Source: Erythroxylum novogranatense (lineage: Eukaryota; Streptophyta; Magnoliopsida; Malpighiales; Erythroxylaceae). From it: a stretch of DNA of 64,000 bases. Below the pieces are notes generated by a model, which saw only the letters and a list, made by a program, of their open reading frames with translations, did no database searches and was not told the DNA's origin. The stretch spans positions 49,430,063-49,494,062 of the forward strand of contig CM057233.1 of assembly GCA_029891385.1 (NCBI GenBank), given 5' to 3'. The position numbers were made by a program, and so were the translations under genes. Shown in pieces: positions 1 to 64,000 of the stretch. The stretch's first letter is position 1, and the number at the start of each line of letters is the position of its first letter.

Positions 1-35
1 TGAGAGGATGAACTCATCCCTACTAGAGTGCAAAA

Positions 36-225
36 TTGTGGCGAGTTTGTATTGACTATCGCAAATTAAACGACGCCACTAGAAAGGACCACTTTCCTCG
101 CCATTCATCGATCGATGCTAGAAAGGTTAGCGAGAAATCGCGTTCTCGCTTTCTTAGATGGTTTTTCTGGTTACTTCCAAGTACCCATTGCCCTTTCAAA
201 ACTCTTGCAAAAGGATGAGAAATTT
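36..225 (+). pseudogene. pol: Reverse transcriptase fragment, Ty3/gypsy (Tat/Athila-type)
   Basis: Translation gives WRVCIDYRKLNDATRKDHFP, the fingers motif of gypsy RT, then after a frame change MLERLA and FLDGFSGYFQVPIA, the first palm motif with its catalytic aspartate. Sequence then jumps directly into the start of RNase H: the rest of the palm, including the YxDD box, is deleted. RT normally spans about 200 residues here; some 60 remain. It cannot encode active polymerase. Confidence 0.85.
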
Positions 226-720
226 GAGTTTGATGCTTCATGCCAAAAGGCTTTTGATACACTTAAAGCCAAACTCATTTCCCCTCCTATTCGTTGCCCT
301 GCTTGGCATTTGCCTTTTGAACTTTCGTGTGATGCTTCCAATTATGTTTGTGGGAGCTATGTTAGGACAACATGAGGAGAAGTTAGCTCGAGTTATTGCA
401 TACGCGCCCGTAACTTTAGATCCAAATTTCAAGCCAACTACACCACAACCGAGAAAGAGCTCTTTGCAATAATCTTCGCTTAGAAAAATTCGCCAAGATT
501 TGCTTAATTCCCATGTCATCATTTTCACCGATCACGCAGTAGTTAAGTACCTCTTGACGAAGCCACAATCAAAACCTGATTGATCCGTTGGACTTTGCTT
601 CTTCAAGAGTTTGATATTGAGATTAAAGATCGAGCCGGTGCCACAAACCAAGTAGTCAATTATCCGAAAGGCATCACCACAAGATACTAAAGGAGTAGAC
701 TCTTTCGATCCGATTTGTGA
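226..720 (+). pseudogene. pol: RNase H domain remnant
   Basis: Two frames together read CQKAFDTLKAKLISPPI, then FELSCDASNYVCG with the first catalytic aspartate, then LGQHEEKLARVIAYA and a TTEKELFAI-like stretch. This is the RT-connected RNase H of Ty3/gypsy, which degrades the RNA strand during replication. Frame changes near 340-370 and 440-480 and an internal stop break it. The segment from about 480 to 720 still shows the usual tether to integrase, but in several frames. Confidence 0.75.
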
Positions 721-849
721 TTCTTTTCCGGATTCATCGCCCCTGTGCCGCAGCTCAAGGAGCCTTGGTATGCGATATTGTCAATTACTTAATGACAAAT
801 TTAACCCCGTCTGTATGACTCGGGGCGCTCGAAATTGAAGAGTGAAGCT

Positions 850-1965
850 CGAATTACATTTGGGACGAGCCTTACCTTTGAAGATATGCAAGGACTAAGT
901 AATTCGTCGATGTGTCACCGACGAGGAATTCAATGACATACTATCGGCTTGCCACCCATGGTCTCTGGGGACATTTCAAGCTAGAAGAACAAATAGAAAA
1001 GTTTTGGATTCGTGGATTCTTCCGCCTACAATTTTTCGGGACTCTTTCCATTTTTGCCAAGCGTCGCATAAGTGTCAACGCTTGGAGGGTTAGGGAAGCG
1101 CCATGAGATGCCGAACAACCAATGATGTTCTGCTAAATCTTTGATGTTTGGGGTATCGATTTCACGGGACCGCTTCCCATCGCTCGGGTTCGTATATTCT
1201 CTTAGAGTGGACTATGTTTCAAATGGATCGAGGTCTGTACCGACTAGACAAGATGACGCCAGCAATACTAAATTCTTCAAATCCAATATCTTCGTCGATT
1301 TGGAATTCCCAAGGCAAGGTGAGCGATCGTGGAACCCATTTTGCAACCGGATTATTACTAACTTGCTTTCCAAATTTGAGTTACCCATAAGGTCTCTACC
1401 GCCTACCACCCACAAACCAATGGTCAAGGTAAGTTTCAACAGAGAGGTTAAGCACATTTTGGAAAGGATAGTCAAGCCTCTAAAAGGATTGAGTCTCGCA
1501 TTTAGAAGAAGCAAGCGTGGGCGTGTCGATCGCTTATAAATCCCGATAGAATGTCCCCATACCGTTGATTTATGGCAAGGCCTGCATTTACCCGTGGAGC
1601 TAGAGCATAAGGCCTATTGGGCAAGAAACAATGCAACATGGATTTTGACCTATCGGGAATGGAAAGGAAACTCCAACTGCAAGAATTAGAGGAGTTGCGA
1701 TTGAAGCATATGAGCACTCTCGGCTCTACAAGGAAAAGGCCAAACCGATACATGACAAGATTCTTCTCCGAAAGACTTTTAAGGAAGGCGACAAAGTGCT
1801 CTTATATAAAGCCCGCTTCACATTCAAACTCGCAAATTCAATCATCGTTGGAAGGGCCTTATGTGGTAGTTAAAGTACATAATTTTGGTATGATAGAACT
1901 TTTGCAGAACAAACCGGCGCACGATTTCAGGTCAATGGACATCTGCTCAAGCTCTATCATGGGAC
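850..1965 (+). pseudogene. pol: Integrase remnant, Ty3/gypsy (Tat/Athila-type)
   Basis: The zinc-binding region (about 870-1100) is scrambled by frameshifts. From 1137 the core reads IFDVWGIDFTGP with the first catalytic aspartate, then VDYVS, then SDRGTHF near 1322 with the second, and YHPQTNGQ near 1404 before the glutamate region. The C-terminal part (1560-1960) keeps YGKACHLPVELEHKAYW-like wording, an ELEELRL helix and a final VNGHLLKLYHG-like end. Many single-base indels interrupt it. Wording such as DVWGIDF and the long C-terminal helix are typical of plant Tat/Athila integrases. Confidence 0.85.
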
Positions 1966-2737
1966 TCTCAACCACTGTAATTATCAAAGTTACTTCTTTC
2001 CTCACCGCTTATCTCGTTATATGTCTTTGCTTTTGTTGCAAATTTTTATCGTCGTGATTCATTATTTAAGTGTGGGGAAAGACCCAATCAATAAGTTTAG
2101 ATGTAGTTAGGTAGGATTTCCCTTTTCTATTCTGCTCATTTGATTACCCTTTGTTAGTTCTACGGGATGTATTGGGTGACTCATTGCGGCAAACTTCATT
2201 GCTCGCCCGCGCTAATGTAGGGTTTGCATTTTATTCGCTGCGGCTAGCGATTGCCTCGTCATGGCGAATACGACCATCTTTGCCCTCCGACCGCTGGACA
2301 TCTCTTTTATCCGAGACCCTTTCGCCTTTTTCCTTTCACGCCTTTTGTTTGCCTCTCCCACACTATTTATTCTCCTTCCTCCTCTTTCTTTTCTCCCTCA
2401 CTCTCTCGCTTCTTCGCCACCTCTCTTCTCTCATTCGCCCGTAGTCGCCTCCTTCAAATTCTCCTCCACCGTCGACTCTAGTAAGCCTCTTTCATTTCGC
2501 TTTCCTTTTCGTTGGTTCATGTTTAGTTTGGGTCCTCGAAGCGCTTTTAAGCTATTTATCTGAGAATCGCTGTCACGCGACGAACTTCATAATTCGTCAT
2601 GACGAACGAAGCTTCATTCGTTGCGTGAGACACTCCTATTCGTCATGATTTAATGGTCATGAGACCTCGATTAAATCGTGACTTTCGAGGGTTAGTCGCG
2701 ACGAGGCGGTGATTCTGTATGATTTTGAGGGCTAAGT
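1966..2737 (+). other. Non-pol 3' region of copy 1, pyrimidine-rich stretch
   Basis: No recognisable protein. A first polypurine-like word lies at 2065-2078. From about 2280 to 2480 the strand is rich in C and T, as in plant 5' untranslated leaders, and it ends in a donor-like GTAAG near 2482. A 14-bp perfect palindrome TTCGTCATGACGAA lies near 2597. Several open frames here are low-complexity Ser/Pro/Leu and I do not regard them as genes. Confidence 0.5.
2065..2078 (+). promoter_or_regulatory. Polypurine-tract-like word, first of three
   Basis: TTTAAGTGTGGGGA, identical to the tract that precedes LTR-A at 4479. It lies just after integrase, about 2.4 kb from the LTR. It could act as an extra plus-strand primer site (central-PPT-like); that is inference. 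Confidence 0.5.
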
Positions 2738-2962
2738 TTGGCTTCTATTATTTGTAATTACAGAATCATGTCTCATACTCACAATGCTAGCAGTAGCGAG
2801 AAACCTCCTCCTCTTGCTTCTTCCGCAATTCCGTCTCGTGAGTCTCCTCCACCTGTAGTTGCCTCAGCTTCTCCCGAGGTGGCCATGCTTCGAGCAAATA
2901 TCCGTCATCTTGAGACTCAACTAGAGGTCGATGGCGAGACCATCCGCCCATACGTAACATAA
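2738..2962 (+). CDS. Small ORF of unknown nature in the element's 3' region
   Basis: A 74-residue frame starting at ATG 2738. It has a Ser/Pro-rich first half (residues 12-45) and a short heptad-like helix (LRANIRHLETQLEV) near its end. It lies downstream of integrase in the sense direction, where some Tat/Athila elements carry an extra ORF, sometimes env-like. No membrane segment or signal peptide is visible. I cannot assign a function; it may be chance or the decayed end of a longer frame. Confidence 0.2.
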   Translation: MASIICNYRIMSHTHNASSSEKPPPLASSAIPSRESPPPVVASASPEVAMLRANIRHLETQLEVDGETIRPYVT

Positions 2963-3301
2963 TTACCGCTCGCCTTCATCACTGCTCCATCTCCGGTCCA
3001 CGGCTGCTCCTAACTCTTTCCTATAGTTCCGCCTCACCTTCTTTTCGTGCTCCTCGTGTCGCTGCCCCTCCGGATCCGCCTCACCGATGATCCCGCAGAA
3101 TAGTTTAGGCTGTTTCTTTTCGCTTTTGTCGTTGTTCTTTTCCTGATTTTCTTTTCTTCGTTGTAATTTTAGTTAGTTCTTTGCCTCCTATTATTTTTTG
3201 TACATTTCTTTTTGAGCTTAATGATATATCCCGTTCTCTTTGTGTTCTAGTTGTTTCATGCTTCTATTCTCAGGTTCTCACGCCATCAGGACAATGCCAT
3301 G

Positions 3302-3315
3302 TTTAAGTGTGGGGA
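3302..3315 (+). promoter_or_regulatory. Polypurine-tract-like word, second of three
   Basis: Exact second copy of TTTAAGTGTGGGGA, roughly midway between integrase and the LTR. Confidence 0.5.
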
Positions 3316-3939
3316 ACTTCCTTTTATATTCTCGTGATTGTACACCTATTAAAATTTGTGCATAATTTTGTGGGCCCGTTGCTTTTACTGATAAATTTGG
3401 ACTCAATCAAAACATTTTCTGCACTTGTTCTTTTGTGCCCTTGCATGCAAAACCCTTATAAGTTTCAAACTGATACTTGAGTTTTTGAAAATGCTCTCCA
3501 TTCTTCGAACGATAATTGGTTTTGGCAAAAATTTTAACTTTTGAAGTTTTCAAAACAAAGTAAATGGGAGCATGCTAACAAGATAGCATTTTAAGTTTTA
3601 AGACTTGAGATTGATCATCGAGACAAAACCTTGTTGGAAGGATATTCGAGCCAAATTTTTCTTATATATTTTTGTGTGTGCATCCGCTAGTCCATTCTTC
3701 TCTAGAACTTGGTCAATTTTTACTCAAAGCTTGATGGACTAGATTTTTGTGGATATGATAGAGGCGTTCTTTCTTTCAGCTTTTTCCCCAAACACCAACC
3801 CTTAAACACTTTTTCCTCTTGTTAGCCCTCGAGCCTTTTCTATGAGCATTTGCATACATTCTTAGATGATCGGTAGTCTGTGTTTAGTTATTAGTCGTTG
3901 GAAAAAAAGTGTTGAAAATGAAAAGTGTTAGTCTTGTGT

Positions 3940-3997
3940 ATCCCTAAAAGGATCATAATGTGTTGCATCCCAAAGGGATTAGATCTCAAAATGAGAT
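3940..3997 (+). repeat. Three consecutive short hairpins (copy 1)
   Basis: ATCCCTAAAAGGAT (3940-3953), ATCCCAAAGGGAT (3967-3979) and ATCTCAAAATGAGAT (3983-3997) are three small inverted repeats in a row, followed by a run of A. The same triplet occurs at 13588-13649 before the next LTR. Confidence 0.7.
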
Positions 3998-4478
3998 AGC
4001 CAAAAAAAAAAAGTGTGTATTCAATTTATTTTAGTGTAGTGTTTTAGTTTTGTCATTGACATCGATTCTCACTTTACGCGCATGCTCATATTTTTCTTTC
4101 TTTCACATCATCCATTCATTTAGCCTTCCGCTCATTACAACCCTTAAAGACCTCTTGATCTTCAAATTGATAGTCCTTGTAGTGGAGAAATAAAATTGAT
4201 ATGCTTATGGTAGGAGATGTATTAAGCGATTGAGAGAAAATATCCCTACTATACAAGTGAGACGAGCGTAAACACCATATCCCGAGTGATTCTCTTGTTG
4301 TTCAATCTTGTGCTTAAATTCTTTCAATGTTTGTTTTATTAGCACTCTTCAATTTGCTGCGTTAGAATTCTGATAAAGTGGATTGAGTCAATTTTGGTTG
4401 TTGTTTGAGCATGGGCATAATTTTCTTTTACTCTTGTACCTTTTTGACTCTTATAAGCTTTGTTCAGGAGTACAAAGG

Positions 4479-4494
4479 TTTAAGTGTGGGGATT
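4479..4494 (+). promoter_or_regulatory. Polypurine tract of copy 1
   Basis: TTTAAGTGTGGGGA followed two bases later by the TG that opens LTR-A. The same arrangement stands before LTR-B and, on the other strand, before the 3' LTR of element N. It primes plus-strand DNA synthesis. Confidence 0.8.
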
Positions 4495-4930
4495 TGATCG
4501 ACCAAATTTATATTATAAATTAGGCCCGCTTTTCTTTAGTAATTATGCATTTGTTGACTCGATTTATGATTTTTATGCTTATTTTGGTCCCGCATTTGAT
4601 TTTTGATAAATTGCACATTGTTAGTATTTTGTTGTCATTTGTCATTAATTTTGCATAATTTTTATTGGGACAATTGATACTGCGAATGGGTTGTATTTTG
4701 TAGGACCAAAGGAGTCAACATTCAACAAGTCAACACGCCGCGAGATTCGCTGGGGTGAACCAAACTCTCCATTCGCCGAGGCTAATTAATGGTATTTAAT
4801 TCTTTCACCGCCATGAAAGTGACCATTCAATGTTCGTTGCGTGAACGGCCATTAGCCACAGCCGAAAGTCGGATAATCCGCCTATATTTGGCAAAAGTTC
4901 CATCGTTCCGACCCTACCAAGACGCATCCC

Positions 4931-4938
4931 TATAAAAC
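4931..4938 (+). promoter_or_regulatory. TATA box of LTR-A
   Basis: TATAAAAC about 440 bp into the LTR, preceded by GCATCCC. The same motif is present at the matching position of LTR-B. Likely RNA polymerase II promoter of the element. Confidence 0.55.
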
Positions 4939-5650
4939 TTTGCCATTTAGGGCAAAAACAGAGACTACCGCATGAGTTTTCTTCTTTCTTCCTTCGCTTC
5001 TAATAGTTTTCGTTTTACGTTTGTTTTGTAGATTCGCCGCTTCAAATGGATGACGCCATCCTCATTCATCTCTTCCATCGCTTTCATCTCTGTTCGTTCA
5101 TTATTGGAAACATGAACCGAGATGATCCTTCAACAAATAAGATTTCATCCGCACCACGGTCGGCTAAGTGTACTATCTTCCTAAATGTAGCAATGGTCGG
5201 AGTTCCGTAAGCTAAACAAGGGTAATCGATTATAGTTAGGATTTCAGATTTGTATTTGCAATGATCCGAGTTGGTATTTTTGCAATGTATTTGATTGAAT
5301 CTTGCTATAGTTTAGTAGGATGTTAACTATGATCTATGGTATGGATCGATTTCTGTTGAAGTTTGTGCCAAATACATGAAGTCTCATGTATGTTAAATGA
5401 TTTGCATGAGTTGATTTAATCTACCTAGTTGTGTTTGGTTAAATTAATTTTGTGTTTATTTGATTAACTGTTGCATTAATCATTCCATAGCATACACTAA
5501 GGTTTTTAACTAATTTTAATTAATCGAGTTGATTAATTAATTTTGGACTTAACGAGTTGTTAAGGTTTAGCTTTCGAAATTTAGTGGATTTTAAACCTCG
5601 ATATTATTTTGAACGATGATGACCCGAGCCACATTTTCAGGAGAGTTTTA

Positions 5651-5655
5651 GTAAG
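5651..5655. repeat. Target-site duplication of element N, left copy
   Basis: GTAAG, repeated at 12629-12633. The unoccupied site is preserved in LTR-B near 15329, where GTAAG occurs once. Confidence 0.95.
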
Positions 5656-7051
5656 TGATGGGTGTCGAATCCACCAAAAATAAATCCCAAACACCAAACG
5701 AAAATAAATTGCGCACAGTGGTAAATGGGGTCGATCCACGAGAATGGAATAATTGATTCTATTTAAATGCCAAAGAACTAATGAAAATAATTAAATGGGG
5801 GTTTAGAGTTTTCTACTAAAACTACTAATTGAAATAACAACCGATAAAAGATTAACGCAAATTAATAAAACAATAACCAACAAAGAACGCAAATAAATTT
5901 GATAAACTCAATAAACGATACTAGCCAGAAATTCCTAATTGTGCTTAGACCACCATCATCGACTCAAATATTTTCTTTGGTTTAATAATAGGTTAGCTAT
6001 AGTTACCAACTACCTCTGCTCCCTCGCTTCTTCTTAATTTTAGAATAGTCGCAGAAACTCCTTTGACTATTCCCTAATTAACTAATAACCCTTCGAGACT
6101 CTCTCCGAGATTCAATTAATTAACAACATTAAATTCTAAAGAAACACTAACCCTAATCGACCACGACCGACTCATGCTTCATCTAGTTAGATCGCAAGTT
6201 CCTCCACACAAAATCGCATAAGTACTATGCCCTAGTGCCAATTGCCACAAATACCAATCACCCAGCTTAGACTCCACCAAGTAAATCAACATGCGATATG
6301 TAAATTAAGTAACTCTACAATCAGCCTCAATCGCAGAATCAATTAATAAACAATGACAAGAATCGTAAACAAGACGAATATTATAAACCAAATATTAGGA
6401 ACAATAGTCTCACGAGTCAAAGCATAATAATTGGAATTCCCGACTAAAAATAACTTAGCTACTCATACGAAAATTAAACCAAACAAAGTTCTTAATTGTC
6501 ATAGTCTCCATAACAAAGAAAAGAAAAAGAACTAATAAAAAGAAAATCTGAAGTTGGCCGATGCTACTCCCTGCGGCTGCTACTTCGCTCCTTGTATCGT
6601 CACTGTGTCAATCCCATTGCGTGCATGTCTTCCTTTCTTTTTTTTTCGTTAATTCCTCCTTGGCTGCGTCTTCTCTAGGTTTTGTCCTTCTTCTGCCACG
6701 CTGCTTTGGTCCCTTTAAAATCCTCCTCTTTGCTTTCACGTGTTCGCCATTCCCCTCACTAGCTTGCCCTCTCCGCTCGATACATTCTTATATCGTTGAT
6801 TTTAATTGCTTCCTCCATGTACATTAATTCATCCTCGCATCAATGGGCTTGTTAGCCGACCACTCCAGCTGTCTTCTTGTCTTTGTTGCTTCAATTAGTT
6901 GCTGTCTTCCTCTTTAATTTCCCTCTTCATGCAAAACTTGTAATTTCCTACAAGGAAACATTAAATCAAATTAAGTCTCAATAATTGAATCAACAAGAGG
7001 AATAAAAAGGGATAATTAAAACAACAAAACTAGAAAAATATGCACTTATCA
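5656..7051 (-). repeat. 3' LTR of element N
   Basis: On the minus strand it begins TGATAAGTGCATA at 7051 and ends CACCCATCA at 5656, the usual TG...CA. The polypurine tract is directly adjacent at 7056-7069. The coding-like frames inside are not genes. Confidence 0.93.
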
Positions 7052-7055
7052 AATA

Positions 7056-7069
7056 TCCCCACACTTAAA
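7056..7069 (-). promoter_or_regulatory. Polypurine tract of element N
   Basis: Minus strand TTTAAGTGTGGGGA, four bases before the 3' LTR. A second copy with similar flanks lies 1.1 kb upstream at 8193-8206. Confidence 0.85.
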
Positions 7070-7436
7070 CGATGCTTGTCCTCAAGTATAAAAGAGAACT
7101 AAGACACAATGAAAAATCGCTCCAATAAATGAAACATGCACAGAGGTAATGTAAACTAGGAATGAGAGCGCAATCTTGTCCCAATATCAACGAAATGTCA
7201 AATAAATGCAACAAATTTCCCACACGAGAAGACACAAGCCTGAACTCAAATTGAAGCGCATGCATGAATTACCGAATTTTAATTAAAAACCAATCAAGCC
7301 TAGAAAACACACTTTACTTATCAGATGGTTAATATACACAAGGAATTCAATTTACGTGGTAGTCATGGAAGATCGGGTTAACCTTAATTACTTAATTAGG
7401 TGTTTTTAGCTATAATTTGCTCGGAATTGTCATTGG

Positions 7437-7489
7437 CCTTTTTACGCGAATGCAAACATTTGTGATGAATGTCATCCGGTTACTCGGTC
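7437..7489 (-). repeat. 53-bp direct repeat in the 3' UTR of N, copy 1
   Basis: Runs from CCTTTTTACGCGAATG to GGTTACTCGGTC on the plus strand. It matches 7617-7669 with a handful of substitutions, 180 bp apart. Confidence 0.8.
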
Positions 7490-7616
7490 AATCACAACGC
7501 CAAGTGGCTTTAGCCTTACTCATAATTACTCATATGCTTGCACCCCTTTTTTTCTTTTTTTTTTTCGAGTAATCAGAGGAGTAGTTGGTTGCCTCACACG
7601 TCATAGTTGTTAGAGA

Positions 7617-7669
7617 CCTTTTTACGCGAGCGCAAACAATTGTGATGAATGTTGCCCGGTTACTCAGTC
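7617..7669 (-). repeat. 53-bp direct repeat in the 3' UTR of N, copy 2
   Basis: Second copy of the unit at 7437-7489; differences again fall mostly at CG-containing positions. Confidence 0.8.
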
Positions 7670-8192
7670 TCGTCCGACCTTTAGACGGATTTTTGGCTTC
7701 GCTCACAACCACCTTTGGTGATTGGCGGAACGAATCTAACACCTTTTTTATGTTTATTCCTCATTCCCTTTCTCACCATAATTTCCCACATCAATCCAAA
7801 GTTCAACACATATACTAACTCAACTTCTAAGCTTAACATGACTCTAGGCAAGAAAGGCACCGATTAATCACACAATTTTTTTAAAATTCTAACCAATTAA
7901 CTCAAGCCTGCAACTTCAACATATAGGACAAAATCATTAACATTTAATTAACATTAAGCAACAAGGGACTCAATCATACTCTCGACTCCTTTAAAACAAT
8001 CCACCATTACCTAAGGCACAACAATTTATCAAGCAAAATGGAGAAAAAGAAGGTCTCCTAAGTCTATCACAGACAATGCAAATGACTAGAAGTCAAAATA
8101 TACCTGAAACGACAGGGGTCATAAAAACAAAAATAGCACAAAAACAGAAACAGCACAAAAACAACATGCATCTCAAAAACTAGAAATCACCC

Positions 8193-8206
8193 TCCCCACA
8201 CTTAAA
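8193..8206 (-). promoter_or_regulatory. Second polypurine-like word in element N
   Basis: Minus strand TTTAAGTGTGGGGA. The bases before it (a GAGGACAA-type stretch) also resemble those before the true tract at 7056, so about 40 bp are duplicated. It lies directly downstream of the deleted pol region. Confidence 0.55.
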
Positions 8207-8734
8207 GCATGCGTTGTCCTCAACGTAAAAGTAAATGAAAAGGGTAAACCGAGGACTTCCCTGAATCTGGAGAGAAGATGAGGGCTTATACGTGAGCTCG
8301 CTTAGGCATCCCGCCAAGAGGGTACAGCTAGTACAAGGAGGGATGAGAGCCAACATATGATCATATAAAGGACTCCGCCACCGTAATCCAAGAACTTCGA
8401 ATTGATCCAATGCCAACCTCCCGAAAGACACATGGAAGGAAAGGAAAATATCAAAACAAAGAAAGAAGGAAACAAACGAGACAAAAGAACACAAAATAAA
8501 GCAAAAGAAAAGAAAGAAAATAAAATAAAATAAAAATATGGGCTGCCTCATTAGCGCCTTGTTTAACGCCCTAGGCTCGACGATCCTCGCTTCGATGTTA
8601 ACCATCGCCTCGATGTTGAAATCAGCAATGGTCCCACCAATTGCCTCCCTGCACTCTCGAAACACTCTAATTAGTTTCTCCTCTTTCGTGTCGCCGAGCA
8701 TGCCGGATATGATCACGGCGAGTCTCACCATCAC
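8207..8734 (-). pseudogene. pol: Fused remnant: RT N-terminus joined to the post-pol region
   Basis: The minus-strand frame ends at 8180 and starts at 8734. Its first residues read EEKLIRVFRECREAIGGTIADF, cut here to EEKLIRVFRECREAIG plus GTIADF, the segment that opens RT in this branch. It then passes without a stop into NIEARIVEPRALNKALMRQP and a hydrophobic Phe/Leu-rich tail with no pol similarity. RT palm, RNase H and integrase are missing between the two parts. The tail is probably translated 3' region rather than a real transmembrane protein. Confidence 0.6.
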
Positions 8735-8739
8735 CTAAA

Positions 8740-9385
8740 TATGTATTTCAAATGCTTGAGAAGCGCTGAGCTCCAAATTTGGGGCCTCATCAAGATATCA
8801 TCGTAAACTTCGCATCGATCAAGAAATCTCTTAACTCCATCAACGTACATCCTATGACACGAAGCATAATTCAACTCATCATCATAATTTAAAGCGAAGC
8901 CTCATGAGTCAAATCTTCAATGATATCAACATTATAAACACAAGACACATTTTCAGCCCTTTCATGGCATCATAAACATTGAATTTCACCACTTCACCAT
9001 CAAACTCTAAAGTCAATGAGCCACTATGCACATCTATCTTTGCCTTAGCAGATCGAGGAAAGGCCTACCTAACAAGATATCGAAGAATTAGATGAACTAT
9101 CATTTCCCATGTCAAGAACAAAGAAATCAGCAGGAAAATTAATCCATTGACTTGAACTAGCACATCCTCTAAAACACCTTCAGGATAAACAATCGATCGA
9201 TCCGCCAATTGAATTATAATTCCAGTACTAGTTAATAGACCAAGACCCAGGGAGGTATAAATAGATAAAGGCATCACATTAATAGAGGCTCCTAAGTCAC
9301 ACATAGCCTTACTTATACCAATATTCCCAATTTTGCAAGGAATGGAAAACATACCTTGGTCGCAACACTTAGGAGGTAGTTTCTC
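8740..9385 (-). pseudogene. pro: Aspartic protease of element N
   Basis: The minus-strand frame 9352-9065 reads FSIPCKIGNIGISKAMCDLG then ASINVMP, the retropepsin active-site motif DLGASIN with its catalytic aspartate near residue 19. LADRSIVYPEGVLEDVLVQV follows, normal for Tat/Athila protease. The later part (8740-9064) continues in another frame as KIDVHSGSLTLEFDGE and VKFNVYDAMK. One or two frameshifts break it. The enzyme would process the Gag-Pol polyprotein in the particle. Confidence 0.8.
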
Positions 9386-11150
9386 TCAGAAGACAAATGA
9401 AACATTCTCCCCCACACTCACCCTTTCATTACCTGTTAACTTACGCTTGTTTGTGCATAATTTCTTAAGGAATTTGGCGCAACGCGGAACCTGTTTAATG
9501 GCCTCGAGGAGCGGGATGTTTACTTCAACTTTCTGGAACAACTCCATGATGCTTTTATCTTCCTTTTCTTTCTTGTTCTGAGCCAGCCTCTGGGGGAATG
9601 GGGGTGGAACCACTAGAGGTTTGGGCTTCTGAGGTTTTTCAGCCGGAACTGAATCCTGTACGTGGTCACGTGTAAGTTCCCTTTCGGCCTCCTGTTCTGT
9701 CTCTGCGCGGGAACCCTGGGCGTGGTCACGTTTAGGGTTCATGTCGACTGGGGGCTGTAATTCCTTACCACTTCTTAAGAAAATCGCCCTCACATTATGC
9801 CTCGGGTCGAGTGTCTGAGACGGTAGCTTGCCTTGAGTCTCCATTCTGCTAACGGAGGATGCTATCTGACTCATTTGAGTCTCTAGGGTCTTCATACTCT
9901 CTTCTATCTTTTGAAATCTGGTTGCAGTGTCCTGTTGAAATTTTGCAGTATTAGTAGCTAACATATGGACAATTTCTTCAAGAGGCTTACCCGAGTTCAA
10001 GGTCATTGTGGTGGTGGTGGTAGTCCGTGATAAAAGTGTTGTTGGTTCGGTGGGTTGTTAGCATAACTGAAATTTGGGTGGCTCCTCCAACCGAGATTGT
10101 AGGTGTTTGAATAGGGATCAAACTTCCTCTGTTGGAACCTAATAGCATTCACATTCTCCGGTGTCTCATCGTGGAGTGTTGGGCACGCATCGGTTGGGTG
10201 AGCTAGGCTGGTGCAGATACCACACGCCCTCGCAGGTGGAGGAGTACCTACATTCAATTTCTCGACCAAAGTTGTTAGCAAAGATTTGACTTCATTGAGA
10301 GAAGTAACATTTACCTCATTCACCCTTCATGTATATCTTGCCGAGCACCAATTGCTTGAGAGTTTGCTGCCATGGTTGATATCAACTCCGGGCTTCACTG
10401 GGTCTTCACGACAATGGCCCCACCACTTGGCGCCCATCATTCTACGCCCATTGGAATCGCACCCTCGTAGAAATACTTGGATGATCAATTGCTCGAGATA
10501 TGCCATGTTGTGGGCAGCTTGCTAAAATTCTCTTGTACCTCTCCCAAGACTGTAGAGGTTCTCTCAATCCTTCCGCTAATGCCACATATTTCACGCTGAT
10601 GTTGGTCGCTGGGATGCTTTGGGAAATATTTTCTAGAAACTATCGGGACATCCCTTCCCAAGTGTTGATTGTCCCTGAGGTAGGTAGTAGAGCCAATCCT
10701 TACCGCATCCCGTAGCGAGAATGGAAAAGCTCTCGCTTAATTTGGTCCTCCGTGATATCATGGGCTTCATGGAAGTGCGACGAGGTGAAATTCCTTCAGA
10801 TGCTTATTCGATCCTCGCTTTCCGCACTACTAAGGTGGGCAGCAAGTGGATAAGTCCGGATTTCAATTCAACCCTTCAAGTTCTCGAAAATCTATGCACG
10901 ATGGGTGCCGCGCTTCAGATGGGTCTACCCAAGTCCCGAGAGTTCTCAAGAGCCATATCCTGCAAGGCGTGGCCACGGTTAAGCTTCCGTCAGTCATTGC
11001 TCAACTTCAATCTCCTCTTCAGATTCGCTTCAAAGGTCCGACTCAACCGGGTCTGTAATCCACTAACTTCTCCTTGCTTCTTCCTTAGTTTGCTCAACTT
11101 CCTCACCTCTTAGCGCTTTTTTCGATCTCGGGTCGCATAAGATGGAATCT
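9386..11150 (-). pseudogene. gag: Gag polyprotein of element N
   Basis: Read on the minus strand. The N-terminal half (11150-10325) is broken into short frames but shows LAGEDPHKHLKEFHVVCSSM-type capsid wording and FPKAS. Frame 10323-10003 contains CGICTSLAHPTDACP, a CCHC zinc knuckle. Frame 10006-9386 has a coiled-coil segment (FQKIEESMKTLETQMSQIAS) and RAIFLRSGKEL, then a charged linker before protease. The last two frames overlap by a few bases, suggesting a single-base indel. Function: capsid and RNA packaging. Confidence 0.85.
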
Positions 11151-11203
11151 CCGTCATTTAATGTTCCTAGGCATAAAACAAAACAAAATCAATTAGTTAC
11201 TAA

Positions 11204-11221
11204 TCCTCGCAACGGCGCCTA
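11204..11221 (-). promoter_or_regulatory. Primer-binding site of element N (tRNA-Asp type)
   Basis: Minus strand TAGGCGCCGTTGCGAGGA, close to TGGCGCCGTTGCCGGGGA, the complement of the 3' end of plant tRNA-Asp. It lies a few bases inside the 5' LTR (11226-12628). Confidence 0.85.
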
Positions 11222-11225
11222 AAAT

Positions 11226-12628
11226 TTCATGGGCGTCGAATCCACCAAAAATAAATCCCAAACACCAAACGAAAATAAATTAAGACAAAGGGTAAATGGG
11301 GTCGATCCACGAGAATGGAATAATTGATTCTATTTAAATGCCAAAGAACGAATGAAAATAATTAAATGGGGGTTTAGAGTTTTCTACTAAAACTACTAAT
11401 TGAAATAACAACCGATAAAAGATTAACGCAAATTAATAAAACAATAACCAACAAAGAACGCAAATAAATTTGATAAACTCAATAAACGCATACTAGCCAG
11501 AAATTCCTAATTGTGCTTAGACCACGATCATCGACTCAAATATTTTCTTTGGTTTAATAATAGGTTAGCTATAGTTACCAACTACCTCGCTCCCTCGCTT
11601 TTCTTAATTTTAGAATAGTCGCAGAAACTCCTTTGACTATTCCCTAATTAACTAATAACCCTTCGAGACTCTCTCCGAGATTCAATTAATTAACAAAGAT
11701 TAAATTCTAAAGAAACACTAACCCTAATCGACCACGACCGACTCATGCTTCATCTAGTTAGATCGCAAGTTCCTCCACACAAAATCGCATAAGTACTATG
11801 CCCTAGTGCCAATTGCCACAAATACCAATCACCCAGCTAGACTCCACCAAGTAAATCACCATGGCGATATGTAAATTAAGTAACTCTACAATCAGCCTCA
11901 ATCACGTAATCAATTAATAAACAATGACAAGAATCGTAAATAAGACGAATATTATAAACCAAATATTAGGAACAATAGTCTCACGAGTCAAAGCATAATA
12001 ATTGGAATTCCCCAACTAAAAATAACTTAGCTACTCATACGAAAATTAAACCAAACAAAGTTCTTAATTGTCATAGTCTCCATAACAAAGAAAAGAAAAA
12101 GAACTAATAAAAAGAAAATCTGAAGTTGGCCGATGCTACTCCTCATACGCTTGCTCTCGCTCCTCAGATCGCCACCGTGTCAATCCCATTGCGTGCATGT
12201 CTTCCTTTCTTTTTTTTTCGTTAATTCCTCCTTGGCTGCGTCTTCTCTAGGTTTTGTCCTTCTTCTGCCACGTCGTTTTGGTCCCTTTAAAATCCTCCCT
12301 TGTTGCCTTTCACGTGTTCAGTTGCGTCCCCTCACTAGCTTGCCCTCTCTGCCTGATACATTCTTATATGCGTTGATTTTTAATTGCTTCCTCCATGTAC
12401 ATTAATTCATCCTCCATCAGTGGGCTTGTTAGCCGACCACTCCAGCTGTCTTCTTGTCTTTGTTGCTTCAATTAGTTGCTGTCTTCCTATTTAATTTCCC
12501 TCTTCATGCAAAACTTGTAATTTCCTACAAGGAAACATTAAATCAAATTAAGTCTCAATAATTGAATCAACAAGAGGAATAAAAAGGGATAATTAAAACA
12601 ACAAAACTAGACAAATATGCACTTATCA
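11226..12628 (-). repeat. 5' LTR of element N
   Basis: About 1.4 kb, matching 5656-7051 along its length. The terminus at 11226 reads TCATGG instead of TGATGG. Differences from the sister LTR are short clusters around CG, CAG and CTG, many of them indels. Confidence 0.93.
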
Positions 12629-12633
12629 GTAAG
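12629..12633. repeat. Target-site duplication of element N, right copy
   Basis: GTAAG, identical to 5651-5655. Confidence 0.95.
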
Positions 12634-12913
12634 TTGATTTCAAACTTGTTTAATTTCAATCGTTTAGTTTTCTAAAAATCCCAAAAACATTTATTCTTAC
12701 TTTGGCTTAGTTTAATTTTTAGTTAATCAAATCAAAACCCCTTTTATTGCTTTAATTGCATGCATCATTCAAACATTAGGCTAGTCTAGATCGCTTAGTA
12801 CATCGGTTCCTCGAGAGTCGACCGAGGTTGCATCCTGTATTGCAATCCTTGGTATAAATTTTATTTGACCGTTTCATGATCAATTTTAATATTGAACGAT
12901 AAGTCGACGATCA
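12634..12913 (+). repeat. LTR-A, right part
   Basis: It continues LTR-A after element N with TTGATTTCAAACTTG, matching LTR-B from about 15333. It ends with GACGATCA at 12913, four bases before the primer site. Confidence 0.9.
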
Positions 12914-12916
12914 AAT

Positions 12917-12931
12917 TGGCGCTGCTTGGGA
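12917..12931 (+). promoter_or_regulatory. Primer-binding site after LTR-A (tRNA-Asp type, degraded)
   Basis: TGGCGCTGCTTGGGA, an imperfect match to TGGCGCCGTTGCCGGGGA. Position directly after the LTR and the matching site after LTR-B support the call. Confidence 0.7.
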
Positions 12932-13354
12932 ATCAAATTAATTGGTTCTTTAGGTTAGCCGTTGTTTGTTTTGATTTTAATTTTGTTGTTTGCATTTTAT
13001 TTGCATTGCATAATTTCATTCTTAATTTCGCTCGCTTAAGTGTTTTAGTGTTAATTTCATTTGTGATTTCATTCTCTTTGTTCTAAGTGTTTAGTCGATT
13101 GTTTTGTTTATTGTGCTTAATTTTTAGTTAATTTCGCTTTGCTTTGCTGGTTCAGGCTTCTTGGTCGTGACGAGTTCATTGTTCGTCACAAATGAGTTCA
13201 TCGATCGCCGCAATGAGTTCATATATTCGCCGCAATGAAAGTTACAATTTTACTCGATTCGCGCAAAGAAGTTCTTACACGCCGCAATAACTCGAGTGAA
13301 TTGCAGCCTTGCTATCCGCTGTCGTTTTAGTGAGCTATCTTAGGTGAACTTCTC
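12932..13354 (+). other. Untranslated leader downstream of LTR-A
   Basis: No gene. It is homologous to the leader after LTR-B (15631-16056). At about 13165-13300 it carries several short CG-rich words of the TTCGCCGCAATGAA type. Confidence 0.65.
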
Positions 13355-13541
13355 TTGTGCATGCCCCGTAGACTTAGGCTAGTTCATTTTCAACCTGAAA
13401 TTGAGCGACACCTTAGACAACTTAGGACAAACAAGAGAGAGCAAGAAAGACTTAGCACACTAGATCGACTAGAATCTGAGATGGCTGAACAACAAGAATA
13501 TCCCGGTCACCCACCCCGAAATGGAGATCACGGTCTTAATG
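13355..13541 (+). pseudogene. gag: Gag N-terminal fragment fused to 3' region
   Basis: The first 62 codons are identical to the gag start at 16057 (an Arg/Glu-rich segment with HLRQLRTNKREQERL, then a Pro/Gly-rich stretch). After GDHGLN the sequence jumps to the 3' region found at 3895 onward. Nearly all of gag and all of pol were removed by one deletion; the frame runs on to 13579 only by chance. Confidence 0.8.
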
Positions 13542-14138
13542 TGTTGAAAAAAAAAGTGTTGAAAAATGAAAAGTGTTAGTCTTGTGTATCCCGAAAAGGG
13601 ATCATAATGTGTTGCATCCCAAAAAGGGATTAGCATCTCAAAATGAGATAGCCAAAAAAAAAAAAGTGTGTGTATTCAATTTATTTTAGTGTAGTGTTTT
13701 AGTTTTGTCATGACATCGATTCTCACTTTATGCGCATGCTCATATTTTTTCTTTCTTTCACATCATCCATTCATTTAGCCTTCCGCTCATTACAACCCTT
13801 AAAGACCTCATGATCTTCAAATTGATAGTCCTTGTAGTGGAGAAATAAAATTGATACAAGCTTCATGGTAGGAGATGTATTAAGCGATTGAGAGAAAATA
13901 TCCCTACTATACAAGTGAGACGAGCGTAAACACCATATCCTGAGTGATTCTCTGTTGTTCAATCTCTTGTGCTTAAATTCTTTCAATGTTTGTTTTATTA
14001 GCACTCTTTCAATTTGCTGCGTTAGAATTCTGATAAAGTGGATTGAGTCAATTTTGGTTGTTGTTTGAGCATGGGCAGAATTTTCTTTTACTCTTGTACC
14101 TTTTTTACTCTTATAAGCTTTGTTCAAGAAGACAAAGG
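13542..14138 (+). other. 3' region in front of LTR-B (no gene)
   Basis: Nearly identical to 3895-4478. It contains the triple-hairpin cluster and ends in the polypurine tract. Frames on the minus strand here are antisense shadows. Confidence 0.75.
13588..13649 (+). repeat. Three consecutive short hairpins (copy 2)
   Basis: ATCCCGAAAAGGGAT (13588-13602), ATCCCAAAAAGGGAT (13616-13630) and ATCTCAAAATGAGAT (13635-13649), followed by an A run. The inverted repeats are better preserved than at 3940-3997. Confidence 0.75.
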
Positions 14139-14151
14139 TTTAAGTGTGGGA
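14139..14151 (+). promoter_or_regulatory. Polypurine tract before LTR-B
   Basis: TTTAAGTGTGGGA, one G shorter than the other copies, two bases before the TG of LTR-B. Confidence 0.8.
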
Positions 14152-14153
14152 TT

Positions 14154-15611
14154 TGATTGGACCAAATTTATATTATAAATTAGGCCCGCTTTCTTTAGTA
14201 ATTATGCATTTGTTGACTCTGATTTATGATTTTATGCTTATTTTGGTCCCGCATATTGATTTTTGATAAATTGCACATTGTTAGTATTTTGTTGTCATTT
14301 GTCATTAATTTTGCATAATTTTTATCGGGACAATTGATATCTGCGAATGGGTTGAATTTTGTAGGACCAAAGGAGTCAACATTCAACAAGTCAACACGCC
14401 ATGAGATTCGCTGGGCTTAACTAAACTCTCCATTCGCCGAGGCGTAATTAATGGTATTTAATTCTTTCGCCATGCGCGAAGTGACCATTCAACGTCACGC
14501 AATGAACGAAGCCATTAGCCGCAGCGAAAGTCGGATAATCCGCCTATATTTGGCAAAAGTTCCATCGTTCGACCCGGCCAAGACGCATCCCTATAAAACT
14601 TTGCCATTTAGGGCAAAAACAGAGACTACCGCATGTAGTTTTCTTCTCTTCTTTCCTTCGCTTCTAATAGTTTTCGCTTTACGCTTGATTTGCAGATTCG
14701 CCGCTTCAAATGGACGACGCCAGATCTCATTCATCTCTTCCATCGCTTTCTCATCTGCTTACGTTCGTCGTTGGAAACATGAACCGAGGTGATCCTTCAA
14801 CAAATAAGATTTCATCCGGTACCATGGTCGGCTAAGTGTACTATCTTCCTAAATGTAGCAATGGTTGGAGTTCCGTGAGCTAAACAAGGGTAATCGATTA
14901 TAGTTAGGATTTCAGATTTGTATTTGCAATGATCCGAGTTGGTATTTTGCAATGTATTTCGATTGAATCTTGCTATAGTTTAGTAGGATGTTAACTATGA
15001 TCTATGGTATGGATCGATTTATGCTGTTGAAGTTTGTGCCAAATACATGAAGTCTCATGTATGTTAAACAGATTTGCATGAGTTGATTTAATCTACCTAG
15101 TTGTGTTTGGTTAAATTAATTTTGTGTTTATTTGATTAACTTGTTGCATTAATCATTCCATAGCATACACTAAGGTTTTTAACGAATTTTAATTAATCGA
15201 GTTGATTAATTAATTTTTGGACTTAACGAGTTGTTAAGGTTTAGCTTTCAAAATTTAGTGGATTTCAAACCTCGATATTATTTTGAACGATGATGACCCG
15301 AGCTACATTTTCAGGAGAGTTCTAGTAAGTTGATTTCAAACTTGTTTAATTTCAATCGCTTAGTTTTCTAAAATCCCAAAACATTTATTCTTACTTTGGC
15401 TTAGTTTAATTTTTAGTTAATCAAATCAAAACCCCTTTTATTGCTTTAATTGCATGCATCATTCAAACATTAGGTTAGTCTAGATCGCTTAGTACATCGT
15501 TCCTCGAGAGTCGACCGAGGTTGCATCCTCAGTATTGCAATCCTTGGTATAAATTTTATTTGACCGGTTTCCGAGGATCAATTTTAATATTGAACGATAA
15601 GTCGACGATCA
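14154..15611 (+). repeat. LTR-B, Tat/Athila-type
   Basis: About 1.46 kb from TGATTGGACC to GACGATCA. It is uninterrupted and serves as the empty-site reference for LTR-A. On its left is the 3' region of one unit and on its right the primer site of the next, so it is shared between two units. Confidence 0.92.
14592..14599 (+). promoter_or_regulatory. TATA box of LTR-B
   Basis: TATAAAAC, at the same place as in LTR-A. Confidence 0.55.
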
Positions 15612-15614
15612 AAT

Positions 15615-15630
15615 TACGCCGCTGTCGGGA
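15615..15630 (+). promoter_or_regulatory. Primer-binding site after LTR-B (degraded)
   Basis: TACGCCGCTGTCGGGA. It differs from the tRNA-Asp consensus at other positions than the copy at 12917, so neither copy is exact. Confidence 0.7.
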
Positions 15631-16056
15631 ATCAAATTAATTGGTTCTTTAGGTTAGCCGTTGTTTGTTTTGATTTTAATTTTGTTGTTTGCATTTTATT
15701 TGCATTGCATAATTTCATTCTTAATTTCGCTCGCTTAAGTGTTTTTAGTGTTAATTACATTTGTGATTTCATTACGCTTTGTTCTAAGTGTTTAGTCCGA
15801 TTGTTTTGTTTATTGTGCTTAATTTTTAGTTAATTTCGCTTTGCTTTGCTGGTGCAGGCTTCTTGGTCAGACGAGTTCATTGTTCGTCACAATGAAGTTC
15901 ATCATCATTGCAATGAAGTTCATAAATTCGCCGCAATGAAAGTTACAATTTTACTCAGTTCGCCGCAGCAAGTTCTTACACGTCGCAGCGAACCTGAGTG
16001 AATTGAAGCCTTGCTATCCGCTGTCGTTTTAGTGAGCTATCTTAGGTGAACTTCTC
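15631..16056 (+). other. Leader after LTR-B with an array of 13-14-nt words
   Basis: No gene. Related inverted-repeat-like words end at 15896, 15917, 15940, 15971 and 15992 (type TTCGCCGCAATGAA or CGTCGCAGCGAA). Steps between them are 21, 23, 31 and 21 nt. Confidence 0.55.
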
Positions 16057-16676
16057 TTGTGCATGCCCCGTAGACTTAGGCTAGTTCATTTTCAACCTGA
16101 AATTGAGCGACACCTTAGACAACTTAGGACAAACAAGAGAGAGCAAGAAAGACTTAGCACACTAGATCGACTAGAATCTGAGATGGCTGAACAACAAGAA
16201 TATCCCGGTCACCCACCCCGAAATGGAGATCACGGTCTTAACGGTGACCAGGAACGCGTAGATGACAACAATGCGAACATTAGACGTAGAACAATCCGCG
16301 AAGCTACAACTTCGGACGTAAACTACGATCCTTTCACTGCTGCCTGCCCTAACTTCGACGTCAATTTCGAAGTTAAAGGTTTATTGATCAACTCTCTCCC
16401 CAAATTTCACGGTTTGGCGGGAGAGGACCCCTACATGCATCTTCAAGCCCTTACCATGATTTGTCAGAGTATGAAGCCTGTAGGAGCACATCTGGACCAG
16501 GTGCTGTGGAAGGTATTCCACTTGTCGTTAGAAGGAAAGGCCCGGGAGTGGTACATGAGCCTCCCAAGGCATGTCGCAAATGCCTATCACAGTTGGGCCA
16601 ACTTGCGGAAAGTTTTTTTGGAAAAGTATTTTCCAGCTTCTAGGACATCGTCGATGAGAAAGGAGATATATTCTGC
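16057..16676 (+). pseudogene. gag: Gag N-terminal half, Tat/Athila-type
   Basis: An open frame of about 205 codons from ATG 16057. After a charged N-terminal helix and a Pro/Gly-rich linker it shows the capsid wording of this branch: GLINSLPKFHGLAGEDPYMH (approximate), HLSLEGKAREWYMSLP, LRKVFLEKYFPASR and SMRKEI. The frame then enters DNA of element J on the opposite strand and stops at 16689. Zinc knuckle, protease and pol are lost at this junction. An upstream start is possible, but this ATG is shared with the fragment at 13355. Confidence 0.88.
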
Positions 16677-16679
16677 CAA

Positions 16680-16803
16680 ACCCCGGTAACTCTTCTGGGA
16701 ACACATCCGAAAACTCCCTGACAACCTGATAATCCTGCAATCTTCCAACATTTACCTCTGGATCCATCACATGTGCCAAAAAGGCCTCGCCCCCGCCCAT
16801 CAT
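16680..16803 (-). pseudogene. pol: Protease-RT linker and first RT residues of J
   Basis: The frame from 16803 leftward reads GGEAFLAHVMD, then VVREFSDVFPEELPG, the conserved approach to RT in chromoviruses. The following LPP motif is lost at the junction. Confidence 0.8.
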
Positions 16804-16843
16804 CCCGTCACCAGCAAAGTGAAATGATCCTCGATGTTTGGCG

Positions 16844-17197
16844 TCATCCCCTCAAGATTACTTTCTGACCATCTCCTAGATCAAATTCTACTTCCTTGAG
16901 ACTACAGTCTAGTTTTGCCTTATACTTCTCCATGGCATCCATTCCTAGTATGACATCTAGCCCTTTAAGATCTAGAGGTAGCAAATCTACTACCAATCTA
17001 GTACCATTGATGTTGAGCTCACAATCCTTATAAACCAAACTGATCACTACTTTACTCCCCAAAGGAGTACTAACAACCAGAAAGTTATTCATAATCTCAG
17101 GACTAACTGCATGCATATTCATACTTGAGGAAACAAATGAATGTGTGGAACCCGTATCAATCAAAACATAAACCGCAGAATTGAACAAGCGAGCCAT
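16844..17197 (-). pseudogene. pro: Aspartic protease of J
   Basis: A 117-codon open frame without internal stops. AVYVLIDTGSTHSFVSS carries the active-site DTGST; later VVDLLPLDLKGLDVILGMDA and KYKAKLDCSLKEVEFDLG are the second half typical of chromovirus retropepsin. It is the best preserved coding piece in the window. The full polyprotein is broken on both sides, so I class it as pseudogene despite the open frame. Confidence 0.88.
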
Positions 17198-18490
17198 ACC
17201 ACCACAACTTCAGAGCATTGCAGCTTCCTCTCTGTCATGGCAAATACTCTACCGGTGCTCGACCTATGCTCTTGGCCTCCTGCAGATTAGCCTCCGATTG
17301 CTCGAATCGTTTACTTCATGTGATCGGCCCGGTTCCCACTATCTCCGCTCGCCTCGAGCTTGAACTTGGGAACCCTCCTGCTCGACCTCTGGGGACAATC
17401 TCTCATCATATGCCCTTCTCTCCACACCGGAAGCAACCACCAAACCCTTGAGACACCTCCTCGATGAAATTTCCCTTGACCGATCACACTGGGATACTTG
17501 CCCTTCCATGACTTTCTGGGCCTCCCACACTAGAGACCTGTTTTAAATTGCCTCGACTACTAACTCTGGCAGACCTCTACGCCCATGCCACTGAGTATGA
17601 TGGGTCCCGTGCTCCTCTCGTGTTGGATCACCCACTCCTTCTGGAGGATGTTCTCGTTCTTCCTTTTCCCGCTCACTTCATCTTAATATTCTCCAACTTC
17701 TCACTGAGCGCCAGATCCACTAACTGTTGGTAATCCTGGAAACTATGGATCACCACCTTCTCTCTGATCCCTAAGTGCAATCCCCCTTCAAACTTGTGGC
17801 ACTTGTCCACTTCATTGGCCACAATGTTGGCTGCATACCTGGAAAGTTGAGTGAACTTCAGTTCATACTCACTCACTGTCAAATCCCTTTAGGTAAGGTT
17901 CAGAAATTCCCTGGCCTTCTCTTGGACATAGACCATCGAGAAGTACTTCCTCCTGAAGGCTTCTAGAAATTTCCTCCATGTCAGCTCTGAAGGTACCGCT
18001 CGATCATGAGGCACCGACTCCCACCAATGCAAAGGCATCCCCAGAAAGCAGCATTAATCGCATAATCTAGCTTCTCTTCATCTCGAGCACTTCATCTGCT
18101 TCAGGACCCTCTCGGTCCTCTTCAACCATGCTTCGCCTCTTGGGATTTGTAGTCCTCATGAAATCGACAGACCCATACTTTGGAGTTGTCGATCGCCCAC
18201 CCGATCTACCGGAGTTGGCACTGAGCTGCCTTCCCGCCCATAGCATATCTGCGAAAGCTCGGGCGAAGGCCCCGAAAGAATTGTGGGGTCTCTTGGATTT
18301 GGCATAGGAGGAGGCTGGAGAGGCACCTCATGCTGCACACTTGGTGCCTCGTAATCTGTAATGGATGGTCCCCGATCCCAGGGAATGTGGAATTCATCCG
18401 CATTTCCCACCGAGAGCTCGACGAGATCGAGCTCCTCGAGTTCTCCTTCGAGGCAGCATATTACTCCTTTAAATGAAAACCATTTCAAAT
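17198..18490 (-). pseudogene. gag: Gag of J
   Basis: Minus strand. Frame 17882-17673 reads MTVSEYELKFTQLSRYAAN, then DKCHKFEGGLHLGIREKV, the retrotransposon-gag core. Upstream, RKYFSMVYVQEKAREFLNLT (18.0-17.9 kb) and DFMRTTNPKR-type wording (18.2-18.1 kb) mark the N-terminal half. Frame 17530-17339 and neighbours cover the basic, Cys-containing nucleocapsid. Frameshifts occur about every 200 bp. Function: capsid and RNA binding. Confidence 0.8.
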
Positions 18491-18658
18491 CTTTAACTCA
18501 TGCTTTGTGAAACCAGTTCAAATCATGTAAAACAATTCAAAACCAATGATGCATGTACTATATTTAAAACAATGCATAGGGTTCAAGTAACATGATGCAT
18601 GTTGACTCTACCCTTGAGGCTACCCACTAGGGTTCCTAGGAAATCATAAACCTAGAGC
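18491..18658 (-). other. Untranslated leader of J
   Basis: No gene; about 170 bp between gag and the inner primer site. Confidence 0.6.
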
Positions 18659-18671
18659 TGCTCTGATACCA
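18659..18671 (-). promoter_or_regulatory. Primer-binding site of J, inner copy (tRNA-iMet type)
   Basis: Minus strand TGGTATCAGAGCA, complementary to the 3' end of plant initiator tRNA-Met. A second copy lies 78 bp away next to the LTR. Confidence 0.85.
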
Positions 18672-18677
18672 TAGATT

Positions 18678-18707
18678 TGTCGGAACCCGATCCGTGGACC
18701 GGACCCC
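18678..18707 (-). repeat. LTR-end-like fragment between the two primer sites of J
   Basis: On the plus strand it opens TGTCGGAACCCGATCC, resembling the LTR edge TGTCAGACCCCGTTTC at 18756. It suggests that LTR end plus primer site occurs twice in tandem. Confidence 0.5.
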
Positions 18708-18736
18708 AACTGCTTATAACCTAATACTCTTACTTT

Positions 18737-18749
18737 GGCTTTGATACCA
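18737..18749 (-). promoter_or_regulatory. Primer-binding site of J, LTR-proximal copy
   Basis: Minus strand TGGTATCAAAGCC, six bases from the LTR end, the normal position. One base differs from the inner copy. Confidence 0.8.
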
Positions 18750-19361
18750 CAATAATGTCAGACCCCGTTTCAAGAGCCCAACTTCCGTAGTCCTGAAACC
18801 TTGCGCTTAGGACATTGCAGTGTTATTCGTTGTTGTTCCATAAAAGTGATGAGCGCACACTACCTAAACATCGTAATCACAATTTGAATTGTTCATATCA
18901 AATATATCTTAAAGCCTCACGTTCTCATAAAGGCAAGAATCACCTTAATCGGAGTTATATAACTCAAGATACACTCGAAAAATACCTAGAAGAGTTCATA
19001 CCCGAAACATGCTCTCTTAACCGGACTCTCACTTACTTTAATGAGAACTTCCTCAATTTAACTCCAAATGATACCAATGTTTGTATCAAGAAAGATATAT
19101 GTCTTAAAAATCCAATGGTTCAAGCCTCACCTCAATTGGAGGTCGGATGAGGGATTTATGCCCAAAACAATAGACCATGCTCACTTCAAAAATCCAAATG
19201 AAACTCTTTTGGCGCGATTCTCATAACTTTTAATCTAGAGGTCATATTGTGTTATTTTTTTCACCATTTGAAAGTAGACATCTATATCTACAACTCTTAT
19301 GAAGACCACAAAACGAAATTCGGCCTCTAACTTTGTCCAATTTTCACGTTTTCCCGTAGCC

Positions 19362-19520
19362 GTCCGTTAAACGGACACGTTCGGGTGGATGGGTACCAAA
19401 TGGTTCGCAAATGTCCGTTAAACGGATATGCAAGTCCATATAAAGGACATGGACAGGTGAAGAGGTGTTTTGGCACCTGAGGCTGTCCGTTTAATGGACA
19501 TTCATGTCCGTTTAACGGAC
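19362..19520 (-). repeat. Paired inverted-repeat word array in LTR J
   Basis: Five 15-bp words of the type GTCCGTTTAACGGAC start at 19362, 19413, 19434, 19485 and 19506. Words 19413/19434 and 19485/19506 form pairs 21 bp apart, and pairs recur every 72 bp; 19362 is the second word of a third pair whose first word is gone. The 15-mer is an inverted repeat with an asymmetric TTTAA/TTAAA core. Confidence 0.85.
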
Positions 19521-21598
19521 ACGTCATTTTCCAGAACTTCCAACCTCTCATCCTTAAAACCACTTGAGACTACCACCTTTCTAAACACATAACTTCTTAT
19601 TCCTAGCTCCAATATGTGCATACTATACCTTCATGGAAAGATAACAAGATAAACTACAAATCTCAAGGAGGATGCTAAAGCTAATTTCATCATTAATCAA
19701 GGCAAAAAGTCACTCAAAGGACACTGCTCATTAAAGACCAATGTAACAGTAGATGAACAGTAACTGAATGTGTTCTTCACCTCATAAATTTTTAAACCTA
19801 AGTCCAAATGAAGCAAATCATACACCCTTAGAAAGCTCTGAACTTCTACTACAATATTTATGAAGACTTCCTGATCTAAATCAAGCCCTAAGAGGGTCTA
19901 AAACTGAAGTGAAGTTCTGTCAAATTTTAGGAAAATTTGACAGCACTTCCCTTGAAAAATGCAACTAACCAATTTGCAATTCTAATGCTTCCACCTGCAT
20001 AAAACTGAACATGCAACCTCATATAACACAACTTAATCCCAAGTGTAACTCCAACTCAATTCAAGGCAACAACTAGACTCTTAACATTCTAATCATATCC
20101 AAGCTATACAATGATGCAATTGTTTCAAAACATACATGAATTGCTCAAAATACATTAGAACTGAATATTCTTGCTTTCATATGAAAAATATGAGTTATTA
20201 CAAAGCTTTAGAGGGAATTTTAAGCCACTACATCAAATCCAAAACATAATATTGCAAAAACATCATTTGCCCAAAATGCATCTAAAGCATTGATTTACAA
20301 AAGTTATCTTGAAAATACAAAATCAAAACACTAAGATCTTGGAGTATGCCTTGAGCTCATTCTTCGAGATCCCGATCTTCACCTGGAGATGGGACGGGAT
20401 TGGAGGGGGTGAGCTTTCGCTCTGCGGGTAACACATTTATATTTATATAACAAGCATGTCTATTTAGTTATTCATACATTAAGCAATCTTTCAATGAAAT
20501 CATAATACATGCATCATGCAATTTTCATCAATACATAAACATAATTTCTCACAATTCGAACATACATAATTCTTGCAATCTCCTGTAATCACATATGAAA
20601 CACATCAAATGGCTCGGTAAGTCCATATTCATGGCAACCATATAGTCTCATTTAATGAGCTTATATGGGCAAATCTTGAGGAGTCCAAATAATGGATCAT
20701 CCTATGCCACAATCGGGCAGGCGGGCGAAGCCTTTTCATGGTCGACGTGCACGTGACGGTTCTTAGGACTATACCTTACCCACATAACATAACAATCATG
20801 CATAACAATAAAATTGGACTGTTCTTTTCCAATTCACTGTTTTCTTGAAAATCTTATCTTTCATGCATATTTCATATTGTACATTTCATGCATAAGTCAT
20901 ATTGTGCATTCATACTCATTTAAGCTATTTCATTCAATACTAACTCAACCATCATCAAATCATCAACATGTATTATTTTCATTTACACATAACTCATGAT
21001 TAATGTCATCTAACCACAACTAACACAAGTATTTATAGCAATCATTTATACTCACTTACAAGTAACAAACATTCATTAGTGTCATTTATCAACTTGCATT
21101 AATTGCTCATAAATATAAAGATAAATATGGAACCCACCTTTAAGACTTGCTAAATCCTTGGTTTCCTTGCTACAACTCTTGTTCCTCTTCTCTTCCTTCT
21201 CTTTCTTCATTAAAAACCAAAAACCCATGTAAATCTCACTTCAATTGAGAAACCATGTTACACCTTTCATGAAATCAACTTGGAAATCAATATACCCATT
21301 CCATTCTTAGTCTTTCTAACCAAAAACCCAACTAAAGCTTAACCTTAAATCAAGAAGCTCACCTTGAATCTTTAGCTAACCAAGTGATTTCTTGGTTCAA
21401 AGTGTAGCTTGAACCTTCCTCCACACTTTTTCCTCTTGAACTTTCTTCAAAAACCCTCTAAATCTCATGGAGAATCAAACCCTAGCAAGAACTCTTCTTT
21501 TCTCCCTCTTTCTCCACCTTCCACGACATTTCTCTTCCTCTCCCTCTAAAATTTCGAAACTCCTCTTCTTTTTCCTACTAAATCACTTCTTTCATTCT

Positions 21599-21607
21599 CT
21601 TTTTATA
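21599..21607 (-). promoter_or_regulatory. Possible TATA box of LTR J
   Basis: Minus strand TATAAAAAG, about 340 bp from the LTR start, with a purine-rich stretch downstream. Confidence 0.4.
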
Positions 21608-21946
21608 CTCTTCTTTTACTTACTTAAGCCCATATACTTAAGCCCATTCACTTATTCTTCCTTTCTTCTTCTTTTTATACTTCCCTACTATAACTTGCTT
21701 AGGCCCATACAAGCCCATTGCTTTTAATCTTAACCTAACTAACCAACTAACATATTAAATGTTATTAACTCTTACCTAACTTATTACTTAATGTTATCTA
21801 ACTTAATCAATTAATGCTACTTACTCATTTAATGTCATATGCTATTTAATGCTATCATATTTAATTACTATCACCTCAAATAATGCTAACTCAATTACTT
21901 AATTAGTCTAATCATGCTTAATTTAAAAAAAAAATTGGGGCTAACA

Positions 21947-23163
21947 TTATTGGTCATATAGGGGCAACCTTAGATGGATATTCATGGACTCATAGGAGTA
22001 TCAAGTATAGTGAAAGGAATGATAGTGGGAATACTTTGTTGGATTTCAAGGTAGTGTTTGAGTTGATGGTAACCAACTCTTTTTTCAAGAAAAACAAGGA
22101 GCACATGGTTAATTATAAGAACAGAACTAAAAAAAACTTAAATTAACTATTTCCTCATAAGGCAGCGTGATCGACCTAGTTATAAGAATTGCACGGTGAT
22201 ACCCAATGTTTGGTTGTCAACTTAGCATAGATCATTGGTTTTGGATCTTATTATTAAGGGTTAGAGAAAGAAGAGAAGTCCTAGAAGGTTTACTATAGCC
22301 AGATGGTGGAATCTAAAAGGGGAGATGGTGAAATAATTTAAGGACAGAGTAATATATGGAGAAGAATGAAAATTGGAAGGAGATGCTAACTAGATGTGGG
22401 AGAGAGTAGCAATTCTTATAAGAAAAATAGCTATATAGATCTTGGGTGTTTCTAAAGGGCCTAAGGATAATCAGAGGGAGTCTTGGTGGTGGAATGAAGA
22501 TGTATAAAAAAAGATTATGATCAAGAAGGTTTCCTATAAAGCTTTATTGGATAGCACCATAGCGATAGAGAGAGAAGTAAATAGAGAAAGTTATAGTCTG
22601 GGAAAGAAAGAGGTGAAGAAGATAATCTTAGAAGTTAAAATTAGAGCTTACAAGAAATTATACCAAAGATTAGATACTAAAGATAGAAAAAAGATATTTT
22701 AAGGTTGTAAGAGATAGGGAATAAAAAGCGAGAGACTTAGATCAAGTTTTTTGTATAAAAGATGAAGCAAGAAGGGTGCTCATAGCTGAAAATGACATTA
22801 AGAGACGATAGCAGAGGTACTTCTATAGTCTTTTAATGAAGGCATAGAGGATAACATCTATTTAAGTGATCTTGGAAAACATGTTTAACTTCATGCTTAG
22901 AAGGTCCGTCATATAAGCTTTACATCTCCCTAGAAGATTAATGGAATATTACAAGAAATGAAAGTGTAACCAACATATAGTTTTTATCGAATTAGAGAGG
23001 GCGTACGACAGGGTACCTAGCAAAATCATGTGGAGGTGTTTGGAAGATAAGGGAGTTCTTATGACCTATATATAATTTATTAGGGATATGTATAAAGGTG
23101 TTAAAACAAGAGTAAGAACGATATAAGGAGATATAGAGCATTTTTCTATCGATATTGGCCTGC
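21947..23163 (+). pseudogene. RTE-type LINE, endonuclease to early RT (left part)
   Basis: Starts abruptly at the edge of J with GHIGATLDGYSW and IKYSERNDSGNTLLDFKVVF, the C-terminal half of the apurinic-type endonuclease. VTNSFFKKNKEHMV follows, then a WWNE motif near 22490 and a Lys-rich linker. RT begins near 22980 with FIELERAYDRVPSKIMWRCL, whose aspartate is the first catalytic one. Stops and frameshifts are frequent. The order fits plant RTE LINEs. Element E interrupts RT at 23168. Confidence 0.8.
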
Positions 23164-23168
23164 ATTTA
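23164..23168. repeat. Target-site duplication of E, left
   Basis: ATTTA, repeated exactly at 34723-34727. Confidence 0.93.
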
Positions 23169-25608
23169 TGTAACATCTCACTCCCGATGGGAAGGGTAGA
23201 ATGGTAATTTAGCAAAGGATTAAGAGAGTTTAGGATTTATTTTGCAATATTCATGCACACCTGATTCATGAATAGTGAAATTACACATGAAAATGACTGT
23301 ACATGCATTCATGACATTTCCCGGTATTTGCGCCTAAATGGGATTTTATTTTGGAAAATGTGGTTTATGGGCTTGAAAATTTAATTAAAGCGGATTGTTA
23401 TGTGTTTTATATTTTTGGGAAATTATAAGAATTTTTCTGGAGAAAAAAATCCGAACCGGAAAAATCGCCACGCGGTGAACCGATTGGTTTTCGGTGCTAG
23501 AAATTTTTGCCCAATGGAACTGGAATATTGGGTAAATGACATTGGGATTATAATTGGGACCATGGATTTAGAAATTACATGTATTAGGGTTCTTTATTTT
23601 AAAGTCACTATCAAGTTTTGTCTTTTTCTCTTATTTCATGCCAAGTGGCATGATGAGTCATCTTCACACATTTATTGCAAGCTTACCTTCACCTAGGGCT
23701 TCTTACATTCTCGACACTTCTAATTTTGAGAGGGAGAAAAAGTGTTTTTGGGAGATTTTCTTCTTCTCCTTCGTGGGTTCTCCTTCCTTGAATTCTCCAT
23801 TTGTTCTAGCCAAAATTGTTGCTCTTCACCATGCTTCTAAGAGCCTAACTTAGCTTCCCTTGCAAAGTAATGATAATGATTGTGTGGTGGAAAGAATTAG
23901 AGAGGATTGTGAGATTATGAAGTCTAGAAGAGTGGAAGCTTGCTTAAGGTAAATCATATGTTTTTATGATGGTTTTATAGTTACTTGTGATATTAGTTAA
24001 GGTTAATTGCATGGCTAAGTTGAATAAAAATGATGATTAACTTGAGTTGGGATGGTTTGAGATTACAAAGACAGATTCGTGGCTCCATTTTTTTAATTTT
24101 CTTTGAGCTGTTTAACATGCGAATCTAGAGAAACTCAAAACATAGAAATTGTAGATATAGAGGTCTACTATATCCATGAATATTTCCACGATTTTAGGGT
24201 GAGCCAAATGAGAGTGATAGGCCCCTAATTGAATTGGGTTCAGAACACCAGCGAGATTGAACGAAGACCTGAAAGTTAATTGTTTGAGGACCTTAGAGTT
24301 GGAATTAGATGATGAGTTCTTCTTACGTAATGTTCAAGAATGTGTCATTTAGGAACTGTAGAAAGGAAATTTTAATTGGATGAGGATTCTGCTAGCTATG
24401 TCCGAATAAGTGAAGGTTGTTCCTAACCTTAGTGATACATAAGAGAACAGAAACAGGTCAAGTGTGTAAAAATCACAATAAATACAATTTATATTATTTT
24501 TTAACCGGTTTTGGATATGTGATAGCCATATGAGTTTATGGAAAACTAAACTTTGAATCACCTTAATTGGATGTGAAATGAATGAGTTATAAGGTTTTGA
24601 GTTAGACAGGGTCCAACCTGTGACTGCATGTTAAAGCTGATTGTTAATGGAAGATTTGAATGCCCTTAATGACCGAATTAGACCATGGTTATAAAAGAAG
24701 AAATGTAAAGTTATGTGTTAATTAGAGGTCTGGAAAGTTTGAAAAACATTGTACCTATTTATGGGGATTTATGAATTGTTAACTATTGACTGGTTATGTG
24801 CATTTTGGTGAAACCTAGCCATAAGTGTAGGTTTTGTGAGTATTGTAATTGGAAGCAAATTTAGAGATTTCTGTGATTTGAATTGGCTCAAGTGATCTTT
24901 TGTAAAGTTGTATAGCAAGCAATTATCTTGAACATGAGATATACTATACTATTTTTGGATATCAGAATTGGGAGTTATGAATTTTCAAAGATTGGACTTA
25001 AGTTAGGTCATTGACTAGTGATCAGGACAGCCACTTGCATGACAGTTTTGAGTTTGTTAGAGGTGGAATTGACTGTTAAGCCCTTCATGAGAAGTGTATT
25101 ATTCTGTTTGATATTTTCATAGGTATAAAGTATGCAATCTTTTGACATTTGTACAAGAAGTTATGCTTTTTATAAAATTGTTGTTCAGTTCAGGTGGTTT
25201 TAGTGGGCAGAATCATTCATTGAATTGTTTGACCTACTTAGCAATTGAATTTGATTTCATGTTGTCATGAAAGTTGTAGGTCACATTATGATATTTCATT
25301 TGGCATAAATCTTGTAATTTTTAGCAAAGTTAATGAGAAGTTGTGGATTTTATAAAATGTAACACTGTTTTAACAAAATGTTGCACTATTTTGAGAGGCA
25401 TTGTGATGGCAGTAACTTTGAGTGTATTTTTGACACCCTTAGAAGTGAAATTAGTTTTTGTGTCCTTCAGGAAACTTGTAGAGCTCTCTTTTCTCTATAA
25501 AATAGATAAAAATTTTGTCCAATTTGAAGTTTGGAGTAGGGAGTTATGCCCTATGGAAGTTGGGATGTCGGAGGACGTTTATTCCAGATCTGCCATTGTA
25601 GTAGCATA

Positions 25609-25688
25609 AGTTGACTTGCATCCTTAGACAAGTCGTCTAGGACACACACAGTAGCATAAGTCGACTAGGATTCTCAGGCAAGTCGACT
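25609..25688 (+). repeat. Paired inverted-repeat word array in LTR E (5' copy)
   Basis: AGTTGACT 25609, AGTCGTCT 25631, AGTCGACT 25659 and AGTCGACT 25681. Steps are 22 bp within pairs and 50 bp between pairs. The 3' LTR has the same array at 33148-33227 with different mutated copies. Confidence 0.85.
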
Positions 25689-26083
25689 AGGATATATATT
25701 TTCCTTCTTTTGCTTATAACTTTTCCGTCCGATATCTGATTGACCTGATTTTTGAGGCATCAGATTCGTGAAATATTTAATTTCATTTTATGAGAAATTG
25801 TGAATTTTTGGACGGGAAATTGACGTGGGTCTGGGTATTGGTTCTTTGGTCACTGTTTTATTTATTTTTGGACCTATAGAGACCCGAATTGAGTAATTTC
25901 AGTGCCATTCGATTTCTAATTTTTAGATGGAATGTTTGTGATGGAAATTTTGGATTAAGGCCGGGAATATCATGAACATGCATTGTACACATTTTAAATC
26001 GCTACATATGCATTCGTAAATATTTCTGATTTGGAAAATAGGTAATGTTTATATACTATAACTGTTATAGAGGCATATTTAGA

Positions 26084-26153
26084 GCGTCGATCTACCGACG
26101 TTACTGAGACTTCCAGGTATTAGCTCGGAAGTACAGGTGAGTAACCTAGATGG
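26084..26153 (+). promoter_or_regulatory. Conserved LTR block: inverted repeat plus splice-donor-like motif
   Basis: CGTCGATCTACCGACG can pair at its ends. CTGAGACTTCC follows, then CAGGTGAGTAACCTAGATGG, which contains a consensus 5' splice site (CAG then GTGAGT). The same order occurs in D and, inverted, in C. Confidence 0.5.
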
Positions 26154-26415
26154 CTTTTTCAACTATTATATATCTAATGTGGGGAATAATGGTGGGATTA
26201 GTGATTGTGTTTGTTTATGACTGAGTTCCGGACACGGATGGTCCGATGAATTGGGAGATTTGACATAGAAGTGTCCTTTATGTGCTGATTGTCAAATTGC
26301 TTGCTATTACTGTGCTTCATCATTCGTTGCCTCATCGTGATGTATCGCTTTATACCGACCGTGATATATTGGGCATATTACATTTCATACACAAATACAT
26401 GAACGGATAATAATA

Positions 26416-26545
26416 GTTGTGATCGAGACGCCATCGACATCAAAAGAGCTCGAGCTCGAAGGAGATAGTCATACCCAAAGGGCTCTCCTACTCCCTAGAC
26501 GCGCTTCATCGCCTCTCGCTTATCGCTTAAGCACTCGGTCACAAC
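26416..26545 (+). ncRNA. 130-nt multi-hairpin block in LTR E (5' copy)
   Basis: Arms GTTGTGATCG (26416-26425) and CGGTCACAAC (26536-26545) can pair with one G-U. Between them lie small inverted repeats such as GAGCTCGAGCTC. Structure is inferred from complementarity; there is no evidence here of a separate transcript. Confidence 0.45.
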
Positions 26546-26710
26546 ACTGTAATAAAATGAGAAAGTGTCACATATGCATTACATACACATTTTGATTGAA
26601 TACAGTAAATGGGAAAAAGGCAAGAATGCATTATACAATTGTGATTTGCTTCTTCTGAACGTGTTATTGGATACACTCTGTAAATTGCTTGAGTGATGCA
26701 TGAATTAGGC

Positions 26711-26729
26711 GAACCATCGATGATGGTTC
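26711..26729 (+). repeat. Conserved hairpin GAACCATC/GATGGTTC in LTR E
   Basis: GAACCATCGATGATGGTTC, an 8-bp stem with a three-base loop, followed by an AACTCACCC phrase. Homologous hairpins occur in D and in both C LTRs. Confidence 0.7.
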
Positions 26730-27182
26730 CTCACTGAGTTCGCAAAACTCACCCAAAATTTGTAATTATGTTTCAGGCCTTGAAGAGTACTCCGTTAGAC
26801 ACGAGAGTATGCCTACTGCATGCCAGGGAAAGATAGGGGTTGGGATCAGTTCGCGTCTGCATTAGTGTCTCATAAAATTGTATTCCGCAATCTCTGGAAA
26901 AAATGCTTTGTATTTACTGTGGGCCCAATTTGGTTGCGGATTTGTGTACATTAAACGGCTACTTTAAATTATTATTGAATGTTTGTAATGACTGAAAATG
27001 TCTACAAATTAACATGGGCTCAAATTGTCTACTATTTTTTGCGCGTATGAATGTCCTTAAAAAAAAGTTGATACTGAGTTTTCGTCTAAGTGATGTAGCA
27101 CGCCACCCTCGTGGGGCACGGACTCGGATATCACCATCGATGTCAGGTTCGGGTCACGCGGGAGAGGGGTATTACATTTAGG

Positions 27183-27196
27183 TGGTATCAGAGCCC
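27183..27196 (+). promoter_or_regulatory. Primer-binding site of E (tRNA-iMet type)
   Basis: TGGTATCAGAGCCC, six bases after the 5' LTR. Confidence 0.92.
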
Positions 27197-30100
27197 AGAA
27201 GTACTATCTTATATGGGTTGTTTTTGAAGTATGGGTCAAGTTACATGCATTTAAGTCATATCATGGCAGACAGTGACAACTGATCCCCAGTCTAGCATAT
27301 GAGTCACATGCATGAGAATGTATCAGTTGTTTAAGCGGTTAGAAATAGTGAGGAAAATGATGATATGTTAGAATGTGATAAATGGAAGTTGTGGATATCT
27401 TGGAATAAGAAAAAGTGTATGGTTCGATTTGACAAATGAAGATTAAGTGTATTGGTATTGGTGGATATATTATGAAATACTACATCAGTGTTATACTGGG
27501 GTATATCCTTAAATATGGGATAGATATGAAGTTATAGTTGTGGATTGATAGAGGAAAATAGAGATATGTTAGAAATGACAAGATTTCAAGTGTATAACGT
27601 GGATGAAAATAAAATGTTCAATGATCTAGAGAGGCTACAATTGGGTTGGATTACCGTGATGAGAGTTATGAATAAAGGTTTATACCATAGAGTCAGAATA
27701 TGTTAGTGGGAAATCAAGAGTGATTATACATCTATGATTCTGACTTAATTGTGAACATACATGGGTTTGATGAAATAGTTGTCAAGGTTCAGTTGATTTG
27801 CCTATGTGAATGTACATCTGATAATAAGAGCACCATGGCTAGTGAGTTAGTGGATAATCGTCTCACTAGTCATAGTTCTTATAGTTTAAAGTTCAATAAG
27901 AGTTATCATATGAAGTGAAAGTGCTTATAGTAATCAATTGGGAATGAATTGAGCTTGTTAAAAAAATGGGGGATATGATCATGGCATAATCCTCACGATC
28001 GAGGACAGGTGCAAAAAGAGAAGTGTTGTCAAAAATCAAATGAGATCAAGGTATCTTAGTGTAAGTGACTAATTGGTGAGTTGCCCTACATCTGTCTCTC
28101 GATAAGATGTAATGATTTTGATGGTATATACTTCACTGAACCTTATTAAAAAGGATGTTCTGATTATATGAGTTATGACATGAATTGATCTTCAAGGGAT
28201 ATTAGAATAGCTAAAATTGATTCCCTAAGTCATTGAGAAAGACTGACAAGAAATGGTGATGACTATCAATGAAAGGACAAATCTAAGATAAATCTGAAAT
28301 GAATTAAAAGTCATTATGGGAGTCCTAATCCTAGTGGAGACTCTGGCATAAGAGATAGAATCTGCTACTGAGAAGGTATGAACTATGTTAATGTAAAGAA
28401 TCCGACTATGTAACAGGATTATTGAACATTAAAGAGACATTAGTTACGAATATGAGGAGAATATCGGTTCACGAATATTTTGTGTAATTATGTTCGTGAA
28501 GCACAAAGTGGATTTGTTGAACGTGTTATCAAACCAGGGAGTAAGGATTTCAAATAAATTGAGGTATGTGGAGAAACTAGTGTAAAGGAACTGACGTCAA
28601 CACACGTCAATGTGAAACTGAGAAAAGCATAAGAGAATTTTTCCTCATTGGGGAAATCAGATACTTAAAGAGTTAGGAAAATCAATCATGGGTATAAGGA
28701 ATTTTGGGTTGTAATTGTTAGAGATAACAATGCCCCTGACAGTACTATACTACTGAAGAGTAAAGTGTCTCAATTTTGTTTAATTTGGATAGTGACTATG
28801 ATCATTAATGATATTTTTTTAATGTATATGAAAAGTGGAGAAAGATATTTTACATAAATGGGGAAATCTTTTATATCATGAAAGCTTTATAAAAGTGAAT
28901 CTTAGCTTGATCAAATAAATTGTGGATGAATTAGTATTCGAACATGGCACATTGGAAGACTTAATGACAATGGAGGTGATGATAAAATACGAAATTGCAA
29001 GGGATATATATATATGGGATTTGGATTTATTTAGAACTAGTTATATGTTGGATACGTCTAGAAGTTGTTAAAGATTTTCTGGTCTTAGCCCTTTGAAAAA
29101 AATGTTTGAGAGAAAACATGTGAATCGTATGACTGATGAATGTAAACAGAGACATATTGAGAAATTTATAACTCGAGTATTGATCGTATCACTTTAATTT
29201 GAAGATTTTATAATATTTAACGAAGTGTCCCAGTAAAGGTTATGATGCAATTTGTTGAAATAGTGTAAAGTGGTTCTATGTATATGGGGACAAGTATAAC
29301 CTCATGGGCTGCATTGTGATTGATGATTTCAAATTTATTGTACTGGATATTGCTTTGAAAGTTTAGAGACACTATTCGTACAGAAACATTTTGGATATAT
29401 CTATGAGTATGCAAATCGATAACGGTTAGGATATTTTGGGAATTTGAAAGAATTAAAAAGGATTATGCAATTGAGTATTTCAAAATTAAGCTAGCGATGC
29501 AATTTAATGTATTGAATAGAAAATTCAATGGTAGAAGATCACAATTTGGGCGATAAGGTTATTAAACCTAGTGTAATACTGAGTGCAAATTGTCGAGCTA
29601 ACAAGGGGCAAAAAGAAAGTATTATTAGCTATGGATTTCCAAATCAGGTGTGTATAAAAAGAGTTGGTAAAGTCTAAATTGAGGATTTAAAATATGCAGA
29701 CCTTATCGAGGAATTGAAAATGAATTCAACTTTTGAAAAAAATGATATTTATGACTGGATTAAGAAGTATGTGTAATACCCACAAGAGAAACTGTTAGAG
29801 AAAACACAAGGAACAATCGAAGCTTTATGTTCTAGTAAGAGTACATTGAAAGAGTAATTGAAGGTTTAGAATGTAAAATCGAATGATTATATGTGTGAAT
29901 AACCAACAGACTTGACTGCTGAAGACAAATGTAAAACTGATATTTTTGGAGTTCATTGGGACATGAGATTGATGTATCGTTCAGAATGATTGTGGGCATG
30001 ACAATCGTTATATTGGTGACACCATTCGAATAGTGTATAAGGGGTCTTACCACCGAAAAGGAGTCGTTCACCCCTATATTAAAGTGAACAGGGCCTAAAA

Positions 30101-30706
30101 ATAGTGGAAGGCCATGATTGATTTGAGATAATGTTGATAAGTGAAATGAATCTGTAATAGGGGTTAAGTAATCCAAGTTAATGACAATGAGTCAGGTTGA
30201 TTAATATTGAGGTTATGGAATCTTACGAGATTAGTGTTTTAACACTAAAGAGATGTAATCTAATGTTTACAAATGAAATACTTGAAGTGTATCACCTCAG
30301 CCAAGATACACTTAGATGGAGATAAAAAAGTAAATAGGGGAAACTAAATTCGACATAAATTGGTCTATATGCAACTATGGTGTGAGGAGAACTAAGGATT
30401 GGTAAATTGGTATAAAACATAAAAGATGTTTCGGATTCACGCAGTGTTACATGGATAAGGTTAGGAAATAGTGTTATGATCCGACATATATGTGTTATCG
30501 ATGCCGAGAATGATGAATCATGAGGAAACAATTATGACAGTATGGTAATTGAAGAAAGTAAAAGGGTAATTGATTGCATTGACTATAGTCAGTTGGCAGA
30601 AAGTATTCGAGTAGTGGAGTAAATAGGAAACAGAGAAGTAATGAAAAAAATAATTTCCCTGCCTTTCTGATCAATCATATAAGAATTACAGGGACGAAAT
30701 TTTTAT
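27197..30706 (+). other. Internal region of E, no surviving coding sequence
   Basis: About 3.5 kb, A/G-rich on the plus strand, with stops in all frames and no gag, protease, RT or integrase motif that I can recognise. Its last 60 bp look like the C-terminal end of chromovirus pol. Either heavily decayed or non-coding by origin. Confidence 0.6.
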
Positions 30707-30720
30707 TAGGAGGGGGGAGT
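30707..30720 (+). promoter_or_regulatory. Polypurine tract of E
   Basis: TAGGAGGGGGGAGT directly before the TG of the 3' LTR. Confidence 0.85.
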
Positions 30721-33147
30721 TGTAATATCCCACCCCCGATGGGAAGGGTAGAATGGTAATTTGGCAAAGGATTAAGAGGGTTTAGGATTTATTTTGCAAT
30801 ATTCATGCACACCCGATTCATGAATAGTAAAATTGCACATGAAAATGACTGTACATGTATTCATGACATTTCTCGATATTTGTGCCTAAATGGGATTTTA
30901 TTTTGGAAAATGTGGTTTATGGGCTTGAAAATTTAATTGGAGTGGATTGTTATGTATTTTATATTTTTGAAAAATTTTAAGGATTTTTCTGTACTTTTCT
31001 GGAGAAAAAAATCCAGACCGGAAAAAATCGCCACGCGGAGGACCGATTGGTTTTCGGTACTGAAAATTTTTGCCCAATGGCACTGGAATATTGGGTAAAT
31101 GACGTTGGGATTATAATTGGGACCATGGATTTAGAAATTACATGTATTAGGGTTCTTTATTTTAAAGTCACTATCAAGTTTTGTCTTTTTCTCTTATTTC
31201 ATGCCAAGTGGCATGATGAGTCATCTTCACACATTTATTGCAAGCTTACCTTCACCTAAGGCTTCTTACATTCTCGACACTTCTAATTTTGAGAGGGAGA
31301 AAAAGTGTTTTTGGGAGATTTTCTTCTTCTCCTTCGTGGGTTCTCCTTCCTTGAATTCTCCATTTGTTCTAGCCAAAATTGTTGCTCTTCATCTTACTTC
31401 TAAGAGCCTAACTTAGCTTCCCTTGCAAAGTGATGATGATGATTGTGTGGTGGAAAGAATTAGAGAGTATTGTGAGATTGTGAAGTCTAGAAGAGTGGAA
31501 GCTTGCTTAAGGTAAATCATATGTTTTTATGATGGTTTTATAGTTACTTGTGATATTAGTTAAGGTTAATTGCATGGCTAAGTTGAATAAAAATGATGAT
31601 TAACTTCAGTTTGGATGGTTTGAGATTACAAAGACAGATTCATGGCTCCATTTGTTTATTTGTTTTGAGCTGTTTAACGTGCGAATCTAAAGAAACTCAA
31701 AACATAGAAGTTGTATATCTAGAGGTCTGCTATCTCCATGAATTTTTCCACGATTTTAGGGTGAGCCAAATGAGAGTAATAGGCCCCTAATTGAATCAGG
31801 TTCAGAACACCAGCGAGATTGAACTAAGACCTGAAAGTTAATTGTTTGAGGACCTTAAAGTTGGAATTGAATGATGAGCTCTTCTTACGAAATGTTCAAG
31901 AATGTGTCATTTAAGAGCTGTAGAGAGGAAATTTTAATTGGATGAGGATTCTGCTAGCTACGTACGAATAAGTGAAGGTTGTTCCTAACCTTAGTGATAC
32001 AGAAGAGAACAGAAACAGGTCAGGTTTGTAAAAATCACAATAAATACAATTTCTGTTATTTTCGAACAGGCTTTGGATATGTGATAACCATATGAGTTTA
32101 TGGAAAATGAAACTTTGAATCACCTTAATTGGATGTGAAATGAATGAGTTATAAGGTTTTGAGTCAGACAGGGTCCAACCTGTGACTGCATGTTAAAGCT
32201 GATTGTTAATGGAAGATTTGAATGCCCTTAATGACCGAATTAGACCATGGTTATAAAAGAAGAAATGTAAAGTTATGTGTTAATTAGAGGTCTGGAAAGT
32301 TTGAAAAACATTGTACCTATGTATAGGGAGTTAAAAATTGTTAACTATTGACTGGTTATGTGCATTTTGGTGAAACCTAGCCATAAGTGTAGGTTTTGTG
32401 AGTATTGTGATTGGAAGCAAATTTAGAGAATTCTGTGATTTGAATTGGCTCAATTAATCTTCTGGAAAGTTGTAGAGAAGGCAATTATCTTGAAAATGAG
32501 ATATACTATACTATTTTTGGATATCAGAATTGGGAGTTATGAATTTTCAAAGATTGGACTTAAGTTAGGTCATTGACTAATGATCAGGGCAGCCACTTGG
32601 ATGATAGTTTTGAGTTTGTTAAAGGTGGAATTGACTGTTAAGCCCTTCATGAGAAGTGTATTATTCTGTTTGATATTTTCATAGGTATAAAGTATGCAAT
32701 CTTTTGACATTTGTGCAAGAAGTTATGCTTTTTATAAAATTGTTGTTCGTTCTGTGGTTTCAGTAAGGTAATCATTCATTGAATTGTTTGACCTACTTAG
32801 CAATTGAATTTGATTTCATGTTGTTCATGAAAGTTGTAGGTCACATTCTGATATTTCATTTGGCATAAATCTCGTAATTTTTATCAAAGGGAATGAGAAG
32901 TTATGGATTTTATAAAATGTTGCACTGTTTTGAGAGGCATTGTGAAGGCAGTAACTTTGAGTGTATTTCTGACATCCTTAGAAGTGAAATTAGTTTTTGT
33001 GTCCTTCATGAAACTTGTAGAGCTCTCTTTTCTCTATAAAATAGATTGCAAGTTTGTCCAATTTGAAGTTTGGAGTAGGGAGTTATGGCCTGTAGAAGTT
33101 GGGATGTCGGATGACGTTTATTCCAGATCTGCCATTGTAGTAGCATA

Positions 33148-33227
33148 AGTCGACTTACATCCTCAGACAAGTCAACTAGGACATACACAATAGCATAAGT
33201 CGACTAGGATTCTCAGGAAAGTCGACT
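33148..33227 (+). repeat. Paired inverted-repeat word array in LTR E (3' copy)
   Basis: AGTCGACT at 33148, AGTCAACT at 33170, AGTCGACT at 33198 and 33220; same 22- and 50-bp steps as in the 5' LTR. Confidence 0.85.
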
Positions 33228-33953
33228 AGGATATATATTTTCCTTCTTTTGCTTATAACTTTTCCGTCCGACATCCGATTGACCTGATTTTTGAGGCATC
33301 GGATTCGTGAAATATTTAATTTCATTTTATGAGAAATTGGGAATTTTTGGACGGGAAATTGACGTGGATCCGGGTAATGGTTCTTTGGTCACTATTTTAT
33401 TTATTTTTGGACCTATAGAGGCCCGAATTGAGTAATTTCATAGCCATTCGATTTCTAATTTTTAGATGGAATGTTTGTGATGGAAATTTTGGATTAAGGC
33501 CGGGAATATCATGAACATGCATTGTACATATTTTAAATCGCTACATGTGCATTCGTAAATATTTCTGATTTGGACAATTGGTAATGTTTATATACTATAA
33601 CTGTTATAGAGGCACATTTGGAGCGTCGATCCACCGACGTTACTGAGACTTCCAGGTATTAGCTCGGAAATACAGGTGAGTAACCTAGATGATTTTTTCA
33701 ATTATTATATGTCTAATGTGGGGAATAATGGTGGGATTAGTGATTGTGTTTGTTTATGACTGGGTTGCCGACACGGATGGTCTGATGAATTTAGAGATTT
33801 GACATAGAAGTGTCCTTTATGTGCTGATTGTCAAATTGCTTGCTATTACTGTGCTTCATTGCGTTGCCTCTACTGTGACAGACTGTTTTATACTGACTAT
33901 GATATATTGGGCATATTACATTTCATACACAAATACATGAACGGATAATAATA

Positions 33954-34088
33954 GTTGTGACCAGAGACGCCACTGATACTGAAAAAGAGTCTCGAGCTCG
34001 AAGGGAGATAGTGCATACCAAGAGGACTCTCCTACTCCCTAGACGCGTCTACTACCTACTGTTTACTGTTTAAGAACTCGGTCACAAC
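33954..34088 (+). ncRNA. Multi-hairpin block in LTR E (3' copy)
   Basis: Arms GTTGTGACC (33954-33962) and GGTCACAAC (34080-34088) are perfectly complementary. The interior differs more from the 5' copy than its surroundings do. Confidence 0.45.
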
Positions 34089-34254
34089 ACTGTAATAAAA
34101 TGGGAAAATGTCACATATGCATTGTATACACATTTTGATTGAATACAGTAAATGGGAAAAAGGCAATAGTGCATTATACAATTGTGATTTGCTTCTTCTG
34201 AACGTGTTATTGGATACACTCTGTAAATTGCTTGAGTGATGCATGAATTGGGCA

Positions 34255-34271
34255 AACCATCGATGATGGTT
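34255..34271 (+). repeat. Conserved hairpin in LTR E (3' copy)
   Basis: AACCATCGATGATGGTT, same 7-bp stem as in the 5' LTR. Confidence 0.7.
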
Positions 34272-34722
34272 CCTCGCTGGGTTCGCAAAACTCACCCAAA
34301 ATTTGCAATTATTTTCAGGCCTTGAAGAGTACTCCGTTAGACACGAGAGTATGCCTACTGCATGCTAGGGAAAGATAGGGGTTGGGATCAATTCGCGTCT
34401 GCATTAGTGTCTCATAAAATTGTAATTCCGTAATCTTTGTACAAAAAATGCTTTGTATTTACTGTGGGCCCAATTTGGTTATGGATTTGTGTACATTAAA
34501 CGGCTACTTTAAATTATTATTGAATGTTTGTAATGACTGAAAATGTCTACAAATTAACGTGGGCTCAAATTGTCTACTGTTTTTCGCGTGTATGAATGTC
34601 CTTAAGAAGAAAGTTGATACTGAGTTTTCGTCTGAGTGATGTAGCACGCCACCCTCGCGGGGCACGGACTCGGATATCACCAGCGATGTCGGGTTCGGGT
34701 CACGCAGGAGAGGGGTATTATA

Positions 34723-34727
34723 ATTTA
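34723..34727. repeat. Target-site duplication of E, right
   Basis: ATTTA, identical to 23164-23168. Confidence 0.93.
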
Positions 34728-35640
34728 GGCTCTTAAACCCCTTTTTTTTTGCAGTAGTGGTTGACGAGCTCACCAAGAATGTCCATGGGGATGTGCCTTA
34801 GTGTATGTTGTTTTCTAATGACATTATCTTAGTGAATGAGACAAAAGAAGGTGTCAATGTTAAACTTAAACTTTAGAGAGATACGTTAAAGTTGAAGAGC
34901 TTTGAATTGACTAGGACTAAGATTAAGTATATAGAGTGTAACTTTTTAGGACATAAGGTGGCTACCTATATGAAGTTAAAGATTGGTTTAAAGTTATACC
35001 ACAAAAGGAGTGTTTTAAGTATGTAGGATCTATTTTCTAGAGCAATAAAAAGATTAATGAAGATTTAGTTCACCGTATTAGATCAAAGTGGCTTAAATGG
35101 AAAAATGCAACAAGAATTTTATGTGACAAGAAGATACCACTCAATATTAAAGGTAAATTTTATCATTTAATGATTAGGCCTTTGATCTATAGGGCAGAGT
35201 GTTGGCCTATTAAACAGTTGCATAGTTATAAGCTAATGGTGGTGGAGAAAAGGGTGCTCTATTGAATGTGCAACCTCACTAGAAGAGATAAGGTCAAGAA
35301 TGTAATGGTAAGAGACAGATTAAAGTTGGTTAATATTATTGGTAAAATTAAAAGAGATAAAGCTTAAGTGGTTTGGGATGTTAAGAGGAGACATCCAGAA
35401 GCTCCAGTGAGAAGATTGTACTTACAGACTATAAGAGAAAAAAGAGATACCTAAGAAGAATTTGGGGGAGGTGATCAAGTATGATATGGCTCTGCTGGAA
35501 CTTACCAAAAATATGGCCTATAATAGAACACTTTGGCATACTAAGATAAGGATAAAGGATCACATATAAAGAGATTCTTGTCATTCTTATAAGTCCTCTA
35601 GCATTTTCCTCTCATATTTAGCCTAATATTTCCATACTTA
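34728..35640 (+). pseudogene. RTE-type LINE, RT palm to 3' end (right part)
   Basis: RT continues after E: VVVDELTKNVHGDVP, then CMLFSNDIILVNE, where the FADD box has become FSND, so one catalytic aspartate is replaced. ECFKYVGSIF, VHRIRSKWLKWKNATRILCD and KFYHLMIRPLIYRAECW follow, then a KLVNIIGKIKRDKA-like end. Order and wording are those of plant RTE LINEs. An A/T-rich tail follows. Multiple stops; dead copy. Confidence 0.82.
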
Positions 35641-35757
35641 GCCTTATTAATAATAAAATATTATTATATTATATTTTCTATCTTTATTGTATTATTAATT
35701 TTTATTAATTTTATATTTTATTTATTAAGTATCTATTTATTTTATTATGATTATGAT
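35641..35757. other. A/T-rich spacer
   Basis: Almost pure A and T (TTATTAATAATAAAATATTATT type). No feature seen; it may be the LINE tail region. Confidence 0.5.
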
Positions 35758-35888
35758 TTTTTCATCTGGGTCATTTAGAAACAATCTCTCGACTAGTTAG
35801 GGGTAAGGCTACATACTACTGGACCTCCTCAAACCCTACATATTATCAAAATTTTTAGTTGATGTTGCTATTGTTATTGTTGTTATTA
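35758..35888 (+). mobile_element. SINE-like or LINE-tail segment 1
   Basis: GGTCATTTAGAAACAATCTC, then AGGGGTAAGGCTACATACTA, then GACCTCCTCAAACCC and a TTG-rich end (TATTGTTATTGTTGTTAT). This matches the general form of the 3' half of common plant SINEs of the Au type, which share their tail with RTE LINEs. No 5' tRNA-like part seen. Confidence 0.45.
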
Positions 35889-35897
35889 TGAGGGAGA

Positions 35898-36030
35898 AGC
35901 TTGAAGCAATTAGTAAATTACAAAGGGAAGGTTGCGTACATTGATGGCCCTCCCTCGACCCTTACAAAGCAGGGAACCTTGAGCATGGGGTACGTTGACT
36001 TGAATTTGACTTGTTATTATTGTTGTTATC
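35898..36030 (+). mobile_element. SINE-like or LINE-tail segment 2
   Basis: AGGGAAGGTTGCGTACATTG, CCCTCCCTCGACCC, GGGAACCTTGAGCATGGGG, then TTATTATTGTTGTTAT. A second tail of the same general type directly after segment 1. Confidence 0.4.
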
Positions 36031-36049
36031 TTCACAACAAAATAATGGT

Positions 36050-38113
36050 TGTTTGATCATAATTCTCCATATCATTCGTATAAAAATCAGACAAAAAGAC
36101 CAAATTATTTACTTCCATCAGTACATCTTTGACTTTATCCTAAGTTAGATATTAAATTTATTAATTAGTTATATCACAACCTTAGTCTTATTTAAAGGAT
36201 CAAGTATCAAAGAATCATATACAAAATATGTCAATATGTTAATAAATGACCTTATCTCTAACAAAGCCTTTTCAATTGTGATGTTACCTATTGTGCAAGG
36301 AATAATGAATATACATGGATCTTTAGATTTTATATGAAGGATTTTGTAAATGATAATAAATACATTCTTACTAACCCTAACTTTCTCACATTCTTTGAAT
36401 TATTATTTCTTTTAGTCTTACATAGTTCTTTCAAAAACTTATCATAACATGGTACTTGTTTAATAGCATTAAAAAAAGGTATACTTACTTCGCATCTATG
36501 AGAAGTTTCATATAGATCATGATATCACTCATATTTTCTAGATTTTGCTAAAGTATGAGGAAAAGGAGATATTGTTTATAATCATGAAGAAAAAAGGACT
36601 TACATGAGGATACCTCATCATTGTTTAAAAAATCATCTTTTATACCAACAATCTTCTCTCTTTCTTACTTTCATAGAGAGAGGGATTTTTACTGATGTCT
36701 CAAATTTTTTACCTTTCCTTAAGATATTAAACTAGCATTTTCTTTTGGGTTCATGATCATTTGGGATGATAACTTCCCTATGATTTTTTCCTTTAACCAA
36801 TTAATTGTATTTTCTATCTAACCCACTAGTGTTCCAAACCTTAAATACTATCTTTTTCTTCTTATTGGAAGTGTTTCATCTTATGATAAAATTAAAAAGT
36901 ACTAATAATAAGAGATTTAATAATTTCATTTAAATATATACCAAAATCAAAAACTTGGTTTTTTAGTTGTTTAAGAGGGCGCAGTTACGTGTATTGTTGG
37001 AAACTTAGCTAATTTAAGTCACCAATTGATTTACTTATGAATTCTTATAACTAAAAGAGGACGATGCCTCCATCCTAAATTATACATATTTGAATAGGGT
37101 TCATAATTTCTTTGGGTTTTCCCAGAAAGCCACATGTGATATTGGCTTATTTAATAGATTTCTTTTAAAATGTTAGGCATATATATGTTGGATGCCTATC
37201 CTTGAACAAATCCTGCAAGCTTTTAATGTCTACATCTTATTCACAACCAATTGATGAACAAAAGATATTAGATTTGAAATATACTACTCAAGGCTAAAAA
37301 CATTTAGCTTGTTTATGTGCTTAGGTATTGGATCAAACTTAGTACCATATTAGAAGTCCCACATAGAAGTATTAGATAAGAAGCTACTCACTAATTTAAT
37401 GATAGCGTAACTGGCAAATAATTTCTTGAAACATTCCTAGTATCCATATAAAGACTCTCCATTATGTTGCCTTATACCATAAAATTCTTTTGAATTGGAG
37501 ACTAACCTTGAAGCTAGAACATACCTCTTCAAGGATAAGCTCATCATCTCATTGCATGTGGCAATGCTCTTAGAAGGTAAGTAGTAAAGCTAATACTTTA
37601 TTACATCTTTCAATTAGAATGAAAAAAAACTCAAAGTTTGATTTATTTCTCCATCAACCGTGGGATTCATACTTATGCATACCACATGGAACTCCATCAG
37701 TTAGTTATGTAGATCTTCACTTATAAGACTATAAAAGGTGATAATAGACGTACCAATCTAAATTTTAATATGTAAGTGGTATTGGTCTTTTAAGTAGTTA
37801 ATGTGATGTAAAGAAGTTATTAGTTTAAATCGGAACCAACAAACTTTTTCAAAGTTATATATTAAGTCATAGACTTTTCTTTTTCAGTTTTTGAATCTCT
37901 ATCAAATAAAATTTCATGAGTTGAATTGATCATATGTGATCTTTTTAAGACTCCTTCCTTATTTCATACAAAGTTTTCATATATTTATATTATGTTGCAA
38001 ATCAATTTGATTAATAAACCTATTAACATGAATACATAGTTAAGAAAGCAAAGAATAGTAACAAATAAGAAATGTTAAGGAAAATAAAATAAAAACACAA
38101 AATAAATAGGATA
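36050..38113 (-). pseudogene. Very old Tat/Athila-type gag-protease remnant
   Basis: Minus strand, many stops. Near 36.3 kb it reads CIFIIPCTIGNITIEKAL, the entry to protease, with the DLGAS box decayed. Near 36.8 kb: ENTINWLKEKIIGKLSSQM and INPKENA, the end of gag. Near 37.2 kb: ACRICSRIG, a zinc-knuckle relic. Near 37.4 kb: LYGYQECFKKLFASY. The order right to left is gag then protease, as expected for an element whose 5' end is at 38.1 kb. Confidence 0.6.
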
Positions 38114-38115
38114 AC

Positions 38116-38133
38116 TCCTTGATAATGATGCTA
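38116..38133 (-). promoter_or_regulatory. Decayed primer-binding site (tRNA-Asp type)
   Basis: Plus strand TCCTTGATAATGATGCTA against TCCCCGGCAACGGCGCCA. Eight of 18 bases differ and all eight are C to T or G to A changes. Confidence 0.6.
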
Positions 38134-38514
38134 AATTTTGGTTTAAAAAATAAAACCCTACCTCGAAAACTTATATAGTAGTAATATCAAAGGTAAATTT
38201 ATAAGAATGTCAACCCTAAATTTATACTTGTGAATAAGAAAAATAAGAGGGGTTGGTCATGCTAGAATAAAATATAACTAAGAAATAATGTCAAATAAAA
38301 TATAAAGAAGATAATGGAAAACAAACATGATTATAAGTTTACGTCAGCATTAGGAATTGCATATAGATGACCTATACAAGAATAAATCAATCCATATTTT
38401 GAATATTCAATGTTAACATCAATTCCTATCTCTCCTTAATTATAGTTAAGTAGAAAGAGATGTACAGTAATCCAACTAATCTTAACTACAAAGCAACCTA
38501 GGTCAAACACATGA
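38134..38514 (-). repeat. LTR remnant of the old Tat/Athila-type copy
   Basis: A/T-rich DNA to the right of the decayed primer site, where the 5' LTR should be. It is cut off by the LTR of element C at 38515. No sister LTR found in the window. Confidence 0.35.
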
Positions 38515-38963
38515 TGTGGCACCCCATTCCCATCAGACATTTATGCTTGTATGTCCTTCTGACATTCAAACACATGCCCAACGGAAGCAGCGCACCAACT
38601 ACATCACTTTCACTTACTCATGGCATCATAAATTAAAACATAAGAATCACTATGGCTAAAACCCAAATTCCTCATTTCATTTCTTAAGCAATATGTACAT
38701 TGTTTATTTACAACAACATCCATACATGTACATTATCAAAAACTAATCAGATTTTACATCTTTGTAAACATGCTACGTACATGAGGAATTATAAAAAAAA
38801 ATTATCTAAATCCCTTAGTCCTAACTGGCCGACCTGTGAGCCATGTCTTCTATCCAAAATCAGTACTAGTTCTCTTCTAAATTGACTTAAAAGCTATATC
38901 ATCTCTCTCAAACTAGAAAAGTTAATGTGTAATTTTGGGTGACTTTTACGAACTTCGTGAGTT

Positions 38964-38980
38964 AACCATCCTCAATGGTT
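38964..38980 (-). repeat. Conserved hairpin in the 3' LTR of C
   Basis: AACCATCCTCAATGGTT on the plus strand; six paired bases at each end. Homologous to the E and D hairpins. Confidence 0.6.
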
Positions 38981-39180
38981 CACTCATATCACATAACACA
39001 ACAATCCATACAATCAAATAGTTCATATCATTTCAAGTATCATCACGTAGCATCACAAAACACCTTGTACACAATTTTACATTTCTCATTCAACATAATT
39101 AAATAATACATTACATCATTCTATTCGTACATACGTCAAGTGTATCTGCAATGCTCAAGAGACTCACAGTTGTTTATTTC

Positions 39181-39349
39181 GTTGCTATGACCAAGTGCCT
39201 TTTTCACTGTCCTGTGTTCGTTATGGATACCAAGCTCGTTAATATTTTCCTTTATTTGTTAGGGATACAGAACTCATTTTTCATATTGAGCCAGAGGCTC
39301 TTAGCACATTCTAACTTTAAGTTCTTTTATTGGCGACTCCGGTCACAAT
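39181..39349 (-). ncRNA. Multi-hairpin block in the 3' LTR of C
   Basis: Edges GTTGCTATGACC and GGTCACAAT pair only partly (TGACC with GGTCA). The inner hairpin GAGCCAGAGGCTC (39288-39300) corresponds to GAGCCTTAGGCTC of D. A weaker copy of the blocks in D and E. Confidence 0.35.
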
Positions 39350-39638
39350 TTCCTTTATCTTTCATGCATTCATGTAATGTAGTGTATAACACATATTCAA
39401 TCAATCATTATGTTCAATCAATCATATTCATAGTCTCATTCACATTTATCATCAGACCTTGGTCTGGCATTCAACATTTAAGTTAAGAAATCAAATATTC
39501 AATCATATTCACATTCAATGAGCACTTCCAATGTTATTCATACATCAAATGCCTCAGACATTCAATATCTGGAATCAGTACATACACATCACATAACAAT
39601 TCAATACATAATTCAAACAAACAAATAATCACAGTGAG

Positions 39639-39656
39639 ACCATCTAGGTTACTCAC
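39639..39656 (-). promoter_or_regulatory. Donor-like motif in the 3' LTR of C
   Basis: Minus strand GTGAGTAACCTAGATGGT, identical to the motif in E and D, with a GACGTTGCTGGGACTTCG stretch upstream. Confidence 0.5.
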
Positions 39657-40192
39657 AGTTTACTCCAGATAGCTATTGCCTCGAAGTCCCAGCAACGTCT
39701 GGATGTTGTTGCTCTAATTGCTTTTCTATATCAAACAATACACACATATACACATTACAACTTTGTACAATTATATAAGTCCTCATTTATGCACATATGT
39801 ATATATGGATTATGTACAATGCATGCTCAATGATAGTCCTGGATACATTTCCTTAATACGGGTCTTATAACCGATTAACATCATCTTTAAATCATTCCTT
39901 AATACCTAATACACTTTCCTTACTTTAATCACTCAGTTCATCATCAACTAAGCTCATTTAAGATCACATTCAAGCCTAAATACCTCATAGGAAAACATCA
40001 ATAAATCAATAATTTATATATATACATGACTTTGGGATAAAAGGCATAAATTTTTTGTCGATGTCGGATTAATGTCATTCTAGAATGCTTTCAAAGAGGA
40101 GTTTGAGTTCTACAACTTTTGTGAAGACACCAAAGAGAGATTTTATCGTCTAGAGGGTCAAAATCGCACATTTATGTAAGTGTCTCGAGAAT

Positions 40193-40297
40193 ATCCGCCC
40201 AATGAACATACGTCCCTCCAAATGGACATGAACGAATCTGGGAGGCTAGAATTCCTGAGAATGCCCGCTCAGTGGACTTGAAGTCTACCTAACAGAC
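40193..40297 (-). repeat. Paired inverted-repeat word array in the 3' LTR of C
   Basis: Four decayed words of a GTCC...GGAC type end at 40207, 40227, 40277 and 40297 (for example GTCCCTCCAAATGGAC and GTCTACCTAACAGAC). The steps are 20 bp within pairs and 70 bp between pairs. Confidence 0.7.
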
Positions 40298-42184
40298 ATA
40301 TGAGAAGCATATCTCACTCAACAACATTTCCCATTATTTCTACACATATACTAACATCATTTTACACCAAATTCTCTAGTATTCACATTCATTTATGTGA
40401 CTTCATTACAAGCTACTTGAACTACCATATTAGTTGCATTAAAATCCATAAAACTCTACTCATTTGATTTGTCAATCATAAATATATAACAAGACATATC
40501 ACTATCATTTTCTAGTTTACTAAATCCTTACTCCTTCCCCTTCCAAGTGTATTATTAAACACATCTCTTGCATATCTTATCATTCCTACTTTAATTGTTC
40601 TTCATTGTAACCTCCATTCCAATTCAAAACATCCATAAAACACATCATATAAGATTGTTGATCATAACCCCATAAATAGAACATCAACCATGTCTATGCA
40701 TTCTTCAATATTTCAACACACATTTAACTCCATTATCACCTTTCCTTTATCTATAAACTATCATCCTAATTCTCCTCACTTCCAAACACTATACTATCCC
40801 TTTCTTTCTCTTTTAACTCACTCTACTTCATCTCTACTACAATTACTAACATTCACATTATTACACACCAAAACAGAACATATTCATATACACATTCATT
40901 TTCAATTTTTTGCATATCTTCCACATCATTTTTCACCTTCATTTCATTCCTAACTATCACTTTAATTTATCTCATTCCAAAAAATCATAATATTCCTTTT
41001 CATTAGCTCTAAACTCATGTTTGTTCATATCTAAATCAATCAAAGAAATTCATTTAATATACCAAGGAAACATAACATAAATATCCAATTTATAAGTCAT
41101 AATTTATGCACTTCTTTCCACACCATTTTAATGATATTTCAAGTTCAAACTCATCTCTACAACATCTTTTGAAAGGTTAGTCATCTTATATGCAAAAACA
41201 AGACATTTATATGCCCATTTTATCACTTACGATTCACACAAAAAATTTCATGATCAAGTCATCAGTCTCAAATTACTCTTTATATTAGTTTAATTTAACA
41301 CTACCTATGATGATTAAAACATAAATTACTTGATTTAGCTTCAAATTCTTCAAATTCTTTGAGAACACCAAGAAGCCTTAACTTCTCATACAACCCACAT
41401 ACAACATCATGGAGGTTGGAAGGTTCAGTTTTTCTTGTGGCAAATGAAGAAGACAATAAGGTGAGAATAGCAAGTAAAAGATGAGAGAGTTAGGTTCAAC
41501 TTGAATGGAGATTGGTGAGAAAATTTGTGAAGAAGGTGAAGAAAAAAGCCACAAAAAAGAAGAAGAAGAAAGAAAGAAAGAAAGATTCAAGACAATTTAA
41601 TGGTCTTTTAAGTAATTATGAGAATCGTGGGATAAAGACATGGCTTGGCAAATGACACTTCTCAGTTACCACTTGTCCAATATCTATAGTTTTAAACTAG
41701 GTTCTCTTATTTAACTAATCCAATCAACTCCAATTTTAACTCCAATTATATCCCAATTTTCAATGACACTTTTCAATAAACCTCAAAGTCATTTATCAAA
41801 ATTTTCACTACTATTTGACTCTTATTTTAACTACCATTTATCAATTGTCCTACCACTTGGCATTTTCCCTAGTCTAAAAATATCCAAAATTTCAGAAATT
41901 TTCTATATTTCACTAAAAATTCTAGATCAACAATTATTATCGCCAAATCAATTTTCAATACATATAATCCACAATTCTTAATATAACCACATTTATAAAT
42001 TAATTATACTAAAAAAATTAATAAATACATGTACAATCATTTTAATGTTTGTAATAATTAATATTCACATGTGTATGTATGTTATATTATGCATAAGCAT
42101 GAAATGCACTTTCTAACTTCTAAATAAACTCTTATGTACACTATTCTAGGGTTAACCCATAACATAGGATAACAAGATGTTACA

Positions 42185-42200
42185 ATTCTCCACTCCTTAA
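42185..42200 (-). promoter_or_regulatory. Polypurine tract of C
   Basis: Minus strand TTAAGGAGTGGAGAAT directly before the 3' LTR, preceded by the usual TTTTGAGGACGAAAATTC. Confidence 0.8.
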
Positions 42201-43430
42201 GAATTTTCGTCCTCAAAATTCTTACCCGATTATTTGAACAGGTGGGATGTTGTATCCTCATGTGCTCCTTTGTTTCCCAAGTTGCTTTCTCAATCGAGTG
42301 ATTCTTCCAAAGGATTTTCACTAATGGAATTACTTTGTTTCTCAGCTACTTCGTTTGATATCCTATTATCTTGATCGGCTCCTCAACAGAACTCAGGTTA
42401 CTAGCTATTTCGATCTCCTGAGCTGATAACACATGCATTAGATCAGATCTGTATCTTCTGAGTATACTCATATGAAATACATTGTGTAATTGAGACATCT
42501 CATTCGGTAAAACTAACTTATATGCCAATGGTCCTATCCTCTCAATGATCTCATAAGGACTAATGTACCTAGGGCTCAACTTACCCTTTTGACTGAACAT
42601 CAGCACTGCTAAGGTGATACTCTCAAAAACATTTTATCTGCTACTCTTTATTCCATATCCCTTCGGTGCTGAGCCACATAACTCTTTTTTCTATCTTGGG
42701 CTACTTTAATATGACTACGGATGAGTTTCACTTTATCTATAGTATTTTGTATCAGTTATGGGTCTTCAACCATTCTCAGACCCTCTTCATCCTAATACAG
42801 AGATGAACGGCATTTTCTGTCACACAATGCCTTATACGATGCCATTCTGATACTACTGTAATAGTGGTTATTATATGCAAACTCAATTAAAGCTATATAC
42901 TGATCCTATGCTCCTTGAAACTCCAATACATATGCCCTAAGCATATCCTCAACAATCTTGATTGTCCTCACTATGTTCATCTGTTTGAGGATGAAATGCA
43001 GTACTGAAGTTTAACTTTGTACTCATAGCTGACTGTAAATTCTTCCAGAATCTTGAAGTAAATCTGGCATCCCTATTCGATACAATGGATACCGGAATCC
43101 CATGCAATCTAACTACCTCATTTGCATATTTCCGAGCCAACTGATCTAGTGAGTTATTCTCTCTCGCTAATAAGAAATGGGCCAACTTGGTCAATCAGTC
43201 CACCACAACCCATCTAACAATGTTTTGTCTCGAAGTCTTTGGCAATCTTATTATGAAATCTATGGTAATTTATTGCCATCTCCACTCCGGAATAGGTAGT
43301 GAAAGAAGCTTCCCAACCGAAGCTTAATGCTCAGCCTTAATTTTCTAGTAAGTTAAATACTTAGTAACATATTATGCTACTTGCTTCTTCATTCTTGGCC
43401 ACCAGAAATGCTACTTTATCTTATTATACA
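42201..43430 (-). pseudogene. pol: Integrase (core and C-terminus) of C
   Basis: Minus strand. Core near 43.2-42.95 kb: VVD..LTKLAHFLLA, SNRDARFTSRFWKNLQSA, FSTAFHPQTDEHSE; the usual SDRD is SNRD but the second Asp and the Glu remain. Then KSYVAQHRRDMEY and SPRYISPYEIIERIGPLAYK, the GPY/F domain, near 42.6-42.4 kb. VKILWKNHSIEKATWE near 42.3 kb is the end of a chromodomain-like module, which in chromoviruses steers insertion to heterochromatin. Several frameshifts. Confidence 0.85.
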
Positions 43431-44100
43431 TCTTGGTGGTACCAAGATGCATAGCATAAATGACTACATGAGCTTCCTTTAGAATTTCCTTTCTCAATTC
43501 ATCTACATTAGGCACAAACAACCTTTGTTTTATCCATGGTATCTTATCTCTCAATTCAAACTCAAATTTTGGTTTCATTTTCAATTTCTTAATAAACTTC
43601 AACATATCAAGATCTTTATTTTGTACCTTTATGATTCTATCATGCAACATCAGTCTCAGTCTTAGTGTGACTATCAATGCCTCATTCTGCTCTAGATTCA
43701 ACTCCATATTTAAAGCTCTCAATTGAATTAAGCTTGGTAACCCTGATAACTAAATATGAGCTACATTGCTATTCGACTTTCTACTCAATGCATCTGCCAC
43801 CACATTAACTTTATTTGGATGATACTCAATCGTACAATCATAGTCTTTCAACAACTCTATCCATCTCCTCTATCTCATATTTAATTCTTTCCAACTAAAA
43901 AGATACCTCAAACTCTTATGATTGGTATATATCTGGAATGTCTCTCCATATAAATAGTGTTTCCATATCTTTAGAGCAAAAATAACTACAACAAGCTCTA
44001 AATCATGTATCAGATAATTTATTTTGTGAGACCTTAATTGTCTCGATGCATAGGCTATCACCTTGCCATACTACATCAACACATGTCCTAATCCTTGATG
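43431..44100 (-). pseudogene. pol: RNase H and integrase zinc finger of C
   Basis: Minus strand. [40 protein letters not shown] and [18 protein letters not shown] are RNase [18 protein letters not shown] is the classic end. Frame 43722-43411 leads into HVVIYAMHLGTTKMYNKIK and HFWWPRMKKQV, the H2C2 finger region, where the cysteines are partly changed (YVTKYLTY). Confidence 0.85.
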
Positions 44101-44352
44101 TGAAGCATCACTGTATACTACATATCCTCCAGTTCCTAATGGAATAGTTAACACTGGTGTTTTAGTAAATCGATTCTTCAGTTCCTTAAAGCTTTTCTTA
44201 AAATCATCGTTCCATCTTAAAACTACATTCTTCCTCATAAGTTTAGTTAGAGGGGTTGAGATCAATAAGAAACCCTCGACAAACCTTCAGTATTATCTGA
44301 CTAACCCTAGGAAACTCTAAATTTCTGACACATTTTTCAAAGCCTCCACTTC
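44101..44352 (-). pseudogene. pol: RT thumb and start of RNase H of C
   Basis: Minus strand FLGLVR, RFVEGFLLISTPLTKLMRKN and FTKTPVLTIPLGTGGYVVYS, then DASHQGLGHVLM. Continues across insertion F from 47910; without F the codons join as KKIEVIMKW. Confidence 0.85.
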
Positions 44353-44357
44353 ATTAT
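44353..44357. repeat. Target-site duplication of F, left
   Basis: ATTAT, repeated at 47905-47909. Confidence 0.88.
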
Positions 44358-44381
44358 TGTTAGGCACCATTTTCGGAATCA
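44358..44381 (-). repeat. Terminal LTR fragment in F
   Basis: Plus strand TGTTAGGCACCATTTTCGG and following bases resemble the LTR start TGTTGGATCCCGTTTTTGG at 44406. Confidence 0.65.
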
Positions 44382-44388
44382 AACTTTT

Positions 44389-44400
44389 GCTATGATACCA
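44389..44400 (-). promoter_or_regulatory. Primer-binding site of F
   Basis: Minus strand TGGTATCATAGC, one mismatch to the tRNA-iMet type. Confidence 0.75.
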
Positions 44401-45082
44401 TACAATGTTGGATCCCGTTTTTGGAACCCAATATCCAGAAACCATTCATAAATGTGAGCGTATTAACCTTTAGAGTTATTTCCATGGAATCTTTTTAGCC
44501 ATCATCAGTTCCCTCTCATTCTCATAACATCTCAACCCATAAGAGCGAGCCCACACAACGGATTCACGAAAATCAAACTCATTTTTCCTATTTCAGAACA
44601 GTTTGAAAACTCCAAACTCGAATTATAAATTTACTCCTTCAAGATAATTGTATCTCTATATCTCTAGTTTATTTTAAAGCAAGAACTATCTCAATTGGAG
44701 CTCTATAGATTAAGATATGCTTAAAAATACAAAGTGTGTTCAAAACCAAGTCTTGCCCTTCCAACCGACCCCTCACTTTCTTTCCATCAATCTTTCTGAA
44801 CTCAATACCAAAGGGTACTAATCTCTATATAGATATCTAAACGTCTTAGGAATTTATTGCTTTAAGAATCGTTTAATTTGGAGGTCGGGTCATGAAGTTA
44901 TGGCCAAAAGAATCAACCATCCTCGTGTTCTTAATCATGTTGAACCTATCTCGGGATAATTAGCATAACTTTCACTAGAGATGTTAGATTGAGGTTTTCT
45001 TTAGATGGTTGCTAAGAAGACTTCTGTATCTACAACTTTTGTGAAGAAATTGAAACAAGATTTTGTCATTTGGAGGGTCAAA

Positions 45083-45169
45083 ACACAGACCGTGTGATCC
45101 AACATGGGTAGTCTGGCAATTTTTCAGTGGAAGGAATACACGACCAGTGTGATTTTACACGGCCTGACA
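45083..45169 (-). repeat. Paired inverted-repeat word array in LTR F
   Basis: ACACAGACCGTGT (45083) and a decayed partner at 45102; ACACGACCAGTGT (45138) and ACACGGCCTGACA (45157). Steps are 19 bp within pairs and 55 bp between pairs. Confidence 0.7.
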
Positions 45170-47156
45170 GTATAACCTTCAGGTTTAACAAAAATTTTCA
45201 CTCTCCAAGACCCCTCAAATAGATCCTAAACTCATCCTAAGATCCCTTTTACTCATAATCATTTCAAATCAAACAATCCTAGTGCGATATCACTCTATAT
45301 GCTCTAATTATTTATGATACACGTCCTATGCAACATCACCTACTTAAACGATTATATCTCTTAACTTCGATATCTAAAAATCGCATACTTTATACTGTTA
45401 GAAATACAACTTTCATGAAGAAAACTTTATCTAATTAATCCTATATTAACACAGATTTTCTCCTAAAGTTAGACACACATTTTCCCCTTATGAAAACTTG
45501 AGAATTATCCCAACTTGACTTCCTTTATTGCAATATCATTCATAACGATTTCAACAACCAATTGGAATTCATCAAACTCTCAACCGTAATTCATTTGACT
45601 CTTCATATTCATCTACATCTCATCCTTAATAATTTCTATCCTTCTTTTCCACAACATCTCACTTATGTATATATATATGTAACAACAATTAATGTTCAAA
45701 GTACATCCACTCAAGTGGAGAACTTCTTCAAATATTTCTAAATCTAACTCAACTCATATCATCCATACACAATTCGTATTTCATTAACATCATAAGATAA
45801 GTGTTTACAAAGCTTAAATGACATCTCATGCCTCAATATATCATCAATATCAAAATCCAAAATACAAAAGATGCAAAACCTAATAGTTCTCGAAATGCAT
45901 CTAAAGTCTTGTTTTTACCAAATCTAACTTCAAATACAAAATATGCATAATTGAAATGATGCCTTGACTCTTGATTTTTGGATCTCATTCTTTTCACTTG
46001 AAGATGGGACGAAAAGAGGGTGAGCTTGGAAACTCGTGGGTAACAGTTTATAATCGATAAACAAGCAAAACCATTGAAATTACTCATTTGTCATAGAAAA
46101 TTCTTATTGAATTCAAGAAAAGCATAGTTTTCAACCAATTCACAATAATGCAAATCATGTATGCATCAACTTGACAATTCACAGATGCAATGCACAACAA
46201 ATGGCTCGAGGTTTTCGTGGAACAAAACAGAGAAATCGAAGTTTACTCCTTGAACGAAATGAGTCCACTTTTCAGATCTCATGGGCCACAAGCGGGCAGT
46301 CGAGAGAAGGCTTTATGTCAACGTGCATATGACTACGAAACGGATCCTCTCTCACCCAAACACAATCAAAGCTTATGCTCAATTCAATCATTCATAATTT
46401 CATATTCTAATGCGTTTTCTTCTTTCCATTCAAATCAAAATGCCATGACACAATTCAATGGCATAACATGATCATATATCACAATGTATTTTTTCACATT
46501 CACAACAATTCAAATCTAATCCATGAAGCATATACACACATATAAGCAAACTCTTTAAATCATTTAAAAATAGTATATGCACATTTGTGAAGTACTTGAA
46601 ATCATTTTATTCTCTTGATTTGGAAAAAAAACTTTAATGGCTCATTATTCAATTATAAACATGAAACCCACCTTATTTTTCTTGCTCTTGGATAGAGTTT
46701 CTCTTGATTTCCTAAAATAAACCAAAATTATCATTCAATTCCAATTCAAATATAAATCCTCCAATTTCCATAATCACAACAAAATCCCTAAAACTTCAAA
46801 ATCACAACAAAATGAAATTATCACAAATCAAGCTCAAACTTAACCTACCCATAGCCCATCTAACCTAGAAAACCCAGAACCTAGCTTAGAAACCCTAAAA
46901 TCAAATGGATTCCCCGTAAACCATCTTCTTTATCCATTCATTCCTAATACAAAAACCATTTTATCTTTCTAACTCCTTCTTTAACAAAGCAAAAAGAGAA
47001 ATAAAGCTTACCTTGAACAAATCTTCTTCCTTCTTCTTCTTCTCTCCTTCTTCTTCTTCTTTCCCTCTTGTTTTCTTCTCTCCACGACTCTCTTCTTTTC
47101 TCTTCTTCAAATTTTTGTTTTTTTCTTCTTCAATGTAAGCCATGACTTCTTTCTTT

Positions 47157-47164
47157 CTTTTATA
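47157..47164 (-). promoter_or_regulatory. Possible TATA box of LTR F
   Basis: Minus strand TATAAAAG followed downstream by a purine-rich leader. Confidence 0.4.
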
Positions 47165-47904
47165 CCCTTAATGAATCTAAAATGTCTACTTTGCCCTTCA
47201 CTTAAAGCCTTATGTCTTTTAAGCTTAAGTGACTTGCCAACTTTTCCCTTGATATGATCTTACTACCTTAATTCAATTAACCCATGTCAAAAAGTCTTGC
47301 TCATATTAACATGCGAATTATCTTCACAAAATAACATACTTAATCTATCAATACCTCAAAATTATTTAAATCATGCCTAACTCCTTCCAAAAGTCCAAGC
47401 GTTTTCTAATCAGGTAATTGAAGGAATTTGATAATATTTCCTTCTAGAAAAATGTTCCTTATTGTCTTAATTTTCCAATGACACCAAAAGCATTCAATTT
47501 GGTTTGGAAATCCGAAAGTTATATCCCAAACATTTCATAGCTACTCTTATACTGAAACAATATTCTGTGCTCAAATTCTATGCAAAAATTGAAATTCTTC
47601 GAGACCAAATTAGAACTAGATTTCATCATATAAGTTGTAGCCCTATTTCTCTAGTTTAATCCAAATTAAGAATCATCTCATTTGGATAACTAGAGAAAAA
47701 GTTATGGCTACAATACCAAAGCATACTCAATGAACATGTTTCAACTTATAACTTCCAATATTTCACATATAACCCATCATGTACATAACTATCTTTTCTA
47801 CTTCACTTCAATTTCAAGAATTGTTCTTTTCTTTAAACTTAACTAATCGCCAAAAATTTCTTACTTAATAGTTCTAACTTCCAAAAATAATTTGGGGTCC
47901 AACA

Positions 47905-47909
47905 ATTAT
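47905..47909. repeat. Target-site duplication of F, right
   Basis: ATTAT, identical to 44353-44357. Confidence 0.88.
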
Positions 47910-48520
47910 TACCTCTATCTTCTTTGGATCCATTTCTATGCCTTGTCCAGTTACTATGTAACCCAGAAACACTACTTGATTTAGCCAAAACCCACATTTA
48001 CTGAATTTGACATATAGTTATTTCTCCCTCATAATCTGTAAGATTACTCTCAAGTGCTTAGCATGTTCCTCTCTGTTCTTTGAGTACACTAAGGTTTCAT
48101 CGATAAACACAATTACAAAACGATCCATATAGGGCTGAAACACCTTATTCATCAAATTTATAAATGCAGCTAGGGCATTACCAAATGACATTACTAAAAA
48201 TTGAAAGTGCACATACCTACTCCTAAACACACTTTTCAATGCATTAGCCTCTGCTATCTTCAACTGATAGTACCTAGATCTAAATTCCAGTATAGTGAAC
48301 ACCTGAACTCCTTACAATTGATCAAATAAATCATCAATTATAGGCAACAAGGACTTGTTCTTCACTGTGACATGATTTAGTTGCCTATAATCGATGCACA
48401 GTCTCAGAGTTTCATCTTTCTTTTTCACAAATAATAGTAGAGCTTCCTATGGTGATACACTGGGTCTAATGAAACTCTTTTCCAACAACTCTTGCAACTG
48501 AGTATTCAATTCCTTTTTTT
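47910..48520 (-). pseudogene. pol: Reverse transcriptase fingers and palm of C
   Basis: Minus strand LNTQLQELLEKSFIRPSVSP, then [17 protein letters not shown] and ILEFRSRYYQLKI in the fingers and first palm motif. HFQFLVMSFGNALAAFINLM and FVIVFIDETLVYSKN follow. The catalytic FIDD box reads FIDE, so an essential aspartate is gone, and the first palm aspartate is also changed (ILEF for KIDL). Ends near DPKKIE at insertion F. Inactive. Confidence 0.87.
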
Positions 48521-48723
48521 CACAGGTGCCATTCTATATGGAGGAATAGACATAGGAGCAGCACCTAAAACTAGATCGATCGTGAACTCTATTTCCCGAT
48601 CTGGAGGTAAGCCAGATAACTTAGCGGGAAACAAATCCAGGAATTTCCTAACAACAGGAATATCTTGCACATTCTACTATGTTCAACTATCGATGATGTG
48701 GGCCAAATAAACCTCACATCCCC
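48521..48723 (-). pseudogene. pol: Protease-RT linker of C
   Basis: Minus strand CEVYLAHIIDS, then a FLDLFP-like stretch. The usual chromovirus approach to RT, interrupted upstream by solo LTR D. Confidence 0.65.
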
Positions 48724-50499
48724 TGTAACATCCCATCACCGATGGGAGGGATAATTTGGTCAATTGGGACGGGTTAGGAATATTTAAATATATCTCGCAT
48801 GCACATGCATCGTATAGCCTCTATATTTATATGAATGATAATTTTTGCACATGCACATGATTGTACATGCATTCATGACATTTCTCGGCATATGTATTTA
48901 TTTGTGAAATTTGTGATATTTTTGTTTGAAAAATTGATTTGGAGTGATCTATGTGTGCTTTCCATTTTTTGGAGATTTTGGAAATTTTTCTGAAATTTTT
49001 GGGAATCAATGTTCGGACTGGAAAATTTCCAAGTGACTGATTGAGTGGATTTTCGGTACCAAAAATGACTGGCCAATGGCACTGAAAAATTAGAGACATG
49101 ATGTTAGGATTTATTAAGTTAAGCCATTGGAGTTTGACGAGAAATTGGAGTAGAATTTGGAACCGGAATAAAAACCAGGACAAGTGGCAAGTGACACATG
49201 CCACTTGCCTACTTAGCTTTCTAAAATGGGTAATAGTTATCCTAGCCTAGTGAGTCACTCTTCCACGATTTTCCTAAGGGTGAAAGAGTTAAAAAGGGTT
49301 GCTTTTGGTTCCTCCCATCCGTAACTTTAGTTCTTCCTCATTGAAGTTTTTTTCTTTTTCTCTATTAAATGACAAGTCTCCTTATGCATTAAATGTCTTT
49401 GTCTTGTTTCATTCATCACCTACGACTCTTCTCCTTGAAACATTGAAAAATATCACTTTGAAAGCTAAAGCCTCCTCTCATCCGTGGCTTTACTCCTTCT
49501 TCCTTGGTGTTCTCCTCATTCGATTGTCTTCTTCTCCTCCCATTCAAAGTTTCCTTTGCTACTTGCTTGCTCTTTCTAGTCACAACCAAGACCAAACTCA
49601 AGCCTTGTGAAGATGATGACTTGTGTATGTGTGATGTGATGACCGTAGGCTTGGGTGAGAGGTAAAGAGTTGGAGTGATTTGAAAAGTGGAGAATTGAAG
49701 AGCTTAAAGCTTGTTTAGGTGAGAATCTTGTTTTGTGTCCTTTGGTTAGTAGGTAGAAGCATTTCTTGAGCTTGTTGGTTCATTAATTTCATAAAGCTTA
49801 TGGTTTAATTGTATGGGTAGGTTGCTTCTTTGATTGGTTTATGTTTGGTAAAAGATGAATTGTTAACATGCTTTGGATTAGTTTGATTGATTTTGATGTT
49901 GAATAATGGAGAATTCAGGTAAGAAAACCTTGTGTATGTTTTTGCTTCCAAATTATGATGGATTACTCAAGTAATTATTTTGATGAATTTATAGCTGAAT
50001 TAGAGGTCCAAATGGATGCATATTGATGTAGGTAGAGTGATGAAATGAAAAGAGTTGAGGTAGGGAGGAAATCTGGAAAATGTGACTTTGTGTAGGTTTC
50101 AGATTTTGGTTCATAACTTTTGATATGGTTGTCCAATTGAGTTAAGGTTTGTTTTAAATTAAACTTAAGAAGTATGGATAGGTTTCATATGAAGGAAGTT
50201 TTATCCAATTCTGACCTTAAGGATTTTAATTTTGGCATGCAAAGTGAATTGTTAGGTGCTGTGTGAACAGTATTCGAACCTTGTGACCTGAAACTTTGAT
50301 GATTTTTTTAGGATTGAATTAGATTGAATTTGCTACTTTGTTCTTCATGAAAGTTGAAGATTTTTATGTTAGATTTCTAACGCCACTAAGTATGAATTTA
50401 TTTGATGTGTAGATTGAAAGTTATGGTTTGTTAATGTTCAAATGGTAATTCAGTCCAAATTGTGTTTTGGCGTGCAATGTTCTAAGTGAACAGGTTTTG

Positions 50500-51380
50500 T
50501 GCTATTTATGTTCTGGTATTTATTTGGGACTTTTAGTGGTGAAATTGGGTTAAGTGACCTTCTGGAAAGTTGTAAAGGATTTTTTTAGCTTTCTAATGAG
50601 GTATTTTGTGTGAATTTTGGATGTAAGGATTGTTAGACAAAAATTTGTAAAGTTTTGTTATGGTTTAGGTTAAATGCTGTTTTCTTGGACATCCACAGTA
50701 ATGGGAGATTTTAACCTAGTTAGAGATAGAATTGGGTGTTACGTTCTCTTGAGAATTGTAGTATATTGTCTGAGCTTTTTATTGCTATATGGTATGTAAT
50801 TTTTCGACAATGGGTTGGAAAGGTATGAATGTTGGAAGATTCTGTTACTGTGAGAATGAGACTTATATAGGCAGAAGCATTGCTTGAGCATTTGAGTTGT
50901 TTAGAGGTTGATTTTGCTTCCAAGTTATTCATGAAACTTGTAGAAAATGTTTTTATCTTTCTTTTGACATATATCTTGGAATTTTTGGCATAAGGAATGG
51001 AAATATAGGAATTTGTTTGTAGAGTGCAGTTACTGTTCATATGGTAGTTTTACTGTTTCATTGGGCAGAAACTTTGTTTGTATTTTTGACCCTCTTATAG
51101 ATTGAACTGGACTGGAGGGTCTTCTTGAAGATTGGAGAAAATGTTTAGAGCTTTCTAATGGTGTATAATGTACCTTATTTGGAGTTATGAGTAAAAAGTT
51201 ATGAGGATTGGAAGAACACGATTCTTCGCTCATATGGTCATTTATGGGCAGTAACTTTGAAGTGGTTTTTGGCACCCTTAGAGGTGAGATTGGTTTGTGA
51301 GCCCTTCATGGAACTTGTAGGGTTTCTTATTACCTTTCCAATGAGACCTTGTTTGTAAATTTTGGATAATTTTGTAAAGA
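50500..51380 (+). repeat. Degenerate modules inside LTR D
   Basis: The same phrase order (GTGAAATTGG, CCTTC.TG.AA.TTGTA, AGCTTTCTAATG, TTTTGGA, AGTTATG) recurs at about 50535, 50730, 51100 and 51285. It is an old, strongly diverged tandem array with units of about 130-200 bp; counterparts are present in E. Confidence 0.5.
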
Positions 51381-51898
51381 GTTATGCATGTTAGAAATTC
51401 AGATGGTGGAAGAGAGGGAAATAAGTGCAAACCCTCTTATCTTTTCTTTTATCCTAAAGTTTCTTTTGCTTATATCTTCGTCATCCGACCTTCGATTGAC
51501 CTGGTTCTCGAGGCGTCGAATTCATAAGACAATGATCTACCTCTCCATGTGGAATTGTGAACTTGTGGGATTTTAATTGAAATTTAGGGATTGAATCCAA
51601 GTGAGAAAATTAATTAACTTTTGGCAATATCCGGACCTATAGAGGTCCAAATTGAGTAATTCTGGTGTCTATGGGTTCCTGAGACATAGGAAAATATTTT
51701 GTGATGTGAATTATAGAATGGTACCGGGAATGTCATGAATATGCATTGTACACGTTTTAATTGTTCCATGTGCATTGTTTGATACTTCTGAACATACATT
51801 GAGTAATGTGTGATTATTTTGCTTGTTATAGAGGCACAGTTAGAACGTCATCCCACGGACGTTGCTGAGACTTCTCGACGTTAGCTTGGAAGCTATTT

Positions 51899-51916
51899 GG
51901 TGAGTAACCTAGATGG
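51899..51916 (+). promoter_or_regulatory. Donor-like motif in D
   Basis: GGTGAGTAACCTAGATGG, preceded by AACGTCATCCCACGGACGTT (a possible 6-bp stem) and GCTGAGACTTC. Confidence 0.5.
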
Positions 51917-52178
51917 TTCCTCAATTATAGTTTGTTTATATTTTACACTTATAAAACTGTGGAAAATAATGGTGGCACTATTGCGTTTGTCTATGCCTAT
52001 ATTCCAGACCGAAGGTGTTCGATGTATGTGGGAGATTATGAAATAGGAGTGTTCTGTTGTGATTGTGATTTTGTGAACTATTTGTTGACTGCATTAATTT
52101 GGGATGAATTTGGATGTGGGCTTTGCTTTATATTGTCATATGCATCCCATGCATAAATGCATAATCAGTAATTTGACA

Positions 52179-52308
52179 GTTGTGATCGGAGCAGCCACCG
52201 AGAGCTTCAAGCTCAACGTAATTGGGCCTCAAGCCCATAGTGACTCAGAGCCTTAGGCTCACCAATTAATGCGCCCTTAATGGGACAGTTTAGGCGCTCG
52301 ATCACAAC
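52179..52308 (+). ncRNA. 130-nt multi-hairpin block in D
   Basis: Arms GTTGTGATCG (52179-52188) and CGATCACAAC (52299-52308) pair perfectly over 10 bp. Inside lie GAGCTTCAAGCTC (52202-52214), TGGGCCTCAAGCCCA (52223-52237), GAGCCTTAGGCTC (52248-52260) and the pair GCGCC (52271) / GGCGC (52293). This is the clearest copy. Whether it acts as RNA or DNA is unknown. Confidence 0.6.
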
Positions 52309-52467
52309 AACGTAATAAATTAGAAAAAGGGTCACATACGCATTAGATTGAATGTTTTGATTGGGTGAAAAGTAAATTGCTTTGTGCCCATGTAAATAAT
52401 CATGTGGTACTTCTGAATGGATTATTATGGTATAAATGTGATCTGTTTATGTATGCATGAATTGGGT

Positions 52468-52486
52468 GAACCATCGATGATGGTTC
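52468..52486 (+). repeat. Conserved hairpin in D
   Basis: GAACCATCGATGATGGTTC, identical to the E copy. Confidence 0.7.
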
Positions 52487-52870
52487 CTCACTGAGTTCTC
52501 AAACTCACACAAGAGGAACTTTTCTTGTCGTGTAGATCGTGTTGGCAAGAGAAGTCATGACACACAGGTCGATCAGCTGGCATTTATGAGGAATGACCTA
52601 GCTAGGTTTTTGTAGTAGTTTTCTTTGAAGCTATGTACAGACAATGAAAAAAACTGACAGTTATGTACATTACTGTTGTTGATGTTATGAAATGAAAAAG
52701 AAAATTTATGGTCTTTTTAAAAAAAGGGATGATTTTCATATTGATGCTTTATGATTATTGATGCCATGTGAAGTGTTAGTGATTGTTCGTAACGCACCCT
52801 TATCTTAGGGTATGTATCGAAATGACCTACAGGCATCCTGGTATATGTCCTATGGTAAGGGGGTGCTACA

Positions 52871-53310
52871 TCAACCTCAATGCACTCACAAATAAGATCA
52901 ACCTGGCTGGCATCGTTTGACTAATACCTCGAAAAACTACTCTCGACTTATTAGGAGATTCTAATATCACCTCCTTAGTATAGCAGTTCATGAAAGCTCT
53001 ATGAGCAGTGAGCCAATCCATGCCTAGGATAATATCTATCTCCCTTAATTATAGTACAATTCAATCTTCCTCTAATTTTTCTTGATCAATTCGAATCAAG
53101 AACCTCTTGTAGACTTCTTATATTACTGTAGTACTACCTATCAGTGTACTCACCTCTAATCCATGTTCCAACAGTTCTCTATCACAATGCACTCTAGATG
53201 CCAGATATGATGCAATAAAAGAGTGCGTAGATCCAAGATTTAGCAATGCAAAAGCTTCATAAACAAAAATAAGCAACACACCTGTAACGACATCCAAAGA
53301 ATCCTGACCT
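52871..53310 (-). pseudogene. pro: Aspartic protease of C
   Basis: Minus strand VYEAFALLNLGSTHSFIASY; the catalytic DTG/DSG is NLG, so the key aspartate is lost. EIDIILGMDWLTAHRAFMNC and KEVILESPNKSRVVFRG follow in the same frame as the normal second half. Inactive. Confidence 0.8.
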
Positions 53311-54352
53311 CTTGTCTGGTCATTATATACACTTGGGCCTGAGACTGCAGTTAGTTACTCTATACCTTAGTTCTAATAGTAAGACTCTCAACCCTCATTT
53401 TGCCTCTAACACAACCTCTCTGTCCAGACTCACTAACTCGGCTTTATTGGATAGTAAGTTCAGTTACTCCTCCTCCTCTCCTTCCAGACGATGTTCCAAA
53501 TACAATATAACAATCTCTGATCTGATGATCAGATAAGCCATATCGAAAGCAAGCTCTAGATAGTTTCCAGTATTCAGCATCGTGCTTCTTCCTACAATGC
53601 TCATAATTTAGCAACTGACCCAATACTACAACTCTTCCACTGACAAATTATATAAAGCTACCCCTTTGTCTGAACCCTGACTGCTTGATCGAGTCAGTGG
53701 TCTAAAAGATCGGTTCTGACGCTTGCTAAACTTCCTACCATAACCACATTGAGATTCACTGTGCCCTTTTAGTCTAGACTCTGATCTATATTCTGCTTAA
53801 CTGTCATTCAACAATTGTTCAATTTGGATCAATGCAGCCCGTAGTTCCATAAAACTACCTAGATTAGAAATGGCTAACCTCGTCTGAACCTCCATGTTCA
53901 TCCCATCTTCGAATGTCCTACACTTGTCTCCCTTAGTAGAAAGCAAGGCAGTAGCATATCCCATCAGTTTGTTAAACTTTATCTCATACTATGTCACTGA
54001 TAAACTGCCCTGATTTAAATCCAAAAATTTCTTCATTTTTCTATCCAGGCAGATCTTAGGAATATAATTTTCCATGAAGACTCTCACGAAGTCTTCCTAC
54101 TTCAAGTTACAAGGCCTGGTAGTACTTCCTGGAATAGTCTTCCCTCATTGCTATGCTAGGCCTTACAGTAAGGAAACTGCATAGTCAAACTTCTCATTCG
54201 GCTCACAGTCCATCTGATTGAAGACTTTCTTCGTTCTCTCTAACCATCCCTCGACCTTTGCAAGGTCTATACTTCTGTAGAAGTCCACAGCCCCCTGCTT
54301 TCACAACTTATTGTACCTCCTTTCCCTTCTCTTAGAAATTCTCAGAGGCATT
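53311..54352 (-). pseudogene. gag: Gag of C
   Basis: Minus strand. Start near MPLRISKRRE (about 54350). Then GAVDFYRSIDLAKVEGWLER, NYIPKICLDRKMKKFLDLN and YEIKFNKLMGYATALLSTKG, the retrotransposon-gag core. A basic region with SESQCGYGRKFSKR and decayed Cys motifs near 53.6 kb stands for the zinc knuckle. Many stops and frame changes. Confidence 0.75.
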
Positions 54353-54526
54353 TTTTAGGTAGAGATACCGAAGACTCCCTATTGGCTCCTTCTGATCCTA
54401 GATCAATGGATTATCCCACTTCATCACCTATAGCAGATGACCTACAATAAGCAATAACTTCAATTACTATCCGTATTTTTCATGATATTTCGTGTCTAAT
54501 ATTCCTATATATCCTTATGGATGGCA
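54353..54526 (-). other. Untranslated leader of C
   Basis: About 170 bp between gag and the primer site; nothing recognisable. Confidence 0.5.
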
Positions 54527-54543
54527 ACCATGCTCTAATACTA
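54527..54543 (-). promoter_or_regulatory. Primer-binding site of C (degraded tRNA-iMet type)
   Basis: Minus strand TAGTATTAGAGCATGGT against TGGTATCAGAGCC...; two of the changes are G to A and C to T. Confidence 0.65.
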
Positions 54544-54548
54544 CCCAC

Positions 54549-54689
54549 TATGGCACCTCACTCCCATCAGACATTTGCGCCTGTACGTCCTTCTAACATT
54601 CAAGCACAAGCTCGGCAGAAGTGGTGCACCAACTACATCACTTTCACTTACTCATGGAATCATAAATTAAAACATAAGAATCACCATGG
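54549..54689 (-). repeat. 5' LTR of C, left piece
   Basis: Matches 38515 onward (GGCACCTCACTCCCATCAG). Interrupted by solo LTR B at 54695. Confidence 0.88.
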
Positions 54690-54694
54690 CTAAA
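54690..54694. repeat. Target-site duplication of B, left
   Basis: CTAAA. The sister LTR keeps the empty site as ATGGCTAAAACCC near 38654. Confidence 0.95.
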
Positions 54695-57600
54695 TGTTGG
54701 ACCCCGTCTCCGAGGCCCAACATTCGGGAACCTAAAAACATAGAAGACCCAAAACCGACAACATACTGACCCCAATTTGGCTAACTCGCAAAAGGAAAAT
54801 CAGATCGGCTTCTTAAGAAAATTTATTCCTCATTTTCTAACGATTCTAACACCACTGAAAACGCTCAATTCGGATTAGAAATGAAAAAGTTATGGCCAAA
54901 AATACTATCTAAAGAAAAACAGTCAAAACTGAATACTCTACCGACTTCAAATCAGAAATATAAAATCTTAAAGGCTAAATTGTCAGTCGGTTCCTTCATA
55001 AAACTTGTAGATTTTTGTCTCTAGTTTAAACTAAAACAAGAATCGACCCGATCGGAGCTCCATAGCTCAAGATATTTCAAAATCATTGAAGTATATTCAG
55101 ACTTTAACGACCAACCATCACACTTTGTTTCAATCCACTTTTTATAATTTAAAAGCAATATTGACAAATCAGGTATAAAAATATAGAAAATTTTCTTAAG
55201 AATCTATCGCTTCAAAAATGAGGTCGATCGGAGGTGTGTGCAAAAAGTTATGGCCAAAAGAAGGAAGAAGGGTCATCGGCCGCCAGAACCGACCCCAAAC
55301 GCCTCTGCCCAAGCCCAATGGGCGATCGCCTCACACGCTTCATGGGCGGCGCCTCAGCCCGACCTATCAGACTTCTAACCTTAATATCTTTTAACTTCGA
55401 GCTCCAAATCAGACAAGGTTTGATTCATTAGAAAGCTAAGCGACAGCTCTACCATTTTTAAGAAGGACTCAAAGACAAGCGCGGCCACTAAGGAAATCAA
55501 AAGTTTACTTCAAGACAGATCGACTAGCTCCTCCTAAACAGTACCAGAACTTGCAAGTACCATAACTTTTGACCCTGAACTCCAAATTTTACAAACTTAG
55601 TGGCTATAGAAAGGTAAGAGAACGCCCTAAAACTTTCATGAAGACCAAAAGAACAAACTCCAAATCTATACAGGTCGCATATAGATTCAAAGTTTCTGCT
55701 AAAACAAATCCATCATTTTTGGCAGCACCTGCACTCCACTTTAACAACTCACCTCTTCCAATTTACACACCCTGAATATGGCTCATACTACATCATGGAA
55801 AGCTCTACAGATCACCTAGCACCCTCAAGGAGTCTAAATGATCCTATTCGACCTATAACAACTCAAAATTTGGCTGAATGCACAATATATCCAAAATTGA
55901 CCACATCAGCCTAGAATTTCAACAGCTCACAAACCTTAGCAAATTTACAATGAGCTCTCCCAAAGCAGAATTCCAACAATTAAAAGACTCACACACATAC
56001 CCTTTTCAAGATCCCACATACAGATCGCAATTCAACATAAACACATGAAGAAGAGAGTACTAGAGCTCTCATTCTCTTTTTAAACATAACAGAAGTTCAT
56101 ACACAGCTTTAGTTCCATATCAGCATGTTCATCATATCCATCCAGAATCAAGTACAAAATACAAAGTATGAGATGCTCAATGCTTGATATGCTTATAAAG
56201 CTATCCAAAAGCTAGTTACTAACTTAATACAAAAGTGTCTAAGATTTCTTGGAGTTATGCCCGATGCCTTGCAAGGTTCAGCAATCAACTTGAATTTGCA
56301 CCTGAGGAGGGAGAATGGGGTGAGCAAAACACGGCTCAGTGGCTAACACGTTTATAGCCATCGAGTAATGAGCCATACAACACATAGAGAATCCGAAACA
56401 TTAACAATCTATCATGTAAAATCCAAATAACTCAACTTCATCACATAAATCATAAATTAACCAAAATCATCACATAAGGCATAATATGGAATCTTCTATC
56501 AATTAAAGCACATATTATGCATCATAAACACCAAAATGATGAAATGCACACAATTGGCTCGAGAGTTCCTTAAACACAACGGTTTACACCGTAACACAAC
56601 GAGTCCGATTTCTCTGGATCTCGTGGCCCAAAGCGGGCAGCCGGGAGAAGGCTATGGGTCATCGTGCACGAGACTATCGAAACAGGTTCTCTCTTGCCCA
56701 ATCACAACCAATTTATGCTCACATATTCAAACACAAGAATAGCATTTTATGCTTCTTTCATTCTATCGAATCATCATAGTTTTATACTTTCCTTTCAAAT
56801 CACAAGAAATGCACTTTCATTATACACACAATTTAACAAAGATTGAACACATAGGGCATTTGCCCATTACACAACAACTATAAAAATGTTACCCACCTAA
56901 TATCGGAATCCGAATTCAAGATTGCCCTTCCTCCTTGTCTTGAGTGGGGTTTTCTTGATTTCCTTCAATTAAACCATACTCTATTCAATAAATACATTCT
57001 AAAAGAAAGGCATAGCATTCATAAAATCAAGCAAAGGTAAAATAAGCTTTAAACTTAACCTACCCATAAGTCATCTATGCTAGAATAACCAAAACCTTAG
57101 CTTAGAAGTCCCTAAAATCCATAGATCTTACCCTTCTCTTCTATCCTTCTTCAATCTCTACACAAACCCTAACTTGCATTATATCCCATACTTGAATCTA
57201 ACATAAACAAAGATGGAACTTACCTTCAACAAGTAGTTTCTCTTCTTTTTCCTCTTCTTTCTTCCTCCCTTCAAGCTTCCTACGACTCTTCCTTTTCTTC
57301 TTGGCCGAAACCCTCCTTGTCTCCTTGGCTCACGTTTTTTCTCTTCTCTTCTTTTCTTTTGGTTCACGACACTTTGCTTCCTCTCCTTAACTACTTAATT
57401 CATTTATTCTCATCTTTAAAGCCCTCTTCAAAACTACATAGTTTTGATACTCCTCTTAAAACTCACTTGCCACTTTGGGCTCTCCTCCTCACAAGCCTAC
57501 TACACAATAATCCACTTCTTTCTACTCCTCCTTCTTCTTATTCCATTTATTCCTAAAGCCCATTCCTCCAACACAATTCTAATCCTTCATTTTAACTTCA

Positions 57601-57751
57601 AAATTCTAATCTCAATCATCCTTGCTAAATCCAAGACTCAATAAAAATATAAATATATATACATATAATTAAAACAATTAAAGAAAAAATAAAGAATAAA
57701 TCAAGTAGATCAATAAATCAATAAAAAAAAAAAAAAATTCGGGGCCCAACA
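54695..57751 (-). mobile_element. Solo LTR B
   Basis: 3057 bp from TGTTGGACCCCG to CGGGGCCCAACA with exact CTAAA duplications and no primer site. The family is close to F, H and J (shared AGCGGGCAG stretch near 56630 and the GTGAGC stretch near 56320), and those are minus-oriented here. It contains palindromes GGCGATCGCC (55321-55330) and GGCGGCGCC (55345-55353). Formed by recombination between two LTRs. Confidence 0.92.
55321..55353 (-). repeat. Possible word pair in LTR B
   Basis: GGCGATCGCC and GGCGGCGCC start 24 bp apart. A second pair is not clear, so this is only a tentative member of the array class. Confidence 0.35.
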
Positions 57752-57756
57752 CTAAA
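57752..57756. repeat. Target-site duplication of B, right
   Basis: CTAAA, identical to 54690-54694. Confidence 0.95.
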
Positions 57757-59471
57757 ACCCAAATTCCTCATTTCATTTCTTAAACAATAGGTACATTATG
57801 GCTTTACAATAGCATTCATATGTATACATTATCACAAAATAATCAGAGTTTACATCTTTGTTTATAGAACATGCTACATACATGAGGGATTATTAAAAAA
57901 ATTTATCTAAATCCCTCAGTCCCAACTGATCAACAATTAAGCCATGTCTTCTATCGAAAATCAGTAGTAGTTCTCTTCTAAATTGACTTAGAAGCTATGT
58001 CGTCTCTCTCAAACCTGAAAAATCAATATGCAATTTTTGGTAATTTTTGTGCACTCCGTGAGTTAACCATCCTTGATGGTTCACTCATATCACATAACAC
58101 AACAATCTATACAATTATATAGTTCATATCATTTCAAGTATCATCATGTAGCATCACAAAACACCTTGTACACAATTTTCACAATTCTCATTCAACGTAA
58201 TTCAATAATACATTACAATCATTCAATTCGTGCATACATCAAGTGTATATATTAGTTGCATTGAAATCCATAAAACTCTACTCATTTGATTTATCAATAA
58301 TAAAAATATAACAAGACATATAACCCTCATTTTCTGGTTTACTAAATCCTTACTCCTTCCCCTTCCAAGTGTATTATTAAACACATCTCTTGCATATCTT
58401 ATCATTCCTACTTCAATTCCTCTTCATTGTCACCTCCATTTCAATTCAAAACATCCACAAAACACATCATACAAGATTGTTGATCATAACCCCATGAACA
58501 GAACATCAACCATGTCTATGTATTCTTCAATATTTCAGCACACATTTAACTCCATTGTCACGTTTCCTTTATTTATAAACTATCATCCTAATTCTCCTCA
58601 CTTTGAGACATTATAATATCCCGTTCTTTCTCTTTTAACTCACTCTACTTTATCTCTATTACAATTACTAACATTTACATTATTACACACCAAAACAAAA
58701 CAAATTCATATACACATTCATCTTCAATTTTCTACAAAAATTCCACTTCATTTTTCACCTTCATTTCACTCTTAACTATCACCTTAATTTATCTCATTTC
58801 AGAACACCATAGTACTCCTTTTTATTAGCTCTAAACTCATCTTTTTTCATCTATAAAACAATCAACTAAATTCACGTAATATACTAAGAAAACATAACAA
58901 AAATATCTAATTTACATGTCATGATTTATGCACTTCTTTTCACACCATTTTAATGATCTTCCAAGTTCAAACCCATCTTTATAACAACTTATGAAAGGTT
59001 AATCATCTTATATGCAAAAACAAGACATTTATATGCACATTTCATCCCTCATGATTCACATATATAATTTCATGATCAAGTCATCAACCTCAAATTAATC
59101 ATCATATTTGTTTCATTTAAGACTATCCATGATGATTAAAGTATAACTTACTTGATTTAGCTTCAAAATCTTCAAACTCTTCAAGAACACCAAGAAGCCC
59201 TAATTTCTCATACAACCCACGTATAACATTATAGAGGTTGGGAGGTTCAGGTTTTCTTGTGGAAAATGAAGAAGACAATAAGGTGAGAGTACCAAGTAAA
59301 ACATGAGAGAGCTAGGTTCAACTTGAATGGAGATTGGTGAGAAAATTTATGAAGGTGAAGAAGAAAGCCACAAAGAAGAAGAAGAAGAAAGCAAGATTCA
59401 AGACAATTTAATGGTCTTCCAAGTAATTAAGAGAATCATGGGATAAGGAAGTGGCTTGGCAAGTGACGCTT
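57757..59471 (-). repeat. 5' LTR of C, right piece (truncated and deleted)
   Basis: Continues the match to the 3' LTR from ACCCAAATTCC. It lacks the 1.28-kb segment present there (junction near 58242) and is cut by LTR H at about 59471, so the LTR start is missing. It carries a hairpin AACCATCCTTGATGGTT at 58065-58081. Confidence 0.88.
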
Positions 59472-59577
59472 AGTTGGACTTCATTTTCGGAGCCCAACTC
59501 CGGAATCATAAAACATGAATGTATTTCCCTGTAGGGTTATTTCATTGAAATCTCCTTAACCATCATCGGTTCATCTT

Positions 59578-59592
59578 CATGCTCTAATACCA
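59578..59592 (-). promoter_or_regulatory. Primer-binding site of H
   Basis: Minus strand TGGTATTAGAGCATG, tRNA-iMet type with one C to T change, four bases from the LTR. Confidence 0.75.
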
Positions 59593-61309
59593 AACAAGTT
59601 AGACCCTATTTTCAGAGCCCAACTATCCAGAATATCATAAGACATGAGTGTGCTTAGCCTATGTCTAGTTTATTTTGAAACAAGAATCAACTCATTAAGA
59701 GCTCTATAGCTCAAGATATGATCAAAAAAGCCAAAGCATGTTCATAACCAATTCATGCTCTTCCAACTCATTCTCTCACTTTCTTTCCATAAATCCTTTT
59801 CAAATCAACTAAAAAGGCTACCAATTTTTATGGAGAGATAGAGGAATGTGTTAGGAATCCAATGCTTTAAGAATCAAGTAATTTGCAGGTCGGCTGACAA
59901 ACCTCTAAAAGGGTAAAAATTGTAATTTAATGTAGTTGTCTCATGTATGTACATCCCATGTAGCTTTCCTAACTTATAATGATCATATCTCTCAACTCCG
60001 ATATCCAAAAATTTCATACTTTGTATCATTGGAAAGCTAGAAAGATAAACTATAACTTGCAAAAAGACAACTGTCTAATTCAACCTAGATCAATACAGTT
60101 TTTTCCCAGAAGTCAGAACACAAATTTTGACCCCTATAAAAGCTTGAAAATGCAATATACAAACTTTGAGAGTCATGAGAAAAAACACAATCATATTTCA
60201 TTATCATTAAAAGATAAGGGTTTTACAAAGCTTCAATGGGAATTTTGAGCCATAATACAACATGTCGTAAAATCCTAAAATACAAAGGGTACTTGAACAA
60301 ACAATACTTAAAATGCGAATAAAGCCTCATGTTTACAAAACCTAGCTTAAAATACAAAAATATGCCTAATCGAAGTGATGCCTTGACTCTCTTTCAGATG
60401 ATCTCTTGCTTATCACCTGAATATGGAAAGGAAAATGGAGGTGAGCTTAAAAGCTCGTGGGTAACAGTTTATAACAAAGAAATAAGCAAAACTTTGAAAA
60501 TATTCTTTTGTCATAGAAAATTCATATTGAATTCATAAAGCACATGTTTGTCAAATTCTCGTCATGTAATCCAATTCATAAGCAACATAATTTATGCATT
60601 CATCAACTTGTTCACAAAATCATATACACATAAGCTCATTAGAATGTTTTAGGTAGGTTCACAAATAGAACGTACTACACATTTCCACATAATGGTCCTC
60701 TGTAGCCATTAAAAAATCGTACTATCACAATCCCACATAATGGTCTTACGTAGCCCTAAACTTAGGGGAGCATGTGAGGGAGCTCCATGCCACTAGCGGG
60801 CAGGCGGGAGAAGACTCTAGTCGAAGTGCACTTGACATACAGAATGGACCACCATAAACCCACATAACATATAATTCATGGCATAAACATATTGCCCTAA
60901 ATGGCACATTTCGGAAACTTGTTTTTCATGAGCATAAAATATTTCAAAAACCATTTCCATGTCCATTTCACAATTCATCAACCAAATTCACATACCAAAC
61001 ATATGGAAATTTCTCAAATCATTCAAAAGCAATAAATGCAATATTTATGAAGCAATTGAAAACATTTTATTCTCTTGATTTAAAAGAAAAATTTAATGGC
61101 TCATTTAATCTATTATAAACATGTAACCCACCTTGAACTCCTTGCTTAAAAACTTGCTCAAAAATGCCTCTCCTTTTCCTCCCCTTGCCTCTCTTGATTC
61201 CTTTAACATTGACAAAATTCCCAATTTAATAGGGTTACAAATTGAAAAACCATAAAGTACATTCACTAAAATTAATTCAAGAATACTTAAACCAATGCAT
61301 TTCCTAAGC

Positions 61310-61314
61310 TTCAT
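61310..61314. repeat. Target-site duplication of G, left
   Basis: TTCAT, repeated at 63645-63649. Confidence 0.92.
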
Positions 61315-63495
61315 TGTTGGACCCCGAACCTTTTTATTAAATGAGAAATTGTTGGTGATTATTCATGTGTAGAAAAGAGGGGAACTCTTGAACTTGAAAT
61401 GAAATAGAAAAGATGGTTTAGACACAAGATGGGTTATATGTGATATGTTGGAAGTTAAAAGTTGGAAAATGTATATGTTCATTAAGTATGCTTCGGTGTT
61501 TTAGCTATAACTTTTGCTCTAGTTATCCGAATTAGATGATTCTTGATTTGGATTAAACTAGAGAGATAAGGCTACAAACCGTTTTGATGTGTTATGTGTT
61601 TATGACATGTGAATAAGTTGATGCATACATGTTTTGTGATTTGTAAATGTGACTACATGATGAGAATTTGAGAAACAAGTGTTTTATGGATTTCAACAAG
61701 GATTTTCTATGAAAATAAACTTTTTGAATGGTTTTGCTTATTTTTCCGTTATAAGCATGTTATCCACGAGCTGTAAAGCTCACCCCTACACTCTTTCCCC
61801 TATTCAGGTGATGAGCAAGGAATCAAGTGAAAGTGAATCAAGGCATGAATCTGAATTTGCATGTTTTGTTTTGTTTTGGAGTAATTGATGTAAAACAAAA
61901 CTATAATTATATTTTGAGCAATTGTCATTCAAGTTCCTTGTGTAATTTGGGGATTTTAGAATATAAATTGTATTGTGGCTTGAAATACCCTTAAAGTTTG
62001 TAAAACTCTTATTTTATGAGGTTAATGAAAAATGGATTTGTGGATGGACATGAAATGTGAATTTGTATATGGAAGACTATGTTGAATGTTGAGTATGAAT
62101 GGTTGGTATATATATGTATATATATATAAACATCAATGAGATGTTATGAATATAGAGATGTTGTTGAATATGAAGAGTCATACGAATTGAGGTTGAGTGT
62201 TGGATGAATTCCAATCAGAAGTTGAATTGTTTTGCATGATGTTGTAATTGAGGAAGTAAAGTTGGGATAAATTCCAAGTTTTGCATGAAGGTAAAATATG
62301 TATGTTGATTTCCAAGGGAAAACTGTATCGATTTAGGTAGAATTGATAAAACTTGTCTTTTTGGAAGTTTTAGTTCGTCTTTATAGTTTTCCAACGCTAT
62401 AAAGTTTGTAATTTTTGGACATCGGAATGAAAAGATATGATTGTTATAAGTTATGATGTTGCATAGAAATTGTGTATGATGACAACTATGGTAAATGATA
62501 GGAAATGGTGGTTTTAATGAACCAAATGAATTGGGATTTGAGAGTTTTATGAGATAATTTTGGAGTTTGAGTTGTTATGAAGTGATTTTGTACTAGAAGA
62601 GTTGAATTTAAGAATATATTGATTGAATATGATGTTAGATTGGATGTAGGAAGCATGGGAGAGGGTTTGGAGGGGTTTTGGGAACCCCATGTCTGTTTAA
62701 CGGACTTTAGGTCCGTTTAACGGACGTTTATGGGTCAAAAAGGACCCCTAGCATCACCCATGTCCATTTAACAGACTTGATGTCCGTTTAACGGACCTTC
62801 TTAGGTGAGAAGGTGCATTTTGGCCCGATAATGTCCGTTAAATGGACATGCATATCCGTTAAACGGACATTCACGGGTCAGCTTCATGAAATCGCAATTT
62901 TTGACCCATTTAGAGGAAGAATCTGACTTTATGGTCTCATGAAAGTTTTAGATCTAGAAGTCTAATTTCAAATGGTCTAAAAACGAAATCAATCAGACAT
63001 TTGCGGTGAAAGTTATGACAATCGTGCCAAGATATGTTACTGCATGATTGAGGTTATGAACATGTTAGATTCTCTCGGTCATAACTTCCTCGTCTGACCT
63101 CCAAATGAAGTGATTCTTGAAGCGATAGATTCCTAAGACATGAATTTATCTCTCCATGAAAATTGATATCTTTTAGTTTTGAGATGAAAAAGTTTGATTG
63201 TAAGAAAGTGAGAGGTCAGTTTAGAGAGCATGATTGAGGTATAAACACACTTTGAAATTTTAAGTATATCTTGAGTTATAGAGCTCCGATTGAGGTGATT
63301 CTTTCTTCAAAGCAAACAAGAGACTTAGATCTACAATTTTATGCAGAAGTCAAGATGTGATTTTGATTATTGGATAGTGTGGCCTCACCAACCTTATGAG
63401 ATGACGGCCAAAGAGGGTTCATTAGAATAACCCTATAGGTTTACAAGATCAAGGTTTATGACTCCAAATGTTGGGCTCCGAAAATGGGGTCAACA
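61315..63495 (+). repeat. LTR of G
   Basis: 2181 bp, shorter than related LTRs; its first part probably carries a deletion. CGAGCTGTAAAGCTCACCCC near 61769 is the counterpart of the stretch in F and H. The word array is at 62691-62868. Confidence 0.85.
62691..62868 (+). repeat. Paired inverted-repeat word array in LTR G
   Basis: Six 15-bp words of the GTCCGTTTAACGGAC type start at 62691, 62711, 62762, 62782, 62833 and 62854. They form three pairs with 20-21 bp inside a pair and 71 bp from pair to pair. Words 62711 and 62782 are exact. Confidence 0.9.
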
Positions 63496-63499
63496 GTTG

Positions 63500-63515
63500 T
63501 GATATCAGAGCAAGC
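63500..63515 (+). promoter_or_regulatory. Primer-binding site of G, first copy
   Basis: TGATATCAGAGCAAGC, four bases after the LTR. Confidence 0.85.
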
Positions 63516-63574
63516 TCAAGTTTCATGTTTTTGCAAGAGTTGGATTCTGGAAACAAGCGCGGACCCAACAGGTG

Positions 63575-63590
63575 TGGTATCAGAGCAAGC
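63575..63590 (+). promoter_or_regulatory. Primer-binding site of G, second copy
   Basis: TGGTATCAGAGCAAGC, 75 bp after the first and preceded by an LTR-end-like CCCAACA. Confidence 0.85.
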
Positions 63591-63644
63591 TCAAGTTTCA
63601 TGATTTCGCAAGAGTTGGATTCTGGAAACAAGCGGGGTCCAACA

Positions 63645-63649
63645 TTCAT
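63645..63649. repeat. Target-site duplication of G, right
   Basis: TTCAT, identical to 61310-61314. Confidence 0.92.
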
Positions 63650-63804
63650 TATCCAAAAACCCTTCTAAAATCCAAAGAACTCAAAAATGCACTTAACTTA
63701 ATTCTTCTTCAAATAAAGAGATGTTCGGCTCAAAAAAAAGCTCTTACCTTAAAAGAAAGCTCTTATCTTCCTATTTCTTTTTCTCTTCTTGATTAACCTC
63801 AAAT

Positions 63805-64000
63805 TGTTGGACCCCGAATCTTGAGTGACAATTTGACTATGATCAAGTGGATGAGTTGATTGAAATTAAGTTGAAGATCATGAAATAAAGAGAGAAAGTA
63901 TGAAAATATGAAAAATTGTGAAATAGTTGACCTTTTTGGCATTTGAAAGTTGACTTTTGTTTGAGGCAAAATTTGATAACATGATCTACATGAAACTTGT
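63805..64000 (+). mobile_element. LTR I, start only
   Basis: TGTTGGACCCCGAATC opens another plus-oriented LTR of the G-like family inside H. It runs out of the window. Confidence 0.65.

Follow-up and report, generated by a model that had tools for sequence, protein, structure and literature searches.

In the LTRs of Sireviruses (Ty1/copia), element-specific, high-copy, CpG-rich palindromic words called RM boxes lie before the TATA box (Bousios et al. 2010, PMC2829016). According to the part of that work available to us, further RM boxes are found upstream of the 3' ENV ORF, similar words occur in distant elements whose flanks have diverged, and the boxes, which have a CGG-CCG core and range from a minimum of 8 to as many as 32 per element, were called Sirevirus specific (PMC2829016). 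Cruz et al. (2014, PMC4029996) described a plastic 5' CpG island in Del LTRs and proposed that it presents silencing with a moving target. The targets of VANC in VANDAL elements are short motifs in noncoding tandem repeats, co-evolving with the DNA-binding protein (PMC5735166). Subfamilies of Tnt1 (Ty1/copia) differ in a regulatory U3 stretch, with the rest conserved (PMC1838419), and in Retand elements (nonchromovirus Ty3), the region from pol to the 3' LTR holds accessory ORFs and tandem repeats that differ by family (PMC11963269).

Here, we analyzed a window of 64,000 nucleotides (the whole stretch of DNA under study) from Erythroxylum novogranatense, in which a preliminary description had reported arrays of paired inverted-repeat words in five LTR families, adding that no description of such arrays was known. 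In a limited literature search, we met no published lattice of this kind in chromovirus LTRs. The palindromic RM boxes of Sirevirus LTRs and the variable CpG islands of Del LTRs, as far as the accessible parts of the two reports go, are already published and are close precedents (PMC2829016, PMC4029996).

RESULTS

Paired palindromic words in the LTRs of the window

The reported word positions and pair steps were borne out (C, 20 bp; E, 22 bp; F, 19 bp; G, 20 to 21 bp; J, 21 bp). Array G (62691..62868, plus strand) consists of six GTCCGTTWAACGGAC-type words starting at 62691, 62711, 62762, 62782, 62833, and 62854, with steps of 20/51/20/51/21. Array J (19362..19520; the sense strand is the minus strand) has five GTCC-type words starting at 19362, 19413, 19434, 19485, and 19506; its steps of 51/21/51/21 follow the same lattice as the genome copies of the GTCC word. 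Four decayed GTCC...GGAC words spaced 20/50/20 make up array C (40193..40297, minus strand). Array E1 (25608..25692, plus strand) is built of a repeated 50-bp unit and holds four AAGTCGACT-type words starting at 25608, 25630, 25658, and 25680 (steps of 22/28/22). The same array recurs as E2 (33147..33231, plus strand; starts at 33147, 33169, 33197, and 33219) in the other LTR of element E. The first LTR of this element (23169..27182, plus strand), which is followed by TGGTATCAGAGC, is 93% identical to the second (30721..34729, plus strand), and E1 and E2, as the two LTRs of one element, are therefore not independent cases. In array F (45083..45168, minus strand), full ACAC(N5)GTGT words at 45083 and 45138 lie 55 bp apart, with a partial word 19 bp further, at 45157. 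Array L (55271..55355, minus strand), which was absent from the preliminary description and was found by homology at a site matching the other LTRs, combines an exact GAGGCGATCGCC word with three degenerate copies (mismatched at 4, 4, and 5 of 12 positions), at steps of 23/27/23.

Not every LTR had an array. None was recognized at the homologous site of LTR K (51397..51461, plus strand), the array and about 0.4 kb of its flanks are absent from LTR H (59891..59925, minus strand), and in C' (57752-59471), which is the other copy of LTR C, a 1.28-kb segment that includes array C is missing (58248..58249, minus strand). Array-free copies therefore persist. LTRs C, E, F, G, J, K, and L are treated here as putatively Tekay-like (Tekay/Del chromovirus type); Del is assumed here to be the same as Tekay. 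An integrase C-terminal SH3_Tf2-1 domain (42349..42633, minus strand; E value of 1.3e-21) adjoins LTR C and was taken as being of the Ty3 type. A chromodomain-like stretch was seen by eye after this domain, at 42082-42345, and 42085-42345 had no Pfam match.

The arrays of C, G, and J appear to share one GTCC word type on one lattice, and these LTRs are homologous (about 61 to 71% in longer alignments). The E, F, and GTCC words do differ, as had been proposed, and the window, judged from its words, holds these three types and a weak fourth, L. Dyad symmetry of the repeated words is clear in GTCC, fair in E and F, and weak in C and L. A symmetry above that of shuffled sequences, as expected in the preliminary description, was found for G and J, whose palindrome density was reached by 0 of 1,000 shuffles each. 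It was reached by 115, 46, and 205 of 1,000 for C, E2, and L, which is not convincing alone, and E1, F, and K scored nothing. When repeated-word information and symmetry were combined, G, J, E1, E2, and F ranked 0 to 5 among 639 intervals of the same sequence, a set that includes intervals overlapping the arrays; F was at rank 5, C at 46, L at 103, and K at 610. Taken separately, array C had a repeat rank of 16 and a symmetry rank of 311 of 639.

The phrase described as following the arrays in C, F, G, and J is present, with 0, 0, 2, and 1 mismatches, respectively, in its 12-base core. With 2 mismatches allowed, the core has 36 matches across the window, these four among them. Because the LTRs are homologous, the phrase and the position of the array are inherited.

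The GTCC word and its lattice across the genome

Exact copies of GTCCGTTTAACGGAC numbered 6,871 and 6,960 on the two strands, with about 0.5 expected per strand and 0 for the reversed control. Among 100 matches listed, 89 of the 95 distances of up to 200 bp fell within 1 bp of a 21/51/72/93/123/144/165 lattice. At 20 extracted loci, all lying within the initial 10.8 Mb of a single contig and chosen by the exact word, with further words accepted at a few mismatches, 85 of 88 steps were 20-21 or 50-51. The copies are related by descent, and lattice counts are thus not independent events. Arrays had 2 to 8 words; those with six words (n = 10) were 178 to 180 bp long, and some arrays showed 51/51 steps. 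The pair is symmetric as a whole: its center bases were A,T in 32 pairs and T,A in 0 of 55, again among related copies, and it is framed by outer half-sites, ACCCG upstream and a weaker CGGGT downstream. The 27 array places, one of them a single word, fell into 11 flank families plus three unalignable flank groups. Where examined, paired palindromic words sit in retrotransposons. TATA positions were scattered in Tekay-type LTRs, and no conserved TATA was found near the arrays of this type.

The E-word pair occurred 109 and 129 times (control, 0), with a step of 22 in 98 of 100 among the matches listed when 18 to 25 was allowed. Four words spaced 22 or 21/28/22 were present at 27 of 30 E loci. 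The ACACGGCCGTGT pair, tried as the F word, had 0 occurrences in the genome, and the F family was accordingly seen in the window only. The claim that spacing is kept while words change is weakly supported: the pair step stays at 19 to 23 bp, but the period varies (E, 22/28; L, 23/27; F, 19/36; versus 21/51 for GTCC). In viral contigs, no F-like pair was found; 15 stretches had the GTCC word, and in the two that were read (L001 and L005), it was taken for coincidence. A de novo scan of the extracted loci and the window for other word families gave mostly simple tandem repeats in its top rows, with position 2856 of locus L068 as a lead.

The same array in an Athila-type element

The GTCC word and its lattice were also present in one element of a second lineage (L047-L048), twice, in the LTR and before a 3' accessory ORF. 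In the LTR, TATAAAT begins 56 bp after the array; the second array (2477-2655 of L048) lies between the integrase and an ORF matching PF20167. The integrase ORF has only the Pfam domains rve and Integrase_H2C2, without a chromodomain, and the PF20167 ORF stands behind it. The H2C2-rve integrase was taken as being of the Ty3 type, and an integrase without a chromodomain together with an extra 3' ORF fits the Athila/Tat type. Its PBS and purine tract were picked out by eye, and we presume that these sequences have those roles. The placement of the array before a TATA box and before the accessory ORF points to protein-binding cis-regulatory arrays.

The accessory ORF downstream of an array also fits an anti-silencing target, at which an element-encoded factor would strip methylation as VANC does; the PF20167 ORF could encode the factor, and Tekay elements would borrow it through the shared word. 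Related elements differing in words and repeated units in noncoding DNA are likewise features of the VANC system (PMC5735166). However, the predicted product had no homologue among 304 candidates at E values up to 0.001, although plants may be sparsely represented in the collection used, and DUF1985 matched none of 9 ORFs, which comprised 6 of the 102 listed for the window and 3 of the 7 listed for L048. In addition, VANC motifs are not called palindromic in the available part of PMC5735166. We regard an anti-silencing role as possible but unlikely.

Words are conserved and their changes are one sided

In nine six-word arrays, the mean word-to-word identity was 0.88, versus 0.40 for the 36-bp spacers. 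Between these arrays, words were 0.82 to 0.96 identical and flanks went down to 0.34. Words were more alike than spacers in 35 of 36 array comparisons, the sole exception being L051b and L057a, which are close relatives (spacers, 0.92; words, 0.90). Ninety-seven words, after one exact copy per array was dropped, had a mean of 0.81 mismatches per 15 positions. These alignments support the view that geometry is held tighter than the sequence between words. In a forced alignment made to estimate the indel rate, gap openings per 100 came to 1.53 for arrays and 2.81 for flanks; this estimate was set aside and not used as evidence because gaps in equal-length arrays are partly alignment artifacts.

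Some features would also arise without function, if short units were duplicated in tandem where the LTR evolves fast and their spacing was inherited within families. E has the look of a 50-bp tandem duplication, the 51/51 steps look as if single words had been lost by exchange between words, and 24 of the 27 array places are within homologous Tekay-like LTRs. Against this, within single arrays the spacers were 0.26 to 0.56 identical and the words 0.83 to 0.96, and the lattice survives beyond the alignability of the flanks and in another lineage. We find this explanation improbable.

Compensatory changes across words, predicted in the preliminary description, did not appear: of 79 changes in 123 words, 77 were one sided and 0 were complementary. 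Most were C>T (28) or G>A (30), together 58 of 79. On the sense strand, pairing-preserving transitions showed no excess over pairing-breaking ones (39 versus 34; P = 0.64). The one-sided, deamination-like changes thus give no support to RNA stems or compensatory change. These counts bear on the idea that the palindromes act in RNA, as hairpins or kissing loops (dimerization and packaging) or as fold-backs feeding small RNA silencing. The latter was proposed for maize Sirevirus palindromes, whose clusters are reported to show a small RNA excess (PMC10760457, as far as available). All 200 shuffles folded less well than J and G (z scores of -5.2 and -5.4), and 196 of 200 folded less well than E1 (z score of -2.9). 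The folds of F, C, K, and L were, however, unremarkable (z scores of -1.6, -1.1, -0.9, and -0.7), and RNA stems have no obvious need of a step of exactly 51 bp. An action in RNA is accordingly very unlikely.

The make-up of the words gives them 10.8 CpGs per 100 bp, versus 1.5 in the flanks, as would suit an anti-silencing target. The predominance of C>T and G>A changes suggests that the words have probably been methylated in many copies, which argues against such a role.

DISCUSSION

We propose, with a probability of about 0.62, that the arrays are cis-regulatory LTR platforms, most likely activating, for a dimeric and probably host-supplied factor, the words diversifying and the step being kept. 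Each palindromic word would be bound, with sequence specificity, by a symmetric (dimeric) protein, a pair of words would place two dimers on the same helix face at a distance of about two turns, and two or three such pairs would be strung at a fixed period. The mode of action would resemble that of the Sirevirus RM boxes, which are also palindromic: the array would most likely lie upstream and activate, drawing a trans-acting, probably host-supplied factor to element promoters. Families may diversify by changing their words in concert, through unit duplication and contraction, while the pair step stays near 20 bp. The sequences themselves show the words, the lattice, their conservation, their presence in two lineages, and, in one element, their position before a TATA box and before an accessory ORF; we infer protein binding, the dimer, activation, and the host origin of the factor. 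A dimeric or tetrameric factor co-evolving with each family had been suggested before. The arrays do behave as sites for a symmetric factor, and families differ in word, but an element-specific factor is weakened because the GTCC word and lattice are common to Tekay-type and Athila-type elements. More tentatively, and at less than even odds, the lattice array may be a transferable "key," with one factor serving unrelated lineages through an array at each promoter and a word swap with the geometry kept serving as an escape or a change of master.

How retrotransposon promoters are kept readable to the cell while silencing pursues them is a long-standing question. Here, a code can be read from the DNA: a 15-bp word is present in thousands of copies, and a 21/51 lattice accounts for nearly all distances examined. 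A word and lattice common to two distant Ty3 lineages are an exact probe for finding the putative factor, and the word and step give a clean test of whether arrays activate, protect, or attract silencing.

As far as the literature searched shows, the lattice, its sharing across Ty3 lineages, and word switching are new. The arrays resemble RM boxes in having repeated dyad-symmetric words in the LTR and, in one element, an array upstream of a 3' accessory ORF; a position before the TATA box was seen in the L048 LTR but not in Tekay-type LTRs. They differ in that the GTCC word reads CCG...CGG and the E and L words have neither, in that the carriers are, by their integrase domains, probably Ty3 elements of Tekay and Athila types rather than Ty1/copia Sireviruses, and in having 2 to 8 words per array on a 21/51 lattice, whereas the available part of PMC2829016 describes no fixed pair lattice. 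Like the CpG island of Del, the arrays form a CpG-rich LTR stretch, variable in sequence and length, in the same lineage. The Del study used CpG and conservation plots, with no mention of tandem or palindromic repeats in its accessible part (PMC4029996), whereas the stretch is resolved here into words and a lattice. As with VANC targets, family-specific motifs are repeated in noncoding DNA; VANDALs, however, are DNA transposons with a known protein. For the hypervariable U3 region of Tnt1, the available part of PMC1838419 mentions neither palindromes nor tandem repeats. Retand has ordinary tandem repeats, with accessory ORFs that are mainly antisense and of which many carry the TRP28 domain, and no paired palindrome lattice in the part of the report available (PMC11963269).

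Results

Arrays of palindromic words in the window. Much of the window is made up of nested, decayed LTR retrotransposons. A self-comparison showed that the LTRs with word arrays (C, E, F, G and J) are homologous to each other and to three further LTRs (K, L and H), at about 61 to 71% in longer alignments. Positions 23169 to 27182 and 30721 to 34729, on either side of 3.5 kb, were 93% identical; therefore, the two E array sites (E1 and E2) lie in the two LTRs of a single element. The integrase end adjoining LTR C contains an SH3_Tf2-1 domain, and a chromodomain-like stretch was found nearby by eye. We therefore take the array-bearing LTRs to be of the Tekay/Del-like chromovirus lineage.

The word coordinates were recomputed. 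Array G has words at 62691, 62711, 62762, 62782, 62833 and 62854; J at 19362, 19413, 19434, 19485 and 19506; E1 at 25608, 25630, 25658 and 25680; E2 at 33147, 33169, 33197 and 33219; and F at 45083 and 45138, with a partial word at 45157. Array C has four decayed words with steps of 20, 50 and 20 bp and appears to be a degraded member of the GTCC type found in G and J. These positions bore out the within-pair steps of 19 to 22 bp and the periods of 50, 55, 70, 71 and 72 bp in the preliminary description. The palindrome densities of G and J were each reached by 0 of 1,000 shuffles, that of C by 115, that of E2 by 46, and that of L by 205; E1, F and K scored zero on this measure. When repeated-word information and symmetry were combined, G, J, E and F ranked 0 to 5 among 639 windows, C ranked 46, L 103, and K 610. 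Therefore, G and J are each beyond chance alone, and E and F are so by the combined score.

In the comparison of the window LTRs, the arrays were in or beside a non-aligning stretch with conserved flanks on either side. This stretch was immediately upstream of a common TTCTTTTGG-like module in E, L and K and about 190 bp before the position of that module in C, F, G and J. Because the arrays occupy related places, we inspected the homologous site in the other window LTRs. LTR L had an array of four words on the minus strand (55271 to 55355) with steps of 23, 27 and 23 bp; one word matches GAGGCGATCGCC exactly, and the other three are degenerate, with 4, 4 and 5 mismatches in 12. Its period of 50 bp is that of E, and the array is statistically weak on its own. 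No array was found at this site in K, and H and the second copy of C have lost the array-holding stretch. Thus, the prediction of arrays at the related site in further LTRs worked in part.

Other repeats were seen in the window. Degenerate tandem modules of ~185 bp, several with a AAAGTTGTAG-like phrase, occur upstream of the array in LTRs (24939 to 25481 and 50533 to 51386) and may be the reason why the phrase reported downstream of the arrays in the preliminary description recurs. Direct repeats of ~22 bp with little symmetry, at steps of 20 to 23 bp within and 31 to 32 bp between, are present in two 95% identical copies (13203 to 13290 and 15870 to 15990), the latter just upstream of the gag open reading frame (ORF) (16036 to 16689) of a non-chromovirus element.

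The GTCC word and its lattice are found genome-wide. A search of 1.30 Gb in 267 contigs gave 6,871 forward and 6,960 reverse exact matches to GTCCGTTTAACGGAC, with about 0.5 per strand expected from the window base composition; the reversed word gave 0 and 0. Among the matches listed, 100 places grouped into 45 clusters, of which 28 held at least two exact words, and 89 of the 95 distances of 200 bp or less were within 1 bp of 21, 51, 72, 93, 123, 144 or 165 bp. We fetched 20 loci, all within the initial 10.8 Mb of a single contig; they held 24 multi-word arrays (two words or more) and, at one further place, a lone word. Their 88 steps were of 21 bp (48), 20 bp (2), 51 bp (29), 50 bp (6), 71 bp (2) and 30 bp (1). 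The usual full form, which window array J fits, is three pairs (word-21-word-51-word-21-word-51-word-21-word), and the largest array had eight words (n = 1). Single words were missing from some arrays with the 51-bp steps preserved, a pattern that loss of units through exchange between words would produce. One LTR family (L051, L052 and L057) had two array places ~1.9 kb apart, one of them a single word in L052; L051 also carries tandem repeats of 23 to 26 bp. A viral contig (L005:8572-8641) had three GTCCGTTTAACGGAC words inside 70 bp, probably inside a gene, which we take as convergence.

The words are constrained, and the spacers are much less so. Within nine six-word arrays, mean identity was 0.88 for words, 0.69 for the 6-bp inner spacers and 0.40 for the 36-bp outer spacers. 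Between these arrays, with the orientation of L048a assumed and a value near 0.35 judged to be the level of unrelated sequences, identity was 0.82 to 0.96 for words, 0.34 to 0.82 for flanks and 0.33 to 0.92 for spacers. In 35 of the 36 comparisons, identity was higher for words than for spacers; only the closely related L051b and L057a departed from this (words, 0.90; spacers, 0.92). Loci were chosen by one exact word, and further words had to match with few mismatches. When one exact word was dropped from each array, the remaining 97 words had a mean of 0.81 mismatches of 15, which is still well below the number that the divergence of the flanks would produce.

A profile of 39 non-redundant pairs (<85% identity over 150 bp; from 51) gave 1.09 to 1.94 bits at word positions and <0.5 bit at most spacer positions. 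An outer half-site, ACCCG, lies upstream of the pair (22, 27, 29, 24 and 32 of 39 by position), and a weaker mirror half-site, CGGGT, lies downstream (27, 18, 24, 18 and 18 of 39). In 55 pairs, the two words had A and then T as centre bases 32 times, T,T 14 times, A,A 9 times and T,A never; these pairs are related copies and not independent events. The word pair itself thus has dyad symmetry. A distance of 21 bp corresponds to two helical turns, and the pair may be read as two cooperating dimers on one helix face.

E pairs, with steps of 18 to 25 bp allowed, numbered 109 forward and 129 reverse genome-wide (control, 0); among the 100 matches listed, the step was 22 bp in 98, 21 bp in 1 and 23 bp in 1. 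Four words at steps of 22 or 21, 28 and 22 bp were found in 27 of 30 fetched E loci; L067 and L086 had two words each and L094 had three. GC-rich inverted-repeat words (TCGCTAGGGC and GCCCTAGC; steps near 22 and 26 bp) before a TTCTTTTGG module at L068:2856-2960 are a possible further word family.

The same word and lattice occur in an Athila-type element. The 25 fetched array places (one a single word) and window arrays G and J, 27 in total, sorted into 11 families when flanks were compared at 80% identity and into three groups at 60%: one of 24 Tekay-like places, one of L047 and L048b, and one of L048a by itself. The places L047 and L048b lie in a pair of LTRs with 94.7% identity; reading by eye showed the target duplication of 5 bp that they have in common, a TGGCACCGTTGCCGGGGA primer site and a purine tract. 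The integrase ORF in L048 has H2C2 and rve domains only and is followed by a PF20167 ORF. Because of these features, we take the element to be of the Athila type. Its LTR array has four words (steps 21/50/21), and TATAAAT begins 56 bp after it. A second array, of six words (steps 21/50/21/51/21), follows the integrase stop and precedes the accessory ORF, with a CT-rich leader-like stretch downstream. Thus, in an element of another lineage, one word and one lattice stand before the LTR TATA box and before the second ORF. The region L048:2477-4334 (array, CT-rich stretch, then the PF20167 [Transposase_32] ORF behind the integrase) is a possible second transcription unit. In the window, TTCGTCATGACGAA and related words at 2585 to 2720, with a decayed integrase on one side and an ORF starting near 2770 on the other, resemble the array placement in L048. 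A TATA search near the arrays did not place the promoter in Tekay-type LTRs.

Decay of the words. Arrays J and G folded strongly compared with shuffles (z = -5.2 and -5.4) and E1 fairly (z = -2.9), and the folds of F, C, K and L were unremarkable (z = -1.6 to -0.7). The compensatory changes anticipated in the preliminary description did not appear in 123 words: 77 of 79 changes were one-sided, and the 2 that hit both sides did not restore pairing. There were 58 C>T or G>A changes, most often at CpG positions, in similar numbers on the sense strand (28 and 30), and pairing-preserving transitions were not in excess over breaking ones (39 versus 34; P = 0.64). On these grounds, the word changes match the decay of methylated DNA and not the evolution of RNA stems, despite the strong folding of J and G. 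CpG density per 100 bp was 10.8 in words, because of their make-up, 3.3 in spacers and 1.5 in flanks.

Discussion

The GTCC and E words were counted genome-wide; arrays F, C and L are known from the window. From what was observed directly (the words, their lattice and conservation, their sharing between lineages and their placement in one element), we infer that the arrays most likely bring a symmetric DNA-binding factor to the promoters of the element. Such a protein would bind as a dimer, would activate transcription and might be of host origin. That both lineages carry one word speaks for a factor that belongs to no single family, or for a transfer in which the array and the dependence on it moved together. 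The arrays might have an anti-silencing role.

Related features have been reported: U3 variation in Tnt1 (PMC1838419), VANC targets (PMC5735166 and PMC10398659), tandem repeats and accessory ORFs in Retand elements (PMC11963269) and an excess of small RNA at Sirevirus palindromes (PMC10760457). The variable 5' CpG island of Del LTRs (PMC4029996) is described without words, unlike the arrays here. Among the titles and abstract openings listed, with few subscription papers covered, we recognised no description of palindromes arranged in pairs in the LTRs of Tekay elements or other chromoviruses. A close precedent is the palindromic RM boxes of 13 Sireviruses, which are CpG-rich and element-specific, precede both the TATA box and the ENV gene, and are described as Sirevirus-specific (PMC2829016). 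Since these boxes are published, the arrays extend a known feature: as far as the literature searched shows, what is new is the occurrence of RM-box-like arrays in Ty3 elements and their two-tier lattice, which is common to lineages.
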